Assembly (NCBI RefSeq): GCF_001663815.1 | Contig: NZ_CP016027.1 | Coordinates: forward strand, 186,001-250,000 | Origin: Halothiobacillus diazotrophicus | GTDB taxonomy: Bacteria > Pseudomonadota > Gammaproteobacteria > Halothiobacillales > Halothiobacillaceae | Length of the DNA: 64,000 nucleotides | Direction: 5' to 3' | Shown: in pieces, positions 1 to 64,000 of the stretch | How the letters are laid out: the number at the start of each line of letters is the position of its first letter | How positions within the stretch are numbered: position 1 is the stretch's first letter | The notes under the pieces: model-generated | The model's database searches: none | What the model was told of the DNA's origin: nothing | The model's input: the letters and a program-made list of their open reading frames with translations, nothing else | Translations under genes and position numbers: made by a program

Positions 1-747
1 CTGTGGCTGGGCGTACTGGCCGGCATGGCGACCGGAGTCGTGATGTCGATGCTCTTTGCCCTGCTTGCCGTCACGCTGGCGGCAAACCAGTATGCGGTGG
101 GGCTGGCCCTCACCATCTTCGGCACGGGGCTCAGCGCTTTCGTCGGTGCGGGCTATGTGGGCCAGACGCTGGACGGGTTCGGCAAGTTGCGCATTCCGTT
201 GCTCAGCGATCTGCCGATCATCGGCCCGGCGCTGTTCCATCAGGATGCGCTGGTATATCTCTCGTTGCTGCTGTTCGCCGGCGTATACGGGTTTCTGCGG
301 CATACCCGGGGCGGGGTGGTACTCCGGGCGGTCGGCGAGTCGCCGGAGTCGGCCAATGCCAATGGACTGCCGGTCATGCTGGTCCGCTACCTCGCCGTCG
401 GCTTCGGTGGGGCGATGACGGGGCTGGCCGGTAGCTACCTGTCGCTGGCCTATACGCCCATGTGGTCGGAGGGCATGACGGCCGGGCGGGGCTGGATTGC
501 GCTGGCGCTCGTGGTGTTCGCCACCTGGCGGCCGGAACGCGTGCTGCTGGGCGCCTATCTTTTCGGTACGGCCAGCATCCTGCATCTGGTGCTGCAGGGC
601 ATGGGCTGGAACAGCCCGACCGAGTTGCTGGCGATGCTGCCGTATGTGGCGACCATCGTGATGCTGGTGCTTCTGTCGCGCAATCCGATGCGGACCCGGA
701 TGCATACGCCGCTGTCGTTGGGGCAGCCCTACCGGCCGAGTCGATGA
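1..747 (+). CDS. ABC transporter permease, nucleoside/BMP type (3' part)
   Basis: Inner-membrane permease subunit of an ABC importer of the BPD_transp_2 class used for nucleosides and simple sugars. The reading frame is open from base 1, so the start lies outside the window. About 248 residues are visible, with several hydrophobic segments and the family loop around VGESPESANANGL, which normally contacts the ATPase. It ends in a hydrophobic helix followed by a short polar tail. The BMP-family binding protein at 5287-6366 and the purine-degradation genes just downstream suggest purine or nucleoside import. The exact substrate is inferred. Confidence 0.85.
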   Translation: MWLGVLAGMATGVVMSMLFALLAVTLAANQYAVGLALTIFGTGLSAFVGAGYVGQTLDGFGKLRIPLLSDLPIIGPALFHQDALVYLSLLLFAGVYGFLRHTRGGVVLRAVGESPESANANGLPVMLVRYLAVGFGGAMTGLAGSYLSLAYTPMWSEGMTAGRGWIALALVVFATWRPERVLLGAYLFGTASILHLVLQGMGWNSPTELLAMLPYVATIVMLVLLSRNPMRTRMHTPLSLGQPYRPSR

Positions 748-823
748 CCTTGGGCGCGATCATCGAAGATGGTCCGACGTCCTTCTTTAACCCTGGATGT
801 TTAACCTGTATGGCTGAGTTGAG

Positions 824-1567
824 ATGATGAAACCTTCACCCGATGCAAGCGGATCCCTGGCGGCCGTCGCCGTCGATCGAGATGTCGAAGCCGCAGGCCC
901 GTCGCGTAAAGCGTCCGCCAAGCGACCGAGCAAGTACCGTCCCAGCCGGATTCGCGAAAAGAACCACGAATGCATCCTGGCGGCAGCCGAGCAGGAGTTC
1001 GCCCTGCAAGGCTTCCAGGGCACGACCATCCAGAAGATCGCCGAACGGGCCGGTCTGCCCAAGTCGAACGTGCTCTACTACTTCAGCAACAAGCAGCGTA
1101 TCTATCACACGCTGTTCGAAGACATCATGCAGCGCTGGAACAATGTCTTCTCGGAGATCAAGCCGGAAGACGATCCCGCCGAGGCGCTGGCGAAGTTCAT
1201 CCGCGTCAAGGTCGAACTGTCGCGCACGCACCCGATTGCCTCGCGCCTGTTCGCCACGGAAATCATTCAGGGCGCGCCGTTCCTGAAGGATCATCTGAGG
1301 ACCAACATGCGTGACTGGGTGCGGGATCGTGCGCAGGTGATCCAGCAATGGATCGATGCCGGTCGGATGACCGCCGTCGATCCCGTGCAGCTGATCTTCC
1401 TGATCTGGTCGTCCACGCAGCATTACGCCGACTTCCAGATGCAGATTCTCATGGTGGAGAACAAGGCCGAGTACGAGCAGCGCGATTTCGATCACGCGGC
1501 GGATTTCCTGGTCGGCGTAATTCTGCGCGGCTGCGGCCTCGTGCCGCCATCCGTGCCGAGGGCATGA
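824..1567 (+). CDS. TetR-family regulator, RutR-like
   Basis: Transcriptional regulator of 247 aa. After a basic N-terminal extension of about 40 residues, an N-terminal helix-turn-helix spans roughly residues 45-95 (ILAAAEQEF, IAERAGLPKSNVLYYF). The C-terminal ligand domain resembles RutR, with RLFATEIIQGAPF and LIFLIWSSTQHYADF matching the conserved RutR blocks. E. coli RutR senses uracil and thymine and controls pyrimidine and purine genes. Here the gene lies 76 bp after the permease and 4 bp before puuE, so it probably controls the allantoin and purine genes in response to a base or ureide. The ligand is unknown. Confidence 0.85.
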   Translation: MMKPSPDASGSLAAVAVDRDVEAAGPSRKASAKRPSKYRPSRIREKNHECILAAAEQEFALQGFQGTTIQKIAERAGLPKSNVLYYFSNKQRIYHTLFEDIMQRWNNVFSEIKPEDDPAEALAKFIRVKVELSRTHPIASRLFATEIIQGAPFLKDHLRTNMRDWVRDRAQVIQQWIDAGRMTAVDPVQLIFLIWSSTQHYADFQMQILMVENKAEYEQRDFDHAADFLVGVILRGCGLVPPSVPRA

Positions 1568-1571
1568 AGCG

Positions 1572-2501
1572 ATGACCCAGGGCTGCTATCCGCGGGATCT
1601 CGTGGGCTACGGGCGCAATCCCCCCCATGCCGACTGGCCCGACGGCGCACGAATCGCCGTCCAGTTCGTGCTCAACTACGAGGAGGGTGGGGAGAACTGC
1701 GTGCTGCACGGCGACACGCACTCGGAAATCTTCCTGTCGGAAATCGTCGGTGCCCAGCCCTATCCGGATCGGCACATGAGCATGGAGTCCATCTACGAAT
1801 ATGGGTCCCGGGTGGGCGTGTGGCGTGTGCTGGACGAATTCCGTCGGCGCGGGCTGCCCCTGACGGTATTCGGCGTCGCGATGGCCCTGCAGCGGAATCC
1901 GGATGTGCTGGCGGCCTTTCTGGCCGACGGTCACGAGATCGCGAGTCATGGTCTGCGCTGGATCCACTATCAGGACATGCCGGAGGCGGAGGAGCGCGCG
2001 CATCTGCGCGAAGCGATCGCGCTGCTGACCGAATTGACCGGGTCGCGTCCGCAGGGTTGGTACACGGGTCGGGACAGCCCGAACACCCGACGGTTGCTGG
2101 TGGAGGAGGGCGGATTTACCTACGACAGCGACTACTACGGCGATGACCTGCCGTTCTGGACCACCGTGACCACGTCGCAGGGCGAGCGCAAACCGCATCT
2201 GATCGTGCCCTATACCCTCGACACGAACGACATGCGGTTCGCGACGCCGCAGGGGTTCAACAGCGGGGAGCAGTTTTTCCAGTATCTGAAGGACGCCTTC
2301 GACGTGCTCTATGCCGAAGGGGCGACGACGCCCCGGATGCTGTCCATCGGGCTGCACTGTCGCCTGATCGGTCGGCCGGGCCGGTTCCGAGCGTTGCAGC
2401 GGTTCCTGGATCACATCGAAGCGCATGAACGCGTGTGGGTCTGCCGTCGCATCGATATCGCGCGCCATTGGCACGACGTCCATCCGTTCCCGAGCGATTG
2501 A
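1572..2501 (+). CDS. puuE: Allantoinase PuuE (polysaccharide deacetylase fold)
   Basis: Hydrolyses allantoin to allantoate in the cytoplasm. The 309-aa length and the opening YPRDLVGYGRNPPHADWP are typical of PuuE, the metal-independent allantoinase of the polysaccharide deacetylase superfamily. Further family blocks are VQFVLNYEEGGE, the deacetylase-like DGHEIASHGLRWIHY and GWYTGRDSPNTRRL. It begins 4 bp after the RutR-like gene and is followed by allantoicase and ureidoglycolate lyase, so three successive allantoin-degradation steps are encoded in order. Confidence 0.93.
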   Translation: MTQGCYPRDLVGYGRNPPHADWPDGARIAVQFVLNYEEGGENCVLHGDTHSEIFLSEIVGAQPYPDRHMSMESIYEYGSRVGVWRVLDEFRRRGLPLTVFGVAMALQRNPDVLAAFLADGHEIASHGLRWIHYQDMPEAEERAHLREAIALLTELTGSRPQGWYTGRDSPNTRRLLVEEGGFTYDSDYYGDDLPFWTTVTTSQGERKPHLIVPYTLDTNDMRFATPQGFNSGEQFFQYLKDAFDVLYAEGATTPRMLSIGLHCRLIGRPGRFRALQRFLDHIEAHERVWVCRRIDIARHWHDVHPFPSD

Positions 2502-2577
2502 TTCGCCGGTTACGGTATTCATTCAGGCATTTGTTGACGCAACGCCCAGTGAACCCATGGGCTGAGAAGGAAATACG

Positions 2578-3594
2578 ATGAGCGATTTTGTGTTGGCCCC
2601 GATCGTGGACGGGCCCGATTTCACCCGTACCGGACTCAATCTGGCCGATGGCAGCCTGGGGGCCGAGGTGACGTCCGTCACCGACGAGTTCTTCGCGCCG
2701 CGCGCGCGCCTGCTGAACCCGGAGCCGGCGCGCTTCTATCCGGATCGGTTCGACGACCACGGCAAGTGGATGGACGGGTGGGAAACCCGCCGCCGCCGAA
2801 CCGTCGGTCACGATTTCTGCGTGATCCGTCTGGCGATGCCCGGCCTGCTGAGCGGTGTGGACTTCGATACGAGCTTCTTCACCGGCAATTTCCCGCCGGC
2901 AGCCGCCCTCGAGGCCTGCTGGTCGCCCCAGGGCGAGCCGGGTGAGGCGGCCGAATGGGTCGAAATCCTGCCGGCACAGGTACTTGGCGGCAATCAGCAT
3001 CATTTCCATGCCATCGCAGCGGCAGGGCCCTGGACGCATCTGCGCCTGCACATCTACCCCGATGGCGGGATGGCGCGCCTGCGCGTCTATGGTCGCCCGC
3101 ATTGCGACTGGTCTCAGGTGGACACGAGCCAGCCGGTGGATCTCCTGGCCCTTGCGCATGGCGGCGATCAGGTCGCCTGGAGCGATGCGCACTACGGCGA
3201 ACCGCGCAAGCTGCTGCGGCCCGGTCGGGGCGTGAACATGGGCGATGGTTGGGAAACCCGCCGCCGCCGGGAGCCCGGCAACGACTGGTGCATCCTGCAG
3301 CTGGGCCGGCCCGGCGACATTTCATCGGTGACGGTGGATACCGCACACTTCAAGGGCAACTTCCCGGCGCGGTGCAGTATCCAGGCGGCCCATGTCGAAC
3401 GGGCCACCCGGCCGTCGCTGATCGCCCAGAGCCAGTTCTGGCCCGTGTTGCTGGCGGAGCAGCCGTTGACGGCCGACGCCATTCATGACTTCGTGGTCGA
3501 CGTTGCCTTGGGGCCGATCACGCACGTTCGGTTCAATATCATTCCGGATGGTGGGGTGAGCCGCCTGCGGCTCTGGGGAACCCCTCGGCCATGA
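2578..3594 (+). CDS. alc: Allantoicase
   Basis: Converts allantoate to ureidoglycolate and urea. The 338-aa protein shows the internal duplication of allantoicase: the block GWETRRRR occurs near residues 66 and 224, each followed by a D-W/F-C and a GNFP element. An AAGGA ribosome site lies 7-8 bases before the ATG. The stop codon overlaps the start of allA (ATGA), so the two are translationally coupled. Use of allantoicase rather than allantoate amidohydrolase means urea is released, but no urease is visible here. Confidence 0.93.
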
Positions 3595-4079
3595 CCCCTA
3601 TCGTGCTCCCTGTCCAACCCCTGACCCCCTCCGCCTTCGCCCCGTTCGGCGAGGTGCTCGCCCTAGAAGGTGCGGATTCGTTTCCGATCAACGGTGGGCG
3701 GACGCAGCGATTTCATGCCCTGGGCCGCGTGCGCTGTCTGGGGCGGGATGCCAACGTCGTCCTGTCCATCTTCCGCGGACAACCCCTGGTCCCGCCCGTG
3801 CTCGATCTCATGGAGCGTCACCCTCTGGGTAGTCAGGCGTTCATGCCGTTTTCGGGATCTGCCTACTGGGTCATCGTCGCGCCGCCCGGCGTATTCGATC
3901 CGGATGCCATCCAGGCGTTTCTGGCCCGCGGCGATCAGGGCGTGAATTACTTCGCGGGCACCTGGCATGCGCAGTTGCTGCCTTGCGATCCCGATGCGGA
4001 TTTCCTGGTGGTGGACCGGGACGGGGCGGGTCAGAACTGCGACATCGTCCGGTTGAAGCCGCCGCGGACCTGGTGCTGA
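3591..4079 (+). CDS. allA: Ureidoglycolate lyase
   Basis: Cleaves ureidoglycolate to glyoxylate and urea. The 162-aa cupin-like protein has the family opening [13 protein letters not shown], the block [14 protein letters not shown] (here MERHPLGSQ) and [15 protein letters not shown], which carries the His of the active site. It overlaps the allantoicase stop by 4 bp and is the last gene of the + strand allantoin operon. It ends 42 bp before the convergent adenine deaminase. Confidence 0.92.
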
Positions 4080-4121
4080 CGGGGCCCCAAGTCGTCGCCA
4101 AGCCGCCGCCACGTTGCCGCG

Positions 4122-5117
4122 TCAGGTCAGGGCATCCAGCCGGGCAAGCAATTCGGCCCGCCGTTCCTCGGTCATGAATGCCGCCTCGAGCGCGTTGCGC
4201 GCCAGGGTCTTGAACAGATCGTTCGACCAGCCGAATGCCGTTTGGCAAGCCGTGAAATTGGCGAGCATGCCGCCGCCGAAATAGGCGGGATCGTCGGAGT
4301 TGATCGTGACTACCAGGCCGGCTTCCACGAGTTTGGGTAACGGATGCTCGGCCATCGTTTCGACCACCTTGAGCCGGACGTTGGACAGCGGACAGACGGT
4401 GAGGGGCGTCCGGCGGATACGGAGTTCCTCGACGACCGCCGGATCTTCCAGGCAACGCACGCCATGGTCGATGCGACAGACGTCGAGGAGGGTCAGAGCC
4501 TCGTGAACGTAGCTGGCCGGGCCTTCCTCCCCGGCATGGGCCAGGCGCGGGAGCCCGAGCGCCTTGGCTTTTTCGAATACCCCCTGGAACAGACTGGGCG
4601 GGTGATCGCGTTCCGCACTGTCCAGGCCCACGGCAGACAGCAGGTGGTAATACGGCGCCGCCGCCGTCAGAACCGAGAGGGCCTCCTCGGGCGAGCGGTC
4701 GCGCAGGAAGCTCATGATCAGGGCGGTCGACAGGCCGAGGGTTTCCTCGGCTTCCCGCATCGCCCGGGTCAACCCCTGGAAGGGGACGGGCAGGGGGATG
4801 TCGCGGATCAGGTGTCCCTGCGGATCGAAGGACAACTCGACATGAACCACGCCGTCGGCAACGGCGCGCCGGAAATAATCCATGGCCAGGTCGTAGAAGT
4901 CCTCGGGCGTCTGGAGCACCGCCATGCCCTGGTAATACAGATCCAGGAAGGACTGCAGGTCCGTGAAGTCATAGGCGGCGCGGACTTCGTCCACCGTGGC
5001 GAAGGGCAGTTCGACGCCGTTGCGTTTGGCCAGCGCGAACATCAGCTCGGGTTCGAGCGATCCTTCGATGTGCAGATGCAGCTCTGCCTTGGGTAGTGCT
5101 TTCAGAAATTCCGACAT
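4122..5117 (-). CDS. Adenine deaminase (adenosine deaminase family)
   Basis: Cytoplasmic aminohydrolase of 331 aa, predicted to convert adenine to hypoxanthine. The start at 5117 has AGGAAAGG upstream and gives MSEFLKALPKAELHLHIEGS, with the metal ligands H14 and H16. SFDPQGH, VCPLSNVRL and INSDDPAYFGG are the signatures that separate adenine deaminases from true adenosine deaminases in this family. It lies 169 bp downstream of the BMP binding-protein gene on the same strand. No signal peptide is seen, in contrast to the secreted deaminase at 16668. Confidence 0.9.
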   Translation of the reverse strand: MSEFLKALPKAELHLHIEGSLEPELMFALAKRNGVELPFATVDEVRAAYDFTDLQSFLDLYYQGMAVLQTPEDFYDLAMDYFRRAVADGVVHVELSFDPQGHLIRDIPLPVPFQGLTRAMREAEETLGLSTALIMSFLRDRSPEEALSVLTAAAPYYHLLSAVGLDSAERDHPPSLFQGVFEKAKALGLPRLAHAGEEGPASYVHEALTLLDVCRIDHGVRCLEDPAVVEELRIRRTPLTVCPLSNVRLKVVETMAEHPLPKLVEAGLVVTINSDDPAYFGGGMLANFTACQTAFGWSNDLFKTLARNALEAAFMTEERRAELLARLDALT

Positions 5118-5251
5118 GGTGGGGCCTTTCCTGGCTGTTCCTGATAGGTTGTTGGGGTTGTGCGGGCATCCTGACATGGGCTCGATCGATCCGACAAGTG
5201 TCGCTCGACCGGGCCGCCCAGACATCGGTTCGGGGGGCATGCAACCCAATA

Positions 5252-5273
5252 CGGTACCCGGGATACGGTACCG
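5252..5273. other. Small hairpin between BMP and adenine deaminase genes
   Basis: CGGTACC (5252-5258) and GGTACCG (5267-5273) form a 7-bp stem with an 8-base loop in the 169-bp spacer. No T-run follows in either direction, so a classical terminator is unlikely. It could be an mRNA processing or stability element that uncouples the abundant binding protein from the enzyme. Confidence 0.3.
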
Positions 5274-5286
5274 GCGTTCATCGAGC

Positions 5287-6366
5287 TTATTTAGGCAGTT
5301 GGGCCGTCATGCCATCCACATACCAGTCCATGCTGAGAATCTGCTTTTCGGTTGCGCTCTGGCCTGCGGGTACCCGTAGCTTGCCGGACTGATCCTTGAG
5401 GGGGCCGGCAAAGGGCTTGATGCTGCCGCTTTCGATGCCGGCGATCGTGTCCTCGATCGTCTTGTGCTGCTCGGGCGTCAGGCGATCGCTGATACCTTGA
5501 ATTTCAATGGCCTTGTCGGCGAGATCGCCCCAGTAATCCTCGGATTTCCAGGTGCCGTCCATGACCTGTTGGACGGTCTTGATATACAGCGGTCCCCAGT
5601 TGTTGACGACGGACAACAGATGCGCCTTGGGACCGAAGTGCGACATGTCGGAGGATTGGCCCACGGCCCAGACGCCGCGCTTCTCGGCGATCAGCATGGG
5701 CGCGGCGCTGTCGGTATGCTGCAGGATCACGTCCGCGCCCTGATCGATCAGCGAGTTGGCGGCGTCCGCTTCCTTGGCCGGATCGAACCATGAGTTCACC
5801 CAGACGACCTTGAGTTCGGCTTTCGGGTTCACCTTCTTGATGCCGAGGAACGTGGCGTTGATGTCACGGATGACTTCGGGGATCGGGAAGGCGCCGATGA
5901 AGCCGATCTTGTTGCTCTTGGTGACGAGGCCGGCCGCCACGCCTGCGACATAGCGACCTTCATACGTCTTCCCGATGTAGGTGCCGACGTTCTTGGCCCG
6001 CTTGTAGCCGGTGGCATGCATGAACACCACGTTCGGGAACTGCTTGGCGACGCGAATGGTCGGGTTCATGTAGCCGAAGGAGGTGGTGAAGATCAGCTTG
6101 TTGCCATCCTGGGCCAGTTGCCGGATCACGCGTTCGGCATCCGCACCCTCCTTGACGCTTTCGACGTAGGTTGTCTTCACCTTGTCGCCGAAGTGCTTTT
6201 CCACGGCCAGTCGTCCCTGATCGTGCTGGTAGCTCCAGCCGTGATCACCAATGGGACCGACATACACGAAGGCCACCTTGAACGGGTCGGCAGCCCAGAG
6301 CTGCAGGGGCAGCGCCAGGGTGGCCACGGCAGCGGCAAGAGCAAATAAACGCAGGAATGGGCGCAC
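5287..6366 (-). CDS. BMP-family ABC substrate-binding protein (purine/nucleoside)
   Basis: Periplasmic solute-binding protein of 359 aa. The GTG start at 6366 is preceded by AAGGAGAG, and the signal peptide ends near LQLWA-ADP (residues 21-26). The body is of the BMP/PnrA class (FKVAFVYVGPIGDHGWSY, ADVILQHTDS, VGQSSDM, DYWGDLADKAIEIQ), which binds nucleosides or purine bases. The permease at the window start is the likely partner. The gene is divergent from the first NUP gene across about 590 bp. The ligand is inferred from family and context. Confidence 0.88.
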   Translation of the reverse strand: MRPFLRLFALAAAVATLALPLQLWAADPFKVAFVYVGPIGDHGWSYQHDQGRLAVEKHFGDKVKTTYVESVKEGADAERVIRQLAQDGNKLIFTTSFGYMNPTIRVAKQFPNVVFMHATGYKRAKNVGTYIGKTYEGRYVAGVAAGLVTKSNKIGFIGAFPIPEVIRDINATFLGIKKVNPKAELKVVWVNSWFDPAKEADAANSLIDQGADVILQHTDSAAPMLIAEKRGVWAVGQSSDMSHFGPKAHLLSVVNNWGPLYIKTVQQVMDGTWKSEDYWGDLADKAIEIQGISDRLTPEQHKTIEDTIAGIESGSIKPFAGPLKDQSGKLRVPAGQSATEKQILSMDWYVDGMTAQLPK

Positions 6367-6956
6367 GGAAACTCTCCTTCAATCGATGATGACTGTGCTG
6401 GTTGGAAACGGGGGCGGGCGCCGGGACCGAATTCAAGGAACAGGGAGGCCACCGGTGCGAACGCGCTTTCCCGAATATTTCTAGTCCGGTTGGTCAGGTT
6501 TCTAGCAAGAATCTCGCCAAAATCGATCAGAGTCGCTCCACGGGGCAGGAATGACTGTGCTCCTCAATGGGCTCTGGTCGTTTCCAGGTGAGAAAGCCAT
6601 GTGAATACAGCGGGATGTAGTCGATCGATTTTTCGAAGAATGGGCGTCATCGTGGCAAGGCATCGTTACGGCGCAGTGAATCTTGCGGGGTGAAGGGCGC
6701 ATATCGGGGCAGGCGGGTGGGGCTTGTGTCTCGAATTGGTGCATGGATTCGGTCGGTCCATGCGTGACCGGAACGGACGGCGCTGAATGCCCTATGCCCG
6801 GCGGTGTGGGCGTTCCCGTGTATTTCGGGGAATGATGGACAGCAGGGAATCTGACCAGTTGTTCAGGTTGGCACATGGCTTGCCTGATTCGTAGATGCGG
6901 GCGGGGCATTCCGCTGCGTGACGATGACCCAGATGATATTGCCGCGAGATTTCCCA
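6367..6956. other. Divergent intergenic region
   Basis: About 590 bp between the BMP gene (-) and the first NUP gene (+). It must hold both promoters. I see no convincing coding frame, clear palindrome or consensus sigma-70 promoter. The AAGGAGAG ribosome site of the BMP gene is at its left edge. The + strand gene has only a weak ribosome site. Confidence 0.4.
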
Positions 6957-8015
6957 ATGAATCGCCGAATCCTAGCCAGTGCCTTCTTTTTCTATGCCCT
7001 CCTGCATTGCGGTTGGGTGAGTGCAGCAGCAACGGACAACAATGCCCGGCGTATTCCCGTCAAGGTGATGATCGTCACGATGTTCGCGCCGGAGGCCGGG
7101 GCCTGGCTCAAGCATTTCCACGATCCCGTCAAGATCAAGGTGCCGGGCCTGTCCGCGGAATATCCCGCGGTCACCTGCCGCAAGGATGGTGTCTGCCTGA
7201 TGACCACGGGTATGGGTCATACCAATGCGGCGGCCTCGATGATGGCCGTGCTGTTCTCGCCGAAATTCGACCTCCGCGATACCTATTTCCTCGTGGCGGG
7301 TATTGCCGGGATCGATCCGCGGCAGGGAACCCTGGGTACGACGGCCTGGGCGCGATATCTGGTGGATTTCGGAACCCAGTGGGAAATCGATGCCCGGGAG
7401 ATTCCGAAAAACTGGTCCACCGGATTCCTGGGTATCAACACGACGAATCCGGATCAGGTACCCAAACTCGATTACAAGACCGAAGTCTTTGCCCTGAATC
7501 CGCAACTGGTGGATGCCGCCTATGCAATGACCCGAGGCGTCTCATTGCTTGATACGCCTGCGATTGCCGCCTATCGGGCCAAATATCCCTATGCGCCTGC
7601 CAATCAGCCACCCCGGGTGACCCAGTGCGATACCCTCGCGGCGGATACCTGGTGGGAAGGGGATCTGATCGGTCAGCGTGCACGGGACTGGACCAAGATG
7701 CTGACCCACGGAAAAGGGGTGTACTGCACTTCCCAGCAGGAAGACAACGCCACGTTCGAGGCCATTAATCGGGCGGATGCGGCCGGCCTTGCGCACAAGG
7801 ATCGCGTCCTGGTACTGCGCGGGGGATCCGACTTCGATCGACAGCCGCCCGGTGTGTCCGCAGCCGAAAATCTCCTGGACTATCAGAAACAGGGTGGCTT
7901 CGTGCCGGCCCTGGAAAATCTGTACCGCACAGGCGCACCGGTGGTTCAAACAATCGTGCGTCACTGGTCCCTCTGGCAAAAAGGCGTGCCCGCCACGCTG
8001 AAAAAGGCATCCTGA
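6957..8015 (+). CDS. Secreted NUP-family purine nucleoside phosphorylase-like protein 1
   Basis: NUP family ('purine nucleoside permease', PF06516-like), 352 aa, starting with a signal peptide (MNRRILASAFFFYALL, cleavage near SAA-ATD). An in-frame GTG at 6918 is an alternative start but would spoil the signal peptide. The mature part has no transmembrane helix, so a permease role is unlikely. The fold motifs are VKVMIVTMFAPEAG, LMTTGMGHTNAAAS and FLVAGIAGIDP. The putative ribose motif is Q261-E262-D263, where paralogues have Met-Glu-Asp, and the putative base-contact residue is D292 (GGSD), where most paralogues have Asn. It stands alone upstream of the exbBD copy. Confidence 0.8.
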   Translation: MNRRILASAFFFYALLHCGWVSAAATDNNARRIPVKVMIVTMFAPEAGAWLKHFHDPVKIKVPGLSAEYPAVTCRKDGVCLMTTGMGHTNAAASMMAVLFSPKFDLRDTYFLVAGIAGIDPRQGTLGTTAWARYLVDFGTQWEIDAREIPKNWSTGFLGINTTNPDQVPKLDYKTEVFALNPQLVDAAYAMTRGVSLLDTPAIAAYRAKYPYAPANQPPRVTQCDTLAADTWWEGDLIGQRARDWTKMLTHGKGVYCTSQQEDNATFEAINRADAAGLAHKDRVLVLRGGSDFDRQPPGVSAAENLLDYQKQGGFVPALENLYRTGAPVVQTIVRHWSLWQKGVPATLKKAS

Positions 8016-8472
8016 CCGGCCGGTCCGCTTTTGGCGGGCCTCGTGCCTTGGCGGACGTTACATTCCATTCACATCGTCCGTGCTGATGATCGCCGATCGT
8101 CATCTGCTGCAGGGCGCATACCCTCACGGATTCCAGCCTGTTTTCATCTCCTCCTGCGTGAAGCCTTCGGGCGAAATCCATTTTGGATCAGTGACCTGTC
8201 ACGCGAATTCCTGACCAAATCCCGCACCGATTCAATGCACCTGATTGGTGATGTGCTCAACCTCGGTGCCGAATTATCCGGGCTGATTTTGCCGAACTTT
8301 CCATTTCACGCGCCGTTAACCCAATGTTAACAGTGGCTTGCGAATTTCTTGAACAATTGGCCAGTTTTTTGCATTGCTAGATACGACTTCGCGCGCCGGT
8401 CAATTCCGGGCGCTTCAAGCCAGTTTGAACCCGATCAACCGGACCTTTTTTCTCGATTCGTGAGGCTTCGCC
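8016..8472. other. Intergenic region upstream of exbB, mostly repeat
   Basis: 457 bp without a gene. The last 220 bp (from 8253) belong to the inverted repeat shared with the second exbB copy and contain the twin GTTAAC site. The first 237 bp are unique, and I see no coding frame or clear terminator in them. Confidence 0.5.
8315..8331 (+). promoter_or_regulatory. Twin GTTAAC palindromes upstream of exbB copy A
   Basis: GTTAAC at 8315-8320 and 8326-8331 are separated by CCAAT, so the two 6-bp palindromes are 11 bp centre to centre, one helical turn. The site lies about 140 bp before exbB and is conserved in copy B. It is a candidate operator. No regulator can be assigned. Confidence 0.35.
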
Positions 8473-9168
8473 ATGTTGGATTATTTGATTAAGTTGAGTG
8501 TCATGTCCGGCGGTCTGCTGCCGCTGATGGCCCTGCTGCTCCTGATTGCCCTGGCGGTCATCATCGAACGCCTCTATTTCTTCAACTGGGTGATCCGGGC
8601 TGGCCTGGCCATGGAGTACGCCGTGCAGAAGGTGCGCTACGGCGATCGCAAGAGCCTGCAGCAGGTGGCCGACCACTATGCCGGTGCGCCGCAGGCCGTG
8701 GTGCTCTCCGTCGCGCTCAACTCCCGCGGCGAGACGGCCGAGGTGATGGACCGGCATATCGAGGAGTCCATGCTGTGGCAGCTGCCCAAGCTCGACCGCA
8801 TGCTGTGGATCCTCGACACCACCGTGACCTTAGCCCCGCTGCTGGGCCTGTTCGGCACCATCATCGGCATGATCGAGACCTTCGACGTGCTGGGTGATTC
8901 CAAGGATCCCAACGCCGTCACGGGCGGGATCGGCCATGCCCTCATCGCCACCGGCGGCGGTCTGCTCATCGCCATCATCACCGTGGTGTTCCTCAACTAC
9001 TTCAGCAAGCGCGTCCGCCTGACCATGCATCAGATGGAGCTGCTCAAGACCATGGTCATCAACCGCATCCATGGCGGCGGCGTCACCCCGAGCGAGGCCT
9101 ACGGCGCGCAGGCGGCCACGCCCGAGAACCCGCCGATCGGCAGCCAGCCCCAGGCCACCCTGTCCTGA
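8473..9168 (+). CDS. exbB: ExbB-like proton channel protein, copy A
   Basis: Inner-membrane subunit of the TonB energising complex, MotA/TolQ/ExbB family, 231 aa. The first membrane helix is around residues 13-35 (GGLLPLMALLLLIALAVII). The second and third lie in the conserved block LDTTVTLAPLLGLFGTIIGMIETF and GIGHALIATGGGLLIAIITVVFLNYF. The protein is identical to that of copy B at 24519-25214. It is followed after 26 bp by exbD and then by a TonB-dependent receptor, so this copy probably serves that receptor. Confidence 0.95.
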   Translation: MLDYLIKLSVMSGGLLPLMALLLLIALAVIIERLYFFNWVIRAGLAMEYAVQKVRYGDRKSLQQVADHYAGAPQAVVLSVALNSRGETAEVMDRHIEESMLWQLPKLDRMLWILDTTVTLAPLLGLFGTIIGMIETFDVLGDSKDPNAVTGGIGHALIATGGGLLIAIITVVFLNYFSKRVRLTMHQMELLKTMVINRIHGGGVTPSEAYGAQAATPENPPIGSQPQATLS

Positions 9169-9194
9169 GCCGCGGAACGACGAGGTAAACGACC

Positions 9195-9611
9195 ATGGCC
9201 AAGCGATACCACTACCTGGATGCCGAGCGTCCGCGGATCGAGATCATCCCGATGATCGACATCATGATGTTCCTGCTCGTGTTCTTCATCATGGTGACGC
9301 TCAAGATGATTCCCGGCACCGGCGTGCAGCTCAACCTGCCCGGCGCCAGCACCGCAGACAAGCTGCCCACCACCCAGGTCGTCATCGGCGTCGCCGAAGA
9401 CGGTTCCATGCACATCGCCGACCAGACCATGGACAAGGATCAGCTGGCCGCCTACCTGAACAAGATGCACCAGGACAAGACCCAGGAACTCCAGGTCATC
9501 ATCGCCGGAGACAAGCAGGTCTCCCTGCAGAACCTGCTCGCCGTCATGGACGTCGCCCGTGCCCAAGGCATATCCGGCGTCGGCATCGCTACCAGTGAGG
9601 TGAAACAGTGA
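9195..9611 (+). CDS. exbD: ExbD-like protein, copy A
   Basis: Proton-channel partner of ExbB, 138 aa. It has a single N-terminal membrane helix with the conserved acidic residue (IEIIPMIDIMMFLLVFFIM, Asp near residue 22) and a periplasmic domain. It is identical to copy B except for the last residue (Gln here, Lys there). No tonB gene follows. The receptor gene begins 134 bp downstream. Confidence 0.95.
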   Translation: MAKRYHYLDAERPRIEIIPMIDIMMFLLVFFIMVTLKMIPGTGVQLNLPGASTADKLPTTQVVIGVAEDGSMHIADQTMDKDQLAAYLNKMHQDKTQELQVIIAGDKQVSLQNLLAVMDVARAQGISGVGIATSEVKQ

Positions 9612-9625
9612 AACCGAAACATTGA
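9608..9625 (+). pseudogene. Remnant of a tonB start after exbD copy A
   Basis: In copy B the exbD stop overlaps the GTG start of tonB (GTGA). The same GTGA overlap exists here, but the frame reads only five codons (GTG AAA CCG AAA CAT) before TGA. Identity between the copies ends within these bases. The simplest reading is that the duplicated or converted segment stops at the tonB start and that tonB was never copied or was lost here. Confidence 0.5.
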
Positions 9626-9745
9626 ACCCATCGACCGAACCAACGCATGAATCGGCGCATGTCCGGTTCCCGTTTTGACCCTGTTCCTGAACGTCGCGTG
9701 CCTTTCACCACGCACCTGATTAATAGAAAGTACGGAGAGTAGAAA

Positions 9746-12265
9746 ATGATCAAGAAAACGCGTGTCAACCCGTCCGACCGGCAGCGGGGTGAGCTGTTCA
9801 CCCTGACCGTGGGCCGGAAGAAGTGGATTCGTTCCTCCCTGTCGATGATGGTTCTGGCCGGTTCGGTCGCGGTTCCCGGGATTTCCTTCTCGGACGACAT
9901 GGCTGCCAAGCCCGACGACAGCAAGAAGACCCAGAAGCTCGACAAGGTGGTCGTGGAAGGCAAGGTAAAAGATCGCATGGGCATCATGCCGTCCGAACCG
10001 GTGAAGTCCGTATTCGGCTTCGATATGTCGGTCAAGGAAACGCCGCGTTCCGTGACCTCGATCACGAGCGAAATCATGAACGATTTCAACGTGACCGATA
10101 TCAACGACATGGTTGCCCTGAGCCCGGGTGTCTACACCCAGTCGTTCTTCGGCGTGGCCGGCTCCCTGGACGTGCGCGGTACGCCGGGTGAGGTGTATTT
10201 CCGCGGCGTGCGCCGTATCGAAAACCCGGGCAACTACCCGACGCCGATCGGGGCCAGCGACCACATCGACATCGTGCGCGGTCCGGCTTCGCCGATCTAT
10301 GGCCCGTCCCGTATCGGTGGTTACCTGAACTTCGTCCCCAAGTCAGCCCGTTCCGATACCGGTCAGTATATGACCTCGAACAAGGGTCAGATCAGCATGA
10401 CCAAGGGCAGCTACGACGAGAACGTCCTCTCGGCGGAAGTCGGCGGTCCCGGCGAACTGTTCGGCAAGAAGTTCGGTTACTACCTCTATGGACAGAGCGA
10501 GAACAACGGTTCGTACTACCAGAACACCCATACCCGCCAGAACTTGTATCAGGGCTCTGTGAGCATGGATCTGACCCCGAGCTCCCGCGTCGAGTTCGGT
10601 GGCATGTATCAGGATTACAAGGGTAACCAGGTCGCGGGCTGGAACCGCCTGACCCAGGATCTGATCAACAACGGCACCTACATCACCGGTAGCCCGGTCT
10701 CCCTGGATACCAACGGCGATGGTCTGATGTCCGCCGCCGAAATCAAGGCGTACTACAACACGGGCCACACGCTGCAGCCGTTCATCTTCAAGCCGGGCAA
10801 CCTGACTGCTGCCCAGGCCGCGGCGAAGATGGATCCGGCCATGGCACTGCAGAACCCCGGTACCGCCCATCTGGACGGCAGCCAGGTACTGGTTGCGCCG
10901 CCCGACACCCTGCAGGACAAGGTCACCACCCTGTATCTCGATTACATCCACGATCTGGAAGACGGCGGCAGCCTCACCAACAAGATGTACTACGAGAACC
11001 TCGACAACCTGAACGAGAACGCTTACGGCTTCTCCCAGTACGCCAAGACCTGGGCGTTCGAGGATCAGCTGATCTTCGCGAAATCTCTGGATATCACCGA
11101 CAACCTGAAGGGCAGCTACCAGTTCAGCCCGTCCATCCGTTATCAGGACTTCCGTCACGGCGACAACTATGCCTATGAGTTCTTCGATCGTCGGGATCTG
11201 ACCGGCCCGAGCACGCCGATCGATCACCGGACGCTGGCCACAAAGGGACAGGAGCCGTACTCGCATAACACCACCGGTCGATATATCGATTATGGTCTGG
11301 CATTCCTGGCAAACCATACCTTGAACGATTCCCTGCATTTGATGACCGGTCTTCGTTATGACTGGCTGGACGTCAAGTCGACCTGTCTGGCGGGTGGCGT
11401 GAGTTGCGGCAGCATCGCCGGCATCGAGCAGTCCGATACCACCGGGGGTTTCTCCTGGTCTGCGAGTCTGACCTACGACATCCCGCACACCGGTTTGAGC
11501 CCGTATGTGACCGTATCTCGCCAGACGACCCTGATCACGGGGCAGGGTGGGCAGGTGCCGGCGGCCGTCGTGGCCAGTGGCAACAGCATTGCGGGTTCCA
11601 AGTTGAAGGAATTCGGGATCAAGGGTACCTGGTTCGACAACCGCTTGTACGCGGCACTTGATCACTTCGACCAGAGCCGTCTCGACTACAGCGCGCAGGA
11701 TACCGTCACCAACAACACCACCGAGTCCAAGGGCTGGGAGCTGGAGTTGCGCGGCGTTGTCACGAACAACCTGACCGTCACGGGTGCCTGGACCAACCTT
11801 AAGGTGTACAACCTCACGTCGCTGCAGAACGGGACCCAGTTCCAGTTCATCGGTGCGGGTGACATGCCGGCCGGCTTCGATCCGAGCCTGATGTACGGCG
11901 GTGCCGTGCTGGGTATCGTTCCGGCGGGCGACGGCCGCAAGGCGGGTGTGCCGGAGAACATCTACAGCCTGAACTTCCTGTACAACTTCGACAGTGGTCC
12001 GCTGGCCGGTCTGACCAGCAGCCTGAGCCTGATCCGTGTCGACTCGACGTACTCCGGATTCTCGAAGGCCGTCAAGCTGCCGGGCTACACCCTGGTCAAC
12101 CTGGGTGCCGACTACAGCACCAAGAACTGGAAGTTCGGCTTCTACGTCAAGAACGCGACCAACAAGAAGTACTACCGTGCCAACTTCACGGATCTGTTCG
12201 GTTCCAACGTCGTTCTGCCGCAGTTGCCACGTACCTACGAAGCCACCGTTACCTACAAGTTCTGA
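9746..12265 (+). CDS. TonB-dependent outer membrane receptor
   Basis: Outer-membrane active transporter of 839 aa. A long signal peptide (hydrophobic stretch about residues 31-48, cleavage near SFS-DD) is followed by a TonB-box-like DKVVVEGK at about 66-73. A plug domain (SVKETPRSVTSITSEIM to IGGYLNFVPKSARS, about 95-210) leads into a 22-strand type barrel ending in TYEATVTYKF with the C-terminal Phe. A GGAGAG-like ribosome site precedes the ATG. It sits between exbBD and a run of secreted nucleoside-processing enzymes, so a purine nucleoside or related compound is the likely ligand. Sequence alone does not prove the ligand. Confidence 0.92.
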   Translation: MIKKTRVNPSDRQRGELFTLTVGRKKWIRSSLSMMVLAGSVAVPGISFSDDMAAKPDDSKKTQKLDKVVVEGKVKDRMGIMPSEPVKSVFGFDMSVKETPRSVTSITSEIMNDFNVTDINDMVALSPGVYTQSFFGVAGSLDVRGTPGEVYFRGVRRIENPGNYPTPIGASDHIDIVRGPASPIYGPSRIGGYLNFVPKSARSDTGQYMTSNKGQISMTKGSYDENVLSAEVGGPGELFGKKFGYYLYGQSENNGSYYQNTHTRQNLYQGSVSMDLTPSSRVEFGGMYQDYKGNQVAGWNRLTQDLINNGTYITGSPVSLDTNGDGLMSAAEIKAYYNTGHTLQPFIFKPGNLTAAQAAAKMDPAMALQNPGTAHLDGSQVLVAPPDTLQDKVTTLYLDYIHDLEDGGSLTNKMYYENLDNLNENAYGFSQYAKTWAFEDQLIFAKSLDITDNLKGSYQFSPSIRYQDFRHGDNYAYEFFDRRDLTGPSTPIDHRTLATKGQEPYSHNTTGRYIDYGLAFLANHTLNDSLHLMTGLRYDWLDVKSTCLAGGVSCGSIAGIEQSDTTGGFSWSASLTYDIPHTGLSPYVTVSRQTTLITGQGGQVPAAVVASGNSIAGSKLKEFGIKGTWFDNRLYAALDHFDQSRLDYSAQDTVTNNTTESKGWELELRGVVTNNLTVTGAWTNLKVYNLTSLQNGTQFQFIGAGDMPAGFDPSLMYGGAVLGIVPAGDGRKAGVPENIYSLNFLYNFDSGPLAGLTSSLSLIRVDSTYSGFSKAVKLPGYTLVNLGADYSTKNWKFGFYVKNATNKKYYRANFTDLFGSNVVLPQLPRTYEATVTYKF

Positions 12266-12273
12266 TGCGCTTC

Positions 12274-12308
12274 GCCCCGGCCGTCCGTCTGCGACGGCCG
12301 ACCGGGGC
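12274..12308 (+). other. Strong hairpin after the receptor gene
   Basis: GCCCCGG (12274-12280) pairs with CCGGGGC (12302-12308), and inner CCGTC pairs with GACGG. It lies between the receptor stop and the next NUP gene. No T-run follows, so it may act as an mRNA stability or partial attenuation element that keeps receptor expression above that of the enzymes. Confidence 0.4.
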
Positions 12309-12357
12309 CGATGGGTATTCATGACGCAACCTAATGCATTCATCGAGAGTAAAAATC

Positions 12358-13479
12358 ATGTTTCAACGCACCCAAAAATGGCTGCCCGCCCTGCTGCTAA
12401 CGTGGGGGATGGGGGTCATCTGCAGTTCCGTTCAGGCGGAGCCGGCGGAACCGCAGATGGTCAGTGCTGCCGCGCACAAGCCGATCGAGGTCAAGGTCGT
12501 GGTGGTCACGATGTTCGAGATCGGCAAGGACAGCGGCGATCAGGCCGGCGAATTCCAACTCTGGCATGAGCGGCAGCATCTGAACGAGCGGTTCAAGTTC
12601 GCCCATCATCATGACCTCTTCTTCAACCCGAAAACCGGTGTGCTCGGCATGGTTACGGGGATGGGCACCGCCAATTCCGCCAGTGCGGTGATGGAGCTCG
12701 GTATGGATCCGCGCTTTGATCTATCTCACGCCTACTGGCTGGTGGCGGGGATTGCGGGGTTCGACCCGGCCAAAGCTTCCATCGGTTCGGCGGCCTGGGC
12801 CGAGTACCTCGTGGATGGCGACCTGGCCTACGAGATTGATGCCCGGGAAATTCCAAAAGGCTGGTCGACCGGCTATTTCGCCCGCGGGACGAAAAAGCCC
12901 TACGACCCGAATCGTCCCGCGCCAACCGGCGAGATGTTCCAACTGGATCCGAAGCTGACGGATTGGGCCTACGAGCTCACCCGGAACGTGAAGCTGGACG
13001 ACAGTCCCGTGCTGCAGAAGCGCCGCTCGCTCTACACCAATTATCCCAATGCCCGGAAGCCACCCTTCGTGCTGAAGGGCGACAATCTCGCCGCCATGAC
13101 GTTCTGGCACGGCAAGTTGCTCAACGAATGGGCCGAGCGCTGGGTGAAGTACTGGACGAACGGCAAGGGCAATTTCGTCTCCTCGGCCATGGAGGATACC
13201 GGCACCTACCAGTCGCTGAGCTATCTCAGCGAGACCGGCAAGGTCGACAAGAACCGCGTCATGGTGCTGCGGACGGCCAGCAACTACACCATGCCGCCGC
13301 CGGGCGTGACGGCGGTGGACGATCTGCTGCAGGATCACGAGGGCTACGCCGGGCTCGATGCCTCGGTCGAGGCCGCCTACCGGGTGGGTTCGAAGGTGGT
13401 GGATACCCTGGTCGATCATTGGGATATCTACCGGGATCATACACCCGCCCAGATGGCGGGTGCGGACAAGGCGGAGTAG
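12358..13479 (+). CDS. Secreted NUP-family protein 2
   Basis: NUP-family, 373 aa, from the ATG at 12358 (GAGAG upstream) with a signal peptide ending near SVQA-EP. It resembles the nucleoside phosphorylase fold: VKVVVVTMFEIGKDSGD, GMVTGMGTANSAS, WLVAGIAGFDP and AAMTFWHG. The putative ribose-binding Met-Glu-Asp is M278-E279-D280 and the putative base-contact Asn is N309 in RTASNY. It is 7 bp upstream of the next paralogue and clearly co-transcribed with it. A periplasmic phosphorolysis or hydrolysis of purine nucleosides is the best guess; family members are little characterised in bacteria. Confidence 0.82.
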   Translation: MFQRTQKWLPALLLTWGMGVICSSVQAEPAEPQMVSAAAHKPIEVKVVVVTMFEIGKDSGDQAGEFQLWHERQHLNERFKFAHHHDLFFNPKTGVLGMVTGMGTANSASAVMELGMDPRFDLSHAYWLVAGIAGFDPAKASIGSAAWAEYLVDGDLAYEIDAREIPKGWSTGYFARGTKKPYDPNRPAPTGEMFQLDPKLTDWAYELTRNVKLDDSPVLQKRRSLYTNYPNARKPPFVLKGDNLAAMTFWHGKLLNEWAERWVKYWTNGKGNFVSSAMEDTGTYQSLSYLSETGKVDKNRVMVLRTASNYTMPPPGVTAVDDLLQDHEGYAGLDASVEAAYRVGSKVVDTLVDHWDIYRDHTPAQMAGADKAE

Positions 13480-13486
13480 GGCGATC

Positions 13487-14587
13487 ATGCGCATGCCCCG
13501 ATCTCGATGGACACAACGCCTGGTGACATGGCTTCTGGTCGCTGGTGCGGCCTGCGGAGTGACCAGTGGCGCCAGTCATTCCGCCTGGGCCGGCAACCCC
13601 ATCGTCAACCGGCCGACTCCGGTCAAGGTGGTCGTGGTCAGCATGTTCGAGATCGGCAAGCCGACCGGCGATGCGCCCGGGGAATACCAGTTCTGGGTGG
13701 AACGGCAGAAGCTCGATCGGGTGTATCCGTTTCCCCTGGGCGAATACGATCTGCGCATGAACGACCAGGGCCTGCTCGGCATCTGCACGGGCGGCGGCAT
13801 CACCAATGCCACGGCGTCGATCATGGCCCTGGGCATGGATCCCCGGTTCGATCTCTCCAAGGCCTACTGGGTGATCGCGGGCATCGCCGGCGGGGATCCC
13901 GAGGACGTTTCCCTCGGCACCGCGGCCTGGGCGCGCCATGTGGTGGACGGCGATCTGCTCTACGAGATCGATGCACGCGAGATTCCCAAATCCTGGCCCT
14001 ACGGATTGCTGCCGCTGGGTGCGAAAGCCCCCAACGACAAGGCCACCGGCTGGACCGTCGACACCATTCATTTCCCGCTCAATGCCAAGCTGGCCGAATG
14101 GGCCTACGACCAAACCAAGGATCATCCCGTGGCGGACAGCCCAGGCATCGCCGATTTCCGCAAGCTGTACGTCGGTTATCCGAACGCGCAGCGACCACCC
14201 TTCGTCACGATGGGGGACGATCTGTCCGCCAGTACCTACTGGCACGGGGAAAAGCTGAATCAGTGGGCCAACGACTGGATGCATCTGCAGGCCGGGAAGG
14301 ACAGCAATTTCATGATGGCCGACATGGAGGACAGCGGTACGTTGACGGCGCTGCGGCGCTTGGCGCGTACCCATCGGGTCGACCTCAATCGGGTGATGGT
14401 GCTGCGTACCGCGAGCAACTACAGCATGCCGCCCAAAGGCAAACCCGCCGCCTGGAGTACGACGGCACCGTATCCCGAGCAGGGCCGTCCCGCGCTGGAA
14501 GCCGCCTATCAGGTAGGCAACCGGGTCGTGCAGAAACTCATCGCCGGCTGGTCCGTGTATCGCGACCGTCTGCCGAGCCAACCGTAA
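13487..14587 (+). CDS. Secreted NUP-family protein 3
   Basis: 366 aa with signal peptide (cleavage near SAWA-GN). It is the closest relative of NUP 2 in this window: VKVVVVSMFEIGKPTGDAPGE, TGGGITNAT, WVIAGIAGGDP and STYWHG. The ribose motif is M280-E281-D282 and the base-contact Asn is N311 (RTASNYSMP). The gene starts 7 bp after NUP 2 with AGGGCG as ribosome site, and the next paralogue follows 13 bp after its stop. The tandem order suggests local duplication and divergence. Confidence 0.82.
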   Translation: MRMPRSRWTQRLVTWLLVAGAACGVTSGASHSAWAGNPIVNRPTPVKVVVVSMFEIGKPTGDAPGEYQFWVERQKLDRVYPFPLGEYDLRMNDQGLLGICTGGGITNATASIMALGMDPRFDLSKAYWVIAGIAGGDPEDVSLGTAAWARHVVDGDLLYEIDAREIPKSWPYGLLPLGAKAPNDKATGWTVDTIHFPLNAKLAEWAYDQTKDHPVADSPGIADFRKLYVGYPNAQRPPFVTMGDDLSASTYWHGEKLNQWANDWMHLQAGKDSNFMMADMEDSGTLTALRRLARTHRVDLNRVMVLRTASNYSMPPKGKPAAWSTTAPYPEQGRPALEAAYQVGNRVVQKLIAGWSVYRDRLPSQP

Positions 14588-14600
14588 TCGGAGAACGTCC

Positions 14601-15686
14601 ATGCGCCAAGCGCTCGTCGTGTTGATGACCGTTCTTCTCGGGGCATCGCCAGTCTATGCCGAAGACAAGATCGCGCCGAAGGTCATCGTGCTGGCCGGTT
14701 TCGAGGTCGGCGACGATACCGGCGATGCGCCCGGTGAGTTCCAGTACTGGGCCGAACGCGAAAAACTCACCGGGACATTGGTGGTACCGGGAGCGCCGCA
14801 TCCGCTTCGATTCAACGCGGATGGGCTCTACGGCAGCGTGGCCGGCAATACGCGGGACAAGTTTCTGTCCACGGTGCCCGCCAGCGAATTGATCATGGCG
14901 CTGTGTCTGGATCCCTGTCTGGATTTGCGCAAAACGTACTGGATTATCACCGGTATCGCCGGGATCGATCCCAAGGCGGGTTCTATCGGTAGCGCCGTCT
15001 GGGCGAAGAACGTCGTGGATGCCGATGCGATGCGGGAGATCGGCGGGGCGGATATTCCCAAGGGCTGGCCCTACGGTCTGTTCGCGATCGGTACGATGGG
15101 GCCGAACCAGTTGCCCAAGACCCATGCGGATGCCGGCGGTTGGGGCGGCGCCACGCTCAGCTATTCGATGAATTATCCCCTGAATGCGGGGCTGGCCGAC
15201 TGGGCCTACGACTATTCGAAGTCGCGAGTGACGCTCAAGGATGCGGCGGATCTGAAAGCCTGGCGGGACAAGTACAGCGGCTATACCCAGGCGCAGAAAC
15301 CGCCGGAAATCCTGATGGGCGCCACCCTGGCCACGGCCCGCTACTGGCATGGGCCGGAACGGACGCAATGGGCACGCGATTGGGTCAAGCTCTGGACCGA
15401 CGGCAAGGATCATTTCGCCACCACCGCCATGGAGCAGGCCGCCTATGTCGGCACCCTGCAACGTATGGCGAAGCAGGGCTATGTGGATTTCAGCCGGGTC
15501 ATGATGTTGCGGGGCGCCAGCAACTACTGCATGCCGCCGCCGGGTCAGAGCGTGCTGACCACGATCGGTGACGAGTCTCTGGGCACGAAGCCAGCCTTCG
15601 AGGCGGAATACCGCGCGGGTTCGGTGGTGGCGCATGAACTCATCGCGCATTGGGATCGCTACAAGACAACGCCGCCGGGTCGCTAG
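14601..15686 (+). CDS. Secreted NUP-family protein 4 (divergent)
   Basis: 361 aa with a clear signal peptide (LVVLMTVLLGASPVYA-ED). It shares the NUP framework (PKVIVLAGFEVGDDTGDAPGE, WIITGIAGIDP, TARYWHG, RGASNY with N308). It departs from it in the stretch normally giving TGMGxxN (here VAGNTRDKF) and in the ribose motif, which is M277-E278-Q279. It also carries extra cysteines (LCLDPCLDL). Altered substrate preference is likely. Whether it is still catalytic cannot be told from sequence alone. Confidence 0.78.
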   Translation: MRQALVVLMTVLLGASPVYAEDKIAPKVIVLAGFEVGDDTGDAPGEFQYWAEREKLTGTLVVPGAPHPLRFNADGLYGSVAGNTRDKFLSTVPASELIMALCLDPCLDLRKTYWIITGIAGIDPKAGSIGSAVWAKNVVDADAMREIGGADIPKGWPYGLFAIGTMGPNQLPKTHADAGGWGGATLSYSMNYPLNAGLADWAYDYSKSRVTLKDAADLKAWRDKYSGYTQAQKPPEILMGATLATARYWHGPERTQWARDWVKLWTDGKDHFATTAMEQAAYVGTLQRMAKQGYVDFSRVMMLRGASNYCMPPPGQSVLTTIGDESLGTKPAFEAEYRAGSVVAHELIAHWDRYKTTPPGR

Positions 15687-15769
15687 AGGGCGCATCCCGT
15701 CGCGCCGAAGCCTGGCTGCAAGCCAGTGGGCCCGAAAGGTCGTTATGAAGTATTTGAGGAGTGCCTGTC

Positions 15770-16612
15770 ATGAAACTTGGTCGTCTGTTGCTGGTTCTTG
15801 CCTTGCTGTGCTATCGCAGCGTGTTCGCGGCGGAAGGCGTGGACCATCCCACCTACTACACACCGACGGACACGATCCTGATCCTCGGTGCCGTGCCGCA
15901 GGAAATCCCACCCTTCGTCGCGGCCATGACCGATCGTGAGAAGAAGTCCCTCTGGGGTATTCCGTATTGGCAGGGAAAGATTGACGGCAAGCCGGTGGTC
16001 GTGGCGATTACCGGGATCGGCAAGGTGTTCACCGGCATGACCAGCACCTTGTTCATCACCCAGTTCAAGCCGCGGCTGGTGCTGATGAGTGGCACGGGTG
16101 CCCGGATCAACAAGAAGCTGCGTACGGGGGACGTGATCGTCGCCAATGTCGTGTATGAGCACGATTACGGCAGCCTCACCCGCAAGGGGATGGTCTATCG
16201 GCCGATGAACGGGCCGGATGATGGGAATGAGGTGCAGAACGCGTTCTCACCGCCTGATGCTTTGCTGAAATTGGCTGACAAGGCCATCGCCACCTACCAG
16301 GCACCGAAAGTGACTGCCAACGGGTCCACCTATACCGTGAAGGTGCGCCGTGGTGTGGTGGCCTCGTCGGATCTGTTCGGTGTGACCGAGCGGCGCATCC
16401 GGCTGCTGCGCACGCGCTTTCACGACGACATCATGGAAATGGAATCCGGCCCGTTGGGGCATGTGTGCCAGACACTCGGCGTGCCGTATCTCGTCGTGCG
16501 CGCGGGCAGCAATGTCGCCCAGGAAGCGCCGAACAACGATTACCTGCGTTTGGGCCCCATTGCGGCGCGCTCGGCAGCCGAGTTTTCGTTGCATTTGCTG
16601 ACGTATTTGTAA
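15770..16612 (+). CDS. Secreted PNP/MTAN-fold nucleosidase-like protein
   Basis: 280 aa of the PNP_UDP superfamily, related to 5'-methylthioadenosine/S-adenosylhomocysteine nucleosidase. It has a signal peptide (MKLGRLLLVLALLCYRSVFA-AE), unlike the usual cytoplasmic enzyme. The ATG at 15770 is chosen because GAGGAG lies 8 bases upstream; a GTG at 15761 overlaps that site. The signature glycines are in ITGIGKVFTGM and LMSGTGARI. Ribose-binding M224-E225 is present (IMEMESG). The catalytic Asp of MTAN (R-x-x-S-D) is replaced by N248 (RAGSN), as in PNPs that prefer 6-oxopurines. Confidence 0.78.
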   Translation: MKLGRLLLVLALLCYRSVFAAEGVDHPTYYTPTDTILILGAVPQEIPPFVAAMTDREKKSLWGIPYWQGKIDGKPVVVAITGIGKVFTGMTSTLFITQFKPRLVLMSGTGARINKKLRTGDVIVANVVYEHDYGSLTRKGMVYRPMNGPDDGNEVQNAFSPPDALLKLADKAIATYQAPKVTANGSTYTVKVRRGVVASSDLFGVTERRIRLLRTRFHDDIMEMESGPLGHVCQTLGVPYLVVRAGSNVAQEAPNNDYLRLGPIAARSAAEFSLHLLTYL

Positions 16613-16667
16613 TTCGTGACGAATCCTGCCGAAGCCAAGATTCAGTCGTTATTTGAGGAGTTTTCCG

Positions 16668-18188
16668 GTGTTTAAGCGTCAATCATGGATTGTGGTGTTT
16701 GTCCTTTGCCTCCAATGGGTCGTCGGGCCAGCCGCCTGGGCGGTCGGGGACGAGGCCTGGTTTGATGCCGTGAAGCAGAAGGCGACACCGGCCCAGCTGT
16801 ATACCTTTCTGTACGCCATGCCGAAGGGCGGTGACCTGCATGATCACCTGACCGGCGCCGGCCGTTCGGAATGGTGGTGGGCGGCGGCGCTGGCCCAGGA
16901 GACCCATGGTTACACCTATTACACCAAGGTTCGGATCAACAACTGTGCCCCCTTCGATGTGAACGAGTATGGTCGCGCACCGTATCTCCTGCTGTTCCGC
17001 AATCTTCAGGAATCCCATTACAAGCAACTCAGTGCCTGCGAACAGGGCGAATTCAAGCGTCTGCAGGATCTGACTCCGGCCGAGAAGACGGGCTGGCTGA
17101 ACAGCATTCGCCTGAACAAACCCTATGAGGGTCGCGACGAATTCTTCGGCGCACACTGGCAGCGGCTGAACGACATCACCCGCAACCCGTACATCATCAG
17201 CGACATCCTGCTGGACAACATGCGGGCCTTCGGCCGGGAAGGGCTGATCTATCTCGAGATGATGAACGGGTCGATGGGGTTCCTGAAACCCGATGGCAGT
17301 CCCATCCCGCCGGACGACGTCGTGGCCCTGTACCGCAAGATCCTGGCTTCGCCCGAGGCGAAGGCGACGGGCGTGACCGTTCGGTTCCAGACCTCCGTGC
17401 TGCGGTTTGCGCCCACGGCAGAACAACAGCTACGGGCCGAATATGCCTTTGTCGACAAGCATCGCGACCTGTACGTCGGCATCAATTTCGTCGGGCGCGA
17501 GGATAACGGCAAGGGCTATCCGCTGCGCTTCCTGTCCACTTTGCGCGATCTGCGCCGGCAGTATCCCGCGATCAATCTGGCGATCCACGCCGGGGAAGAG
17601 GATCAGCCCGACCATCATGTGCGCGATTCCCTGTTGTTGGGCGCGAAGCGGATCGGTCATGGCGTGAACCTCATCGAGGATCCGCAGACCATGCTGCTGA
17701 TGCGCGACAACCACTTCATGGTCGAGATCAACCTGATCAGCAACCTGCTGCTCGAATACGTGCCCGACTTCGCGCATCACCCGTTCCCCGAGTATCTGCG
17801 CATCGGCATTCCGGTGGCGCTCTCCACGGACGACCGGGGCATGTGGGATTCGAACCTGACGGACGAGTTCTACGTGGCCGTGACCAACTTCAACCTGTCC
17901 TGGCACGAGATCGTGACGCTGGGGCGCAATTCGATCCAGTACGCCTTCGTGGATGCGGCGACCAAGCAGAAACTCCTGAAGGAATACGACCAGCGCATCG
18001 CCCGATTCGAGTCCGAGTTCAAGCGCAAGGGCTGGGCGGCCTTCAAGGACGTGCATCCGGTGAACTATTCCTTTGCCTGCAAGCACTTCAAGCTGTGTTT
18101 CCCACCCAAGGATCCGGCGGCGCCGACCGACTCGCCTCAGACCAATCTGCCCGCCGCCTTGCCGCATGATTTTGCGGTGACGAATTAG
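16668..18188 (+). CDS. Secreted adenosine deaminase-like protein
   Basis: 506 aa, start GTG at 16668 with GAGGAG seven bases upstream. The signal peptide covers about residues 1-25. Metal and catalytic residues are all visible: H58 and H60 (DLHDHLTG), H307 and E310 (HAGEE), H331 (RIGHG) and D388-D389 (STDD). The spacings H307-E310, H307-H331 and H307-D388 equal those in mouse/human ADA (214, 217, 238, 295). The long N-terminal part and export recall secreted ADGF/CECR1-type deaminases. It would turn adenosine into inosine in the periplasm, feeding the neighbouring phosphorylase-like proteins. Confidence 0.85.
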   Translation: MFKRQSWIVVFVLCLQWVVGPAAWAVGDEAWFDAVKQKATPAQLYTFLYAMPKGGDLHDHLTGAGRSEWWWAAALAQETHGYTYYTKVRINNCAPFDVNEYGRAPYLLLFRNLQESHYKQLSACEQGEFKRLQDLTPAEKTGWLNSIRLNKPYEGRDEFFGAHWQRLNDITRNPYIISDILLDNMRAFGREGLIYLEMMNGSMGFLKPDGSPIPPDDVVALYRKILASPEAKATGVTVRFQTSVLRFAPTAEQQLRAEYAFVDKHRDLYVGINFVGREDNGKGYPLRFLSTLRDLRRQYPAINLAIHAGEEDQPDHHVRDSLLLGAKRIGHGVNLIEDPQTMLLMRDNHFMVEINLISNLLLEYVPDFAHHPFPEYLRIGIPVALSTDDRGMWDSNLTDEFYVAVTNFNLSWHEIVTLGRNSIQYAFVDAATKQKLLKEYDQRIARFESEFKRKGWAAFKDVHPVNYSFACKHFKLCFPPKDPAAPTDSPQTNLPAALPHDFAVTN

Positions 18189-18204
18189 GGTTGAGGCGCG
18201 GCGA

Positions 18205-19101
18205 ATGAACGATCAAGGTCAACAAAATCAGGGATATGGCATTCGGTCCAGGGGGCTGGTCGGGCTGATGCTGGCCATGGTGTCGGTGTTTTCGCCGCCA
18301 CTGCTTGCCGCTCCGACCCAGTCCTCGACGGCGGAGGACCGTGTCCAGACGCTGATCGATTCGCTGGGATTGCAACACCTGAATGCGGAGTCGGGCATGT
18401 ATTCGGTCGCGCGCGTCTCGGATCTCCAGGTCACCGCATCGGATGGCCAATCGCCAGCCAGCAATGCGATCTATTTCATGCTGACGCCCAAATATCGCGT
18501 CAATTACCTGCATTGGCTGTATTCCGACGACTACCAGACCCTGATCGAGGGAGGACCGGCCGATTACTACCTGTTCTATGCCGATGGTCACGTCGCCAAG
18601 TACACCATGGGACGCGATCTGGCGAAGGGACAGGTGCTCATGGTCCCCTGTCCGGCGGGTACCGCCAAGGCCATCGTGCTGCACAAGGAGGCGAAGTACC
18701 TGCTGGTCAGTTCCGTGCTGTCGCCGGCCTGGAGTCCACAGCGCGCACGCATCGGAGCCGACTACGCCTTCCTCAAGAAGTATGGGAGCAAGGCCGACTG
18801 GGCGACACCGGGGTTTCTGACGTTCCTGATCGGACCGAATTTCGCCCATACGATCGGTGCGGACAACAAGGGGTTTTCGCTGGACGTTGACGGCAACGAG
18901 CAACTGCTCTGGAAAGGCATGCAGCTCTCGGAGAAGCAGGTGCGCGTGGAACTGAAGAAGATGGCGGCTGCCGATCCGAATCGCGTCCTGACGATTACGT
19001 TTCTGGGCGAGGCTGCCCGCGCCGTGGCGATGAAGATGCAACGGATAGCGCATGAAATCGGGGTTCGTCAGGTGAAGATCCTGCCGGCCCACGATCATTG
19101 A
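18205..19101 (+). CDS. Secreted cupin_5 (DUF985-like) protein with ExbD-like C-terminal domain
   Basis: 298 aa with a signal peptide or N-terminal anchor (hydrophobic residues about 18-36). Residues about 45-190 follow the DUF985/cupin_5 pattern: a helix LIDSLGLQ, then SNAIYFMLTP, the HW-SDD block, YYLFYADG, and LLVSSVLSPAW. Residues about 222-295 (LDVDGNEQLL, KQVRVELKKM, AVAMKMQRIAHEIGV) align well by eye with the periplasmic domain of the ExbD encoded here. Function is unknown. It may touch the TonB machinery or be a small-molecule binding protein. It starts 17 bp after the deaminase stop in the same operon. Confidence 0.6.
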   Translation: MNDQGQQNQGYGIRSRGLVGLMLAMVSVFSPPLLAAPTQSSTAEDRVQTLIDSLGLQHLNAESGMYSVARVSDLQVTASDGQSPASNAIYFMLTPKYRVNYLHWLYSDDYQTLIEGGPADYYLFYADGHVAKYTMGRDLAKGQVLMVPCPAGTAKAIVLHKEAKYLLVSSVLSPAWSPQRARIGADYAFLKKYGSKADWATPGFLTFLIGPNFAHTIGADNKGFSLDVDGNEQLLWKGMQLSEKQVRVELKKMAAADPNRVLTITFLGEAARAVAMKMQRIAHEIGVRQVKILPAHDH

Positions 19102-19175
19102 GCGGCATTGACCATCAGGCGTGCATACCAAATGAATTCGTGCACTGGGGCGCTGATTGTGGAGTGTGATGAGTG

Positions 19176-20327
19176 ATGAATAGGCGAGTCTTGTTGCGTG
19201 GATTGATCCTGGTGGTCAGTGTCTGGCTGGCAACGGCCCAGGCTGAGGGGCTGGCTTCGGATCAGAAATCCGATTCGGCCATGGATCCGACCTTAAATCC
19301 GACCAAGGTCCCGCTGCGACCCAAGCTGGTCGTGGTGACCTATTTCGAGATCGGCAAGGATACGGGCGACAAGCCCGGCGAACTGCAGCACTGGGTGACG
19401 CGGGATCACCTCGATCGGGTGATTCCGGTGCCCGGCATGACGCATCCCGTGCGCGCCAATGCCGACGGCAGCGAGATCGCCGTGGTCGTCGGGCCCGGCC
19501 AGATCCGACCGGCAGTCAATCTCATGGCGTTGGGCCATGATGCCCGGTTCGATCTGCGCCAGAGCTACTGGCTGATCAACGGTATCGCCGGCGTGTCGCC
19601 GAACGATGGCACGATGGGCGCGGCCTTCTGGACGGATTACGTGGTGAACGGCGATCTGCTGCATCTGATCGATCCCCGGGAAATGCCCAAGGATTGGCCG
19701 GATGGCTATTACGCCATCGACAAGACCCGACCGGGGGAGGAACCGCGCGTGCCGGCCGGTTCTCCCGAAGACGTACGTACCTGGCCCAAGGACCAGGCGC
19801 ACCTCAACAGCCGGGGCACCGTTATCCAGCTCAATCCGAAATTGTTGCACTGGGCCTACGGGCTGACCAAGGGAATTTCCCTGCCACAGGATGCGGCGAT
19901 GAAGGCGGTGGATGCGGAATACACCGGTTTTCCGCTGGCGCAGCAGACGCCGAAAGTGGCCATCGGCGCCAATATCGCTTCGGAAACCTTCTGGCACGGT
20001 CGACTGATGGATGAATGGGCGCATCGCTGGGTGGCCTATGAAACCGATGGCAAGGCCCGACTGGGCACCACGGCCATGAACGATTCCGGTGCGCTGCTGG
20101 CCCTGTATTCCCTGACCCAGTCCGGCCTGGCCGACTGGAATCGGGCACTCCTGCTGCGGACGGCCAGCAATTTTGACGCGCAACCCCCGGGCATGACGGC
20201 GGAACAGAGCGCCAACGGCGAGCAGCACGGCGCGTACACCGGGTATGACGCCTCCCTGGAGTCGGCCTATCTCGTCGGCAGTCGGGTCGGCAAGGCGATC
20301 CTGGCCGGCAAGGCGCCGACGCCATGA
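19176..20327 (+). CDS. Secreted NUP-family protein 5 (altered active-site motif)
   Basis: 383 aa with signal peptide (VSVWLATAQA-EG). The NUP framework is kept (PKLVVVTYFEIGKDTGDKPGE, WLINGIAGVSP, SETFWHG, RTASNF with N332). The putative ribose motif is M301-N302-D303, so the Glu thought to hold the ribose hydroxyls is lost. The glycine-rich stretch is VVVGPGQIRPA instead of TGMG. It also has an insertion of about 25 residues around GEEPRVPAGSPEDV. It may bind rather than cleave its ligand, or act on a different sugar. It is the last NUP gene of the operon. Confidence 0.78.
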   Translation: MNRRVLLRGLILVVSVWLATAQAEGLASDQKSDSAMDPTLNPTKVPLRPKLVVVTYFEIGKDTGDKPGELQHWVTRDHLDRVIPVPGMTHPVRANADGSEIAVVVGPGQIRPAVNLMALGHDARFDLRQSYWLINGIAGVSPNDGTMGAAFWTDYVVNGDLLHLIDPREMPKDWPDGYYAIDKTRPGEEPRVPAGSPEDVRTWPKDQAHLNSRGTVIQLNPKLLHWAYGLTKGISLPQDAAMKAVDAEYTGFPLAQQTPKVAIGANIASETFWHGRLMDEWAHRWVAYETDGKARLGTTAMNDSGALLALYSLTQSGLADWNRALLLRTASNFDAQPPGMTAEQSANGEQHGAYTGYDASLESAYLVGSRVGKAILAGKAPTP

Positions 20328-20450
20328 CCGTCCGGGCCCGGTACATCGGCACCGAGATTAACCGTATGAATCATGTAGCCAGACCATGAGTCACGAATCG
20401 TTCCGAGTCCGTCAGCCATGACGATGCCCATTTAACGGAGAGAACACCCC

Positions 20451-21554
20451 ATGTCATTGATCAGGAATCCAGTATTGCGTATGCCCAACCCGTCCGGACG
20501 GCTCCGGTCGGCCCCGCGCCGTGTGATGACCTCCGTTGCAATGATGGCGCTGGTCGCGGCAGGGTGGCTGGGGGTGCCGCAGATCGCAGCGGCAGCGCCC
20601 GACATGACCTACCATCCACAGCCCCGTCTGGGCATTCTGGTCCCCATCGGTCCGCCGGACTACAGCGTGCTGATGTCGCAGTTCGTGAAGGAAAAGACGC
20701 TCAAATACGGACCGTTCACGTACTTCGTGGGCACCCTCAAGCAGGTGCCGACCGTCATCTGCATCCAGCCCTTCGGCGGGCCGGTCACCCGCGCGATGTC
20801 GGCCCAGGCGATGCTCACGCATTTCAATATCAAGGCCCTGATCTATCCGGGTACCTCGGGTGCGCATCTCGAGGCGGATCAGATGGTGATTGGCGATGTG
20901 GTGCTGGGTGCCAAGCACGTGAATTTCGCCAACTTCTTCATGACGAAAGCGGGCGATCTGATTCCCGACGAGTTCACTGCCGAGAGTGCGATGGGGCGCT
21001 TCAACATGCTGTATGCCAACCCGACCCTGCTGCACTATCTGGCCTGCTCGGCGACGGAGGTCGCCGCCAAGGCGAAAATGCCGGACTGGGTGAATCCCGG
21101 CGTGACGCAAGCGCATCCCAAGATCTTCTATTACGGGATTCAGGGTACTTCGACCATGTGGCTGGCGAACAAGGCGTTCATCCACAAGACCCATCAGGTC
21201 TTCCACGAGCTGGACGAGGATGGCGACTGGTTCTCCGCGGTCGTGGCGGCCATGTACGACGTGCCCTTCATCGAGGTCAGCACGATATCGGACAGCATTT
21301 TCGAATTTCCCGATACCGAGCGGGGCATTCCGGTGCCGCCCAAGTCGACCGACCCGGGGGTTCATGTGAAGAACGCCTCCGTACTGGCCCAGGACATGAG
21401 TAATCGGATTGCCGTGGCCCTGATCGGGCGCTATGGCGAAAAGATCCTCAAGGGGCATTACCCGACACCGGAAACCTCGCCGGTTCCCGATGCCTGGTAT
21501 GCCGACGCGGCCAATCCGCGAGACCTGCTCAAAGGCAAGGATTGCCTGCCCTGA
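20451..21554 (+). CDS. Secreted purine nucleoside phosphorylase-like protein
   Basis: 367 aa of the PNP_UDP superfamily but not of the NUP family. A long n-region and hydrophobic stretch (about residues 26-48) form a signal peptide ending near AAA-APD. PRLGILVPIGPPDYSVLM and LIYPGTSGAHLEADQMVIGDVV carry the fold, and D281 in STISDS matches the catalytic Asp of hexameric PNP and MTAN. The usual Met-Glu pair is replaced by ELDEDGDW. It is the last gene before a terminator. The Asp suggests it can act on 6-aminopurine nucleosides, unlike the Asn-bearing relatives. Confidence 0.75.
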   Translation: MSLIRNPVLRMPNPSGRLRSAPRRVMTSVAMMALVAAGWLGVPQIAAAAPDMTYHPQPRLGILVPIGPPDYSVLMSQFVKEKTLKYGPFTYFVGTLKQVPTVICIQPFGGPVTRAMSAQAMLTHFNIKALIYPGTSGAHLEADQMVIGDVVLGAKHVNFANFFMTKAGDLIPDEFTAESAMGRFNMLYANPTLLHYLACSATEVAAKAKMPDWVNPGVTQAHPKIFYYGIQGTSTMWLANKAFIHKTHQVFHELDEDGDWFSAVVAAMYDVPFIEVSTISDSIFEFPDTERGIPVPPKSTDPGVHVKNASVLAQDMSNRIAVALIGRYGEKILKGHYPTPETSPVPDAWYADAANPRDLLKGKDCLP

Positions 21555-21714
21555 TGGGCGTGGGGATGCGTGGTTCGAGGGGCCGGGCGTCCGATCCCTG
21601 TACTAGGGGCGGCACCCGTGAGGTAAGGGAAACGGATAGTAAAACTTTTGCGAAGGATTGCTTGATTCTCTGGCTTGTATAGCCGTCTTGAATCGTTTTG
21701 TGTGATGCGATGTT

Positions 21715-21742
21715 GCCGGGGTCAAAGTACCCCGGCTTTTTT
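21715..21742 (+). terminator. Rho-independent terminator of the + strand operon
   Basis: GCCGGGG (21715-21721) and CCCCGGC (21730-21736) form a perfect 7-bp GC stem with an 8-base loop followed by TTTTTT. It closes the long + strand operon. The stop codon of the convergent deaminase lies in the loop. Confidence 0.88.
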
Positions 21743-23131
21743 CAGCATGGTTCTGCTGGACCGGTTATGACGCTTGACCAGCATGTCAACGTCGAGCCCA
21801 ACGACCTGATGATCCTCGACCACGATCCGTCCGTTGATCAGTGAAAACCAGGCGCGCGCCGGTGCACAGGTGACGAGGGCGGCAACCGGATCCCCCAGGG
21901 CACCGGCATGGCCCAGATCGTCGATGCGGAAGGCGACAATATCCGCAGCCTTGCCGACTTCCAGACTGCCGATGTCGTCGCGCTGCAGCACCCGTGCGCC
22001 ACCGAGCGTAGCCAGTTCCAGCGCTTCCCGGGCGGAAAATCGGTCGGCGCGGGATTCGAAGCCGGGCCAGCCGACGCGCTGCAGCAGCATCGCCTGTCGC
22101 GCTTCGCCCAGCATGTGGTTGCCGTCGTTGCTGGCCGAGCCGTCCACGCCCAGGCCGACCCGCACCCCCAGATCCACCATCCGACGCACCGGCGCGATGC
22201 CGGAAGCGAGAATCATGTTGCTGCTCGGGCAATGACAGACCCCGGAGCAATGATGGGCCATTCGCTGAATTTCCGGTTCCGTCGGGTGCACCATGTGCGC
22301 GAACCAGACGTCCGCGCCCATCCACTCCACCGACTCGGCGTATTCCAGCGGACGCATGCCGAATTGTTCGAGGCAGAAACGATCCTCATCCAGGGTTTCG
22401 GCCAGATGGGTGTGCAGCCCGACGCGGCGGTAGCTTCGGGCTAGCCGCGCGCTTTCGCGCATGAGGTCGCCGGTGACGCTGAACGGGGAGCAGGGGGCGA
22501 GACCGATCCGAACCATGGCGAGCGGTTCCGGGTCGTGAAAGGTTTCGATGACCCGCTGGCTGTCCTCGAGAATGGCCGCTTCGGATTCGACCACGCGATC
22601 CGGGGGAAGGCCGCCCTGGCTTTCGCCGAGGCTCATGCTGCCGCGGGTCGGATGAAAACGCACCCCCAGTTCCTGCGCGGCAGCAATCTCGTCATCGAGT
22701 CGAATGCCGTTGGGAAAGAGATAAAGATGATCGGCGACGGTGGTGGCGCCGGACAGCAGCAATTCGGCGAGGCCAACCTGTGTGCTGGTATAGATGGCCT
22801 CGGGATCCATTTCTGCCCATATGGGGTAGAGCATCTTCAGCCAATCGAAGAGTACCTTGCCTTCCCCGGTGCCGATGGTGCGGGTCAGGGTCTGGTAGAG
22901 ATGATGATGGCAATTGACGAGGCCCGGCGTGACGACACAGCCCTGAGCATCGAGGATTCGGTCCGGTTGGCGGTTGCCGGGATCCTGCTGGATCCAGAGC
23001 AGCATTCGGGCGGCGGAATCGATGTGGACGATCCGTGAATCGACGACGAGGAGGCTGGCATGGGGCAACTCCTCGCGGTCGGCATTCATGGTGACCAGAA
23101 CGTCGGCATTATGGATGAGGATTCGATTCAT
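21722..23131 (-). CDS. 8-oxoguanine deaminase / guanine deaminase-type amidohydrolase
   Basis: Cytoplasmic amidohydrolase of 469 aa. Metal ligands are in NCHHHLYQTLTR (H75, H77), THLAET, and GLGVDGSASND. The block TRGSMSLGESQGGLPPD is characteristic of 8-oxoguanine deaminases (8-oxoguanine to urate), which also act on related purines. The start at 23131 is the first Met giving the usual family opening. It is the last gene of the exbB-exbD-tonB operon on this strand. 8-oxoguanine deamination yields urate directly, so it feeds the allantoin branch without xanthine dehydrogenase. Confidence 0.85.
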   Translation of the reverse strand: MNRILIHNADVLVTMNADREELPHASLLVVDSRIVHIDSAARMLLWIQQDPGNRQPDRILDAQGCVVTPGLVNCHHHLYQTLTRTIGTGEGKVLFDWLKMLYPIWAEMDPEAIYTSTQVGLAELLLSGATTVADHLYLFPNGIRLDDEIAAAQELGVRFHPTRGSMSLGESQGGLPPDRVVESEAAILEDSQRVIETFHDPEPLAMVRIGLAPCSPFSVTGDLMRESARLARSYRRVGLHTHLAETLDEDRFCLEQFGMRPLEYAESVEWMGADVWFAHMVHPTEPEIQRMAHHCSGVCHCPSSNMILASGIAPVRRMVDLGVRVGLGVDGSASNDGNHMLGEARQAMLLQRVGWPGFESRADRFSAREALELATLGGARVLQRDDIGSLEVGKAADIVAFRIDDLGHAGALGDPVAALVTCAPARAWFSLINGRIVVEDHQVVGLDVDMLVKRHNRSSRTMLKKAGVL

Positions 23132-23180
23132 GCGGGCTTCTTGGGTTGAGGCGGTTATCTGCTGTGGTGCCGCCCCGCGC

Positions 23181-23197
23181 GGGAGCCTGTGGCTCCC
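23181..23197 (-). other. Hairpin between tonB and the deaminase gene
   Basis: GGGAGCC-TGT-GGCTCCC forms a perfect 7-bp stem with a 3-base loop in the 99-bp spacer. No T-run follows on the minus strand, so read-through into the deaminase is likely. It may set the ratio of tonB to deaminase mRNA. Confidence 0.4.
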
Positions 23198-23230
23198 CGG
23201 CTTACGAACACGCACCTTGGGCCGGTTCCG

Positions 23231-24079
23231 TTACTGATCGCTCAGCTTGAACTGGATCACCTGTTCCACCTGACCATCAACCGCCTTGCCGTCTACCATC
23301 TTGGGCTTGAACTCCCAGTGCTTGACCGCATCCACGGCAGCGCGATCGAACAGGCGTGGCGGGTTCGATTCGATGACGGTCACGTGGTCGACATGTCCGT
23401 CGGCCGTGACGGTGAACCGGAGCTTGACCCAGCCTTCGATACCGGCGTTCAAGGCACGTCGCGGATAGTCCGGCTTCACGCGGCTGACGCTTTTCGCTTC
23501 GCTGCTCGCACCGGCTTGCGCGGGTTTGGGTGGTGCCGGTTCGGCGGGCTTGGGCGGTGCCGGTGGCGCCTTCTCGGCCACGGGTTTCGGGGGTGGCGTC
23601 GGTTTTGGCGGTTCCTTGGGCGGCTCTACCTTTTTCGGCTTGGGCTTATGCGGCTTCGGCTTCTCGTGATGAACCGGCTTTGGCTTGGGCGGCTCCTGAA
23701 TCGGCGATTTCGGTAGCGGCTTGGGCGGCTCGGTCTTGATCGGATCCGGCTTTGGCGGTGGCGTCGGCTCAGGCGGCGGTGGCGGCGGTGGCGGCACCGG
23801 CTCCGGTGGTGGCGGGGGTTCCGGGGGCGGGGGCTCCACGGGCTTGGGCGGCGTGGGTGCCGGCATGGACATGGGGATGAATTCGGTGACCTGGGTGATT
23901 TTCTCCGGTGCTTTCTTGTGTTGGGTCGACACATAGGCGATGCCGGCGATCAGCGCTGCTTCGATCACCAAGGCCACCATGATCGCCTTGGGCAAGGAGA
24001 GGCGCCGTTCCTTGGGAATGCTGAAATCCAGCGCGATGGGCGAGGAAACGGTTTCCGCCCGACTCATCGTGGGTTTCAC
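23231..24079 (-). CDS. tonB: TonB protein with long proline-rich spacer
   Basis: Links inner-membrane energy to outer-membrane receptors. 282 aa, GTG start at 24079 overlapping the exbD stop and preceded by GAGGTG; an ATG at 24067 has no ribosome site. One membrane helix lies at about residues 33-50. A spacer of about 120 residues, mainly Pro, Lys and Glu, spans the periplasm. The C-terminal domain (VKPDYPRRALNAGIEGWVKLRFTV, VIESNPPRLFDRAAVDAVKHWEF) is a standard TonB C-terminus. It is the only tonB in the window and presumably serves both receptors. Confidence 0.95.
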   Translation of the reverse strand: MKPTMSRAETVSSPIALDFSIPKERRLSLPKAIMVALVIEAALIAGIAYVSTQHKKAPEKITQVTEFIPMSMPAPTPPKPVEPPPPEPPPPPEPVPPPPPPPPEPTPPPKPDPIKTEPPKPLPKSPIQEPPKPKPVHHEKPKPHKPKPKKVEPPKEPPKPTPPPKPVAEKAPPAPPKPAEPAPPKPAQAGASSEAKSVSRVKPDYPRRALNAGIEGWVKLRFTVTADGHVDHVTVIESNPPRLFDRAAVDAVKHWEFKPKMVDGKAVDGQVEQVIQFKLSDQ

Positions 24080-24492
24080 TTTTTCACCTCACTGGTAGCG
24101 ATGCCGACGCCGGAGATGCCCTGAGCGCGGGCGACGTCCATGACGGCGAGCAGGTTCTGCAGGGAGACCTGCTTGTCGCCGGCGATGATGACCTGGAGTT
24201 CCTGGGTCTTGTCCTGGTGCATCTTGTTCAGGTAGGCGGCCAGCTGATCCTTGTCCATGGTCTGGTCGGCGATGTGCATGGAACCGTCTTCGGCGACGCC
24301 GATGACGACCTGGGTGGTGGGCAGCTTGTCTGCGGTGCTGGCGCCGGGGAGGTTGAGCTGCACGCCGGTGCCGGGAATCATCTTGAGCGTCACCATGATG
24401 AAGAACACGAGCAGGAACATCATGATGTCGATCATCGGGATGATCTCGATCCGCGGACGCTCGGCATCCAGGTAGTGATATCGCTTGGCCAT
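24076..24492 (-). CDS. exbD: ExbD-like protein, copy B
   Basis: 138 aa, identical to copy A except for the C-terminal Lys. It has a single membrane helix with the conserved Asp and a periplasmic domain. Its stop overlaps the GTG of tonB, giving a coupled exbB-exbD-tonB operon. The third-position differences from copy A cluster in the last 60 bases and the first codons of the gene. Confidence 0.95.
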   Translation of the reverse strand: MAKRYHYLDAERPRIEIIPMIDIMMFLLVFFIMVTLKMIPGTGVQLNLPGASTADKLPTTQVVIGVAEDGSMHIADQTMDKDQLAAYLNKMHQDKTQELQVIIAGDKQVSLQNLLAVMDVARAQGISGVGIATSEVKK

Positions 24493-24518
24493 GGTGGGTT
24501 ACCTCGTCGTTCCGCGGC

Positions 24519-25214
24519 TCAGGACAGGGTGGCCTGGGGCTGGCTGCCGATGGGCGGGTTCTCGGGCGTGGCCGCCTGCGCGCCGTAGGCCTCGCTCGGG
24601 GTGACGCCGCCGCCATGGATGCGGTTGATGACCATGGTCTTGAGCAGCTCCATCTGATGCATGGTCAGGCGGACGCGCTTGCTGAAGTAGTTGAGGAACA
24701 CCACGGTGATGATGGCGATGAGCAGACCGCCGCCGGTGGCGATGAGGGCATGGCCGATCCCGCCCGTGACGGCGTTGGGATCCTTGGAATCACCCAGCAC
24801 GTCGAAGGTCTCGATCATGCCGATGATGGTGCCGAACAGGCCCAGCAGCGGGGCTAAGGTCACGGTGGTGTCGAGGATCCACAGCATGCGGTCGAGCTTG
24901 GGCAGCTGCCACAGCATGGACTCCTCGATATGCCGGTCCATCACCTCGGCCGTCTCGCCGCGGGAGTTGAGCGCGACGGAGAGCACCACGGCCTGCGGCG
25001 CACCGGCATAGTGGTCGGCCACCTGCTGCAGGCTCTTGCGATCGCCGTAGCGCACCTTCTGCACGGCGTACTCCATGGCCAGGCCAGCCCGGATCACCCA
25101 GTTGAAGAAATAGAGGCGTTCGATGATGACCGCCAGGGCAATCAGGAGCAGCAGGGCCATCAGCGGCAGCAGACCGCCGGACATGACACTCAACTTAATC
25201 AAATAATCCAACAT
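24519..25214 (-). CDS. exbB: ExbB-like proton channel protein, copy B
   Basis: 231 aa, identical in sequence to copy A. It is the first gene of the operon exbB-exbD-tonB-8-oxoguanine deaminase. Its 220-bp leader is also shared with copy A, so both operons probably respond to the same signals. Confidence 0.95.
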   Translation of the reverse strand: MLDYLIKLSVMSGGLLPLMALLLLIALAVIIERLYFFNWVIRAGLAMEYAVQKVRYGDRKSLQQVADHYAGAPQAVVLSVALNSRGETAEVMDRHIEESMLWQLPKLDRMLWILDTTVTLAPLLGLFGTIIGMIETFDVLGDSKDPNAVTGGIGHALIATGGGLLIAIITVVFLNYFSKRVRLTMHQMELLKTMVINRIHGGGVTPSEAYGAQAATPENPPIGSQPQATLS

Positions 25215-25355
25215 GGCGAAGCCTCACGAATCGAGAAAAAAGGTCCGGTTGATCGGGTTCAAACTGGCTTGAAGCGCCCGGAATTGACCGGTGCGCGAAG
25301 TCGTATCTAGCAATGCAAAAAACTGGCCAATTGTTCAAGAAATTCGCAAGCCACT

Positions 25356-25372
25356 GTTAACATTGGGTTAAC
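25356..25372 (-). promoter_or_regulatory. Twin GTTAAC palindromes upstream of exbB copy B
   Basis: Same site as at 8315-8331: two GTTAAC palindromes 11 bp apart centre to centre. Its presence in both exbB leaders follows from the repeat, so this is not independent support for function. Confidence 0.35.
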
Positions 25373-25434
25373 GGCGCGTGAAATGGAAAGTTCGGCAAAA
25401 TCAGCCCGGCAAATTCGGCACCGAGGTTGAGCAC

Positions 25435-25725
25435 CTGAGTTATGCCATGCATTCAATTAGTGCGGAAAATCCGGCCAGATTGACGATTGTCTGGAAAGGC
25501 CCGTGAAGACGCAGGATTGCTGAAATGCCGCCAGAATGACGGACGCGATACCCCAGCATGGGATTCCGTTGGATGGAAGGCGATTCGCTGTATTCCGGGC
25601 AATTGACCGGGCACGCCATGCGATGGTGCACGAAAGCGTCCCGTGGTCAGCATTTAGGATTGAGCGGACAATCCGCTTGCCCCGTACTGTCAGGTCAGCG
25701 CGGATCATCAGGACAGAGCGGGCCG
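25435..25725. other. Unique intergenic DNA beyond repeat copy B
   Basis: About 290 bp between the end of the repeat and the small - strand gene. It contains a small hairpin (AGCGGA at 25663-25668 with TCCGCT at 25672-25677) and GTCAGGTCAG occurring twice near 25690 and 25727. No coding frame is convincing. Confidence 0.4.
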
Positions 25726-26049
25726 TCAGGTCAGACAAAGGGGATCAACGATGCCCGCCTGCCAGGGAACAAGGGTTTTGCCCGTACGCGCAGTTGCCGG
25801 CTGCGGCGGTGTGGTTCTGGGCGGCGTGGCAGGTTCTTCCGCCAGAGCCATCCGTACCCGTGCCTGTTCCGGCAACAAGGGAAGAAACCCCGACTTCATG
25901 ATTTCTTCTGCATCGCTCATGCCCAGACGATTCAGATGGTCTGCGGGGGCCGCGAGAAAATCCTCGAAGCTCAGCCCCGTTTGTTGGAGGCGACAGGCCT
26001 GATAGATCTCGGCCCAGGTTTCGATCACTTCGTCGGCGTAGGTAGTCAT
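25726..26049 (-). CDS. Small protein of unknown function, divergent from WYL regulator
   Basis: 107 aa from the ATG at 26049, with GGAGCG as ribosome site. The first 70 residues look helical and acidic (ADEVIETWAEIYQACRLQQ, LSFEDFLAAPADHLNRLGM, GFLPLLPEQARVRM). The rest is a Pro/Ala/Thr-rich tail. There is no signal peptide or membrane helix. A near-consensus sigma-70 promoter lies 43 bp or so upstream of the ATG. I do not recognise the family. It could be controlled by the divergent WYL protein. Confidence 0.6.
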   Translation of the reverse strand: MTTYADEVIETWAEIYQACRLQQTGLSFEDFLAAPADHLNRLGMSDAEEIMKSGFLPLLPEQARVRMALAEEPATPPRTTPPQPATARTGKTLVPWQAGIVDPLCLT

Positions 26050-26098
26050 GATGGCGCTCCTATGTGCGATTACGTGCCTAGAAACAAGACACACCCAA

Positions 26099-26127
26099 AT
26101 AGTAGACGCACAAAAATCACCTGTCAA
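26099..26127 (-). promoter_or_regulatory. Sigma-70 promoter of the small - strand gene
   Basis: Read on the minus strand: TTGACA (26127-26122), 17-base spacer, TACTAT (26104-26099). This is a near-consensus promoter with a leader of about 45 bases to the ATG at 26049. Confidence 0.65.
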
Positions 26128-26142
26128 CATATCGTGTCTACT
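26101..26142. promoter_or_regulatory. Inverted repeat AGTAGAC / GTCTACT, candidate operator
   Basis: AGTAGAC (26101-26107) overlaps the minus-strand -10 box, and GTCTACT (26136-26142) lies between the two divergent -35 boxes. A dimeric regulator bound here could control both directions. The adjacent WYL protein is the natural candidate. Confidence 0.45.
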
Positions 26143-26145
26143 TTA

Positions 26146-26174
26146 TTGACATAAATACGGGCGCTGTCAGAATG
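26146..26174 (+). promoter_or_regulatory. Possible promoter of the WYL regulator
   Basis: Perfect -35 TTGACA at 26146-26151, then 17 bases and AGAATG at 26169-26174, a poor -10. The strong -35 with a weak -10 would fit an activator-dependent or autoregulated promoter. Confidence 0.35.
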
Positions 26175-26203
26175 TGCCTGGAAATACTGCGTGGGAGAGA
26201 CGC

Positions 26204-27061
26204 GTGAACGCGACAAGCGAGTTGAAGTGGGATGTGCAGCAACGTCTGAAGCTGCTCGAATGCACGGTACTGTTGACGGGCTGGGTGCGCACGCAGGCAT
26301 TGATCGAAACCTTTGGCATCAGTCGTGCGCAGGCCTCGAAGGATTTCGCGGTCTATCACGGGTTGCGGCCCGAGAACCTCATCTACAACAAATCCCGCAA
26401 ATACTATGAGGCGAGCGCGGTGTTCGAACCGCTATTGCTGAGCGGCAAGGCATCGGAGTTGTTGGATGCTCTGCCGCTGATGCAGTCCGGTGCGCCGGTG
26501 GTGGCCCTGTCGGCGCAAAGCCCGGCCATGGCCATGGTCAAGCCGCTGGAACGGGAACTGGACTGGTCGTTGTTGCGCGCCGTGAGCCGGGCGATCTGCC
26601 AGCAGATCAAGCTGCAGGTGTCGTATCAGTCCATGAACCGTCCCGAACCCGCTGTTCTGACGCTCTCCCCACATACGCTGGTATATAACGGGTTTCGCTG
26701 GCACGTACGGGCCTTCAGCGACACCCATGAGGCTTATCGGGATTTCGTGTTGGCACGCATGCGTGGGCCGGTTGTCTTGCTCACGGAACAAGGGATCCCC
26801 GATGGGGACGACACGGCGTGGCATACCCTGCACGAGGTGGCGATTGTCCCGCATCCCGAGTTGCCTCCGGCTCAGCAGGCCGTCATCGCCGAGGATTACG
26901 GGATGACGGATGGCCGGATTGTCCAGCCGGTCCGTCAGGCGCTGATTCCGTATTTTCTGCGGATGATGCAGATCGATCCGCGCCGACTGGATCCCGATCC
27001 GCGCATTCAGCAGATCGTCCTGCAAGATGTGGCGGCCGTGCGCCCCTATCTCTGGTCGTGA
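26204..27061 (+). CDS. WYL-domain transcriptional regulator
   Basis: 285 aa from GTG at 26204 (GGAGAGA upstream). An N-terminal winged helix (residues about 8-70, LIETFGISRAQASKDFAVY) is followed by a WYL-type sensor domain (about 125-200, with YQSMNRPEPAVLTLSPHTLVYNGFRWHVRAF) and a C-terminal WCX-like part. The domain order and length match BrxR/CapW-type regulators, which often repress phage-defence islands by binding inverted repeats. No BREX, CBASS or other defence gene is visible here, so it may instead control the divergent small gene. Confidence 0.82.
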   Translation: MNATSELKWDVQQRLKLLECTVLLTGWVRTQALIETFGISRAQASKDFAVYHGLRPENLIYNKSRKYYEASAVFEPLLLSGKASELLDALPLMQSGAPVVALSAQSPAMAMVKPLERELDWSLLRAVSRAICQQIKLQVSYQSMNRPEPAVLTLSPHTLVYNGFRWHVRAFSDTHEAYRDFVLARMRGPVVLLTEQGIPDGDDTAWHTLHEVAIVPHPELPPAQQAVIAEDYGMTDGRIVQPVRQALIPYFLRMMQIDPRRLDPDPRIQQIVLQDVAAVRPYLWS

Positions 27062-27106
27062 TGAGGCGATTCGGGCGCGCTCATTCGAGAGGCCGCCCGT
27101 GAGGCA

Positions 27107-27925
27107 TCAATGCAGCGTGTCCTCGATGACGATCTGATCCGCGCAATTGCCGCGTCGACCCGCCTTGAAGCTTCGGGGTTGCGGGAAGGTGTCGAGTTTA
27201 TCCGTGGGGATGGTAATCCAGACCTGGGTGAGCACGTCGCGGCGCTGACTGCCCGGCCGGGCATCGCAACGCAGTTCGAGGGCGGCGGCATCCCGTTGCC
27301 GGAAACTGGTGGCGAATGCCTGGCGAATGGCACCCTTGGCGACGGTCTGGCCGCGATGTTCGCTGATCCACCGGGTGAAACGGCTGGCATTGAGGCGATT
27401 CAGGACGGTCAGGGCATCGCTGAAGAACGTGTCTTCCTTCGGGCCGAAGCAGGCGATGTGCTTGGTGTATTCATGCCGGTCCAGACAGATGTTCGTCAGG
27501 GGCATCGCGGCATCGAGCCGTTGTTGCAGGGTGGAAGGCAGCGCGGTGCGCGGCAGGGCGCAGCTCTGGGGAATTCGGTGGTCGGGCGCATACCAGTAGC
27601 AGCCGTATTTCCACCAGGTCGGGGGTTTCATGCCGCGGTCGCTCAGTTCCTTGGGAATGCTCGGCCACAGCCCGTGCAGGGAAAATTCCCGGGTAACCGC
27701 TGCGTCGTTCGGTGTGGTGTCGCAGACCGTGCCGATATCGTGCCAGCTATGGCAGACGCCAGGCATCCAGAGTGCGGCGAAGGTGTAATGATCGAACGAC
27801 ATGCCGCGTGCCGCAGTCAAGCCTTCCAGGCCTCGTGGTCCCAGCCCCGAGGCCTGGGCGGTTGCCGTGAACATCAGGGTAAGCAGCAGGGTACGGGCAA
27901 TCGCGCGGGCGACGTTCGGGATCAT
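27107..27925 (-). CDS. Secreted RNase T2-family ribonuclease (RNase I-like)
   Basis: 272 aa with a signal peptide (LLLTLMFTATAQA-SG). The two catalytic segments of the family are present: FSLHGLWPS with H84 and DRHEYTKHIACF with H151, E152, K155 and H156. Several cysteines suggest disulfides. It degrades RNA in the periplasm or outside to 2',3'-cyclic and 3' nucleotides. The ATG at 27925 has AAGGAG six bases upstream; a GTG at 27928 is less well spaced. It lies 68 bp downstream of phoD on the same strand and probably shares its transcript. Confidence 0.9.
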   Translation of the reverse strand: MIPNVARAIARTLLLTLMFTATAQASGLGPRGLEGLTAARGMSFDHYTFAALWMPGVCHSWHDIGTVCDTTPNDAAVTREFSLHGLWPSIPKELSDRGMKPPTWWKYGCYWYAPDHRIPQSCALPRTALPSTLQQRLDAAMPLTNICLDRHEYTKHIACFGPKEDTFFSDALTVLNRLNASRFTRWISEHRGQTVAKGAIRQAFATSFRQRDAAALELRCDARPGSQRRDVLTQVWITIPTDKLDTFPQPRSFKAGRRGNCADQIVIEDTLH

Positions 27926-27993
27926 CACGGGCTCCTTGGATAATCAGGATCCCGGGCGATCGTTGCCCGGGCAATATGTCGGTTCGTCGGCGA

Positions 27994-29400
27994 TCAATCC
28001 CAGCCGAGATCGGCCAGGGTGATCCGGTGCGTCCACTTGGTCTGACCCTTCGTATCCTTGGTGGCCAGCTCCAGAGTGCGGTCCTTGCCTTTCCCCGTGA
28101 ATTTCAGCACGCCGTAGTTGCGCTCCGTGACCAGGGTGCCCGGCACGCGGTTCGGGTCGTCGTCGCCTTCGGCAGGCCCGGAGTTGATGGGCGAGGAGGT
28201 GAACTCGATCAGCGGGTAATCCCGCTTTCCACCGTAGTGGGGGCGCGGATAGCGGATCAGTTCGGTGATGTGCCGATCACCGGACAGGAAGAGGACTCCG
28301 GGAATCTGGTATTGCTGCAGCCAGCCCAGGAATTCGGCCCGTTCGATCGGGTACTGGTTCCAGCCCTCGTAGGCATCGTCGTCGTTGAAGAACTGGCCAC
28401 CGGCCGCGATGATCTTGAACTTTGCCTTCGAGAAGAGCAGGGCATTACGCAGCCAGTTCATCTGCTCGGGGCCGAACATCACCTTGCCTCGATCGCCCGG
28501 ACTCGTCCGGTCCGCATCGCGGTACCAGCGGTCGTCCAGCAGGAAGAAGTCCGCATCATACTGGCTCACCTTGGTGAACACGCCCGGCGAGCCAGGCAAT
28601 CCGTAACTCGGGTTGGCCCAGTAGGTCTTGAAGAGTTCCAGGGCGTGGCCCTTGAACTGGAAACTCATCTCGCTGTCGTTGGGGCCGTAGTCGTGGTCGT
28701 CCCAGATGGCGACCTGTGGGGTCGAACGCAGGAATTTCTGCAGGGGGGCGAAGGCCCGATCCTTGCGGTAGCGCAGCGACATGCCTTCGGGACTGAGCAG
28801 GTCCGGTTCGCGGAAATACAGGTTGTCGCCCAGCCAGACCATCAGGTCGGCCTGTTCGCGGGCCATGGGTTCGTAGATTTCGTAGCCGCCGCCATAGGGT
28901 TTGCCGGGGCGTTCGTAGAACGGATCGTTGATGTAGGCGCAGGATCCGGTCAGTACGGTGAAATCCGGTGCCGGTCCACGCCACATCCAGATCTTCTGCG
29001 TGCGCAGCAGGAGTGTCTTGTCGGCGACGGGTTGGTTGTTGACGTAAGGCTGGCAGTGATAATTCACGCCGGGCGTCAGGTCGTCGATCGAGATATGGGC
29101 GCAGAATGCCTGCTCGGCCACGGTTTTCTGCGGATCGGTCCGTCGTTTGTCGTCCGGCTTGTCCACGGGCGCAAATTCGACGAAGACGTCCGCCGCGCCA
29201 GGCGTCTGCAGCCAGACGATACCGGAACGGGATGCGACGTAACCTTGCATGGGACCGGCATGAAGAACTCCGGGTGGCGCCGGTTCGGCCCAGGCCGACG
29301 GAAACGGCCAGAAACCACCAACGACGAGCGCACCGGCCGTGACGCCGGTGCGCAGGAATTCCCGCCGATCCGCCGAGGGCAGATCGTTGGATTGGGTCAT
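27994..29400 (-). CDS. phoD: PhoD-like alkaline phosphatase/phosphodiesterase
   Basis: 468 aa with a Tat signal (RREFLRTGVTAGALVVGGFW). The PhoD metallophosphatase core is visible: TGSCAYIND, VWLGDNLYFRE, AIWDDHDYGPNDSE, WYRDADR and LSGDRHITEL. Such enzymes release phosphate from phosphodiesters and nucleotides outside the cytoplasm and usually use Ca2+ and Fe3+. The start lies 1 bp after the stop of the TonB receptor, so the two are coupled. With RNase T2 next to it, nucleotides are a plausible substrate. Confidence 0.9.
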   Translation of the reverse strand: MTQSNDLPSADRREFLRTGVTAGALVVGGFWPFPSAWAEPAPPGVLHAGPMQGYVASRSGIVWLQTPGAADVFVEFAPVDKPDDKRRTDPQKTVAEQAFCAHISIDDLTPGVNYHCQPYVNNQPVADKTLLLRTQKIWMWRGPAPDFTVLTGSCAYINDPFYERPGKPYGGGYEIYEPMAREQADLMVWLGDNLYFREPDLLSPEGMSLRYRKDRAFAPLQKFLRSTPQVAIWDDHDYGPNDSEMSFQFKGHALELFKTYWANPSYGLPGSPGVFTKVSQYDADFFLLDDRWYRDADRTSPGDRGKVMFGPEQMNWLRNALLFSKAKFKIIAAGGQFFNDDDAYEGWNQYPIERAEFLGWLQQYQIPGVLFLSGDRHITELIRYPRPHYGGKRDYPLIEFTSSPINSGPAEGDDDPNRVPGTLVTERNYGVLKFTGKGKDRTLELATKDTKGQTKWTHRITLADLGWD

Positions 29401-29401
29401 G

Positions 29402-31603
29402 TTAGAACTGGGCCTCCAGACTCAGGTAGAAGCTCCGCGGCATGTTGCGATATTCACTGCCATAAGCCTGCTTGTACGTGTAATGCTTGTTCAGCAGGTT
29501 GCTGGCATTCAGGGCGACGGTCAGCTTATGCAGTCCGAAGTGGTCCATGCCACCGCGATCCAGAGTATAACGCAGGCTGGCGTCGACCAAAGTATGCGCG
29601 TCCACCGGGTTCAGGTTCTTGTCGTAGGACTTGCCGACCGACTGCGCACCGAGGGTGGCGCGCCAGGGGCCCATCGTATAGACGCCGCCGAGGGACAGGG
29701 TATGCTTCGGCGCGTACGGGAAGGGCTGATCCTGGGTCTTGATCCGGGCATTCAGCAGGCCGAGGTTGGCATAGAAGGACCACTGATCGTCGATCTTGAA
29801 GTTGTTCTGCCAGGAAATGCCCTCGTTGAGCGCGGTTCCCGCATTGGCCAGCATGGAGACCTGTTGGCCGGTGCTGTCATAGACGTCGGTACTCAGGATG
29901 TAGTTCTGGAAATCGACGCGGAACAGATCGAGCGCCCCGGTCCACATGCCCGCATCGTAGATCATGCCGACATCGTAGGTCTTGCCCTTTTCCGGAGCGA
30001 GATTGGGATTGTAGGTCCCGGTATAGAACTGGTTGTACTGGGGCGGTTGCGTGTTCTGCGTGTAGTTGGCGTACACGCTGATCGCCTTGTTGATGCGGTA
30101 GTTGAGGCCAATGGACGGCATCGTGGTGTGGAAATCCACGCCGAACTGGCCGGGCTTGCCCTGTGCTAGCGCGCCCAGGTTGGTGAAGTCACGATGGACC
30201 TTGAGGTATTTCAGGCCACCCTGAACGGTGAGGGCGTCGGCCGCTTTCCAGGTCAGGTTGACGTAGGGTTCCCAGAGCTTGGTGACCACCGGTTCCCTAT
30301 ACAGGGACCCAAGGTAATTGCCGTCGAAGCCGTCGAAATACCGGCGGTCGTGGGTCGTGTCGTTGTGGTTGTACCAGAGGCCGGCCTCGACATTGAAATC
30401 CTGGGTGACGGCCGTGTTCATGCGCAGGATATTGCCCCAGCGCTTGGTGTCGTTGCGGGACTGATAGATCAGAACGCCGCTGGCCGGTGTGGCGACCTTG
30501 CTCACGGTATTGGTGTCCGGATGATACAGCCAGGTGGCATAGCTGCTGGCGCCGCCCCCATAGCCATTGCCGCGGTAGGTATACAGCTGGTCGGAGAGGG
30601 TGGTCTTGCCGAAGGTCGCTTCGTACTTGGCGTAGCCCATCCAGTTGTTGTACTCGTTGAATCGGTACACATAGGAATTCGTGTTGGGCTTGCCGTTGAC
30701 GATCGGCTCGCCGCTGGTGCCGTTGCAGGATTCACCGTACTTCGCGAGATCGGCTTCCGAGCAACCCCAGTAGTAGTTGAACTTCTGATCGTTGCGGGAG
30801 TAGAACAGGGTCAGGGCGCCCGGGCCAACCTGGGTGATGCTCTTGAACAGCAATTGCTTCTGGTCGCTGGGCGTTTTCTGGAAATAACCCTTGCTGTAAT
30901 TCTTGTTGGCATAGACCCAGAATGAGGTCGGCAGGGCAGACTTGGCGCCCAGCAGACCGGAGTTGATCAGCGCGCCATAATTGTAGGTGCCGAAGGAGCC
31001 ATAGCCGGTCAACACCGAGGCCGAGAAGTCCGGACCGGGGTCGAGGGTGTAGGTGTCCACCGAGCCGCCAAAGGCAGCGAGGCCGGGCAGGGCGGCGGAG
31101 GCGGCACCGGGGTAGTACTTGATGCCCGAGATCAGGCGGGTCGGAATGAACTCGTTGGTGTAGATGGTGTAGCTGTCGTTATCGTTCAGCGGTACGCCGT
31201 CCAGTGTCCAGTTGATCAGGTTCTTGTCGAACCCGTTGATGGTCACGTTATCGCCGTTCTGACTGCTGCCGTCGCTCGTGACCACCACGTTGGGCTGGTT
31301 GGCGAGACTCTGCGTGAAGGAATCCGTGGGGGCCAGCATCTGCAACTGGCCGGGCGTGATTTCCGTTTGCGCCTGGCTCGCGCTCTTGTTGAAGGTCTGG
31401 ATCTTGTTCAGCTTCTCCGCGGGGATGTCATTGACCGTACCGCTCGGGGCAGTCATGAAGAAACCGGTTCCGGCCTGGGATTTGCCCTGAACCTGGATGT
31501 CGCCCGTGTCGACGGCGGCATAGGTGGCAGGAATAGCGCCTAGGCTCAGAGCGATGGCGATGGCAATTTTTGAGGGTGAATGGCACGCGGGATGCGAAAA
31601 CAT
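29402..31603 (-). CDS. TonB-dependent receptor coupled to phoD
   Basis: 733 aa outer-membrane receptor. The ATG at 31603 opens a signal peptide (KIAIAIALSLGAIPATYA-AVD), followed by the TonB-box-like DIQVQGKS, a plug (about 50-170, with NGFDKNLINWTLDGVPLNDND) and a barrel ending RSFYLSLEAQF with terminal Phe. It is only distantly similar to the receptor at 9746. It is the first gene of a receptor-phoD-RNase T2 operon, so it may import a phosphorylated or nucleic-acid-derived compound. Confidence 0.9.
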   Translation of the reverse strand: MFSHPACHSPSKIAIAIALSLGAIPATYAAVDTGDIQVQGKSQAGTGFFMTAPSGTVNDIPAEKLNKIQTFNKSASQAQTEITPGQLQMLAPTDSFTQSLANQPNVVVTSDGSSQNGDNVTINGFDKNLINWTLDGVPLNDNDSYTIYTNEFIPTRLISGIKYYPGAASAALPGLAAFGGSVDTYTLDPGPDFSASVLTGYGSFGTYNYGALINSGLLGAKSALPTSFWVYANKNYSKGYFQKTPSDQKQLLFKSITQVGPGALTLFYSRNDQKFNYYWGCSEADLAKYGESCNGTSGEPIVNGKPNTNSYVYRFNEYNNWMGYAKYEATFGKTTLSDQLYTYRGNGYGGGASSYATWLYHPDTNTVSKVATPASGVLIYQSRNDTKRWGNILRMNTAVTQDFNVEAGLWYNHNDTTHDRRYFDGFDGNYLGSLYREPVVTKLWEPYVNLTWKAADALTVQGGLKYLKVHRDFTNLGALAQGKPGQFGVDFHTTMPSIGLNYRINKAISVYANYTQNTQPPQYNQFYTGTYNPNLAPEKGKTYDVGMIYDAGMWTGALDLFRVDFQNYILSTDVYDSTGQQVSMLANAGTALNEGISWQNNFKIDDQWSFYANLGLLNARIKTQDQPFPYAPKHTLSLGGVYTMGPWRATLGAQSVGKSYDKNLNPVDAHTLVDASLRYTLDRGGMDHFGLHKLTVALNASNLLNKHYTYKQAYGSEYRNMPRSFYLSLEAQF

Positions 31604-31687
31604 GGATAGCCTCTGGAATGGTTGGGATGTAAATGGGTCATTCACAAACAGGCTAATGTGACAGTATTGCATCGCGCTTAAATACGG

Positions 31688-31705
31688 GTGAATAAACGGT
31701 GACAG
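31688..31705 (-). promoter_or_regulatory. Candidate Pho box upstream of the receptor-phoD operon
   Basis: On the minus strand, CTGTCAC (31705-31699) and TATTCAC (31694-31688) are 7-mers separated by 4 bases, the 11-bp spacing of PhoB direct repeats. A further CTGTCAC is at 31664-31658. The second half-site is imperfect. Confidence 0.4.
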
Positions 31706-31762
31706 GGGGCCGATTTGGTCAGATTATGGATGTACCTACATGCGAACATTGAGGATCGGTGA

Positions 31763-32917
31763 TTGAAAATTCTGCATACCGCAGACTGGCAGATCGGACG
31801 CCAGTACAGTGGTTTCGATCCGGACGACGCGGCGCCGCTGGCCGCCGAACGCTATCTCGCCGTCGAGCGTATCGCTGCCTTGGCGCAAAGCCGACAGGTG
31901 GATGCCGTACTGGTCGCCGGGGACGTGTTCGACAGCCAGACACTCCGGGATATCAGTATCCGCCGGCTATTCAACAGCCTGGAGGGGTATGCGGGTCCGT
32001 GGGTACTGTTGCCCGGCAATCATGATGCCGCCCTGGTCGAGAGCATCTGGACGCGGGCGCAACGACTGGCTGTCGTGCCATCGAATGTTCATCTGGCGCT
32101 GCAACCTGAGGCAATGCCGTTCCCTGATGTTGGCATGGTCGTATTGACCGCCCCGCTGACCCAGCGTCATACCTTCGCCGATCTGACCGCCTGGTTCGAT
32201 AACGCCGATACGCCGACTGGCCTCGTGCGAATCGGCTTGGCGCACGGCAGCGTTCAGGGTGTGATGGCGGCGGACATCGATGCGCCTAACCCCATTGCCG
32301 CGAATCGCGCGGAAACCGCCCGGCTCGATTATCTGGCTCTCGGGGACTGGCACGGTCTCAAGCAGATCGACGCGCGTACGGCCTACAGCGGGACGCCGGA
32401 GTCGGATCGCTTCCGCAACAACGATGCCGGTCAGGTTCTGGAAGTCGAGATTGACGGGCCGGGTGCCCTGCCGAGGATCACACCCCATCGGATCGGTCGC
32501 TATCGTTGGCAGGCGCTGCGCGTCGATCTGAATGTGCCGAGCGATCTCGAACGATTGGTGGCCTCCCTGACTGCCCTGAACGGGGATGACGTGCTCGACC
32601 TGCGCGTCTCGGGACGTACCGACCTGTCCGGGCAGACCCGAATGCAGGATCTGATTGCCGCCACCGCAGCACGGGTTCGCGGCATGCGGGCCGACTTCAG
32701 CGACTTGCACGTGCAGCCCACGGAGGCGGATCTGGCCGATCTGCAGGCCGACGGTTATCTCGCGGACGTGATTGCCGAATTGCAGGCGCGTCAGCAGCGC
32801 GGGCCGGCGTCACCACCGGGCGATGCGCCTGCCGAGATTGCCCGGGAGGCATTGACCCTGCTGGCCGGGCTTCTGAAGGATCGGCAGGCGCCGGTCGGTG
32901 ACGAGGTACGGGGATGA
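31763..32917 (+). CDS. SbcD/Mre11-like DNA repair exonuclease subunit
   Basis: 384 aa metallophosphoesterase, TTG start at 31763 with GAGG eight bases upstream. Motifs are HTADWQIG, VAGDVFDS, LPGNHD, GLAHGS and ALGDWHG. In motif I the usual D-x-H reads D-W-Q, so one metal-ligand His is replaced; this also occurs in some YhaO-like members as far as I recall. The gene overlaps its partner ATPase by 4 bp. It is expected to process DNA ends or hairpins together with that ATPase. Confidence 0.85.
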   Translation: MKILHTADWQIGRQYSGFDPDDAAPLAAERYLAVERIAALAQSRQVDAVLVAGDVFDSQTLRDISIRRLFNSLEGYAGPWVLLPGNHDAALVESIWTRAQRLAVVPSNVHLALQPEAMPFPDVGMVVLTAPLTQRHTFADLTAWFDNADTPTGLVRIGLAHGSVQGVMAADIDAPNPIAANRAETARLDYLALGDWHGLKQIDARTAYSGTPESDRFRNNDAGQVLEVEIDGPGALPRITPHRIGRYRWQALRVDLNVPSDLERLVASLTALNGDDVLDLRVSGRTDLSGQTRMQDLIAATAARVRGMRADFSDLHVQPTEADLADLQADGYLADVIAELQARQQRGPASPPGDAPAEIAREALTLLAGLLKDRQAPVGDEVRG

Positions 32918-35574
32918 TGAAGCTGACGCGTCTTCGAATCGAACAGATTCGTCAGTTTCGACAATCCCTGACCATCGATTCGTTCTCGTCCGGACTCAAT
33001 ATCTTCGCCGGTCCGAACGAGTCGGGGAAGAGCACGATCGTGCGTGCCATCCGTGCCGCATTCTTCGAGCGCTACAAGACACAGAAGGTGACCGATCTTC
33101 TCCCCTGGGGCGATTCGTCCGCTGCGCCCCGGATCGAACTGGACTTCGAGATCGGCGGCGCGCACTTCCAGTTGCGCAAGGTGTTTCTCAAATCGCCCCG
33201 TTGCGATCTGGATCGGGCGGGGCATCACTTTGCCGGCGAGGAAGCCGAGCAGTATCTCGGTCAATTGCTGGGTTTCGAGTTCGCGGCCAAGGGCGAGAGC
33301 CGGGCGCAGCACTGGGGCATTCCGGGGTTGTTGTGGATCGAGCAGGGCAGTGGTCAGGAGATCCATCAGGCCGTCGCATTCGCCACGGATCACCTGCGCG
33401 CCGCCCTGCAGGAAGAGCTGGGCTCCGTGGCAAGCAGCGAAGGGGACGCCGTGCTGGACACGGTGCGTGACTGGCGTGCCGCCCTGAGGACGGCCACCGG
33501 AAAACCCCGTGGAGAACTTGCCGACAGTCAAGCGGCCTGTGCAGAGCTGGGTGATCGGCTTCGAGACCTGGATGCGCGAATCGAGACCTATCGCCAGCAG
33601 GTGGATCAACTCGGCGCCTTGCAGGCGGATCAGAACCGGGATGATCAGGATAAACCCTGGGATGCCTTCGATCGGGCGCGCGTGGCGGCCGAGACCAAAC
33701 GGGCGGAGCTGGCGGAACGGGAGCGCGGGCTCCGTGCCGATCGTCAGCGGTTGGCAGAGCTTGAGACCCAGCGGACCCTGGTGCAGGAACAGCTGACGGC
33801 GGTGGATCGTCGTCAGCAGGCGCTGACACGACGCGCCGCAGATGAGAAGCAGGCTGTGGCGGAGCGTCAGGCCGCGGTGGTCGATGCCGACCGTCTGGTT
33901 GCGCAGCAGGCAGAATTGATCGCTATCGTCCGGACGGCGCGTCTGGGGTATGAACGGTGCCGTCAGCAGGCGGACCGTGAGGCCGTGATGCAGCAAATGG
34001 CGACCACCGAAAACGAACTGGCGCGGTATTCCGCGCAATTGGCCGAGGCGGATCGACTTTATCAGGCGCAGAGTGACCTGCGCGTCGAGGCGCAATCCCT
34101 GGCTGTGGCACCATCCGATCTGGACGCATTGCGTCGCTGCCAGCAATCCCTGCGCGAGAACGCCATTCGACAGGAGGCTGGGGCAACTCGCCTCGCGTTC
34201 GATCTGGACTCCGGTGTGGCACTCACAGTGGACGGTCGGACACTCACCGGCAAGGGCGAGCAGCTTCTGGTTCGGCCGGTGTCGTTGGTACTGCCGAAGC
34301 TGGGCCGGATCCGGATCGAGCCGGGCGGCTCGGATTTGTCCCAGTTGGCCGAGGCGGCGACCGGGCTGACCGCCGAAACGCAGCGACTGCTGCAGCGGAT
34401 CGGCGTCGACTCCCTGGCAGAGGCCGAGCAGCGCTTCGTTGCCCTGCGACGCGTCCGGCAATCATTGCAGGAGGTAGAACGCGAACTGGCGCAACTGGCG
34501 CCTGAGGGTCGGGATGCGCTGGCGATCGCCCGGTCGGAAGCGCAGAGCCGACTGGCTGGTTTGAAAGCGACGCTAGCGCGCCTGTCCGAGCCGCCGCAGG
34601 ATGAGATGTCGGCGATGCCGGGGACTCTGGCGGAAGCGCAGCATGCACTTGATCAGGCCCTGAGCGGGCAAGCAGCCCTGCAGGCGCAGGTTCAGGAGGC
34701 GATCAGTCGTCGTGCGGTCGCCGAGGCACGCTGGGAAGTTGCGCAGCGGGAACACGCCGAGTTGCAGGGCCTGGTGGCCGACCCCGCCGAACAGCAGCGG
34801 ATACAGACCCATCGGCAGCGCCTGGTCGATATCCAGGCGGAAATCGCGGTGCTGGGTGAGCGGGTGGCGACGCAGCAGGCGGCGCTGGATCAGGCCCGAC
34901 CGGACATCCTCGATCAGGACATCGCACGCTATCGACAGAGTGCCCAACAGGCGCGACAGACCTTCGACGAGCGCAGAATCCGCATTGCCCAGCTTCAATC
35001 CGCGTTGCAGGTCGCTGGCGCCCAGGGGCTGGAGGAAGAGCGCGCGGGGGTACAGCTCGAACACGAGGCGGCCGAACGTCGTTTCCGGGAGTTGGAACGC
35101 CGGGCACAGGCCCTCGATCTGCTCGTGCGCCTGCTCGAGGAGAAGCGCGCCGAGTTGACCCGACGCCTTCAGGCCCCGTTGCAGCGCCATCTGGATCATT
35201 ATCTGCCGTTGCTTTTCCCGGGGGGGGCGTTGGCGATCGAGGAAGATCTCTCACCCGGTGATCTGGCTCGACCCAACGGTGCTTCCGCCGAGCACCTGTC
35301 CTACGATGCCCTGAGTTTCGGGGCACGGGAGCAGCTGGGACTCGTCAGTCGCCTCGCCTACGCGGATTTGCTGAAGGCAGCAGGGCGGCCGACGTTGATC
35401 ATCCTGGACGACGCGCTGGTGCACAGCGATCCCAGCCGACTGGTGCAGATGAAACGGATCATCTTCGATGCGGCCACGCGGCATCAAATCCTGCTGTTTA
35501 CCTGCCATCCCGCGGACTGGACGGACATGGGCGTTTCGATCCGCCAGATCGAGCAATTGCGTGCGCCCGGTTGA
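32914..35574 (+). CDS. SbcC/YhaN-like ATPase with coiled coils
   Basis: 886 aa SMC-like ATPase. Walker A is GPNESGKST near residues 34-42, the signature is SFGAREQL and Walker B LIILDDALVHSD near the C-terminus. Long Glu/Gln/Arg-rich coiled coils flank a middle globular region (around FDLDSGVALTVDGRTL). I see no C-x-x-C zinc hook at the coiled-coil apex, so dimerisation differs from classical SbcC/Rad50 and is closer to YhaN-type proteins. It works with the overlapping SbcD-like subunit in DNA repair. Confidence 0.87.
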   Translation: MMKLTRLRIEQIRQFRQSLTIDSFSSGLNIFAGPNESGKSTIVRAIRAAFFERYKTQKVTDLLPWGDSSAAPRIELDFEIGGAHFQLRKVFLKSPRCDLDRAGHHFAGEEAEQYLGQLLGFEFAAKGESRAQHWGIPGLLWIEQGSGQEIHQAVAFATDHLRAALQEELGSVASSEGDAVLDTVRDWRAALRTATGKPRGELADSQAACAELGDRLRDLDARIETYRQQVDQLGALQADQNRDDQDKPWDAFDRARVAAETKRAELAERERGLRADRQRLAELETQRTLVQEQLTAVDRRQQALTRRAADEKQAVAERQAAVVDADRLVAQQAELIAIVRTARLGYERCRQQADREAVMQQMATTENELARYSAQLAEADRLYQAQSDLRVEAQSLAVAPSDLDALRRCQQSLRENAIRQEAGATRLAFDLDSGVALTVDGRTLTGKGEQLLVRPVSLVLPKLGRIRIEPGGSDLSQLAEAATGLTAETQRLLQRIGVDSLAEAEQRFVALRRVRQSLQEVERELAQLAPEGRDALAIARSEAQSRLAGLKATLARLSEPPQDEMSAMPGTLAEAQHALDQALSGQAALQAQVQEAISRRAVAEARWEVAQREHAELQGLVADPAEQQRIQTHRQRLVDIQAEIAVLGERVATQQAALDQARPDILDQDIARYRQSAQQARQTFDERRIRIAQLQSALQVAGAQGLEEERAGVQLEHEAAERRFRELERRAQALDLLVRLLEEKRAELTRRLQAPLQRHLDHYLPLLFPGGALAIEEDLSPGDLARPNGASAEHLSYDALSFGAREQLGLVSRLAYADLLKAAGRPTLIILDDALVHSDPSRLVQMKRIIFDAATRHQILLFTCHPADWTDMGVSIRQIEQLRAPG

Positions 35575-35759
35575 TGCGTCATTGGCACCGCAGCGAGGCC
35601 GACTTGGTCCGCCTGAATCGGGTTGTGTGTAGATGCATTGCATAACTAATTGTTCGCCACCTGTGTAAATTGCCCGAATCTAGTCTAGTGTTTCTGTCTG
35701 CATGAAACGGCGATCCGCCGATCGCTGCCAACGCTGTCAGAAAAACCAAGGAGCACAAG

Positions 35760-36761
35760 ATGATCAAAGCCTATGCTGTATTTGAACCCGGTGGCGAACT
35801 CAAACCCTACGAATACGATCCCGGCCCGCTGGCTTCGGATCAGGTCGAGATCGAGGTCGAGCATTGTGGTATCTGCCACAGCGATCTGAGCATGATCGAC
35901 AACGAGTGGGGGATGTCCCAGTACCCTCTGGTCCCCGGTCATGAAATCATCGGCACGATCGGCGCGGTCGGTGCGGACGTCACGCATCTGAAACCGGGGC
36001 AACGGGTCGGCCTGGGCTGGCATTCGGGGTATTGCATGCATTGCGAGACCTGCCTCTCCGGCGATCAGAACCTCTGCAGCGCCGCAGAGTCCACCATCGT
36101 CGGCCGTCACGGCGGTTTTGCCGACAAGGTTCGGGCGTCGGCGGCAAGCGTCGTGCCGTTGCCGGAAGGCGTCGACCCGGCCAGTGCCGGCCCGTTGTTC
36201 TGTGGTGGTATCACCGTCTTCAACCCGCTGGTTCAGTACGGTATTTCGCCGAATGCCCGGGTGGGCGTGGTCGGCATCGGCGGCTTGGGACACATGGCCC
36301 TGCAATTCCTGAACGCCTGGGGTTGCGAGGTGACGGCCTTCACTTCCAGTGCAGCAAAGCGTGAGGAGGCGTTGTCTCTCGGTGCGCATCACACCCTGGA
36401 TTCGCGGGACAACGATGCGCTGGCTGCCGCGGCGGGTCGCTTCGACCTGATCCTGTCGACCGTGAACGTGAAGCTCGACTGGAACGCCTACCTCGGCACG
36501 CTGAAGCCCAAGGGGCGGCTGCATATCGTGGGCGCCACGCTGGAACCGCTGGACGTGGGCGCGTTCTCGCTGATCCTGGCCCAGCGTTCCGTCTCCGGTT
36601 CGCCTGTCGGCAGTCCGGTCACCATCGGCAAGATGCTCGATTTCGCCGCCCGCCACGACATCAAGCCGGTGACCGAGTCCTTCTCCTTCGAGGAGATCAA
36701 CGATGCGATCGCGCACCTGCGCAACGGGAAAGCGCGTTACCGAGTTGTCCTCAGTCGATAG
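35760..36761 (+). CDS. Zinc-dependent alcohol dehydrogenase / aldehyde reductase (YahK-like)
   Basis: 333 aa medium-chain dehydrogenase of the cinnamyl alcohol dehydrogenase class. Catalytic zinc ligands C36 (CGICH) and H61-E62 (GHE), the structural zinc cysteines in [15 protein letters not shown], and the nucleotide-binding GIGGLGHM are present. These enzymes usually reduce aldehydes with NADPH. AAGGAG lies seven bases before the ATG. It stands alone and is followed by a good terminator. Confidence 0.9.
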
Positions 36762-36868
36762 TGATAACGCCGACGGTCGCCGGTAAACAGGCCGTCGGAA
36801 CGAGATGTCATCGGTGTCTGGGATACCGTGAACGGAGCGCGCCTCGGATGTATCCAGGCACAAGATAT

Positions 36869-36897
36869 AAACCCGCCTATATCAGGCGGGTTTTTTT
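36869..36897 (+). terminator. Rho-independent terminator after the alcohol dehydrogenase
   Basis: ACCCGCC (36871-36877) and GGCGGGT (36885-36891), extended by two A-T pairs, form the stem with a 7-base loop, followed by a T-run. Confidence 0.9.
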
Positions 36898-37182
36898 GTC
36901 ACTGCTTATGGGTTTTCCCTTTGGTTTTCGTACTCATTATATTTTCTGGAACGCCCAGGTTTTCCTGTGAGTCGATCAATCCAAAATGTAATTGCAAGGT
37001 GGGAATGGATTATTCCACAGTTTTTATAATTTTTATTTCGTGAGTTCGGCGCTTAGGTTGGTATTTAGTAATTTTCTAATGTTGTTGGTATTGGTTTTTT
37101 TAAGGAAAATGGTGTTATTTTTATTGCCAATGCTTATCACTGGGCTTGTGTACTATTTTAATCTGTTTTTCTGTTTTATTTG
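36898..37182. other. AT-rich intergenic stretch
   Basis: About 290 bp far richer in A and T than the rest of the window. It contains a 64-codon open frame from a TTG at 36992 coding for a very hydrophobic peptide, but with no ribosome site or ATG; AT-rich DNA readily gives such frames. It may be foreign DNA or an upstream promoter region that binds nucleoid proteins. Confidence 0.5.
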
Positions 37183-37209
37183 TTAACTTTTTTGAGTTTT
37201 GGTCGATAA
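37183..37209 (+). promoter_or_regulatory. Sigma-28 (FliA) type promoter
   Basis: TTAACTTT (37183-37190), 11 bases, GTCGATAA (37202-37209). The flagellar sigma-28 consensus is TAAAGTTT-N11-GCCGATAA, so spacing is exact and 13 of 16 positions agree. It lies 33 bp before the chemoreceptor start. Confidence 0.75.
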
Positions 37210-37242
37210 TCAGGTTGCGGATAATAAATAAGGAAAAGAGCC

Positions 37243-39033
37243 GTGAAAAACAATCAGCCTGTAACCCAGAGGAATGTCGATTATGATCAGGATCTACTGC
37301 TCATTTCGACGACAGATCTGAAGGGTGTCATCACCTACGTCAATCATGATTTCATCCAGGTTTCGGGATTTACCGAAAATGAATTGATCGGTGTCAGTCA
37401 TAATGTGGTTCGGCACCCGGATATGCCCCCGGCGGCCTTCAAGGATCTCTGGGATATCATCAAGGGCGGCGGTACCTGGCGACAATTGGTCAAGAATCGA
37501 TGCAAGAATGGCGATCATTATTGGGTCGATGCCTTCGTCACGCCGGTGTACGAACAGGATCAGCTTGTCGGTTATCAATCCGTTCGGACCAAACCGACAG
37601 CGGAGCAGATCAAGGCGGCCGAGCGACTCTACGCGCACATGAATCAAACCCCGGGTGCCGGTGTGCCGCGTCACCGCAGTTTTTACAATGTGCCCCTCAA
37701 ATGGCTGCTGCTTCTGGGGTTCAGCATACTCTTCCTGCTGCAGTTGCTGTTGCTCGGAATCAATCTCCACGAGTCCGACACGATCAAGTCTGTCGTTCGG
37801 CACGAAACGACACAGATTGCCCAGATTCAGTCTGACTGGCGGCAGGCGGTGCAAGATTCTGGTCAACCGATCCCATCGTCGCTCCAGGCGTTCGCGTCGA
37901 AACTGGCGTCTGCCGAAGATCCGGCCTGGTCGCAGTCTGTTGTCTCAGGCGGCAAACGTGCGTTCTTCCTGACCCTCTCCACCATGTTCGTTCTGGCGCT
38001 CACCACGGTCCTGTTGTATCTCTTGGTGATGTTTCAGCTTATCCGGCCTTTGTGCCATGTCGGGCGGCAAATCAAGGATATGGCTTCCGGACAGTTGCGA
38101 CAGACCATCGATGTACTCGGCAATAACGAGATTGGCCAATTGAGCGAGTCGGCCAAACTGCTGCAAGCGCGCCTCGGCACTGTATTCGGTCAATTCAACG
38201 AGTCCGCGCAGTTGCTGTCGACAACTTCAGGGCATCTGTCGGTCAATGGCAACAAGGCCCTCGACGGCATGCGCCAGCAAAGTGCCGAGACCGAGCAGGT
38301 GGCGGCAGCCATGAACGAAATGACGGCAACCGTGCAGGAAGTGGCGCGAAGCGCGGCCGAGGCTGCCGATGCCGTGCAGAACGCGGATCGTGAAACACAG
38401 AATGGCTACGACAAGGTCGAGCAGACGCATAATGCGATTACGCTGCTGGCTGAAAAGAACGAGAAAACCGCCAAGGTCATTGAGCAATTGCGGCAGGATG
38501 GCGACGAGATCAATTCGATCACTAATCTCATCAGCAGTATCGCCGATCAGACCAATTTGCTGGCGCTGAATGCCGCCATCGAGGCAGCCCGTGCCGGCGA
38601 ACACGGCCGCGGTTTTGCGGTGGTTGCCGATGAGGTTCGCTCCCTGGCAGCCAAGACGCAACAATCGACCCTACAGATCACCGACATGATCCTGCACTTG
38701 CGCGAGGGAATTACCGAGGCCGTCAAGGCGATGGATAGTGGCCGAGATCAGATGAATGCGGTCAAGTTGCATGCGGATGAGACCGAACAGTCTCTCAAGC
38801 AGATCAATGCCTCCATCCAGTTGATCGATGGGATGAGCATGCAGATTGCGACGGCGACCGAACAGCAGAGCGCCGTGGCCGAGGAAATGAACCGCAATAT
38901 CACCTCCATCAGCCGACAGACGGAAATGACGACGGAAAATGGGCAGGAGATTGCCCATCAGGGCGATACGCTGGCGGCCATGGCCGAGAACCTTCAGCGT
39001 CTGCTGGCCCAATTCCGAATCGATCGTCGCTGA
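37243..39033 (+). CDS. PAS-domain methyl-accepting chemotaxis protein (Aer-like)
   Basis: 596 aa, GTG start preceded by AGGAAAAGAG. Residues about 18-115 form a PAS domain ([34 protein letters not shown]), like Aer redox/oxygen sensors. Two hydrophobic helices follow (about 152-173 and 245-270), enclosing a short periplasmic part of about 70 residues. A HAMP domain and a signalling domain (about 330-590) with the hairpin tip [21 protein letters not shown] complete it. It should steer motility through CheA. The upstream sigma-28 promoter ties it to the flagellar regulon. Confidence 0.93.
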
Positions 39034-39201
39034 TCCGTGCCTGGGGGGATTACCGGGGCGACAGCTTCGTGGCCCCTATTGATCCTGTGATTCCGAGATA
39101 AATAGCCTGCCTTGCAAATTCGCAGACCCCCTGACTAAGCTCTAGGACAAGAATCGATGACCGGTCGGTGGCCTTGCCTTCCGCATCAGAGGAGACGATG
39201 T

Positions 39202-40086
39202 ATGAGCGATCAGGATCACACGTATTGCGACGACCAAGCCGGGGCGTGGCGTTCCATGAAGTCCTTGTCGACGTGCGAACCGCTGCAGGTTGCCGAAACA
39301 TCGGTTCGACGAATCGGCGCCGATGCGGGCACGTTGCTGCGGCCGATCATTGAGGAGGTGCCCATCGAGATCGTCTGTGATGGCCAGTCGTATGCGGTGA
39401 TGATGGTGACGCCGGGCGATCTTCGGGATTTCGTGACGGGGTTTCTGATGTCCGAACAACTCATCGTCGATGTAACGGGCATCCGTGATCTTCATCTGGT
39501 CGACACGCCGCTGGGATGGCGTGCGGAGGTCGTACTGAGCGATGGTGGCGGTTTGACCGGGCGTACACGTCATCGCATTGGCGACAGTGGCTGCGGGTTA
39601 TGCGGATTGGGGCGCCTGGAGCAGGTGGCTCGCCCCCTGAATCCGTTGACGCGGGGGACGCCGTCGCCTATCCCCGAACCTGTGCTCTTTCAGGCCCTGG
39701 CCGACCTGGAAGCCTATCAGCCCCTCAACCGGGCTTGTGGCGGCGCCCATGCCGCGGCGGCGGTGCATGTCACCGGCGATGTCCACTTGGTCAGAGAGGA
39801 TGTGGGCAGGCACAACGCCCTCGACAAACTGATTGGTGCAGCGTCTCGACAAGGGGTCGATTTGCGGCAGGGTTTCGTTCTCCTCAGTTCTCGCTGCAGC
39901 TACGAACTGGTTGAAAAGGCCATTGTGGCGGGCATACCCATGCTGGTAACCCTGTCCGTACCGACGTCGATGGCTATTCGGCGAGCCGTTGCCCACGACC
40001 TGACGCTGGTTTCTCTGGCGCGTCGCGATTCGATGCTGGTGATTCACGATCCCTATGGCAGTATTGCGTCCGAGGCCGTGCAATAG
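39202..40086 (+). CDS. fdhD: FdhD sulfurtransferase for formate dehydrogenase
   Basis: 294 aa. FdhD carries sulfur from IscS to the molybdenum cofactor of formate dehydrogenase. The family blocks EVPIEIVCDG, TPGDLRDFVTGFLMSE, the C-x-x-C loop in SGCGLCGLG, and VREDVGRHNALDKLIG are present. The ATG at 39202 has GAGGAG upstream and is preferred to an earlier frame start. moeA follows 232 bp downstream, a sensible functional pairing. The matching formate dehydrogenase is not in the window. Confidence 0.93.
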   Translation: MSDQDHTYCDDQAGAWRSMKSLSTCEPLQVAETSVRRIGADAGTLLRPIIEEVPIEIVCDGQSYAVMMVTPGDLRDFVTGFLMSEQLIVDVTGIRDLHLVDTPLGWRAEVVLSDGGGLTGRTRHRIGDSGCGLCGLGRLEQVARPLNPLTRGTPSPIPEPVLFQALADLEAYQPLNRACGGAHAAAAVHVTGDVHLVREDVGRHNALDKLIGAASRQGVDLRQGFVLLSSRCSYELVEKAIVAGIPMLVTLSVPTSMAIRRAVAHDLTLVSLARRDSMLVIHDPYGSIASEAVQ

Positions 40087-40318
40087 CCCCTCCGCCATTC
40101 GGTGGCCGTGACCCACGGGTGTCAGTCTGGTCGTTCTGACTGTCCCACGGTCCGTACGTTTTCAGGAAGAATATGATGCCCCCATCTGCCCGTTGCGCAA
40201 TGAACCTGGTCCGGGTGTATCCCGGAAGCAGCGATACGCCCAGATGTCCTGTCTTTGTCTCCTTGCCGATGTGGCGAACATTCGTGGTGATGCCTCGCGT
40301 TCTGTCGGGGGCGGCCTA

Positions 40319-41572
40319 ATGTCCCAGTCGTCGACGCCGCATCGGCCCAAATACTATGGCTCGTCGTTATTGCTGGACGAGGCAATCGAGATCATCCGAG
40401 CCCGGATCGATCCTTTACGTGAGCAGGAAACCGTCCTGTTGACCGAAGCGGCCGGACGCATTCTCGGCGAGTCCGTCGTTGCTCATGCCCCCGTCCCCGC
40501 CGAACCGCGTTCAGCCATGGATGGTTATGCATTGCGCGCCGATGATCTGCCGCGCATGCGGCAGAGCGGGTTGCCCGTCTGCGGTACGGCGCATGCCGGG
40601 CACCCTTACCGGGGTTATGTCCGCGAGGGCTGTTGCATCCGTATCATGACCGGCGCCGTGCTTCCGGATGGGACCGATACGGTTGTGCTGCAGGAGGATA
40701 CGCAACCGGTCGATGACGGGATCCGCCTGATCGAGGGCGGCTATCAGCGAGGCAAAAATGTCCGGCAGCCCGGAGAGGACATTGCGATGGGGCAGATCCT
40801 GTTTGAGGCCGGACGACGCCTGCGGGCGGCCGACATCGGGGTTCTGGCTTCCCTCGGCAGGGTGCATGTACAGGTACAGCGTCGATTGCGTGTTGCCCTA
40901 TTCACGACGGGGGATGAGTTGAAACCCGTCGGATCGGTGCTGGCCTCGGGTCAGATCTTCGACAGCAACCGCTATACGCTGACGGCGCTGTTGGCGCGTG
41001 ATGGTTGCGAACTCATCGATCTCGGGATCGTGCCGGACGATCTGGCGCAGACGCGACAGGCATTGAGGACGGCGGCCAGTGTGGCGGATATCGCGCTCAG
41101 CACGGCTGGGGTGTCGGTCGGCGATGCCGATCTTGTCAAGGAAGCGGTGGGCTCGTTAGGCGAGGTCGAGCTTTGGGGCGTCGCGCTCAAGATGGGCCGC
41201 CCACTGGTTTTCGGGCATCTCGGCCAGTGCTGGTTTTTCGGTTTGGCCGGCAACCCCGTCTCCGCCATGATCAATTATCTGGAAATCGTTCGGCCGATCA
41301 TTCTCCATCTGGCGGGTGCGGGGCAGATCCGTGCATTCCGCTACCAGGCAACCCTGGGTGAGGCCTTGACGATGAACGCGTACCGGGAGGAATACCGGCG
41401 TGCCGTACTTCGGGTCGACCCGGATGGCATCCAGCGGGTCTATAGCGTTTCGCAGCAGGGGTCTGCTGTACTGACGTCGATGAGCCGCGCCGATTGTCTT
41501 CTGGTCGTGCCTCGGGGGGAAGGGGTAATGGATCGGGGGTCGCCGGTCTGGATCGAGCCGGTCGATTTCTAG
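40319..41572 (+). CDS. moeA: Molybdopterin molybdenumtransferase MoeA
   Basis: Inserts molybdate into adenylated molybdopterin. 417 aa from the ATG at 40319, close to the usual MoeA length. SAMDGYALRADD, RIMTGAVLPDGTDTVV, the MoCF-like TTGDELKPVG, STAGVSVGDADLV and GLAGNPVSAM are diagnostic. The frame is open about 40 codons further upstream, but no earlier start has a better ribosome site. Any xanthine dehydrogenase of the purine pathway would also need this cofactor. Confidence 0.93.
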   Translation: MSQSSTPHRPKYYGSSLLLDEAIEIIRARIDPLREQETVLLTEAAGRILGESVVAHAPVPAEPRSAMDGYALRADDLPRMRQSGLPVCGTAHAGHPYRGYVREGCCIRIMTGAVLPDGTDTVVLQEDTQPVDDGIRLIEGGYQRGKNVRQPGEDIAMGQILFEAGRRLRAADIGVLASLGRVHVQVQRRLRVALFTTGDELKPVGSVLASGQIFDSNRYTLTALLARDGCELIDLGIVPDDLAQTRQALRTAASVADIALSTAGVSVGDADLVKEAVGSLGEVELWGVALKMGRPLVFGHLGQCWFFGLAGNPVSAMINYLEIVRPIILHLAGAGQIRAFRYQATLGEALTMNAYREEYRRAVLRVDPDGIQRVYSVSQQGSAVLTSMSRADCLLVVPRGEGVMDRGSPVWIEPVDF

Positions 41573-41637
41573 CGGCAGCGCGCGGCCTGTATCGATTGCC
41601 GGGCCGCTGCGAAGCGAAATAATTGTAGTACGGGGCG

Positions 41638-42699
41638 TTAGAGAATTTCGGTGGTATCGGCTGAATCCGATTTGGTCGGGATGCCCATGACACAGTCTCG
41701 CCCCTCGCTTTTCGCCAGCAGGAGTGCGTCGTCGGCACGCCGCAGTAGCGTGTCGGGCGTGTCGTTGATGCCGATGCTCGCGATGCCCAGCGAGATGGTG
41801 AGTCCGCCAAGGTTGCGCCCGCTTTCGGCCAGCCTCAGTCGTGCGGCGGAAATCTTCTGGCGCAGATGTTGGGCCACGACCAGACCGCCTTCGTAGCGCG
41901 TATCGGGCAGCAGGATCGCGAACTCCTCGCCGCCAAAACGGATGACGGTGTCCTGCCCCTTGACGTTGGACATCAGGGTGCGTGCAACAAACCGCAGGAT
42001 CTTGTCGCCAACCAGATGTCCGTAACTGTCGTTGATACGCTTGAAGTGGTCGATATCGGCCAGGATTAGACAGAATTCGGTCTTGTTCTGGATGAATTCG
42101 TTGATTTTCTGCTGGATCATGTCGTTCAGGCCGCGCCGATTGGGTAGCCCGGTCAGCGGATCGGTACGGGCATCGCGACGTGCGGCTTCGAGCTCTTCCT
42201 TGAGTTTGGTGATCTGGTCGCCTGCATTGGTGAGGCGATCGGAAGTCTCCATGGAGCTTCGCTCGATGGCCCGGGAGTCCTCGATGACCTCGGCCGTCAG
42301 CAAACGCAAATCCTGTACGGAGTCTGCCCGGTCGATCTTGCGGACGAAGTCACCCAGAGACACGGCGTAATTCGAGAATTCGTTGCCCGTATTGAGCATT
42401 TGCATCATGACGTTCCGGATGATGCGAAGCAGGGTATTCTGCGCCTTGCTCATTTCCTTGATTGCGCCGTTGAGCAGGTGCGTATCGAAAATCTCCTGAG
42501 CACGATCGGCTGTGAGGCCACCCTCACTGTTTAGCGCATCGTCCAGATCCTTGTTGAGACTGGCATCGCGTTTGAGTGCACGTTCGTACAGCAGGGTGAA
42601 AAAAATGGGATTCGGGGGCAGATTCAGGCTATTAAGCTCGACAAGTACCAGACGAAGTATTTCTTGAGACTGAGCATGTTCATGCGTGTAGTCGAACAT
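41638..42699 (-). CDS. Diguanylate cyclase (GGDEF domain)
   Basis: 353 aa soluble protein. The N-terminal 165 residues are helical and resemble the sensory region found in some TPR-free GGDEF proteins, ending in a coiled coil (ITKLKEELEAARRDA). The GGDEF domain covers about 178-340 with active-site GGEEF at 256-260, so it should make c-di-GMP. At the inhibitory site the expected R-x-x-D reads K247-G-Q-D250, so product inhibition may be weak. It lies 50 bp downstream of a PilZ gene on the same strand. Confidence 0.92.
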   Translation of the reverse strand: MFDYTHEHAQSQEILRLVLVELNSLNLPPNPIFFTLLYERALKRDASLNKDLDDALNSEGGLTADRAQEIFDTHLLNGAIKEMSKAQNTLLRIIRNVMMQMLNTGNEFSNYAVSLGDFVRKIDRADSVQDLRLLTAEVIEDSRAIERSSMETSDRLTNAGDQITKLKEELEAARRDARTDPLTGLPNRRGLNDMIQQKINEFIQNKTEFCLILADIDHFKRINDSYGHLVGDKILRFVARTLMSNVKGQDTVIRFGGEEFAILLPDTRYEGGLVVAQHLRQKISAARLRLAESGRNLGGLTISLGIASIGINDTPDTLLRRADDALLLAKSEGRDCVMGIPTKSDSADTTEIL

Positions 42700-42749
42700 T
42701 CCTTAACATTTCCTTTACAAGCAATCTGCCTTTGCATGTGGGCGTCGGG

Positions 42750-43121
42750 TCACTCGTCGTGATAAAGCTCTAGCATTTCGCGCTCGATCAATCGTTCGTC
42801 GGCAAGATTGGCCGTGAGCAGTTCGCGAAGTGCGATCAAATCATCGAGGTCGATTTTTTGCCAGGTGGCTCCGATGCAGTTGCCGCCAACCCGAACAACG
42901 ACAACGTCCAATTCTATCAAAGGAATTAATTCTGGATCAGATAAAATTTGTACATGAGCGAGACGATCGAGCCAGTCTTGATCGGGCTGGGGATCGTCGC
43001 ATTCGATGAGTACGCCTTTCAGGGAAATATCTCGAATCCATACTTGACTGGCGGCCGGGCCGATATGCAGGCGGGCCGGCAGTGAGAGCCGTTGTCTGAC
43101 ATGATGACGCTGTTCTTGCAT
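42750..43121 (-). CDS. PilZ-domain c-di-GMP-binding protein
   Basis: 123 aa from the ATG at 43121. The PilZ signature is present: RHHVRQRLSLPARL (R-x-x-x-R) near the N-terminus and DISLKGVLIE (D-x-S-x-x-G) around residue 33. It should bind c-di-GMP and pass the signal to an unknown partner. Transcribed together with the diguanylate cyclase, it forms a producer-receiver pair. It diverges from mnmC with about 140 bp between starts. Confidence 0.87.
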   Translation of the reverse strand: MQEQRHHVRQRLSLPARLHIGPAASQVWIRDISLKGVLIECDDPQPDQDWLDRLAHVQILSDPELIPLIELDVVVVRVGGNCIGATWQKIDLDDLIALRELLTANLADERLIEREMLELYHDE

Positions 43122-43264
43122 GGTTGTTCCCACCTTGCGAAATTTCCCTGCGATCCTTACAGATTGTAAAGGCAAAATGTGAAGGGTTTGTATCGATCTG
43201 TCAAACAATTGGAGCCGACTTCGGTATTTCGTTTAAGAATTCCGGTCATCATGAGGAGTATTTT

Positions 43265-45214
43265 TTGAATTCGCAGGGCGAACAGCCGCTATTGGCGCGT
43301 GCAGAATTGACGTGGACCGCCGACGGCGAGGCATTCAACGATCGTTATGGTGACATCTATTTTTCCTGCGCGGGGGGATTGGCGGAAAAGTTTCACGTGT
43401 TCGTCGCCGGAAACGGGTTGCCGGAACGGTTTGCGCAAGGTTTGACGACTCATGTGCTCGAATTCGGCTTCGGTTCCGGGCTCAGTTTCTTCGCGACGGC
43501 GCATTGTCTGATGCAAACGGCGCCTTCCGGCGTGGCACCGTCAGCGCCACAGCTTCATTTCTACTCGATCGAGAAGCATCCGTTGACACCGGATGAAATG
43601 CGCCGCCTGCTCGCACCCTGGCCCGAATTGATGCCCCTGGCCAATGAGTTGATCGATCAATGGCCGGATCGCGTGCCCGGTTTTCATCGGCGTTTTCTCG
43701 TAGGCGGGCGTATCGCCCTGACCCTGGTATTCGGGGACGTCGCCCAGGTTCTGCCGGAAATCGATGGTCGTTTCGACGCCTTCTTCCTTGATGGATTCAG
43801 CCCTCGTCGTAACGCGGATATGTGGACCGAGGCCGTCTTGCGTCATTTGCCGCGTCTGGGGGCGACCGGCGCGCGCGTCGCCACCTATTCCGCCGCACGT
43901 GCAGTGGTCGACGGACTGACCGCCGTCGGGTTTTCCGTGAATCGTGTGCCCGGTTTCGGGGCGAAGAAACATATGGTGTGCGGCCGGCTGGATGCGCCAT
44001 CCGCCCGACCCATCCTTGCGGCCCGGCGCTCGCGGTTAGATGATCCCGTCGTCATTATCGGGGCCGGGGTGGCAGGTCTGACAGTGGCGCGGGCTCTGGC
44101 TCGGCGCGGCAGATCGGTTCGGGTATTCGATGCGGCTTCGACTTTGGGTGCAGGCGGGTCTGGGAATGCGGCGGGTATCGTCGCGCCCGTGATGAGCCGG
44201 GACTGGAATACCCGCTCGTCATTGACGGCCACGGGCCTGGGGTTCATGCGGGCGGACTGGCAAGCGCTGGCGCGGTTGGGCCGCTGTCCGCAGGGCGGTT
44301 TCTCCGGGGTGATTCAGCTTGCCCGCCACGACCGGTATGTCGTGCGTCAGTCCGACATTGCCGAGGACCTCGGATTTGATCCGACCTTCGCGGAGTGGTT
44401 GTCGGCCGATGCGCTCTCGGAACTGGCCGGCGTCCCCGTCCCGATGCCCGGCTGGTTTTTCCCCGGCGGCGGCTGGCTGGCACCGACCGACTACTTGCGT
44501 GCCCTGGCCGATGATCCGTTGGTCGAGCTTGTTTTCGATGGCGCGATTCATGCCATCGAGCCGGAGGGGGCGGTCTGGCAGGGGCGGGATGGGCATGGCC
44601 AGGTGATCTTCAGTGCGACGGATCTTGTTCTGGCCAATGCCGATGCGCTCGGCACCTTGCGGGCCGACCTGGGCGCGTTCGTCACGCCGTGCCGCGGCCA
44701 GGTGTCTACGGCGTTGCGGCGGACGGACGTCCCTGGCGCTACCCTGTTGCGTCCGCTGATGCGCGAAGGGTATGCCGTGGAACTTCCGGATGGGCGTCGC
44801 GTGTTCGGTGCCAGTTTCAAGGCGGGCGATGCGACACGCATGGTGCGGAATGAGGAGCAGCAGGAAAATGCCGCCCGGTTGGCGGCCCTCAGCCCGCTAT
44901 TGAGTCAAGTCCTGCCATCGATCGATAGCTGGCAGGCGCGGGTGTCCCTGCGTGCGACGACACCGGATCGACTGCCGATGGTCGGACGTGTGGGGCTCGA
45001 GTCGGAGGATCAGGCAACCGGGGCGGTGCCGGCCCTCTATGTGACGGCGGGGCATGGTTCCCGAGGCTTTACCTGGTGTGCTTTGCTGGCGGAATCGCTG
45101 GTTGCGGAGATGCTGGGCGAGCCTGCGCCCTTGCCCGTATCGTTGCGAGCTGCATTGGCACCGCAGCGGTTCGCCCGTCGGGCGGCCCGCCGGGCCGGTG
45201 TGTCCGTCGTTTAA
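43265..45214 (+). CDS. mnmC: Bifunctional tRNA mnm5s2U biosynthesis protein MnmC
   Basis: 649 aa, TTG start at 43265 with AGGAG six bases upstream; no ATG has a comparable site. The N-terminal half (about 1-240) is the SAM methyltransferase (VLEFGFGSGLSFF, FDAFFLDGFSPRRNADMW). The C-terminal half from about residue 260 is the FAD oxidoreductase (VVIIGAGVAGLTVARALARRG, GNAAGIVAPVMSR). It performs the last two steps of 5-methylaminomethyl-2-thiouridine formation at the tRNA wobble position. Length is close to the E. coli enzyme. Confidence 0.94.
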   Translation: MNSQGEQPLLARAELTWTADGEAFNDRYGDIYFSCAGGLAEKFHVFVAGNGLPERFAQGLTTHVLEFGFGSGLSFFATAHCLMQTAPSGVAPSAPQLHFYSIEKHPLTPDEMRRLLAPWPELMPLANELIDQWPDRVPGFHRRFLVGGRIALTLVFGDVAQVLPEIDGRFDAFFLDGFSPRRNADMWTEAVLRHLPRLGATGARVATYSAARAVVDGLTAVGFSVNRVPGFGAKKHMVCGRLDAPSARPILAARRSRLDDPVVIIGAGVAGLTVARALARRGRSVRVFDAASTLGAGGSGNAAGIVAPVMSRDWNTRSSLTATGLGFMRADWQALARLGRCPQGGFSGVIQLARHDRYVVRQSDIAEDLGFDPTFAEWLSADALSELAGVPVPMPGWFFPGGGWLAPTDYLRALADDPLVELVFDGAIHAIEPEGAVWQGRDGHGQVIFSATDLVLANADALGTLRADLGAFVTPCRGQVSTALRRTDVPGATLLRPLMREGYAVELPDGRRVFGASFKAGDATRMVRNEEQQENAARLAALSPLLSQVLPSIDSWQARVSLRATTPDRLPMVGRVGLESEDQATGAVPALYVTAGHGSRGFTWCALLAESLVAEMLGEPAPLPVSLRAALAPQRFARRAARRAGVSVV

Positions 45215-45238
45215 CGCCGGGCTGAAGCCGGCAACGGC

Positions 45239-45724
45239 TCAGTGATGGTGGTGACCGTCCGGGCCATGGGCATGGCCATGGGCGACTTCATCCTCGGTCG
45301 CGGGGCGAATGTCGCGGACCGTGACGTCGAAGTGCAGGGTTTGGCCAGCCAGCTCATGGTTGGCGTCCAGATGCACCTGATCGCCCTCCACGGCCAGAAC
45401 CGTGACCACGCTGAGGCCGTGCTCGGCCTGCGCATGGAATTTCATGCCCGGGACGATCTCGTCGACACCCTGGAACTGGTGGCGCGGCACGATCTGGGTC
45501 ATGCTTTCGTCACGGACGCCATAGGCTTCTTCCGGCGGAATGCTGACGGTGAAACTGTCGCCGACACTTTTGCCGGTCAGCGCGTTTTCCAGACCGGAAA
45601 TGATGTTGTGGTGGCCATGCAGATAGGCCAGCGGTTCGCCTTGCGCGGAGCTGTCCAGAACTTCGCCTTGATCGTTTTTCAGGGTGTAGTCGATGGAAAC
45701 GACTTGGTTTTCAGATACCTGCAT
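45239..45724 (-). CDS. slyD: SlyD FKBP-type peptidyl-prolyl isomerase
   Basis: 161 aa from the ATG at 45724. FKBP halves (VVSIDYTLKNDQGEVLDSS, SIPPEEAYG, VTVRDIRPATEDE) flank the chaperone flap. The C-terminus is His-rich (HGHAHGPDGHHHH), the metal-binding tail of SlyD involved in nickel handling for hydrogenase or urease maturation. It is convergent with mnmC and followed downstream on its own strand by nothing close. Confidence 0.93.
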   Translation of the reverse strand: MQVSENQVVSIDYTLKNDQGEVLDSSAQGEPLAYLHGHHNIISGLENALTGKSVGDSFTVSIPPEEAYGVRDESMTQIVPRHQFQGVDEIVPGMKFHAQAEHGLSVVTVLAVEGDQVHLDANHELAGQTLHFDVTVRDIRPATEDEVAHGHAHGPDGHHHH

Positions 45725-45753
45725 GCGCAATGTTCCTCGGGGTGATGCCGTGT

Positions 45754-46575
45754 TCAGCGACGGCTCAGATGATAGAAATGGTTGGTGGCTGCAACGAAAC
45801 CCGAGGGGCTGCCGCAGTCGAATCGCTGTCCTTTGAAACGATAGGCTATGACTTTGCCTTGTTCTGCCTGGGTGCGCAAGGCATCCGTCAGCTGGATTTC
45901 CCCGCCGGCACCGGCTTCGGTGGTCTCGAGAATCTCGAAAATATCCGGGGTCAGAATATAGCGGCCGATGATGGCAAAGTTGCTGGGCGCCTCGTTGGCC
46001 GGTGGTTTTTCCACCATGGTTGATACCTGCATGAGATCGTCGTCGATCATGGTTCCGGCGACGACCCCGTATTTATGGACCTCCGTCATCGGGACTTCCT
46101 CGACGGCCACGATGCTGCATTGGTGCTGTTGGTATATTTCGACCATCTGCGCCAGAACGCCGCGATCATAGCCGACGCACAAGTCGTCAGCCAGTACGAC
46201 GCCGAAAGGCTCATTGCCGATTAACGTCTCGCCGGTCAGGATCGCGTGGCCCAGGCCGCGCATGGCAATCTGCCGGGTGTAAGAGAAGGTGCAATTGTCG
46301 ATCAGTCGATCGATGCTGCTCAAGAGGCTGGCTTTGGGGGTGCCGCGTATCTGGTGTTCCAGTTCGTAGTTGACGTCGAAGTGGTCTGCCAACGCTCGTT
46401 TTCCGCGACCTGTCACGATAGCGATGTTGTTCATGCCGGCATCGAGGGCTTCTTCCACCCCATATTGAATCAGTGGGCGGTCAAGAATCGGCAGCATTTC
46501 CTTGGGCATGACCTTGGTGGCCGGGAGAAAGCGGGTGCCGTAGCCGGCGGCGGGAAACAGACACTTGCGAATCAT
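45754..46575 (-). CDS. galU: UTP-glucose-1-phosphate uridylyltransferase GalU
   Basis: 273 aa from MIRKCLFPAAGYGTRFLPAT. Makes UDP-glucose for polysaccharide and LPS synthesis. The nucleotide-binding start, KEMLPILDRPLIQYGVEEA, GLGHAILTGE, VVLADDLC and FKGQRFDCGSPSGF are family blocks. It is 29 bp upstream of slyD on the same strand. Confidence 0.94.
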   Translation of the reverse strand: MIRKCLFPAAGYGTRFLPATKVMPKEMLPILDRPLIQYGVEEALDAGMNNIAIVTGRGKRALADHFDVNYELEHQIRGTPKASLLSSIDRLIDNCTFSYTRQIAMRGLGHAILTGETLIGNEPFGVVLADDLCVGYDRGVLAQMVEIYQQHQCSIVAVEEVPMTEVHKYGVVAGTMIDDDLMQVSTMVEKPPANEAPSNFAIIGRYILTPDIFEILETTEAGAGGEIQLTDALRTQAEQGKVIAYRFKGQRFDCGSPSGFVAATNHFYHLSRR

Positions 46576-46620
46576 GGAGGGCACCTTTGTGGGTAGAGTG
46601 AAACGTCAGGGAGTCGGCGA

Positions 46621-47061
46621 TTACTTATGTTTTGAATCGATTGGCTCTAGCTTATCACGAGGTTCGGTCAGGTTGCGGCTGCCCCGCCGCGAACGCTGCC
46701 GAAGGAGTATGCCTTGTGCCCAGGCGGCACAGAATCCCGTGATGGCCAGCACGACGATCATCAAGTTGAAGGTGCGATCCGCCGCCAGGCTCCAGGCATC
46801 GGTGCTGGCCACCAGGAGATAGAGCAGGTCGGCCAGTGCCGCCCAGACGAACGCGGCATAACGGTGTGCCAGCATCCCGGGCAGCACGGCCAGCGCAGGC
46901 AGGATCAGCAGCACCAGCCAAAGGCCTTGGGGCCGCGCCGGCGAGGCGCCCCAGACGGACATGAGGATGTAGATGAGTGCGATCAGGGGTTGTGCCCAGA
47001 AGATGATCCGGCGCAACCAGAGTATGTCCGAGGGGGGGCGGGGCGTTGTTGGACCGGACAT
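46621..47061 (-). CDS. DUF2069-like membrane protein
   Basis: 146 aa with four predicted membrane helices (about 18-38, 47-65, 70-90, 97-118) and a basic C-terminal tail. Size, helix pattern and position directly downstream of wrbA (12-bp gap) fit the DUF2069 family, often found next to wrbA in proteobacteria. Function unknown. Confidence 0.75.
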   Translation of the reverse strand: MSGPTTPRPPSDILWLRRIIFWAQPLIALIYILMSVWGASPARPQGLWLVLLILPALAVLPGMLAHRYAAFVWAALADLLYLLVASTDAWSLAADRTFNLMIVVLAITGFCAAWAQGILLRQRSRRGSRNLTEPRDKLEPIDSKHK

Positions 47062-47073
47062 GGTGTCGTCCCG

Positions 47074-47781
<708 letters not shown>

Positions 47782-47937
47782 TCATCCATGATAGCCAAAA
47801 TGCCGATTCATTTTCGTTTCGTGGCAAAAAATCGCGCTGCAATCGCCAGCAGCCTGATGGCCACATGGCCTACGTCTGCATGGGCGCGGGTGGCTGATGC
47901 CACGGTTTTTGTGTTGCTGAGTTATTTTGAGGGGTTT

Positions 47938-48459
47938 ATGCGTACAGGATCTGTAAACGGTTTTTTCGGGTGGCAACGGATTCTGGCTGGTGGTTTTTTC
48001 GGGCTCTTGCTGATCGGGGCGGGGATGGGCCCCTCGCTGGCTGCGCCCATCGAATTTTCCGCAACGGATGTCAATGGCAAGGTTCATCAGCTGAGCGAGG
48101 AACGCGGCAAGTGGGTGTTCATCAACATCTGGGCGACGTGGTGTCCACCCTGTCGCAAGGAATTGCCGGAACTGGCCGCGTTTGCTCGGGCGCATCGCAA
48201 CGATCCGATCCGGATCTGGGGCCTGAGCGTGGATACCGAGCAGTCACCGGACGAGATTGCCCTGTTCGCGCAGTCCTTCGATTTGTCCTATCCGATTTTC
48301 AAGGTCGATCCGACATCCTTACGGATCTTCGGCAATATCCCCGGAATTCCGACGACCTTCCTGATCAATCCCTCCGGTGAAATTGTCGCCCGTCATGTCG
48401 GTGGCGTCACCGGCGCGGATCTGATGCGAATGATCCAGCGAAACCAGTCCAACAAATAA
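47938..48459 (+). CDS. TlpA-like exported thiol-disulfide protein
   Basis: 173 aa from the ATG at 47938 (GAGGGG upstream). An N-terminal signal or anchor (about 15-36) is followed by an AhpC/TSA-thioredoxin fold with active site C69-P-P-C72 (WATWCPPC) and the cis-Pro region GIPTTFLINPSG. It acts in the periplasm as a reductant, for example in cytochrome c maturation. It is 32 bp upstream of the SoxW-like gene in the same direction. Confidence 0.88.
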   Translation: MRTGSVNGFFGWQRILAGGFFGLLLIGAGMGPSLAAPIEFSATDVNGKVHQLSEERGKWVFINIWATWCPPCRKELPELAAFARAHRNDPIRIWGLSVDTEQSPDEIALFAQSFDLSYPIFKVDPTSLRIFGNIPGIPTTFLINPSGEIVARHVGGVTGADLMRMIQRNQSNK

Positions 48460-48491
48460 ATGATCGGCACCATGTCGAGGAGAACCAGGAA

Positions 48492-49049
48492 ATGACACGG
48501 ATTCGAAGCTTAGACGTCGGTTCATGGTGGCGCTGGACACGTTTTGGCGTTCTGCTGCTGATGCTTTCTGCCGGATTGTGGGCGACGCAAGCCCGCGCGG
48601 ACGGTTTTTGGGACGACTCGTTTTTCGATATGCCTGCCGATCTCAAGCAGGTCAAAGCAGAAGGGAAAACCGGTGTCTTTCTCTTCTTCCAGATGGCCGA
48701 CTGTCCGTTCTGCCACCGGATGGAAACCACCGTATTCACGGACCCCAAGGTGGTGGCCTACATGAAACAGCATTTCATTACGGCATCCATCGATATCGAG
48801 GGTGACGTCATGATGACGGACTTCCAGGGAAAGCAGGTCAGTCAGAAGGATTTTGCGTTCAAGCAGTTTCGCGTACGGGCAACGCCGGTGATGGCGTTCA
48901 TCCAGCCCGATGGTCAGGTTGCGACCGTATATACGGGGCCCACCCGTTCCAGCGAGGAGTTCCTGGCACTGGCTTCCTACGTGGTCAGTGGCGCCTACAA
49001 GGAACCCGGTATGAACTTCTTCAAATACCGCAAGGCGCACGGCGGTTGA
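48492..49049 (+). CDS. SoxW-like periplasmic thioredoxin
   Basis: 185 aa with signal peptide (LLLMLSAGLWATQARA-DG). The thioredoxin-like fold carries C71-P-F-C74 (FQMADCPFCHRM) and the cis-Pro segment RATPVMAF. It resembles SoxW, which keeps thiosulfate-oxidation proteins reduced. Together with the TlpA-like neighbour it forms a two-gene thiol-redox unit. sox genes themselves are not seen in this window. Confidence 0.8.
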   Translation: MTRIRSLDVGSWWRWTRFGVLLLMLSAGLWATQARADGFWDDSFFDMPADLKQVKAEGKTGVFLFFQMADCPFCHRMETTVFTDPKVVAYMKQHFITASIDIEGDVMMTDFQGKQVSQKDFAFKQFRVRATPVMAFIQPDGQVATVYTGPTRSSEEFLALASYVVSGAYKEPGMNFFKYRKAHGG

Positions 49050-49143
49050 ACCTGTTCGTGTCCACACTGCCGCTTTGGTTTGGGGGCGATCGTTCGGATT
49101 GACGTCTTGCCCGTTCGGATCGGCGGGCGTAAAGAAGGAACAC

Positions 49144-50544
49144 ATGAATAAAGACAGATGCTTGGACCTAAGGGAGTACGGTGTTCGTCTCCTGGTGGTG
49201 GCCGGCCTGATTGCGTGCAGCGTATCGGTCGGCATGGCGGCGGAAGATGGCGGTACGCCGTTGACCCTCGATGCGGCGCTTTCCGTACCTTTGAGCGGCC
49301 AGTACGGTGTGATGGCTGCCGAAGCCGGGTTGGCTGCGGCGCGTGCCGATCAGGCCGAGGTGGCGAGTTGGTCGGATCCGATGATCTCCCTTCATGGACA
49401 GTTGCGCTACATTCGGCCCAGCAATGTCGCACCGGATCCTAATAACCGGCATGACAATGCCCTTGGCATCACTGCGCGACGTCAGCTCTTTGATTTCGGG
49501 CGGCAGGACCTGCGGTTCGATGCCGCGGAAGAGCAGGTGTCCGGGGCGAAGCTGTCGGTGCTCGGTCGCGAGCAGCAGCAACGGCTGGCGATTCTCCGGG
49601 CTTTTTTTTCCGTGCTGATGGCCGACCAGCAATACACGGTTCTGAATGAGCGGATGGCCGTCGTGTACGTGCGTTACGACAAGGCGAAGGATCGCAAGGA
49701 ACTGGGCATGACTTCCGATTACGAACTGGCCCAACTGCGTCGGGATTACGAGGATGTGCTTCTCGCTCGTGCTAAGGCCGATGCCAATCGACGTATCAGC
49801 CGGCGTCATCTGGCGGAACTGATGGGAACGCCGGACCAGATTCCCGCCAAATTGGAAAAGCCGAAGTTTACGCATCTGTTCGATCGGAAACCGCCCGAAC
49901 TCGACGACACCCTGAAGAAGATGATGCAGGGCGATCCCGAACTCCAGGCGCTGCGCGCCGAATATGCCGGTTCGGAGCATCTGCTCCAGGCGGCGCGCGA
50001 TCACAATGCACCGACCATCTACGCGGAAGTGAACGGCGATTACTACCAGAGGGAATTGGGCTCCCGGGATCCGTTTCGCGCCGGCGTGTATATCGAATTT
50101 CCCTTGTATGACGGCGGATTGCGCGATGCCCGGATCGGTCGTGCCCAGGCGGCCCGGATGGGACTCCAGGCGCGCATCGCGGCCCGTGAGGCCGCACTTC
50201 GCGAGTATGCGACGACCCTGGTCGACATGATCGATGTCCAGCGTAAAGCCGCCCTGAGTCGGGTTCAGGCGCTGGAAAACTATTCCGATCTGAATTTTAC
50301 GCGCAAGCAGACCCTGTATCAGATGGAGAAGGCGACGGATCTGGGCGATGCGATGGTCGAAGAGTCTGCGGCCCAGCTGGAGCGGATGCGAGCAACGTTT
50401 ACCCTGGCCACTTATTGGGCCGAACTGGCCGTGCTCGAAGGGGCGCCGATCATGACGGCATTTTCGGCACCCGCTTCCTCGCCCCAGCCTGTCCCGGCAG
50501 GGGGTCCCACTGTCGTCAAATCAACCAAGGAGCCCAAGTCATGA
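49144..50544 (+). CDS. TolC-family outer membrane efflux protein
   Basis: 466 aa from the ATG at 49144, with a signal peptide (LVVAGLIACSVSVGMA-AE). Two OEP repeats with long helices are visible (LTLDAALSVPLSGQYGVMAAEAGLAAARADQAEV and the second around DPELQALRAEYAGSEHLLQAARD). It would form the outer-membrane duct of an export system. It overlaps the adaptor gene by 4 bp, but no inner-membrane pump follows. A Pro/Ser-rich tail of about 30 residues ends the protein. Confidence 0.88.
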   Translation: MNKDRCLDLREYGVRLLVVAGLIACSVSVGMAAEDGGTPLTLDAALSVPLSGQYGVMAAEAGLAAARADQAEVASWSDPMISLHGQLRYIRPSNVAPDPNNRHDNALGITARRQLFDFGRQDLRFDAAEEQVSGAKLSVLGREQQQRLAILRAFFSVLMADQQYTVLNERMAVVYVRYDKAKDRKELGMTSDYELAQLRRDYEDVLLARAKADANRRISRRHLAELMGTPDQIPAKLEKPKFTHLFDRKPPELDDTLKKMMQGDPELQALRAEYAGSEHLLQAARDHNAPTIYAEVNGDYYQRELGSRDPFRAGVYIEFPLYDGGLRDARIGRAQAARMGLQARIAAREAALREYATTLVDMIDVQRKAALSRVQALENYSDLNFTRKQTLYQMEKATDLGDAMVEESAAQLERMRATFTLATYWAELAVLEGAPIMTAFSAPASSPQPVPAGGPTVVKSTKEPKS

Positions 50545-51389
50545 GGTTCGTTCGTCCTGGTCAACTGCACGGAGTGCAGTCGTCGTCTCTTGTCGCGTTG
50601 CTCATCTGTGCCACTTTGACTGGCGGATTTGCAGCCGGTGGCGTCCATGCGGCGGAACCTGCCGAAACCCTCAGCTCGGGTCATACCGTTAACGGCTTTC
50701 TGACCTGGTCGGACGAGGTTCGCCTGTCAACGCCCGTGTCCGGGGTCCTGGTATCGATTCCCGTTCAGGCGGGTCAGACCGTCGATAAGGGGCAGACGCT
50801 CTTCAAGCTGGATCGCACGCCATTCAACGACCGCCTTGCTGCGGCGGTGGCCCGGCAGCGCGGTCTGGTGCGCGCCGCCAGCGAGGCGAAACGGGATGCG
50901 GAGCGTGCCCAACAGCTGTATGACCGGACGGTCGCTTCCGATTCCGAGCGTCAGGATGCTCTGATCAAGCAGGAGCAGGCCGAAGCCCGCCTCAAGGAGG
51001 CCCAGGCGACGGTCGATCTCCGACAGTGGCTAAAGGGTCATGCCGAAGTGGTTGCGCCATTTCCCGCACGTATTCTGAGTGTCGACGCGCAGGTTGGCGA
51101 AACGGTTTCCTCCGAATTGCAGCCTCCTGTGGTGATGCGCATTGCCCGGACCGATCGCATTCTGGCCCGTGCCATGCTCGACGTGGCGGCGGCAAGTCGG
51201 ATCCGGTGGGGGCAATCGGTATCGGTGACGGTTCAGGGAACGACCCAGCAGGGCAAGGTGGTCGCGATTACCAGCGTGCCGGGGAGCGAACGCAGTGGTC
51301 AGGCCTACGAGATGGATGTGCTGTTGGCCGCGAAGCCAGAGTGGCTGGCCGGCTTGCCCGTGCGCATCGAACTGCCCGGCGGTAATTGA
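50541..51389 (+). CDS. Periplasmic adaptor (membrane fusion) protein
   Basis: 282 aa from the ATG at 50541 (AAGGAG upstream, ATGA overlap with the TolC gene). Signal peptide about 1-38. Lipoyl halves (VRLSTPVSGVLVSIPVQAGQTVDKGQTLFKLD and AEVVAPFPARILSVDAQVGE) flank a short coiled coil, followed by a beta-barrel domain. It lacks the long C-terminal membrane-proximal domain of RND adaptors, so it is a short-type adaptor. Its pump must be elsewhere or be a different class. Confidence 0.85.
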   Translation: MRFVRPGQLHGVQSSSLVALLICATLTGGFAAGGVHAAEPAETLSSGHTVNGFLTWSDEVRLSTPVSGVLVSIPVQAGQTVDKGQTLFKLDRTPFNDRLAAAVARQRGLVRAASEAKRDAERAQQLYDRTVASDSERQDALIKQEQAEARLKEAQATVDLRQWLKGHAEVVAPFPARILSVDAQVGETVSSELQPPVVMRIARTDRILARAMLDVAAASRIRWGQSVSVTVQGTTQQGKVVAITSVPGSERSGQAYEMDVLLAAKPEWLAGLPVRIELPGGN

Positions 51390-51416
51390 GCCGACCCTTC
51401 GTCGCGCATACCCGGC

Positions 51417-52322
51417 CTAAATCGTCGGGTTGGCGCTGAAATCCCCAAGAAGATAGCCGGGGCAGTGGGCATTGCAGGCCATCACGTGGGTGATGGCTTC
51501 GCGATCGTAGTGATCACCGGAACGGTAGGTGTCGAAGTAGGCATGGAGCCGTTCGACCCGTTCGGGCATGGCCCCGACGGCTTGCAATCCGATCGAGATG
51601 CCATAGTTGGTGAAGGCGAACCTGAGGTGATCCAGGCCGGGTTCCCGACAGAAATAACCGGATTCGACCCACAGGTGATCCAGCATCACGAGGCATCGCG
51701 CCTGCTGGCTTTGTGCCCACGCTTCATCGGGATGAAAATGACTCATCCAGAGCATCATGCCGACCCCCAGATCCTGGGTGATCATGAGGTTGGGTTCCAT
51801 CTGGTCGATCAGTGACCGCATCTCCCCGATTTCCCGCGCGAGCTGCCGTTCATCCAGCATGCGATACGAGACGTATCCATCGAAGGCGTCCAGCGCGCCA
51901 TAGCCACAGCCCGGGTAGGATTGGGCGAGATCCTCCGTCATCTTCCAGAGTACACCCTGGCCCGGCTGGACGAAGGCTTCATGAATTGCGTGCGCGCGGT
52001 CGATACCGGTCTGTCGATAATCGGGTATGTAACGGGCAAGCGTTGCCAGGGCATACAGCCACATCGCGATGTAGTGGAAATATTGGCCGTCGCGGTCGGG
52101 CGCTTCGCCGATGCGCCATCCTCTTGGTCGCCCCAGTACGCGGTCGACCTGTTCGACGACCCATTCCGCCTCGTCCAGAAAGCGGGTTTTCCCGGTCAGC
52201 GCGTGGAGGGAAACGAGCAGGACGACGCCCAGCGCGTCGGTCCAGAGATAGCGCAGGCCATTGGGCCAGATTCGTTCCCGCTTCATCCAGTGCAGCCGGT
52301 CTTCGACGAATGGTAGATTCAT
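51417..52322 (-). CDS. Unknown protein, possibly an alpha/alpha toroid
   Basis: 301 aa with regularly spaced helices rich in Trp, Tyr and His (YLWTDALGVVLLVSLHALTG, YFHYIAMWLYALATLARY, YGALDAFDGYVSYRML, LRFAFTNYGISIGLQAVG). This pattern recalls glycosidase-like or terpenoid-type alpha/alpha barrels. No signal peptide. It begins 30 bp after the PCMT-esterase fusion and is surely co-transcribed. Function not assigned. Confidence 0.7.
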   Translation of the reverse strand: MNLPFVEDRLHWMKRERIWPNGLRYLWTDALGVVLLVSLHALTGKTRFLDEAEWVVEQVDRVLGRPRGWRIGEAPDRDGQYFHYIAMWLYALATLARYIPDYRQTGIDRAHAIHEAFVQPGQGVLWKMTEDLAQSYPGCGYGALDAFDGYVSYRMLDERQLAREIGEMRSLIDQMEPNLMITQDLGVGMMLWMSHFHPDEAWAQSQQARCLVMLDHLWVESGYFCREPGLDHLRFAFTNYGISIGLQAVGAMPERVERLHAYFDTYRSGDHYDREAITHVMACNAHCPGYLLGDFSANPTI

Positions 52323-52352
52323 GTCTTGGGTCCTCCGTTTCGGGATGCTCCG

Positions 52353-54359
52353 TCAGATTCCGAAGGGATACGTATCCGGTAGACTCTTGAGCATTTCGGT
52401 CGCGAGTGGCTTGATCGCCGTCGTCCGGTCGAACCAGATGAATTCATCGAACTGTTGTGGCAGTTTGGCCGTGAAGTAATGGCTCTGCCGTTCGCTTTCC
52501 GGGCGATAGATGACACCGATGGCGCGCTGGAGGCGTGCCTGGTTGAGCCCCTGGATCAGGCCGGGATCCCGAGCCGTTCGCAGGGGCAGCAGGAAACGGT
52601 CGATCCCGGAATCGTGGCAAAGCCATTCATAGCTATTTTCCAGAGCAGGGCGGACCGTCATGATTTCCATCGGTGAATCCCAGTTCTCCGCAGCAGCCAC
52701 CGTGCCCGTATCGGTTCCGAGCCCGATGGCATAGGCATTTTCTCCGAACTGCCGACGGCAGAGATGACCGATGTTGAATTCGCCCCGTTGGGACATCTCC
52801 GTGGCGGCCGAGTCGCCGACATGGGAATTGTGCGCCCAGATGACCGCCTTGCTCTCTGGTCCGTGATGGGCGAGGAGTGCTACCAGCGTGTCGAACATGT
52901 GGCTGTCGCGCAGATTCCAGGAACTGCGTGAGCCGTAGTACATGGTGCGGTAATACCGTTCGGCATTGGTGACCAGTCGGGCGTTTTGTACGGCATCCAA
53001 AAACCGTTCGCCATCATGCTCGGCGTAGGCCTGTCGTTTTGTCAGCAGCTCTTTGAGCATGGTGACGACTTCCTGTTCGCAATCCTGGTATTGGCGCGTC
53101 AGTGCGGCGTGTCCGTAAGCGGCCGGATCCGACTGCCAGGGCGTGAGGCATCCGTAGCGTTGGCGCGCGACTTCGGCAGTGGCGGGATCAACGGATTGCA
53201 GGTAATCCAGGATCGAGCGGATCGAGTTGTAGAGGCTGTACAGATCCAGACCATGGAAGGCGATCCGTTCGTTGCTCGACCGGTCGGCGTTATAGGCGCG
53301 TAACCAGTCAACGAAATGCCGGACTTCCTCGTTTCGCCACATCCAGGTCGGGAAGCGCGCGAACGCCGTCCACTCGGACGGCGGGTATTCGGCATGGCGC
53401 ACGTAATGATCGATGCGGGCGGCGTCCGGCCAGTCGCCCTCGATGGCGACGAAACTGAAACCCTTGCTCTCGATCAGTTCCCGCGTGATGCGGGCGCGTA
53501 GGCGGTAGAACTCCGAGGTGCCGTGCGAGGACTCGCCCAGCAGCACGATCCGCGCGTCTCCGATTCGTTTCATCAAGGGAGCAAGATCGACGTATTCGAT
53601 ATCGGTGAAGGATTCGCAACGATCGGCGATGAGGGCGGCGAGCTTGATCTCGGCCACGGGAGGGGGCGCAGGCTGGCGCCGTTCGGTTGCCTCGAAGCGC
53701 TCTTGTTTCCAGCCTTCCTCGCCCAGCAGAGGGACGAAACGAACATCGGCCAGGTCCTCCGTCTTGAACTCGTGCTCGCCGATGCGCGTGACCCGAATCA
53801 GTTCTTGCGAAAGTTGATCGAAACCGACCGGGATGATCAGTCGGCCGCCGATCTTGAGTTGGTTCTTCAGCGATTCGGGAACCATGGGGCCGCCGGCGGC
53901 AACGATGATCGCGTCATAGGGGGCGTGTTCCGGCCAGCCGCGCGTGCCATCGCCCTGCAGGACATGAATATTGTTGAATCCATGGGCCTGGAATACGGCC
54001 TTGGCGTCTTCGGCCAGTTGGACGATCCGCTCGACGCTGTACACCCGGGCGGCAATGCATGATAGAACGGCTGCTGCGTAGCCCGATCCGGTGCCGATGT
54101 CGAGGACGGTTTCCCCGCCCTTGAGATCGAGGGCATCGATCATCATCGCCACGATATATGGCTGGGAGATGGTCTGGTTGCCGGCGATCGGCAGCGGTGC
54201 ATCCTCATAGGCGAATTCATGCAGCGCCGCCGGGAGGAACAGTTCACGGGGAACCGTTCGCATCGCTTCGAGCACGCGGCGTGATTTGACGCCCCGCGCT
54301 TCGATTTGGTGTTTCACCATCCAGTCCCGTTGTTGTGATTGGTCGATTATCGCGTGCAT
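52353..54359 (-). CDS. Fusion of protein-L-isoaspartate methyltransferase and erythromycin esterase-like domain
   Basis: 668 aa from the ATG at 54359. Residues about 1-215 are a PCMT: MVKHQIEARGV, NQTISQPYIVAMM and the SAM loop VLDIGTGSGYAAAVLS. Residues about 255-650 are an erythromycin esterase-family domain with GESSHGTSEFYRLRARIT, EGDWPDAARIDHYV and WAHNSHVGD. The first half repairs isoaspartyl residues. The second half belongs to a hydrolase family best known for macrolide inactivation but of mostly unknown natural substrate. The two frames are continuous, so this is one polypeptide. Confidence 0.9.
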   Translation of the reverse strand: MHAIIDQSQQRDWMVKHQIEARGVKSRRVLEAMRTVPRELFLPAALHEFAYEDAPLPIAGNQTISQPYIVAMMIDALDLKGGETVLDIGTGSGYAAAVLSCIAARVYSVERIVQLAEDAKAVFQAHGFNNIHVLQGDGTRGWPEHAPYDAIIVAAGGPMVPESLKNQLKIGGRLIIPVGFDQLSQELIRVTRIGEHEFKTEDLADVRFVPLLGEEGWKQERFEATERRQPAPPPVAEIKLAALIADRCESFTDIEYVDLAPLMKRIGDARIVLLGESSHGTSEFYRLRARITRELIESKGFSFVAIEGDWPDAARIDHYVRHAEYPPSEWTAFARFPTWMWRNEEVRHFVDWLRAYNADRSSNERIAFHGLDLYSLYNSIRSILDYLQSVDPATAEVARQRYGCLTPWQSDPAAYGHAALTRQYQDCEQEVVTMLKELLTKRQAYAEHDGERFLDAVQNARLVTNAERYYRTMYYGSRSSWNLRDSHMFDTLVALLAHHGPESKAVIWAHNSHVGDSAATEMSQRGEFNIGHLCRRQFGENAYAIGLGTDTGTVAAAENWDSPMEIMTVRPALENSYEWLCHDSGIDRFLLPLRTARDPGLIQGLNQARLQRAIGVIYRPESERQSHYFTAKLPQQFDEFIWFDRTTAIKPLATEMLKSLPDTYPFGI

Positions 54360-54658
54360 GTTCGTCCCCTGTTTGCGCTGGCGTTGCATGGCTCGAATCC
54401 AGTCCACGGCAGCACGAGCAGTTATTCGATCATGCGCGCGGGGGCATCGGCGATCCGTGGCCAGCAACGGAATCGCCGTATGACCGCTCTGGATGCTACG
54501 CTCAAGCGGCTGTTTGTAAAGGGGTTGATCGTGTAACGAAACCGATACAGACGGTGTGGCAGCGGCTGGCCCCGGATGGCCCCAGATGTCCGGTGAGCGA
54601 TGGGGGTGGAAGGTCGTGCCGACCGTGCCGGGTGTTCCGGTGGTCGGCGGGGCCAGTC

Positions 54659-55567
54659 TTATTTCGGTACGGTACCGGCGGGCGGCGTATTCGCCGGATT
54701 GCCCAGCTGCTTGCCGTCGATGGTTTGACCGTAATAGTCGTACTTCGTATTCGGGTGGAATTTGGCCCGGGTTTCTTCCACGGAGCCGGTGAAACGCGGA
54801 TCCTGGGGCCTCGGACGACTGTTGATGTAGGCAGCCACGTCCCAGGCCTGTTGCTCGGTCAGGGTCTTGGGCATGCCGAATGGCATGTTGGCATGGATGA
54901 AGCTCGCGGCAGTACTGACAGAGTGCATGCCGGCGCCCCAGTTGTAGGAGTTCTTGCCCCAGAGCGGCGGGAAGACGACCTGACCATTCACCGTGCGTCC
55001 CTGTCCGTCACTACCGTGGCAAAGTGCGCAACTGGCCTCATAGACCTTCTGTCCGCGCGTCAGATCGGGAGACTCGGCGGGGGCTGCCAATTTGGGAAAT
55101 CCACGACCCGCCATCTTCTCGTCGCCCACGGGCGCACCCTTGGCAAGGAAATAGCTATAGCTTTCCAGGGCGAGCAACACGTCGCTGTTCAAGGGGGGCG
55201 CCTTGCCGTTCATGGAGTACATGAAGCAGCCCTGCAGCCGTTCCTGATAGCTGTTTACCTTCTTGTTCTTGCTGCGATAGGCGGGGTAGGCCGGGTAGGC
55301 GGCCCAGAGCGGTGCGCTGTCCGCCAGACGACCGGCATCGAGGTGGCAGTTGGCACAGCTCAGACTGTTGCCGACGTATTTCGGTGCGTATTTCGGGGTA
55401 TGGTTGAAGATCTTCTGACCGAGTTTGATCATGTCGCCGAAGGGGCCTTCGGGGATGGCGCTGTCCGGCGGGGGGACGAAGTGGGCCACAGCGGTATCCG
55501 GAGCCGCCTGCACCGACTGCCCGGCCAGGAGCAATACGAGGGACGCGATGAGTCGATATGTGATCAT
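54659..55567 (-). CDS. tsdA: Thiosulfate dehydrogenase TsdA (dihaem cytochrome c)
   Basis: 302 aa periplasmic enzyme that oxidises two thiosulfates to tetrathionate, or the reverse. Signal peptide ends near SVQA-AP. Haem sites are C71-ANC-H75 and C180-ALC-H184. RLQGCFMYSMNGKAPPL carries C114, the likely Cys ligand of the active-site haem, and AAYPAYPAYRSKNK, FPPLWGKNSYNWGAG and RPQDPRFTGSV match TsdA. The start at 55567 has GGAG upstream. It follows tsdB by 17 bp in one operon. Confidence 0.92.
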   Translation of the reverse strand: MITYRLIASLVLLLAGQSVQAAPDTAVAHFVPPPDSAIPEGPFGDMIKLGQKIFNHTPKYAPKYVGNSLSCANCHLDAGRLADSAPLWAAYPAYPAYRSKNKKVNSYQERLQGCFMYSMNGKAPPLNSDVLLALESYSYFLAKGAPVGDEKMAGRGFPKLAAPAESPDLTRGQKVYEASCALCHGSDGQGRTVNGQVVFPPLWGKNSYNWGAGMHSVSTAASFIHANMPFGMPKTLTEQQAWDVAAYINSRPRPQDPRFTGSVEETRAKFHPNTKYDYYGQTIDGKQLGNPANTPPAGTVPK

Positions 55568-55584
55568 GGGAACCAGCTCCTGAA

Positions 55585-56259
55585 TTATTGGACGGAGATT
55601 TTTGCCAGATAGCCGGCAACCGCCGTGATTTCCGCAGGGGTGAGTCGCTTGGCGACGGCGGCCATCAGTCCGCCGGCACCCGGGGCGCGGTGATCCTGTT
55701 GCCAGGCCTTCAGCTGTTCCTCCGTATAGGTGGCGGATTGACCGACCAGCGCCGGGAAACTTGGTTTGACGCCAACCCCCATGGGGCCGTGGCAGGCAAA
55801 ACAGGCCGGAATGCCGCGTGACCAATCACCTTGGGTTAGCAGGTTCTGCGCCAGCTTGTCCTGATCGGAGCTTGCGGCGGGGAGTGCCGATACCTTCGGT
55901 GCAGGCAGACTGGCGTAGTAGGCCGCGACCGCCTTCATCTGCGCCGGCGTCAGCTGCTTGGCGAAGGGGGACATGATGGGATTGCTGCGTGTACCGTCCG
56001 CATAGTCCGTGAGTTGTTCGCTCAGGTAGGCGGCACCCATGCCGGCCAGACGGGGAAAGTTGGCGAGCGGATTCCCTTGGCCCTGGGTGCCGTGACAGGT
56101 GGCACAGGCCGGAACGCTCCCGATGCCATGGGCGGCGATCTGTGCGCCGGTCAGGTCTGCAGCCTGAACGTTCAATGCGGCCGACAGGCCGGCACCGAGC
56201 CCCAGAAGCACGCCGATCATTCGCGCCCGCGGGGTGCGGGCAGTCTTGGGTGATGTCAC
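55585..56259 (-). CDS. tsdB: TsdB-like dihaem cytochrome c, electron partner of TsdA
   Basis: 224 aa, GTG start at 56259 with GAGGAGG eight bases upstream. The signal peptide ends near LNVQA-AD. Two class I cytochrome c domains carry C52-ATC-H56 and C153-FAC-H157. It should accept electrons from TsdA and pass them to a terminal oxidase. The order tsdB-tsdA is that known from Thiomonas-like bacteria. Confidence 0.88.
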   Translation of the reverse strand: MTSPKTARTPRARMIGVLLGLGAGLSAALNVQAADLTGAQIAAHGIGSVPACATCHGTQGQGNPLANFPRLAGMGAAYLSEQLTDYADGTRSNPIMSPFAKQLTPAQMKAVAAYYASLPAPKVSALPAASSDQDKLAQNLLTQGDWSRGIPACFACHGPMGVGVKPSFPALVGQSATYTEEQLKAWQQDHRAPGAGGLMAAVAKRLTPAEITAVAGYLAKISVQ

Positions 56260-56503
56260 GTTCCAATCCTCCTCGAGGTTGTTAGACGAGGGGTGCGCGC
56301 CGAAGCACGGGCCCTCCGGTCGGGCATTAGCATGCATCGCCGCAAATTCGCGAACCGCCGGCCATTGCCGACAGGGGCGCCCGCAACACGCGGATGGACA
56401 TGCGTGGTTTGAATGTAGTTGATGTTTTTTACTCTCGCGCTCATGGGCATCCGTGATTTTTTTTGGGCGAGTGAAAACGGGATTTATGGTCAGAGGTGCG
56501 CCA

Positions 56504-56773
56504 TCATTCAGGTTCGCCGAACCGGTTCTCGATCAGTTCGCGTAGCGCCGTCATTGCTTCGTTTTCATCGGCACCTTCCGTGGCGATCCGAATCTCGGTG
56601 CCCCGGGCGGCGGCCAGCATCATGAGTCCCATGATGGATTTGCCGTTCACGACCTTGCCGTGACAGATCACGCTGATCTTGCAGCTGAACTGCGAGGCCG
56701 TCGTGGAGAATTTGGCGGCCGCGCGGGCATGGAGCCCCAGTCGGTTGATGATTTCGATATTTTGCTCGGGCAT
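56504..56773 (-). CDS. ptsH: HPr phosphocarrier protein
   Basis: 89 aa. H15 (GLHARAA) is the PEP-dependent phosphorylation site and S46 (GKSIMGL) the site used by HPr kinase, encoded nearby. It is part of a regulatory PTS that probably lacks sugar permeases. ptsI is expected further on but is not in this direction of the window. Confidence 0.94.
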   Translation of the reverse strand: MPEQNIEIINRLGLHARAAAKFSTTASQFSCKISVICHGKVVNGKSIMGLMMLAAARGTEIRIATEGADENEAMTALRELIENRFGEPE

Positions 56774-56830
56774 GCGCTATTCCCTTTCGGTCGTCCTGAG
56801 ACGATGGATTCCCGCGGTGACGGACAGGGA

Positions 56831-57223
56831 TTAAATCCCATCCCCTTCGATGATGCCTTCACGACCGCCCGTCGCGACCCGCTCGGTCATCTGGGGGAGG
56901 TTCAGCTGCGGGTAGTTCATGGCGCGGACCACCATGGGCAGATTGACCCCGGAGATGACCCGGACACGGTTCTTGTCTTTTAGTCGATGGGCGATGTTGG
57001 AGGGTGTGGAGCCGTACATGTCGGTGAGGACCAGTACGCCGTCCCCTTCGTCCAGATCCGCAATACGACGACGCGCGCGGTTGAGCAGGTCGATGGGGTC
57101 GTCATCCTGATGGACGGAGAGCTCGCCGGCGGGCATGGGAATCTTTTCCAGCATGTCGGTGGCGGTTTCGAGTAACTGCTCGCCAATTTTGTTATGACAA
57201 ATCAATAGGATGCCAACAGTCAT
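56831..57223 (-). CDS. PTS EIIA component, mannose family
   Basis: 130 aa. H10 (ILLICHN) is in the position of the phosphorylated His of EIIA-Man. LTDMYGSTPSN and VISGVNLPMVVRAM are family blocks. No EIIB, EIIC or EIID gene is near, so it is likely regulatory. Its start overlaps the rapZ stop by one base (TAATG), so the genes are coupled. Confidence 0.9.
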   Translation of the reverse strand: MTVGILLICHNKIGEQLLETATDMLEKIPMPAGELSVHQDDDPIDLLNRARRRIADLDEGDGVLVLTDMYGSTPSNIAHRLKDKNRVRVISGVNLPMVVRAMNYPQLNLPQMTERVATGGREGIIEGDGI

Positions 57224-58116
57224 TATCGCTCCGTTTCTAAATCACGATGTCGGATGAGGATATTGGGAAAGGCGGTCTTCAGATCCGTATAGAGATGCTC
57301 GACCATGTAGACCGACCGATGCTTGCCGCCGGTGCAACCGACGGAACAGGTGACGTAACTTCGATCGGTCTGCGTGATGGCGGCAAGCGTGTCGCCCAGA
57401 AATCGTGCGAGATTCGCGCGCGTTTCGTGGGTGATGGGGTGCTGCTCGAGGTATTCGATGACCTGGGTCGTCTTGCCGCCATGGGGCCTGAGATCCGGTA
57501 GCCAGTGCGGGTTGGGCAGGTGGCGGATATCGAACAGGAAGTCGCTGTCCAGCGGAATGCCGTTCTTGAAGCCGAAGGATTGCAGCAGGATCAGCGGACC
57601 GCGCCGGGCGCCTTCGAGGATCCGGTTGCGGATATCCTCACGGAACTGGTGGATGCTCGTATGGCTCGTGTCGATGATCAGGTCGGCCTGATGGCGCATC
57701 GGGGCCAGCAGTTCGGCCTCCCGCTGAATGGCTTCGAGCAGATGTTCGACCTTCGGGGAAAGCGGGTGGCGTCGTCGCGTCTCGCTGAATCGGGCAACGA
57801 GGCGCGCTTCGCTGGCTTCTAGGAAGAGACTCTGTATCTTCAGGTTTTCATAGGTTTTCCGAAGACTCTGGATTCGTGCCGGCAGGGCATTCAGTGCGGC
57901 TTCAGGCGAGCGTGCATCGATACTGATGGCGATCCCGCGCGCATTGATCTCGCCCTGCCTGAAGAGCAACAGGAGATTGTCCAGCAGTTCGGGGGGCAAG
58001 TTGTCGATGCAGTAGAAACCTGCATCCTCCAGGGCTGCCAGGGCAATAGATTTCCCGGAGCCCGATTGTCCGGTGACAATCAGTACGGTTTCGGGGATGG
58101 CGAGCATGTGTTGCAT
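57223..58116 (-). CDS. rapZ: RNase adapter protein RapZ
   Basis: 297 aa. Walker A GQSGSGKS at about 16-23 and the C-terminal block VGCTGGKHRSVYMVEHL are diagnostic. In enterobacteria RapZ guides RNase E to the sRNA GlmZ and so controls GlmS; its role elsewhere is less clear. It lies 88 bp after hprK. Confidence 0.94.
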   Translation of the reverse strand: MQHMLAIPETVLIVTGQSGSGKSIALAALEDAGFYCIDNLPPELLDNLLLLFRQGEINARGIAISIDARSPEAALNALPARIQSLRKTYENLKIQSLFLEASEARLVARFSETRRRHPLSPKVEHLLEAIQREAELLAPMRHQADLIIDTSHTSIHQFREDIRNRILEGARRGPLILLQSFGFKNGIPLDSDFLFDIRHLPNPHWLPDLRPHGGKTTQVIEYLEQHPITHETRANLARFLGDTLAAITQTDRSYVTCSVGCTGGKHRSVYMVEHLYTDLKTAFPNILIRHRDLETER

Positions 58117-58204
58117 TGGCGCTAGTGTATCTGTATCCGGACCCGGTGCCGACTATTACGTCGACATTGTGCCGGATAGCGGGATCTGACCACCAGCGCG
58201 CCGC

Positions 58205-59095
58205 TCATTTTTCCGGGTAGGGGTGCCACTGGGCGGCATACGGCTGGCCCAGCAGGCGCTCACCGGTCGTCGATCGTTCCAGATTATGTTGACGGACCAC
58301 GGTTTCGACGAAGACGGCGATGTTTCGACCCGGAGCCACGGGTAATCGGAACAATGGGAGCTCTTCACCGCAAATGCTCACCTTGCTCCGTTCGCCATGA
58401 AGCCGGGACTCGGCGCGCATCGACCGATGGTCCGCCGCATACAACTCGATGATCAGGCGGAGGTTTTTTCGCTTTTTCAGGGCGTTGTCGCCAAACAGGG
58501 CGCGGACATCGATGATCCCGAGGCCGCGGACTTCCAGATGGTCGCGGATGGTTTCCGGGCAGCTTCCCTCGATGCCCTGATTGCCGCGCACGAAGCACGG
58601 CGCGTCGTCCGCGATCAGACGGTGGCCGCGGGAAAGCAGTTCCAGGGCCAATTCGCTCTTGCCGATACCCGATTCCCCCGTGATCAGTACACCTGATCCG
58701 GCAACCTCCATGAAGACGCCATGCTGCCAATGTTGCGTGGCGCTCTGCCGATGGGTCCTGAGCCATTCGGAGATTTCGTCCACGGTCATCGTGCAGTGGA
58801 GGATGTTGGCGGCCGTACGGGCTTGCGTGGCAACCCAGGTCGGAACCTCCTCGGGGGTGATGTCGCAGAGAATCCAGATTTCGGCATAGGTCGGAACCGG
58901 ATCATTACGCTCGCTCAGGGCGCGCCGTAACGGTGCGTCGATCAGGGCGATCGGTTTCGGATCGAGGGGGTTCAGGCGATCGAAGGCGGACTCTGGGTCG
59001 AAGAGACGGCGATAGACCGGGTCCCGGGTATCCGTCGGGTGTTTGGCGTCCAGAGGCTGAATGACGGGGACGGCGCGGTGCATCGGGTGGCTCAA
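58205..59095 (-). CDS. hprK: HPr kinase/phosphorylase
   Basis: 296 aa. Walker A GESGIGKS at 140-147, the HprK signature LEVRGLGIIDVRALFG and the C-terminal VAPGRNIAVFVETVVRQHNL are present. The N-terminal domain is divergent and starts with a linker. It phosphorylates Ser46 of HPr and removes it again. It is 27 bp downstream of ptsN. Confidence 0.94.
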   Translation of the reverse strand: MSHPMHRAVPVIQPLDAKHPTDTRDPVYRRLFDPESAFDRLNPLDPKPIALIDAPLRRALSERNDPVPTYAEIWILCDITPEEVPTWVATQARTAANILHCTMTVDEISEWLRTHRQSATQHWQHGVFMEVAGSGVLITGESGIGKSELALELLSRGHRLIADDAPCFVRGNQGIEGSCPETIRDHLEVRGLGIIDVRALFGDNALKKRKNLRLIIELYAADHRSMRAESRLHGERSKVSICGEELPLFRLPVAPGRNIAVFVETVVRQHNLERSTTGERLLGQPYAAQWHPYPEK

Positions 59096-59122
59096 TGCGG
59101 ATATCGCGACAGGAACCGACGC

Positions 59123-59605
59123 TTATTCGGCATCGGCGGCTGGCGGATCGTGCAGCCATTCGATGAGCAGGTTGCGCACGCGCTCGGGGCTTTGCGCCTG
59201 CATGATGGCGTCACGGTCATCCGGGCTGGACAGGTGCTCTGCCAGGGAGCCCAATACCATCAGGTGTGCTTCGGGGCATTCTTCCGGGACGATGAACCCG
59301 ATAATCAGATTGACCGGCTCGTTGTCCGACGCACCGAAATCGATCCCTTCGGTCAGGCGGATCAGCGCGCCGCGCGGACGCAGCGTTTCGCTATCCCGGC
59401 CATGGGGAATCGCGATGCCATGGCCGATTGCGGTACAACCCAGCCGTTCGCGTTCGATCAGGATTTCGTAGATGTGGGTCGCGCTTTGGCCGCCCAGTTG
59501 GTCATCGGCCAGCAGGCCGGCGAGAACTTCGAGAACCCGTTTGCGGCTTTGATAGACCTCATCGATCAGAATGTGCTGCAAGGGGAACAGTTCAGCGATG
59601 TTCAT
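59123..59605 (-). CDS. ptsN: Nitrogen-regulatory PTS EIIA (PtsN)
   Basis: 160 aa from the ATG at 59605. The phosphorylated His is H68 in GHGIAIPHGR. Regulates potassium uptake, phosphate signalling and other processes through its phosphorylation state. It follows hpf with a spacer of about 166 bp. Confidence 0.93.
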   Translation of the reverse strand: MNIAELFPLQHILIDEVYQSRKRVLEVLAGLLADDQLGGQSATHIYEILIERERLGCTAIGHGIAIPHGRDSETLRPRGALIRLTEGIDFGASDNEPVNLIIGFIVPEECPEAHLMVLGSLAEHLSSPDDRDAIMQAQSPERVRNLLIEWLHDPPAADAE

Positions 59606-59771
59606 GAAGCACCTGTTCGCAGGTTGGAATGCTGTGGGTGAGCGGGACGGGACCGGTAAAAATCGAGCAAGAGGATACTCCAAAAAGTCAGTCGGGGCAC
59701 GCAAGTGAATGCGATACCCCGATTAATTGGCTCATGGTTGTGCGTTTATCGAGCGTAAGATCGTGTCTCGA

Positions 59772-60062
59772 TCAGCGGTGCTCGGTCATTTTTTCCTTGT
59801 GCTTGACGATCTGGCGGTCCAGCTTGTCGACCATGGCGTCCACGGAGGCGTACATGTCCTCGGAGGATGCGTCGGCGTGGACATCGTTGCCGCTCATGTG
59901 CAGTGTGGCTTCTGCTTTCTGGATCTTCTTTTCCACCGTCAGAATGACATGAACGTTGATCACCTTGTCGAAATGTCGCTTGAGCCGCTCGAACTTGTTT
60001 TCCACATGGTCCCTGAGCGCATCGGTGATGTCGACATGATGTCCGGTGATTTCAATTTGCAT
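59772..60062 (-). CDS. hpf: Ribosome hibernation promoting factor HPF (short form)
   Basis: 96 aa, short type without the C-terminal dimerisation domain. ITGHHVDITDALRDHVENKFERL and DVHADASSEDMYASVDAMVDKLDRQI are diagnostic. It inactivates 70S ribosomes as dimers in stationary phase. It lies 18 bp downstream of rpoN, its usual place. Confidence 0.95.
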   Translation of the reverse strand: MQIEITGHHVDITDALRDHVENKFERLKRHFDKVINVHVILTVEKKIQKAEATLHMSGNDVHADASSEDMYASVDAMVDKLDRQIVKHKEKMTEHR

Positions 60063-60080
60063 GGTGAGCTCCTTTAGGCC

Positions 60081-61589
60081 TTAGATCAGGCGCTTTCGGT
60101 CGGTGGACGAGGCGATGCCCATCGCCTCGCGGTACTTGGCAATCGTGCGCCGAGCGACATCGATGCCTTGTTCGGTAAGCAGGTCGGCGATCTTGGCGTC
60201 CGACAAGGGCTTGCGGGGGTTTTCCTCATTCACCAGCTTCTTGATCATGGCGCGAATGGCCGTGGCCGAACATTCGCCGCCGTCGCTGGTGCCGACATGA
60301 CTGGAGAAGAAGTACTTGAATTCGAAGGTGCCGCGCGGGGTCAGCATGAACTTCTGGGTGGTGACCCGACTGACCGTCGACTCGTGGAGGGAGAGTTCGT
60401 CGGCGATTTCCCGGAGGACGAGGGGCTTCATCGCCACTTCGCCCTGTTCGAGAAATTCTGTCTGATGGGCGACGATGGCCCGGGCCACGTTGAGCAGGGT
60501 TTCATTCCGGCTGCGCAGACTCTTGATGAACCAGCGCGCTTCCTGCAGATGGCTGCGGATGTAGCTGGCGTCCTCACCGCGCGAGCTGCGGTTGATCATG
60601 CGGGCATAGGTCTGGTTGACCCGAAGTTTCGGCGCGATTTCCGGGTTCAGGTCCACATGCCAGGCATTGTTCCGGAAACTGACCAGCACGTCCGGAATCA
60701 GGTAATCCGCTGCGACGGAACCGACACTGGATCCCGGTCGGGGATCGAGGCCCTGCAGAATCATCAGGGCGCCTTCAAGCGCGGTCTGATCCACGCCGAG
60801 GGCCCGTTGTGCCTGTTGGTACTCGCGCTGGGCAATGGTTTCGATGAGGTTCTGTTCGCAGATCCGCATGGCGACGTCGCGATAGGGCAGATCTTTCGGT
60901 TTGTGCTGCAGCTGCAGGCAGAGGCATTCGTTGAGATCTCGGGCGCCTACGCCAATCGGGTCGAGAGACTGGATGAGATGTAGGACGGTCGTGATGTCCT
61001 CGATCTGGAGGTTCGGCCAATCTTCGATCAGCATGGCGTGAATTTCTTCCAGGCTGTCCGCGAGGTACCCCATGTTGTCGATCGACTCGATCAGGGCGGC
61101 GGCGATGGCCGTATCGCGCTGCGTCAGATGGGTCAGGTGGATCTGACTCAGCAGATGATCCCGGAGGCTTTCGACGCCGCTGGAGGTCGTCGCGTAGGGA
61201 TCGAATTCGTCGTGATTGTTTTCCGGCGCGCTGAATGAGGTGCTGCCGTCGGATTCGTAGTAGTCCTCCCACTGCGAATCCACGGTGAACGGATCCTCCG
61301 GCGTGGTTTCGTCCGTGCCCGAGAGCAGGGCTTCGCCGGCAAGCGCATTGGGGTCTTCCTGATAGTCCGAATCGACCGTCTCGCTGCCCTCGGCCAGTTC
61401 GGACGAGGGACCCTCGCCTTCAGAGAAGTCGTCAGTGTCGGCAATTTCCAGCAGCGGGTTGGTTTCGACTGCCTGCTGAATCTCCAGTGCGAGTTCCAGT
61501 GTGGAGAGCTGCAGCAATCGAATCGACTGCTGCAATTGCGGCGTCATCGAGAGGCTTTGCCCCAGGCGAAGTTCCAGGCCGGCTTTCAT
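60081..61589 (-). CDS. rpoN: RNA polymerase sigma-54 factor
   Basis: 502 aa. Region I (MKAGLELRLGQSLSMTPQLQQSIRLLQ), an acidic region II, the core-binding domain, the helix-turn-helix and the C-terminal RpoN box ARRTIAKYRE are all visible. Directs transcription of genes that need enhancer-binding activators. A candidate sigma-70 promoter is at 61704-61731. Confidence 0.96.
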   Translation of the reverse strand: MKAGLELRLGQSLSMTPQLQQSIRLLQLSTLELALEIQQAVETNPLLEIADTDDFSEGEGPSSELAEGSETVDSDYQEDPNALAGEALLSGTDETTPEDPFTVDSQWEDYYESDGSTSFSAPENNHDEFDPYATTSSGVESLRDHLLSQIHLTHLTQRDTAIAAALIESIDNMGYLADSLEEIHAMLIEDWPNLQIEDITTVLHLIQSLDPIGVGARDLNECLCLQLQHKPKDLPYRDVAMRICEQNLIETIAQREYQQAQRALGVDQTALEGALMILQGLDPRPGSSVGSVAADYLIPDVLVSFRNNAWHVDLNPEIAPKLRVNQTYARMINRSSRGEDASYIRSHLQEARWFIKSLRSRNETLLNVARAIVAHQTEFLEQGEVAMKPLVLREIADELSLHESTVSRVTTQKFMLTPRGTFEFKYFFSSHVGTSDGGECSATAIRAMIKKLVNEENPRKPLSDAKIADLLTEQGIDVARRTIAKYREAMGIASSTDRKRLI

Positions 61590-61703
61590 GACTGGGCGAG
61601 CCCGGCGTGATCTTGGGGCAAATGAATCTTGTCTGATGTTCCGTCGGCATCAGAGGTGGCTGGGTAGGGGATTGTCGATCGCAGGATTATGAACATGTGA
61701 GTT

Positions 61704-61731
61704 AGTTTAACTGAAAAACACGGTCCGCCAA
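61704..61731 (-). promoter_or_regulatory. Candidate sigma-70 promoter for rpoN
   Basis: On the minus strand TTGGCG (61731-61726), 16 bases, TAAACT (61709-61704). It lies about 115 bp upstream of the rpoN ATG in the spacer after lptB. Confidence 0.4.
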
Positions 61732-61796
61732 TATGGGATTGCATCTGCGCCAACGCATCGAATTGTCCCCGAGTGAATCGCCGCGAGCGGGCGTGA

Positions 61797-62546
61797 TCAG
61801 AGGGTGAAATGCTGTCCGAGATACACCGCACGGACTTGCTCGTTGGCGAGAATCGCCTGGGGCGTGCCTTCGGCCAGGATCTGCCCATCGGAAACGATAT
61901 AGGCACGCTCGCAGACGCCGAGGGTCTCGCGGACGTTGTGATCCGTGATCAAAACGGCGATGCCGCGCTCGCTCAGATGCGTGACGATCCGCTGGATGTC
62001 GATGACGGATATCGGGTCGACGCCAGCGAACGGTTCGTCCAGCAGAATGACGCTGGGGTTAGCGGCCAGTGCCCGAGCAATTTCAACCCGCCGACGTTCG
62101 CCCCCGGAAAGGGCCTGCCCGAGATTGCGACGGATGGAGCGGATATGCAGTTCGCCCAGCAGGCTTTCCAGTGTCGTCTGTCGTTGAACTGGGCTGAGAT
62201 CGCGCCTCAGCTCTAGCACGCCCATGATGTTCTGCTCGACGGTGAGCTTGCGGAACACCGATGCCTCCTGCGGGAGGTAGCCGAGTCCCAGGTGGGCTCT
62301 TTCGTCCACCGGCAGCAGGGTGATGTCCTGCCCGTTCAACCAGATCTGCCCCTGATCGGCGGCAACGAGGCCGACGATCATGTAGAAACTGGTCGTCTTG
62401 CCGGCGCCGTTCGGCCCGAGAAGGCCGACGACTTCCCCCGCCTGCACTTCCAGCGAGACGCCTTGGACGACGGCACGCGCGCCGTAGTGCTTGACGAGGG
62501 ACTCCACGAACAATACGGGTGGCTGCTTCATGTTCTGGTCTTGCAT
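61797..62546 (-). CDS. lptB: LPS export ABC ATPase LptB
   Basis: 249 aa. Walker A GPNGAGKT at 44-51, signature LSGGERRR and Walker [14 protein letters not shown]. Powers LPS transport with LptFG, which are encoded elsewhere. Its start overlaps the lptA stop by one base (TAATG). Confidence 0.96.
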
Positions 62547-63157
62547 TACGGTTTGACGGATTGCGTCGAGGTATTTCCGGATGGTGTGTCATCCGTGGAT
62601 GACGGGTTTTCCTTCTTGTTCCGCGGCTGGATGGTGACATGCACGCGGCCACCGTTATCGGGGCCTCCGGCCTGAACGACTTCATCCTTCATGTTGTAGG
62701 TGATGCGCTGGGCGGCGAGACGATCGCCCTGACGGTTCAGTTGGGCATTTCCGGTCAGGACGATTTTCTGTTCGGTCGCCAGGTAGGTGGCGTGGGTGGC
62801 GGAACCCTTCACCAGCTGGTTTTTTTCATCCAGTTCCTGAAAGGTGGCGGGCTTCCCGTCCAGTTCGGCGCGAACCAGTTGACCGTTCTTGACGTACAGC
62901 GTGGCCTTGTCGCCGGTGGCATGCAGGCTACCCTGATCGATGACGACCTGACCGGTATAGACGCTGGTGCCATTCTTGTAGTCGGTGATTTTTTCGTTGG
63001 CCGACACCTCGATCGGCTTGCTCCGGTCGGCCTTGGCGGCAAACGCGTTCGGGCTTGCCAGTGCCAGGGCTGCCAGCGTCAGGGCGATCAGCGACGTCCC
63101 CGTTCGTGATGTCGGGTACTCCTGCAGTGCGGGCGTGTGGAATGGGTTCTGTATCAT
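62546..63157 (-). CDS. lptA: LPS transport periplasmic protein LptA
   Basis: 203 aa with signal peptide ([20 protein letters not shown]). An OstA-like beta-jellyroll ([37 protein letters not shown]) forms the periplasmic bridge for LPS. A Lys/Asn/Ser/Thr-rich tail of about 30 residues follows. Overlaps lptC by 4 bp. Confidence 0.93.
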
Positions 63158-63825
63158 GGCTGCGCTCCGAGGGCGGTCTGGTCCTGGGAAGAAGGGGAAT
63201 CGTCTGGTTGACGTGTCGCGGGGGTTGGTGTCTGTACTGTTGCGGCGGGACGATAGCTGTCCTGAACTTGGGACTGTTCGAGTCGCTGTTCCCGGTAGTT
63301 CAGACGGAAGCTTGTGGCGTCGCTGGACCAGACCGGGTTGCCCTGGTCATCGAGTTCCGCGAACCGGCTCTTGTCGTCACTGCGTGCGGTGTCCGTTCTG
63401 GGCGAGATGTCGAGCGTCTCGCTGCGGAAACGGAGTGGACCCTGCCGATTGTACGCGGCGCGTTGCCCGATTACCCCGCCGCTCAAGCGGATGTCGGTCA
63501 GCGCCTCGTCGGCCGTGCCGATCGGTGCGGCGAGTCGCCATGGCGGCCCGGCGTGCTGGCGGTCCGAGACGATGAGTTCGGGGGCTGACATCGCATACCC
63601 ACGATCGCCCGTATCGTGCTGTACGGTTTTGCCATGGAGCGTCCACTGGAGCTGGCCGGATGCCCCGAACTGTCTGGCGACAAATCCGGTGAAACGCTGG
63701 TCGGTTTCTGCTGCATGTCCTGTTTGCGGGCCCGCATGTTCCAGATTGTTGCGCCAAAGCAGGAACCCGAGCACCACGAACAGCAGTGTCGCGAGCGTGA
63801 TCTGACTGATGACGTTCTGGGGCAC
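63154..63825 (-). CDS. lptC: LPS export system protein LptC
   Basis: 223 aa with one N-terminal membrane helix (about 6-24) and a jellyroll domain (RFTGFVARQFGASGQLQWTLHG, SAPELIVSDRQ). It hands LPS from LptBFG to LptA. A Thr/Pro/Gln-rich tail of about 30 residues is unusual. It starts 14 bp after the kdsC stop. Confidence 0.9.
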   Translation of the reverse strand: MPQNVISQITLATLLFVVLGFLLWRNNLEHAGPQTGHAAETDQRFTGFVARQFGASGQLQWTLHGKTVQHDTGDRGYAMSAPELIVSDRQHAGPPWRLAAPIGTADEALTDIRLSGGVIGQRAAYNRQGPLRFRSETLDISPRTDTARSDDKSRFAELDDQGNPVWSSDATSFRLNYREQRLEQSQVQDSYRPAATVQTPTPATRQPDDSPSSQDQTALGAQP

Positions 63826-63839
63826 GGTTGACGTCGTTC

Positions 63840-64000
63840 CTACTGATGATCGGCGATGACGGTCGACCAGGCGTCGCGGGCATCGATAAGTAGATCGATG
63901 AACTCGCGGACGGCACCCTGTCCACCGCCCAGGGTCGTCACCCAGTCCACCCGGGCGCGGATGGCGGCGGGCGCATCGGCCACGGTTGCGGAAACACCGG
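63840..64000 (-). CDS. kdsC: KdsC, Kdo-8-phosphate phosphatase (C-terminal part)
   Basis: About 52 codons before the stop at 63840-63842; the rest is outside the window. The readable residues GVSATVADAP, RVDWVTTLGGGQGAVREFID and the ending IADHQ match the KdsC C-terminus (HAD family). Position directly upstream of lptC is the usual one. Confidence 0.88.
   Translation of the reverse strand, partial: GVSATVADAPAAIRARVDWVTTLGGGQGAVREFIDLLIDARDAWSTVIADHQ

Follow-up and report, generated by a model that had tools for sequence, protein, structure and literature searches.

A candidate purine-nucleoside scavenging island with a TonB-dependent receptor and secreted NUP-family proteins in Halothiobacillus diazotrophicus

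The window analysed here is a 64,000-nt stretch of the Halothiobacillus diazotrophicus genome, and the locus under study lies at positions 6957-25214, where Pfam and NCBIfam confirmed in place each gene that the initial annotation had named. Five plus-strand genes encode secreted proteins of the 'purine nucleoside permease' family, NUP (PF06516): NUP1 (6957-8015; 426 bits), NUP2 (12334-13479; 397 bits), NUP3 (13487-14587), NUP4 (14601-15686) and NUP5 (19173-20327). They score 289-426 bits against a PF06516 gathering score of 27, and no NUP of the 2.9-Mb genome lies outside this locus. Recent tandem duplication was rejected as their origin, since they fall into five separate clades in a tree of 102 NUPs, with NUP3 and NUP4 each in a clade of its own. 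On the same strand lie a TonB-dependent receptor (TBDR; 9746-12265), a secreted MTAN-like putative nucleosidase, PNP1 (15761-16612; NF004079/TIGR01704), a secreted ADGF/ADA2-like adenosine deaminase (16653-18188; PF00962, TIGR01431) and a secreted, divergent PNP_UDP_1 protein, PNP2 (20451-21554; PF01048, 44 bits). A cytoplasmic 8-oxoguanine deaminase is encoded on the minus strand (21722-23215; NF006055, 648 bits, cut-off 532). A secreted Cupin_5 (DUF985) protein (18205-19101, plus strand; PF06172), absent from the initial list, is present in 6 NUP loci.

Secretion was assessed across 81 NUP loci with a heuristic N-terminal test and controls. Signal peptides were found in 99 of 104 NUPs, 42 of 43 ADGF-like deaminases, 6 of 7 PNP1 proteins and all 6 Cupin_5 proteins, against 2 of 32 cytoplasmic adenosine deaminases and none of 15 phosphoribosyltransferases. 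The initial observation that almost every enzyme here has a signal peptide holds for all nucleoside-acting proteins of the locus except the 8-oxoguanine deaminase. The secreted deaminase scores below the TIGR01431 cut-off (109 vs 315 bits), and its HxH, HAGE, GHG and TDD zinc/catalytic motifs are conserved in an alignment of 42 sequences; it would thus be a divergent relative of ADGF/ADA2 that works like one while lying outside the family as filed.

The AlphaFold2 model of NUP2 (pLDDT 91) is globular and MTAN-like, with no membrane-spanning segment past the signal peptide, so that the protein is apparently soluble, which speaks against a permease. The top PDB matches of this model in Foldseek are MTANs (E 1e-11, target-normalised TM 0.65-0.76), the MTAN Asp197Asn mutant 1z5o among them. 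It also matched the periplasmic MTA/SAH nucleosidase of Aeromonas hydrophila (PDB 5b7p, 5b7q), itself a secreted MTAN fold and, going by the PDB titles, a stand-alone enzyme; we know of no TBDR cluster that contains it. Residues E73, M286-E287, R313 and N317 (NUP2 numbering) are nearly invariant across 98 NUPs, and in the model E73, M286-E287 and N317 sit at strand ends that appear to match those of MTAN. As modelled, NUP would keep the catalytic Glu pair and carry an Asn where MTAN has an Asp. Profile-profile comparison of NUP with PNP1 gave a weak alignment with almost no sequence similarity, so the assignment of catalytic residues relies on fold and motif position; a PDB sequence search for NUP relatives returned nothing useful. 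From the fold and these residues, we infer that the NUPs are secreted nucleosidases for 6-oxopurine nucleosides rather than permeases.

The family name itself points to transport. It derives from the Candida albicans NUP (CaNUP), a eukaryotic protein whose transport role was ascribed from yeast complementation (PMC9431476), whereas NUP2 carries a signal peptide and is predicted to be soluble and to fold like an enzyme. This history would suit a reading in which the NUPs are periplasmic purine-nucleoside-binding proteins that feed the BMP/ABC importer described below, or another importer, and cleave nothing. Five divergent paralogues would fit different ligands, NUP5 has an Asn at the position of the ribose-contact Glu (E287 of NUP2) and is possibly a binding protein, and in PNP1 an Asn, N251, invariant across 6 orthologues, replaces the catalytic Asp. 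NUP1 differs at the base-contact position equivalent to N317, where it has Asp for Asn. We nevertheless regard a general binding role as unlikely. The near-invariance of Glu73, Glu287 and Arg313 goes beyond what binding by itself would need, MTAN-superfamily proteins with such a pocket are enzymes, and a BMP gene was detected in just 6 of 80 other NUP loci, where base permeases are common. The Candida data contain an oddity of their own: CaNUP lets adenine-requiring yeast grow on adenosine yet does not confer sensitivity to toyocamycin, as the true transporter CNT does (PMC9431476). In our reading, which is not that of the authors of that study, this result is to be expected if adenosine is split to adenine outside the cell and the analogue resists cleavage.

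The TBDR has a plug (PF07715) and a barrel (PF00593; model pTM 0.81), with a TonB-box-like LDKVVVEG near its N-terminus. Energising genes lie on either side of it: ExbB (8473-9168; PF01618) and ExbD (9195-9611; PF02472) on the plus strand, and TonB (23231-24079; PF03544, TonB_C) with second copies of ExbD (24076-24492; PF02472) and ExbB (24519-25214; PF01618) on the minus strand. The island TonB would pair with this TBDR. That the locus is powered by "its own" TonB-ExbBD, as first proposed, is supported as far as physical linkage goes, the set lying inside the island and differing from the exbBD of relatives, but the genome has additional TonB-like and ExbB-like proteins and Ton genes occur in few related loci. 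We rejected the set as the relatives' ordinary one, since their best counterparts are at most 41% identical and it is absent at the empty site described below.

The TBDR is nearest to siderophore receptors in both sequence and fold, and it scores below the cut-off for TonB-dependent siderophore receptors (TIGR01783; 127.8 vs 223.5 bits). This likeness could mean that the TBDR and exbBD-tonB belong to a siderophore system, for iron or otherwise, and stand beside purine genes by chance. We consider that highly improbable, because the same TBDR family recurs with NUPs. A gene-neighbourhood search for NUP with ExbBD and a TonB receptor, as the initial annotation had suggested, found a relative of the TBDR in 66 of the 80 NUP loci that make up our comparison set besides the home locus, and an ExbB-ExbD-TonB set in the cluster in only 4. 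In 47 of about 80 loci, in Gamma- and Alphaproteobacteria, the TBDR lies within 300 bp of a NUP on the same strand, in surroundings of NCS2 base permeases, Xdh and allantoin genes; a sphingomonad cluster has the make-up LysR-ADGF-TBDR-NUP-deaminase-NCS2. Co-occurrence extends to whole genomes: 6 of 399 Pseudomonadota genomes carry a TBDR orthologue and 5 of these have a NUP (4 of 5 without the home genome; hypergeometric p = 6e-5). Siderophore, FecI/FecR and iron-ABC genes were not recognised in the island or among the recurrent neighbours examined. About 20 of the 26 NUP-bearing genomes in the phylum sample are without this TBDR, so the link applies to the NUP2 clade and not to all NUPs. The system is not peculiar to this organism, and close relatives of its receptor-enzyme core are widespread in other bacteria.

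The locus forms the right half of a block of about 37.4 kb, delimited by an empty site in congener G005 and lying beside a tRNA-Met gene; positions 1-25848 of the window belong to it. Its left end is outside the window, some 11.5 kb further upstream, at about position 8456 of L114, immediately 3' of the tRNA-Met gene. NUP is absent from the 9 congeners and 16 other family members examined. The island thus appears to be horizontally acquired and mobile-looking, as judged from sequence; its G+C content shows no deviation, which counts against acquisition, no integrase was recognised in it, and its ends share no convincing direct repeats (longest common word, 10 bases). A TBDR2-PhoD-RNase T2 operon stands immediately outside; the initial annotation had noted neither this operon nor the larger island. 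We rejected PhoD and RNase T2 as island members, as both flank the empty site.

The BMP/ABC importer and allantoin degradation genes that had been noted as adjoining the locus were borne out as the left half of the same island. A BMP/PnrA-type nucleoside-binding protein (5287-6366, minus strand; PF02608, 212 bits) belongs to the importer, which has its ATPase and permeases further upstream, from L114:17092 to window position 744. The cytoplasmic deaminases and XdhABC are also encoded here, as is the whole urate-allantoin route, which includes the PuuE allantoinase (1572-2501; TIGR03212, 538 bits, cut-off 424.6), allantoicase (2578-3594; TIGR02961, 433 bits; PF03561) and ureidoglycolate lyase (3591-4079; PF04115), all on the plus strand. 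The cytoplasmic adenosine deaminase (4122-5249, minus strand; NF006850, 471 bits), which has no signal peptide, shows homology from residue 45 onward, and its true start is probably internal, near 5117. Judged by gene content, the pathway would be complete from nucleoside to glyoxylate and urea. BMP/PnrA nucleoside importers and cytoplasmic purine degradation, both known elements, are present together in the island; relatives of its xdh, adenosine deaminase and BMP genes also occur in congeners G007 and G009, neither of which has a NUP.

Based on these features we think it probable that the island is a horizontally acquired one for scavenging and catabolism of purine nucleosides, with two uptake routes. 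In the first, the TBDR would bind purine nucleosides and, energised by the island ExbBD-TonB, pump them into the periplasm. There the secreted ADGF-like deaminase would convert adenosine to inosine, and inosine, guanosine or xanthosine would be split into base and sugar by the secreted NUPs and PNP1. In the second, the BMP/ABC importer would bring intact nucleosides to the cytoplasmic adenosine deaminase. The bases would serve as a nitrogen source, being broken down in the cytoplasm to glyoxylate and urea by guanine and 8-oxoguanine deaminases, XdhABC, PuuD, HIU hydrolase, OHCU decarboxylase, PuuE, allantoicase and ureidoglycolate lyase. Gene content, signal peptides, island boundaries, TBDR-NUP recurrence, the MTAN fold and active-site-type conservation are what the sequence supplies; the order of the steps and the passage of free bases over the inner membrane here we infer. 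None of the island genes was identified as an NCS2 base permease, which leaves the entry of freed bases unexplained and counts against this scheme. The initial proposal, that nucleosides cross by TonB and are deaminated and split in the periplasm, stands insofar as there is a purine-nucleoside locus with an outer-membrane receptor and a periplasmic enzyme stage, on the strength of the complete island pathway, the recurrent TBDR-NUP-deaminase-permease clusters in other taxa, the signal peptides and the conserved catalytic-type residues; the nucleoside ligand and the cleavage by NUP are its predicted parts.

A point against a nucleoside TBDR is that porins can admit molecules as small as nucleosides, for which E. 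coli has the Tsx channel. TBDR ligands are usually larger or rarer than porin substrates, and the receptor could instead import another purine-derived or purine-linked compound, such as a nucleotide or oligonucleotide fragment, a free base (xanthine, urate), an 8-oxo-purine or a modified nucleoside (cytokinin riboside), with the periplasmic enzymes acting on its cargo. In G372, the genome with a TBDR orthologue and no NUP, the TBDR adjoins an NCS2-permease match; 8-oxoguanine deaminase relatives (at least 44% identity) are frequent neighbours, in 30 of 80 other NUP loci; and the secreted RNase T2-PhoD-TBDR2 operon adjoins the island. On the other hand, the conserved adjoining enzymes are nucleoside enzymes, and relatives of PhoD and RNase T2 occur in none of the 80 loci. 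We therefore hold another cargo to be rather unlikely and purine nucleosides to be the probable one.

The locus is of a familiar general type, 'TBDR plus periplasmic hydrolases', of which it can be seen as a variant. PUL/CUT-type loci of Bacteroidetes and Xanthomonas combine a TonB-dependent transporter, periplasmic glycoside hydrolases, an inner-membrane transporter and a regulator. Like them, the TBDR-NUP locus conserves across taxa a TonB transporter clustered with catabolic genes and with secreted degradative enzymes that would complete the breakdown in the periplasm; unlike them, its proposed substrates are purine nucleosides, its enzymes are putative nucleosidases and deaminases, and Ton energiser genes are sometimes in the cluster. 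The nucleosidases, phosphorylases and deaminases of E. coli are cytoplasmic, a difference from the present locus. The likeness to that organism would lie in bringing nucleosides through the outer membrane to be catabolised, there by Tsx, a nucleoside-specific porin (PMC11658791), with NupC/NupG. The initial remark that no described system of this make-up was known agrees with the literature searched, most subscription journals being outside its coverage, in which no TBDR-NUP system turned up. A review of TonB substrates from 2024 lists nucleosides only under Tsx, and purines and nucleobases nowhere.

Two predictions follow from the locus: a class of TonB substrates not described before, and an enzyme family that bears the wrong name. 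We put at about even the prospect that both hold together, namely that this TBDR family of Gamma- and Alphaproteobacteria takes up purine nucleosides or near derivatives of them and that the 'purine nucleoside permease' family consists of secreted nucleosidases. If so, purine nucleosides would be added to the few known TonB substrates, purine catabolism would begin in the periplasm, and a sizeable family annotated as transporters would gain an enzymatic function. Many waters and soils offer dissolved nucleosides as a source of nitrogen. The family, as COG5042, has been counted among the dissolved-organic-carbon transporters of ocean bacteria (PMC2847192).

A promoter scan of the locus gave fewer matches than in shuffles, and a terminator-like hairpin (21715-21736, plus strand), where two converging gene sets meet, is weak evidence, not being enriched over shuffles. 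The Ton sets of the 4 other loci lie between TBDR and NUP and differ from the home set; in one (L019) they are accompanied by DUF3450 and TPR proteins. At the home locus, blastn and base-by-base comparison showed that the two exbBD copies form a 1363-bp inverted repeat, 99.0% identical with 14 differences, whose left arm (8253-9615, plus strand) spans exbB-exbD and about 220 bp upstream of exbB and whose right arm lies at 24072-25434 on the minus strand; the nearly identical second pair could be a copying accident.

The initial annotation proposed that purine nucleosides enter by TonB and are then deaminated and split in the periplasm, and we consider it rather likely that this is the best explanation of the locus at 6957-25214. 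The gene content described there is correct, and the locus is larger than reported. On the plus strand, NUP1, a member of the PF06516 'purine nucleoside permease' (NUP) family, is followed by exbB1-exbD1-TBDR-NUP2-NUP3-NUP4-PNP1-ADGF-cupin-NUP5-PNP2 (TBDR, TonB-dependent receptor; PNP1 and PNP2, secreted PNP/MTAN-fold proteins; ADGF, secreted ADGF/ADA2-like adenosine deaminase), with intergenic gaps of at most 134 bp from exbB1 to PNP2 and a terminator-like hairpin near the end of the run. A minus-strand set, exbB2-exbD2-tonB-8-oxoguanine deaminase, converges on the TBDR gene set. The genome has no NUP beyond these five. Each exbBD pair lies in one arm of an inverted repeat, 1363 bp long, whose arms differ at 14 positions; since the repeat takes in about 220 bp 5' of exbB, both converging sets open with identical upstream DNA and exbBD, which we take to mean that they would have one regulatory region in common, but no recognisable promoter was found. 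Homologous recombination between the arms (8253-9615 and 24072-25434, 99% identity, about 14.5 kb apart) would flip both the TBDR operon and the tonB end; the arms could be a natural inversion, or the product merely of recent gene conversion.

Across 81 loci, a simple test (not SignalP; it also picks up membrane proteins, ExbB among them) called signal peptides in 99/104 NUPs, 42/43 ADGF-like deaminases, 6/7 PNP1 proteins, 19/19 secreted nucleoside hydrolases and 6/6 cupins, in contrast to 2/32 cytoplasmic adenosine deaminases, 0/15 phosphoribosyltransferases and 6/50 8-oxoguanine deaminase-like proteins. Despite the simplicity of the test, the predicted contrast between secreted and cytoplasmic classes is large, and the claim that nearly all of the enzymes carry a signal peptide holds, with NUP, ADGF-like deaminase and PNP1 set apart from cytoplasmic controls. 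The secreted Cupin_5 (DUF985) protein (18205-19101), again found next to NUP in three related loci (L011, L012, L016), is a candidate for the step that deals with the freed sugar, or for some other step.

Sequence alone barely reveals the NUP fold: NUP1 matched a futalosine hydrolase at E = 3e-6, and a sequence search of the PDB with NUP gave no match. An AlphaFold2 model of NUP2, built from a 58-sequence alignment (pLDDT 91), has as its top PDB matches 5'-methylthioadenosine/SAH nucleosidases and related futalosine hydrolases, the second-best being an E. coli Asp197Asn mutant. Glu73, Met286-Glu287 and Ser316-Asn317 (NUP2 numbering) are nearly invariant among 98 NUPs, and the model places them before the mature domain's first helix, at a strand end and at the end of the last core strand, respectively. 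By order and position, we take Glu73 to correspond to the MTAN general acid Glu12, Met286-Glu287 to the ribose-binding Met173-Glu174, and Asn317 to the base-contact Asp197. Trimeric PNPs specific for 6-oxopurines have Asn at the base-contact position, and the Asp-to-Asn change of NUP is also present in 6/6 orthologues of PNP1, a protein that can be aligned to MTANs. In MTAN itself, however, this change abolishes activity, so catalysis may possibly have been lost in NUP and PNP1. The model and its residues suggest that NUP is probably an MTAN-like 6-oxopurine nucleosidase, and a secreted adenosine deaminase ahead of 6-oxopurine nucleosidases makes biochemical sense. Within the window, NUP1 has Asp at the base-contact position and NUP5 lacks Glu287. 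The five NUPs spread over five separate clades and thus look like specialised paralogues and not like fresh copies.

The name 'purine nucleoside permease' originates with Candida NUP. Yeast carrying it grew on adenosine, which the authors read as transport, and was not made sensitive to toyocamycin, whereas CNT-expressing yeast was (PMC9431476). Both results would follow if adenosine were cleaved outside the cell, a reinterpretation that is ours and not the authors'. Receptors combined with periplasmic hydrolases are a known kind of system, of which this locus would be the purine-nucleoside version; the impression that no system of this make-up had been described agrees, for that version, with the literature searched, in which neither a purine-nucleoside TBDR system nor the NUP enzyme role was apparent.

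The TBDR (9746..12265) is modelled as a normal plug-and-barrel (pTM 0.81), nearest to siderophore receptors, and scores far under the curated siderophore cut-off; the proposed purine ligand is assigned from gene context. Scanning a single genome for each species turned up at least 565 stretches that encode NUP, and the best 80, a sample biased by its selection for similarity to NUP2, were kept with flanks (Nevskiaceae, Cellvibrio, Alteromonadales, Halomonadaceae, Sphingomonadales, Hyphomonadaceae and others). The initial annotation had suggested looking for NUP alongside both receptors and ExbBD: a TBDR relative is present in 66 of the 80 loci, but in-cluster ExbBD-TonB in only four. Relatives at 41-59% identity occur in all but one of 63 loci comparable with an intact NUP, and in 47 of the 63 the TBDR and NUP are same-strand neighbours no more than 300 bp apart. 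Other neighbours among the best 80 are ADGF-like deaminase, NCS2 base permeases, Xdh, allantoin genes and, in 30 loci, 8-oxoguanine deaminase at 44% identity or more; sphingomonad loci add a secreted nucleoside hydrolase and a regulator of the LysR type. The four exceptions (L019, L020, L021, L028) have TBDR and NUP separated by a different Ton set, read in L019 as DUF3450, two ExbB-type proteins, ExbD, TonB and TPR. These ExbB/ExbD/TonB sets, lying at about 5.0-10.0 kb in their loci, are non-orthologous to the window's, so in-cluster Ton genes arose more than once, yet are the exception among NUP loci.

In a less biased check of 399 Pseudomonadota genomes, NUP occurred in 26 (one a weak match below cut-off); six had a strong TBDR orthologue, and five of these six also had NUP (p = 6e-5, home genome removed); NUP lies 148-176 bp from TBDR in three of the four non-home genomes having both. 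The sixth has an NCS2-permease match adjoining TBDR and no NUP. Twenty NUP genomes lack a window-type TBDR, so NUPs of other clades do without it; one more has distant TBDR matches only. NUP relatives also occur on large plasmids of Azospirillum, Burkholderia, Mycetohabitans, Microvirga and haloarchaea, and the family reaches archaea, organisms without an outer membrane.

The purine locus is half of a larger island. In the 20 kb 5' of the window (L114), island genes begin from a tRNA-Met (L114:8328-8404), with PuuD urate hydroxylase, guanine deaminase, HIU hydrolase, OHCU decarboxylase and XdhC-XdhB-XdhA on the minus strand, then, on the plus strand, the ATPase and permeases of an ABC importer. 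The window adds PuuE, allantoicase, ureidoglycolate lyase, adenosine deaminase and a BMP protein, and together these genes would cover the whole path from purine nucleoside down to glyoxylate and urea. In the congener G005, the gltX side and the WYL-RNase T2-PhoD-TBDR2 side (TBDR2, a second receptor) adjoin in the same order, about 290 bp apart; G005 therefore represents the empty site, and the comparison gives an island of about 37.4 kb, from L114 ~8456 to window ~25848. NUP is absent from 9/9 congeners and 16/16 further family members examined, where the best ExbB relatives are at most 41% identical; relatives of the xdh and BMP/adenosine deaminase genes are present in two congeners (G007, G009), again without NUP. 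Since the island is unremarkable in G+C content and showed neither an integrase nor an end repeat, it is from this distribution that we infer its acquisition.

Beside the island, a minus-strand operon (27107-31672) encodes TBDR2, a secreted RNase T2 and a PhoD-like phosphatase that bears a Tat-type signal, with a WYL regulator adjoining; it is kept in G005 at 70-90% identity without the purine island. It looks like an RNA or nucleotide scavenging operon and could feed nucleosides to the island. In G007, a PhoD-RNase T2 pair (L127, G007:C8:150001-170000, 926-7442) lies with a divergent TBDR and ExbB/ExbD relatives, which suggests that the RNA-scavenging cluster can also bring its own Ton parts. 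Elsewhere in the window, a 704-aa open frame (52353-54467, minus strand) joins PCMT (protein-L-isoaspartate methyltransferase) and erythromycin-esterase domains.

Follow-up and report, generated by a model that had tools for sequence, protein, structure and literature searches.

Genes at the locus

The window, i.e., the whole analysed stretch of 64,000 nucleotides from Halothiobacillus diazotrophicus (contig NZ_CP016027.1), harbours at 18205–19101 a gene whose product combines a Cupin_5 jelly roll with a soluble domain of the ExbD/TolR periplasmic type (termed tail in the following). The gene is located in an island of purine- and RNA-related genes with the following members:

9746–12265, + strand: TonB-dependent receptor of the island (Pfam plug and barrel)
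12334–13479, + strand: NUP-family protein, probably exported (sequence comparison with the Solimonas loci)
13358–14587, + strand: NUP (PF06516; Pfam)
14601–15686, + strand: NUP (PF06516; Pfam)
15761–16612, + strand: PNP_UDP_1 protein, nucleoside phosphorylase/nucleosidase-like, probably exported (Pfam)
16653–18188, + strand: adenosine-deaminase-like protein, probably exported, directly upstream of the cupin gene (Pfam/NCBIfam)
18205–19101, + strand: Cupin_5 with C-terminal ExbD/TolR-like domain, probably exported (298 amino acids, ATG start)
19173–20327, + strand: NUP (PF06516; Pfam), directly downstream of the cupin gene
20451–21554, + strand: PNP_UDP_1 protein (Pfam)
21722–23215, − strand: amidohydrolase, probably aminopurine deaminase (Pfam; 70% identical to a gene of the S. 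flava locus)
23231–24079, − strand: TonB (TonB_C, E 1.2e-22)
24076–25214, − strand: exbD (24076–24492) and exbB (24519–25214), with a near-identical copy at 8473–9611
27107–29400, − strand: RNase T2 (27107–27928) and PhoD-like phosphatase (27994–29400), both with signal-like N-termini

Genes for allantoinase PuuE, allantoicase, ureidoglycolate lyase and a Bmp-type binding protein were also identified in the window. With RNase T2, phosphatase, nucleosidase-like proteins, deaminases, receptors and allantoin breakdown joined in one place, the island represents a candidate route for periplasmic scavenging of RNA and purines, and the signal-like N-termini suggest that its enzymes act together in the periplasm. 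RNase T2, the PhoD-like phosphatase and a second TonB-dependent receptor are grouped at 27107–31672, which suggests extracellular RNA as a possible food source.

Five NUP (PF06516) paralogues are located within 6918–20327; the searchable literature says little about what NUP proteins do biochemically in bacteria. A WYL-domain protein, possibly a regulator, is encoded at 26174–27061, flanked by the exbB copy and the RNase T2 gene. The purine genes are flanked by an inverted duplication of 1363 bases (8253–9615 and 24072–25434, 99% identical) carrying exbB and exbD, and only the right-hand copy has tonB beside it. The tonB-exbD-exbB genes lie about 4–6 kb from the cupin gene, on the opposite strand, with exbB at a distance of 5–6 kb.

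Domain structure of the protein

The following features were assigned to the 18205–19101 protein (all + strand):

18205–18312: signal-peptide-like N-terminus, residues 1–36 (by eye; signal-like stretch about 17–36, hydrophobic core about 18–29, cleavage near A35/A36)
18346–18741: Cupin_5/DUF985 jelly roll, residues 48–179 (Pfam E 3.4e-19; Foldseek)
18388–18390: E62, family-conserved Glu (profile alignment to 1xe7 residue 44)
18799–18843: conserved helical segment 'WATPxFLxxLIGPNF', residues 199–213 (alignment; also kept in the tail-less L039)
18868–19086: ExbD/TolR periplasmic-type domain, residues 222–294, b-b-b-a-b-a-b (profiles and models)

The assignment of the N-terminal part to DUF985/cupin_5, already proposed in a preliminary description of this DNA, is borne out by Pfam (Cupin_5, PF06172, residues 48–179; score 69.7 bits, cut-off 25, E 3.4e-19); NCBIfam yielded no match for the protein. 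The whole-protein AlphaFold2 model reached a mean pLDDT of 87.7 and a pTM of 0.70, the latter meaning that the placement of cupin and tail relative to each other is uncertain. The same description regarded the protein as secreted: a signal-like N-terminus is indeed visible by eye, and export to the periplasm is, judged from this sequence feature, probable. Signal-like N-termini were likewise seen by eye in three relatives (L004, L005, L039), but not in L003, which is probably cytoplasmic because only about 15 residues precede its cupin, leaving no room for a signal peptide.

Relationship of the tail to ExbD and TolR

Pfam ExbD (PF02472) aligns with residues 214–292 through its periplasmic part (profile positions 44–123), with E 0.21 when the entire protein is searched and E 0.033 when only the tail is. 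The tails of the window protein and its three full-length relatives (L003, L004, L005) score 13.3–16.7 bits, all under the cut-off of 25.4, and ExbD is the sole Pfam match for each of the four (E 0.008–0.09). In the reverse direction, a six-frame search of 398 genomes with a profile of the four tails retrieved 10 non-self matches, seven of which are ExbD proteins hit in the periplasmic domain and in correct register. The other three (L049–L051) are Ffh, one gene in three genomes of one genus with E about 2e-4, and were rejected as chance matches. Within the Solimonas family, the best tail match outside the own gene is an ExbD in each of G433, S. flava and S. variicoloris.

Comparison of the tails with the ExbDs picked by the tail profile using hhalign gave a probability of 97.4% and E 1.2e-11 over 71 columns, the tail being gap-free. 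Since the tail profile itself had picked this ExbD set, hhalign was repeated with four unselected ExbDs of the window's genome (probability 87.6%, E 3.5e-6). A profile built from four ExbDs of this genome, weak on account of its small number of sequences, scores the window tail above 2,500 shuffles, and its scores for the relatives' tails were equalled by 18–35 of 2,500 shuffles.

In line with a check suggested by the preliminary description, a tail-only AlphaFold2 model was computed from the four tails with no ExbD sequences as input; its confidence (mean pLDDT 68) is lower than that of the whole-protein model. The top seven rows of a Foldseek search against 350,542 PDB chains are all TolR or ExbD, including TolR 5by4 and ExbD 8vgc, 8pek, 8p9r, 8vgd and 2pfu. 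VIA-align superimposed the model on TolR 5by4 over 76 residues at 2.9 A with a Z of 7.6, a value below 8 that is by itself no proof of kinship and is consistent alongside the sequence evidence. Judged from profiles and predicted fold together, the tail is homologous to the periplasmic domain of ExbD/TolR, sharing its order of strands and helices, as the preliminary description had supposed.

The proposed alignment of residues 222–295 with the neighbouring ExbD is not borne out by direct BLASTP, which returned E 7, no measurable similarity. This ExbD is not the closest to the tail, which resembles another ExbD class with the pattern 'GxLxWNG...PELHLRAD' or, more narrowly, 'GxLFWNG...PELHLRAD', to which the reverse matches also belong. 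Derivation of the tail from the neighbouring ExbD is hence unsupported. Of the element order described earlier, the 'DG' lies one residue off in the profile alignments. In contrast to ExbD and TolR, the tail is soluble and attached to a cupin; the ExbD profile is matched only from position 44–47 onward, and the transmembrane helix with the conserved, proton-path Asp is replaced by the signal-like peptide and the cupin.

Distribution and evolution of the tailed protein

The search in other genomes suggested by the preliminary description recovered the domain pair three times. Across 84,980 species genomes, full-length relatives were detected only in an uncultured gammaproteobacterium (MAG, L003), Solimonas flava (L004) and S. 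variicoloris (L005), with 55–61% identity to the window protein, tail included. The tailed protein thus occurs in three independent lineages, and the pairing of cupin and ExbD-type tail is real and conserved in these unrelated lineages. Two members of the same cupin subgroup lack the tail, namely those of G433 (L039) and G499 (L040, with its N-terminus cut by the contig end). Nine genomes from the same genus as the window, like the class, order and family samples, yielded no further tailed copies; in the Solimonas family, S. flava and S. variicoloris alone carry a tailed orthologue. Plasmids contained only two distant cupins, and phages and viral contigs no relative. Among the genomes searched the tailed protein is rare, the spread given here being a lower bound as the searches sampled species. 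No description of a Cupin_5 and ExbD-type domain pair was found in the searchable literature, and the architecture is a new combination of known parts.

Cupin and tail evolve at different rates. Identity among the relatives is 68–74% for the cupin versus 32–38% for the tail, and dN/dS in the Solimonas pair (S. flava/S. variicoloris) amounts to 0.12 and 0.26, respectively. These sequence comparisons indicate that the tail evolves faster than the cupin and is nonetheless under purifying selection in the Solimonas pair. Four residues of the b2-b3 hairpin and helix 1 (Q233, Q240, Q245 and E249) are invariant among the tails and not general in ExbD. In 80% of bootstrap trees, a single branch separates the tailed cupins from the rest; the tail-less G433 protein may represent either a loss or the more ancient form.

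The purine locus of Solimonas

For many of the island genes, the S. flava locus contains a relative, with identities of up to 78%. The receptor (9746–12265) is 58–59% identical to the receptors upstream of the cupin gene in S. flava and G433, and the NUP-family protein (12334–13479) is 75–78% identical to the product of the cupin-adjacent gene in S. flava, S. variicoloris and G433. The order receptor-NUP-cupin, followed by a permease, is shared by S. flava and G433; in the latter, the permease gene starts about 40 bases past the cupin stop. The S. flava gene following the cupin (L004 8781–10682) codes for a fusion of a xanthine/uracil-type permease with an OHCU decarboxylase domain, and similar ORFs are present in L005 and L039.

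An outer-membrane receptor, nucleoside-cleaving enzymes and deaminases are common to the island and the Solimonas loci. Motif scans detected no exbB, exbD or tonB near the relatives (40 kb in S. flava, 34 kb in G433, 13.5 kb in S. variicoloris and 16.7 kb in the MAG). The shared genes and gene order, together with this absence of ton genes, indicate that it is the purine island and not the TonB motor that travels with the cupin. The Cff1-type cupin appears as a consistent member of the purine locus in Solimonas. Compared with this purine/nucleoside locus (NUP, PNP, ADA, permease, receptor), the receptor, NUP and cupin of which are 58–78% identical to those of the window, the window has additional genes close by (two exbBD copies, tonB, RNase T2 and PhoD), and other genes separate its cupin from the receptor. 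Outside Solimonas, the tailed relative of the MAG (L003 7992–8771) is located between aldolase-like and alpha/beta-hydrolase-like genes, outside any recognised purine genes.

The cupin domain

Foldseek assigned the cupin to the YML079w-type jelly-roll fold (1xe8, E 4e-15; 3loi, E 5.5e-15). Its nearest structures are yeast Cff1p/YML079w (1xe8), BbDUF985 (3loi, an entry for which apo and GDP-bound forms were solved), 3m3i and SO0799 (1yud), a Leishmania protein being among them. Jelly roll, profile match and a conserved Glu are shared with Cupin_5/DUF985 proteins such as Cff1p, SO0799 and BbDUF985: E62, invariant in 12 of 12 aligned sequences, aligns with E44 of Cff1p (1xe7 residue 44). In Cff1p, the exchange E44A abolishes formation of 4-hydroxy-5-methylfuran-3(2H)-one (MHF), homologues from many organisms complement, and a nucleotide was co-crystallised (PMC8092285). 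The signal-like N-terminus has a counterpart in SsYCP1 of Sclerotinia (PMC8704077).

The window protein differs from these Cupin_5/DUF985 proteins in its purine-island setting and in its pocket motifs. The typical 'HPEGG' is changed to 'NAESG', and the bacterial stretch 'HR..SDE.WHF' to 'HW..SDDYQTL' ('HW..SDDYQ(T/S)L' in the tailed relatives). The latter stretch is typical rather than universal; because BbDUF985 and Cff1p vary there too, the window protein stays in Cupin_5. The GDP-bound BbDUF985 lacks the conserved Glu at the E62 position in the profile alignment. Given the altered pocket stretches and the missing Glu of BbDUF985, the Cff1p reaction cannot be assumed for the window cupin, and its reaction may differ from that of typical Cupin_5 members or be lost. 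The generic bacterial Cupin_5 members aligned here have no C-terminal domain, unlike the window protein.

Possible function of the tailed cupin

The reading we tentatively favour, without considering it probable as a whole, is that a Cff1-like cupin takes part in the periplasmic catabolism of RNA and purines by acting on a nucleotide or a sugar derived from nucleosides, and that the ExbD-type tail serves as a module for self-association or scaffolding. RNase T2, PhoD, NUP and PNP proteins and deaminases would release nucleotides, nucleosides, bases and ribose in the periplasm, and the exported cupin would bind or convert one of these products via E62, as in yeast Cff1p, the ribose moiety or a nucleotide sugar being the likeliest target. 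The tail would descend from an ordinary ExbD that lost its membrane helix, and would now be a passive module for self-association or positioning of the cupin. Counting against this proposal, the pocket motifs of the cupin are altered, the tail has lost the loop of the ExbD dimer contact, the MAG copy has no surrounding purine genes and the tail occurs in just three independent lineages.

A direct connection to the Ton machinery, suggested in the preliminary description as docking on TonB/ExbB or competition with ExbD, appears unlikely. Here, the tail would dock the cupin on the machine by capture of the TonB D-box, by pairing with ExbD or via peptidoglycan, either under a nucleoside receptor or in competition with ExbD. 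The ExbD fold of the tail and the TonB-dependent receptors linked to the cupin gene in the window, S. flava and G433 are in line with such docking. The isolated periplasmic domain of ExbD dimerises (PMC10907165; also title of 8pek), the D-K loop between central strand and helix 2 forms the contact between the protomers and thereby the D-box groove, and L132 is needed to bind the TonB D-box, for which E. coli ExbD 59–141 has a Kd of about 19 uM (PMC10907165). Of these D-box-related features, the tails keep only a hydrophobic residue at the L132 position (I292 in the window protein, L in the relatives; alignment only). The D-K loop is missing from all tails in the alignment, and as this dimer-contact loop is not kept, ExbD-style dimerisation of the tail is not supported. 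Unlike ExbD, moreover, the tail has no exbB partner gene near the relatives. Its faster evolution compared with the cupin, its absence from the G433 orthologue, which stands beside the same receptor, and its presence on the signal-less MAG protein indicate that the tail is probably no indispensable connection to the Ton motor. Still less likely is a specific adaptor role, in which an exported purine-handling enzyme binds the TonB D-box or the Ton complex via a captured ExbD domain; if true, processing would be placed at, or timed with, the TonB-dependent import of nucleosides or RNA fragments.

Alternatively, a single gene fusion could have brought in the tail, which would now be a nearly neutral passenger on its way to being lost. 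Its absence from the G433 and G499 relatives and its low identity next to that of the cupin would fit, but with dN/dS well below 1 in the Solimonas pair and an ExbD-type pattern intact across three lineages this view is improbable. A role as a binding module for a small molecule or substrate, regulating or completing the active site of the cupin, could account for the invariant, tail-specific Q233, Q240, Q245 and E249. However, among three independent lineages at about 35% identity such invariance can be due to chance, the G433 orthologue manages without the tail, and the domain placement is uncertain in the model (pTM 0.70), making this role improbable. The single-sequence Pfam scores under cut-off, the insignificant BLASTP result and the failure of the relatives' tails to outscore the best 1% of shuffles might point to chance similarity to ExbD, or to a widespread small a/b fold reached by convergence. 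In view of the reciprocal in-register profile matches, the gap-free hhalign alignment and the tail-only fold search with its seven TolR/ExbD matches, chance similarity was rejected, and this reading as a whole is highly improbable.

The periplasmic domains of ExbD and TolR are the working ends of membrane motors; their occurrence as the soluble tail of an enzyme-like cupin, on L003 apparently even in the cytoplasm, marks the fold as detachable and reusable. The tail thereby offers a natural soluble version for asking what an ExbD-type domain binds alone. The cupin orthologue of G433 (L039 2159–2821), found in the same gene order without the tail, provides a natural tail-less comparison.
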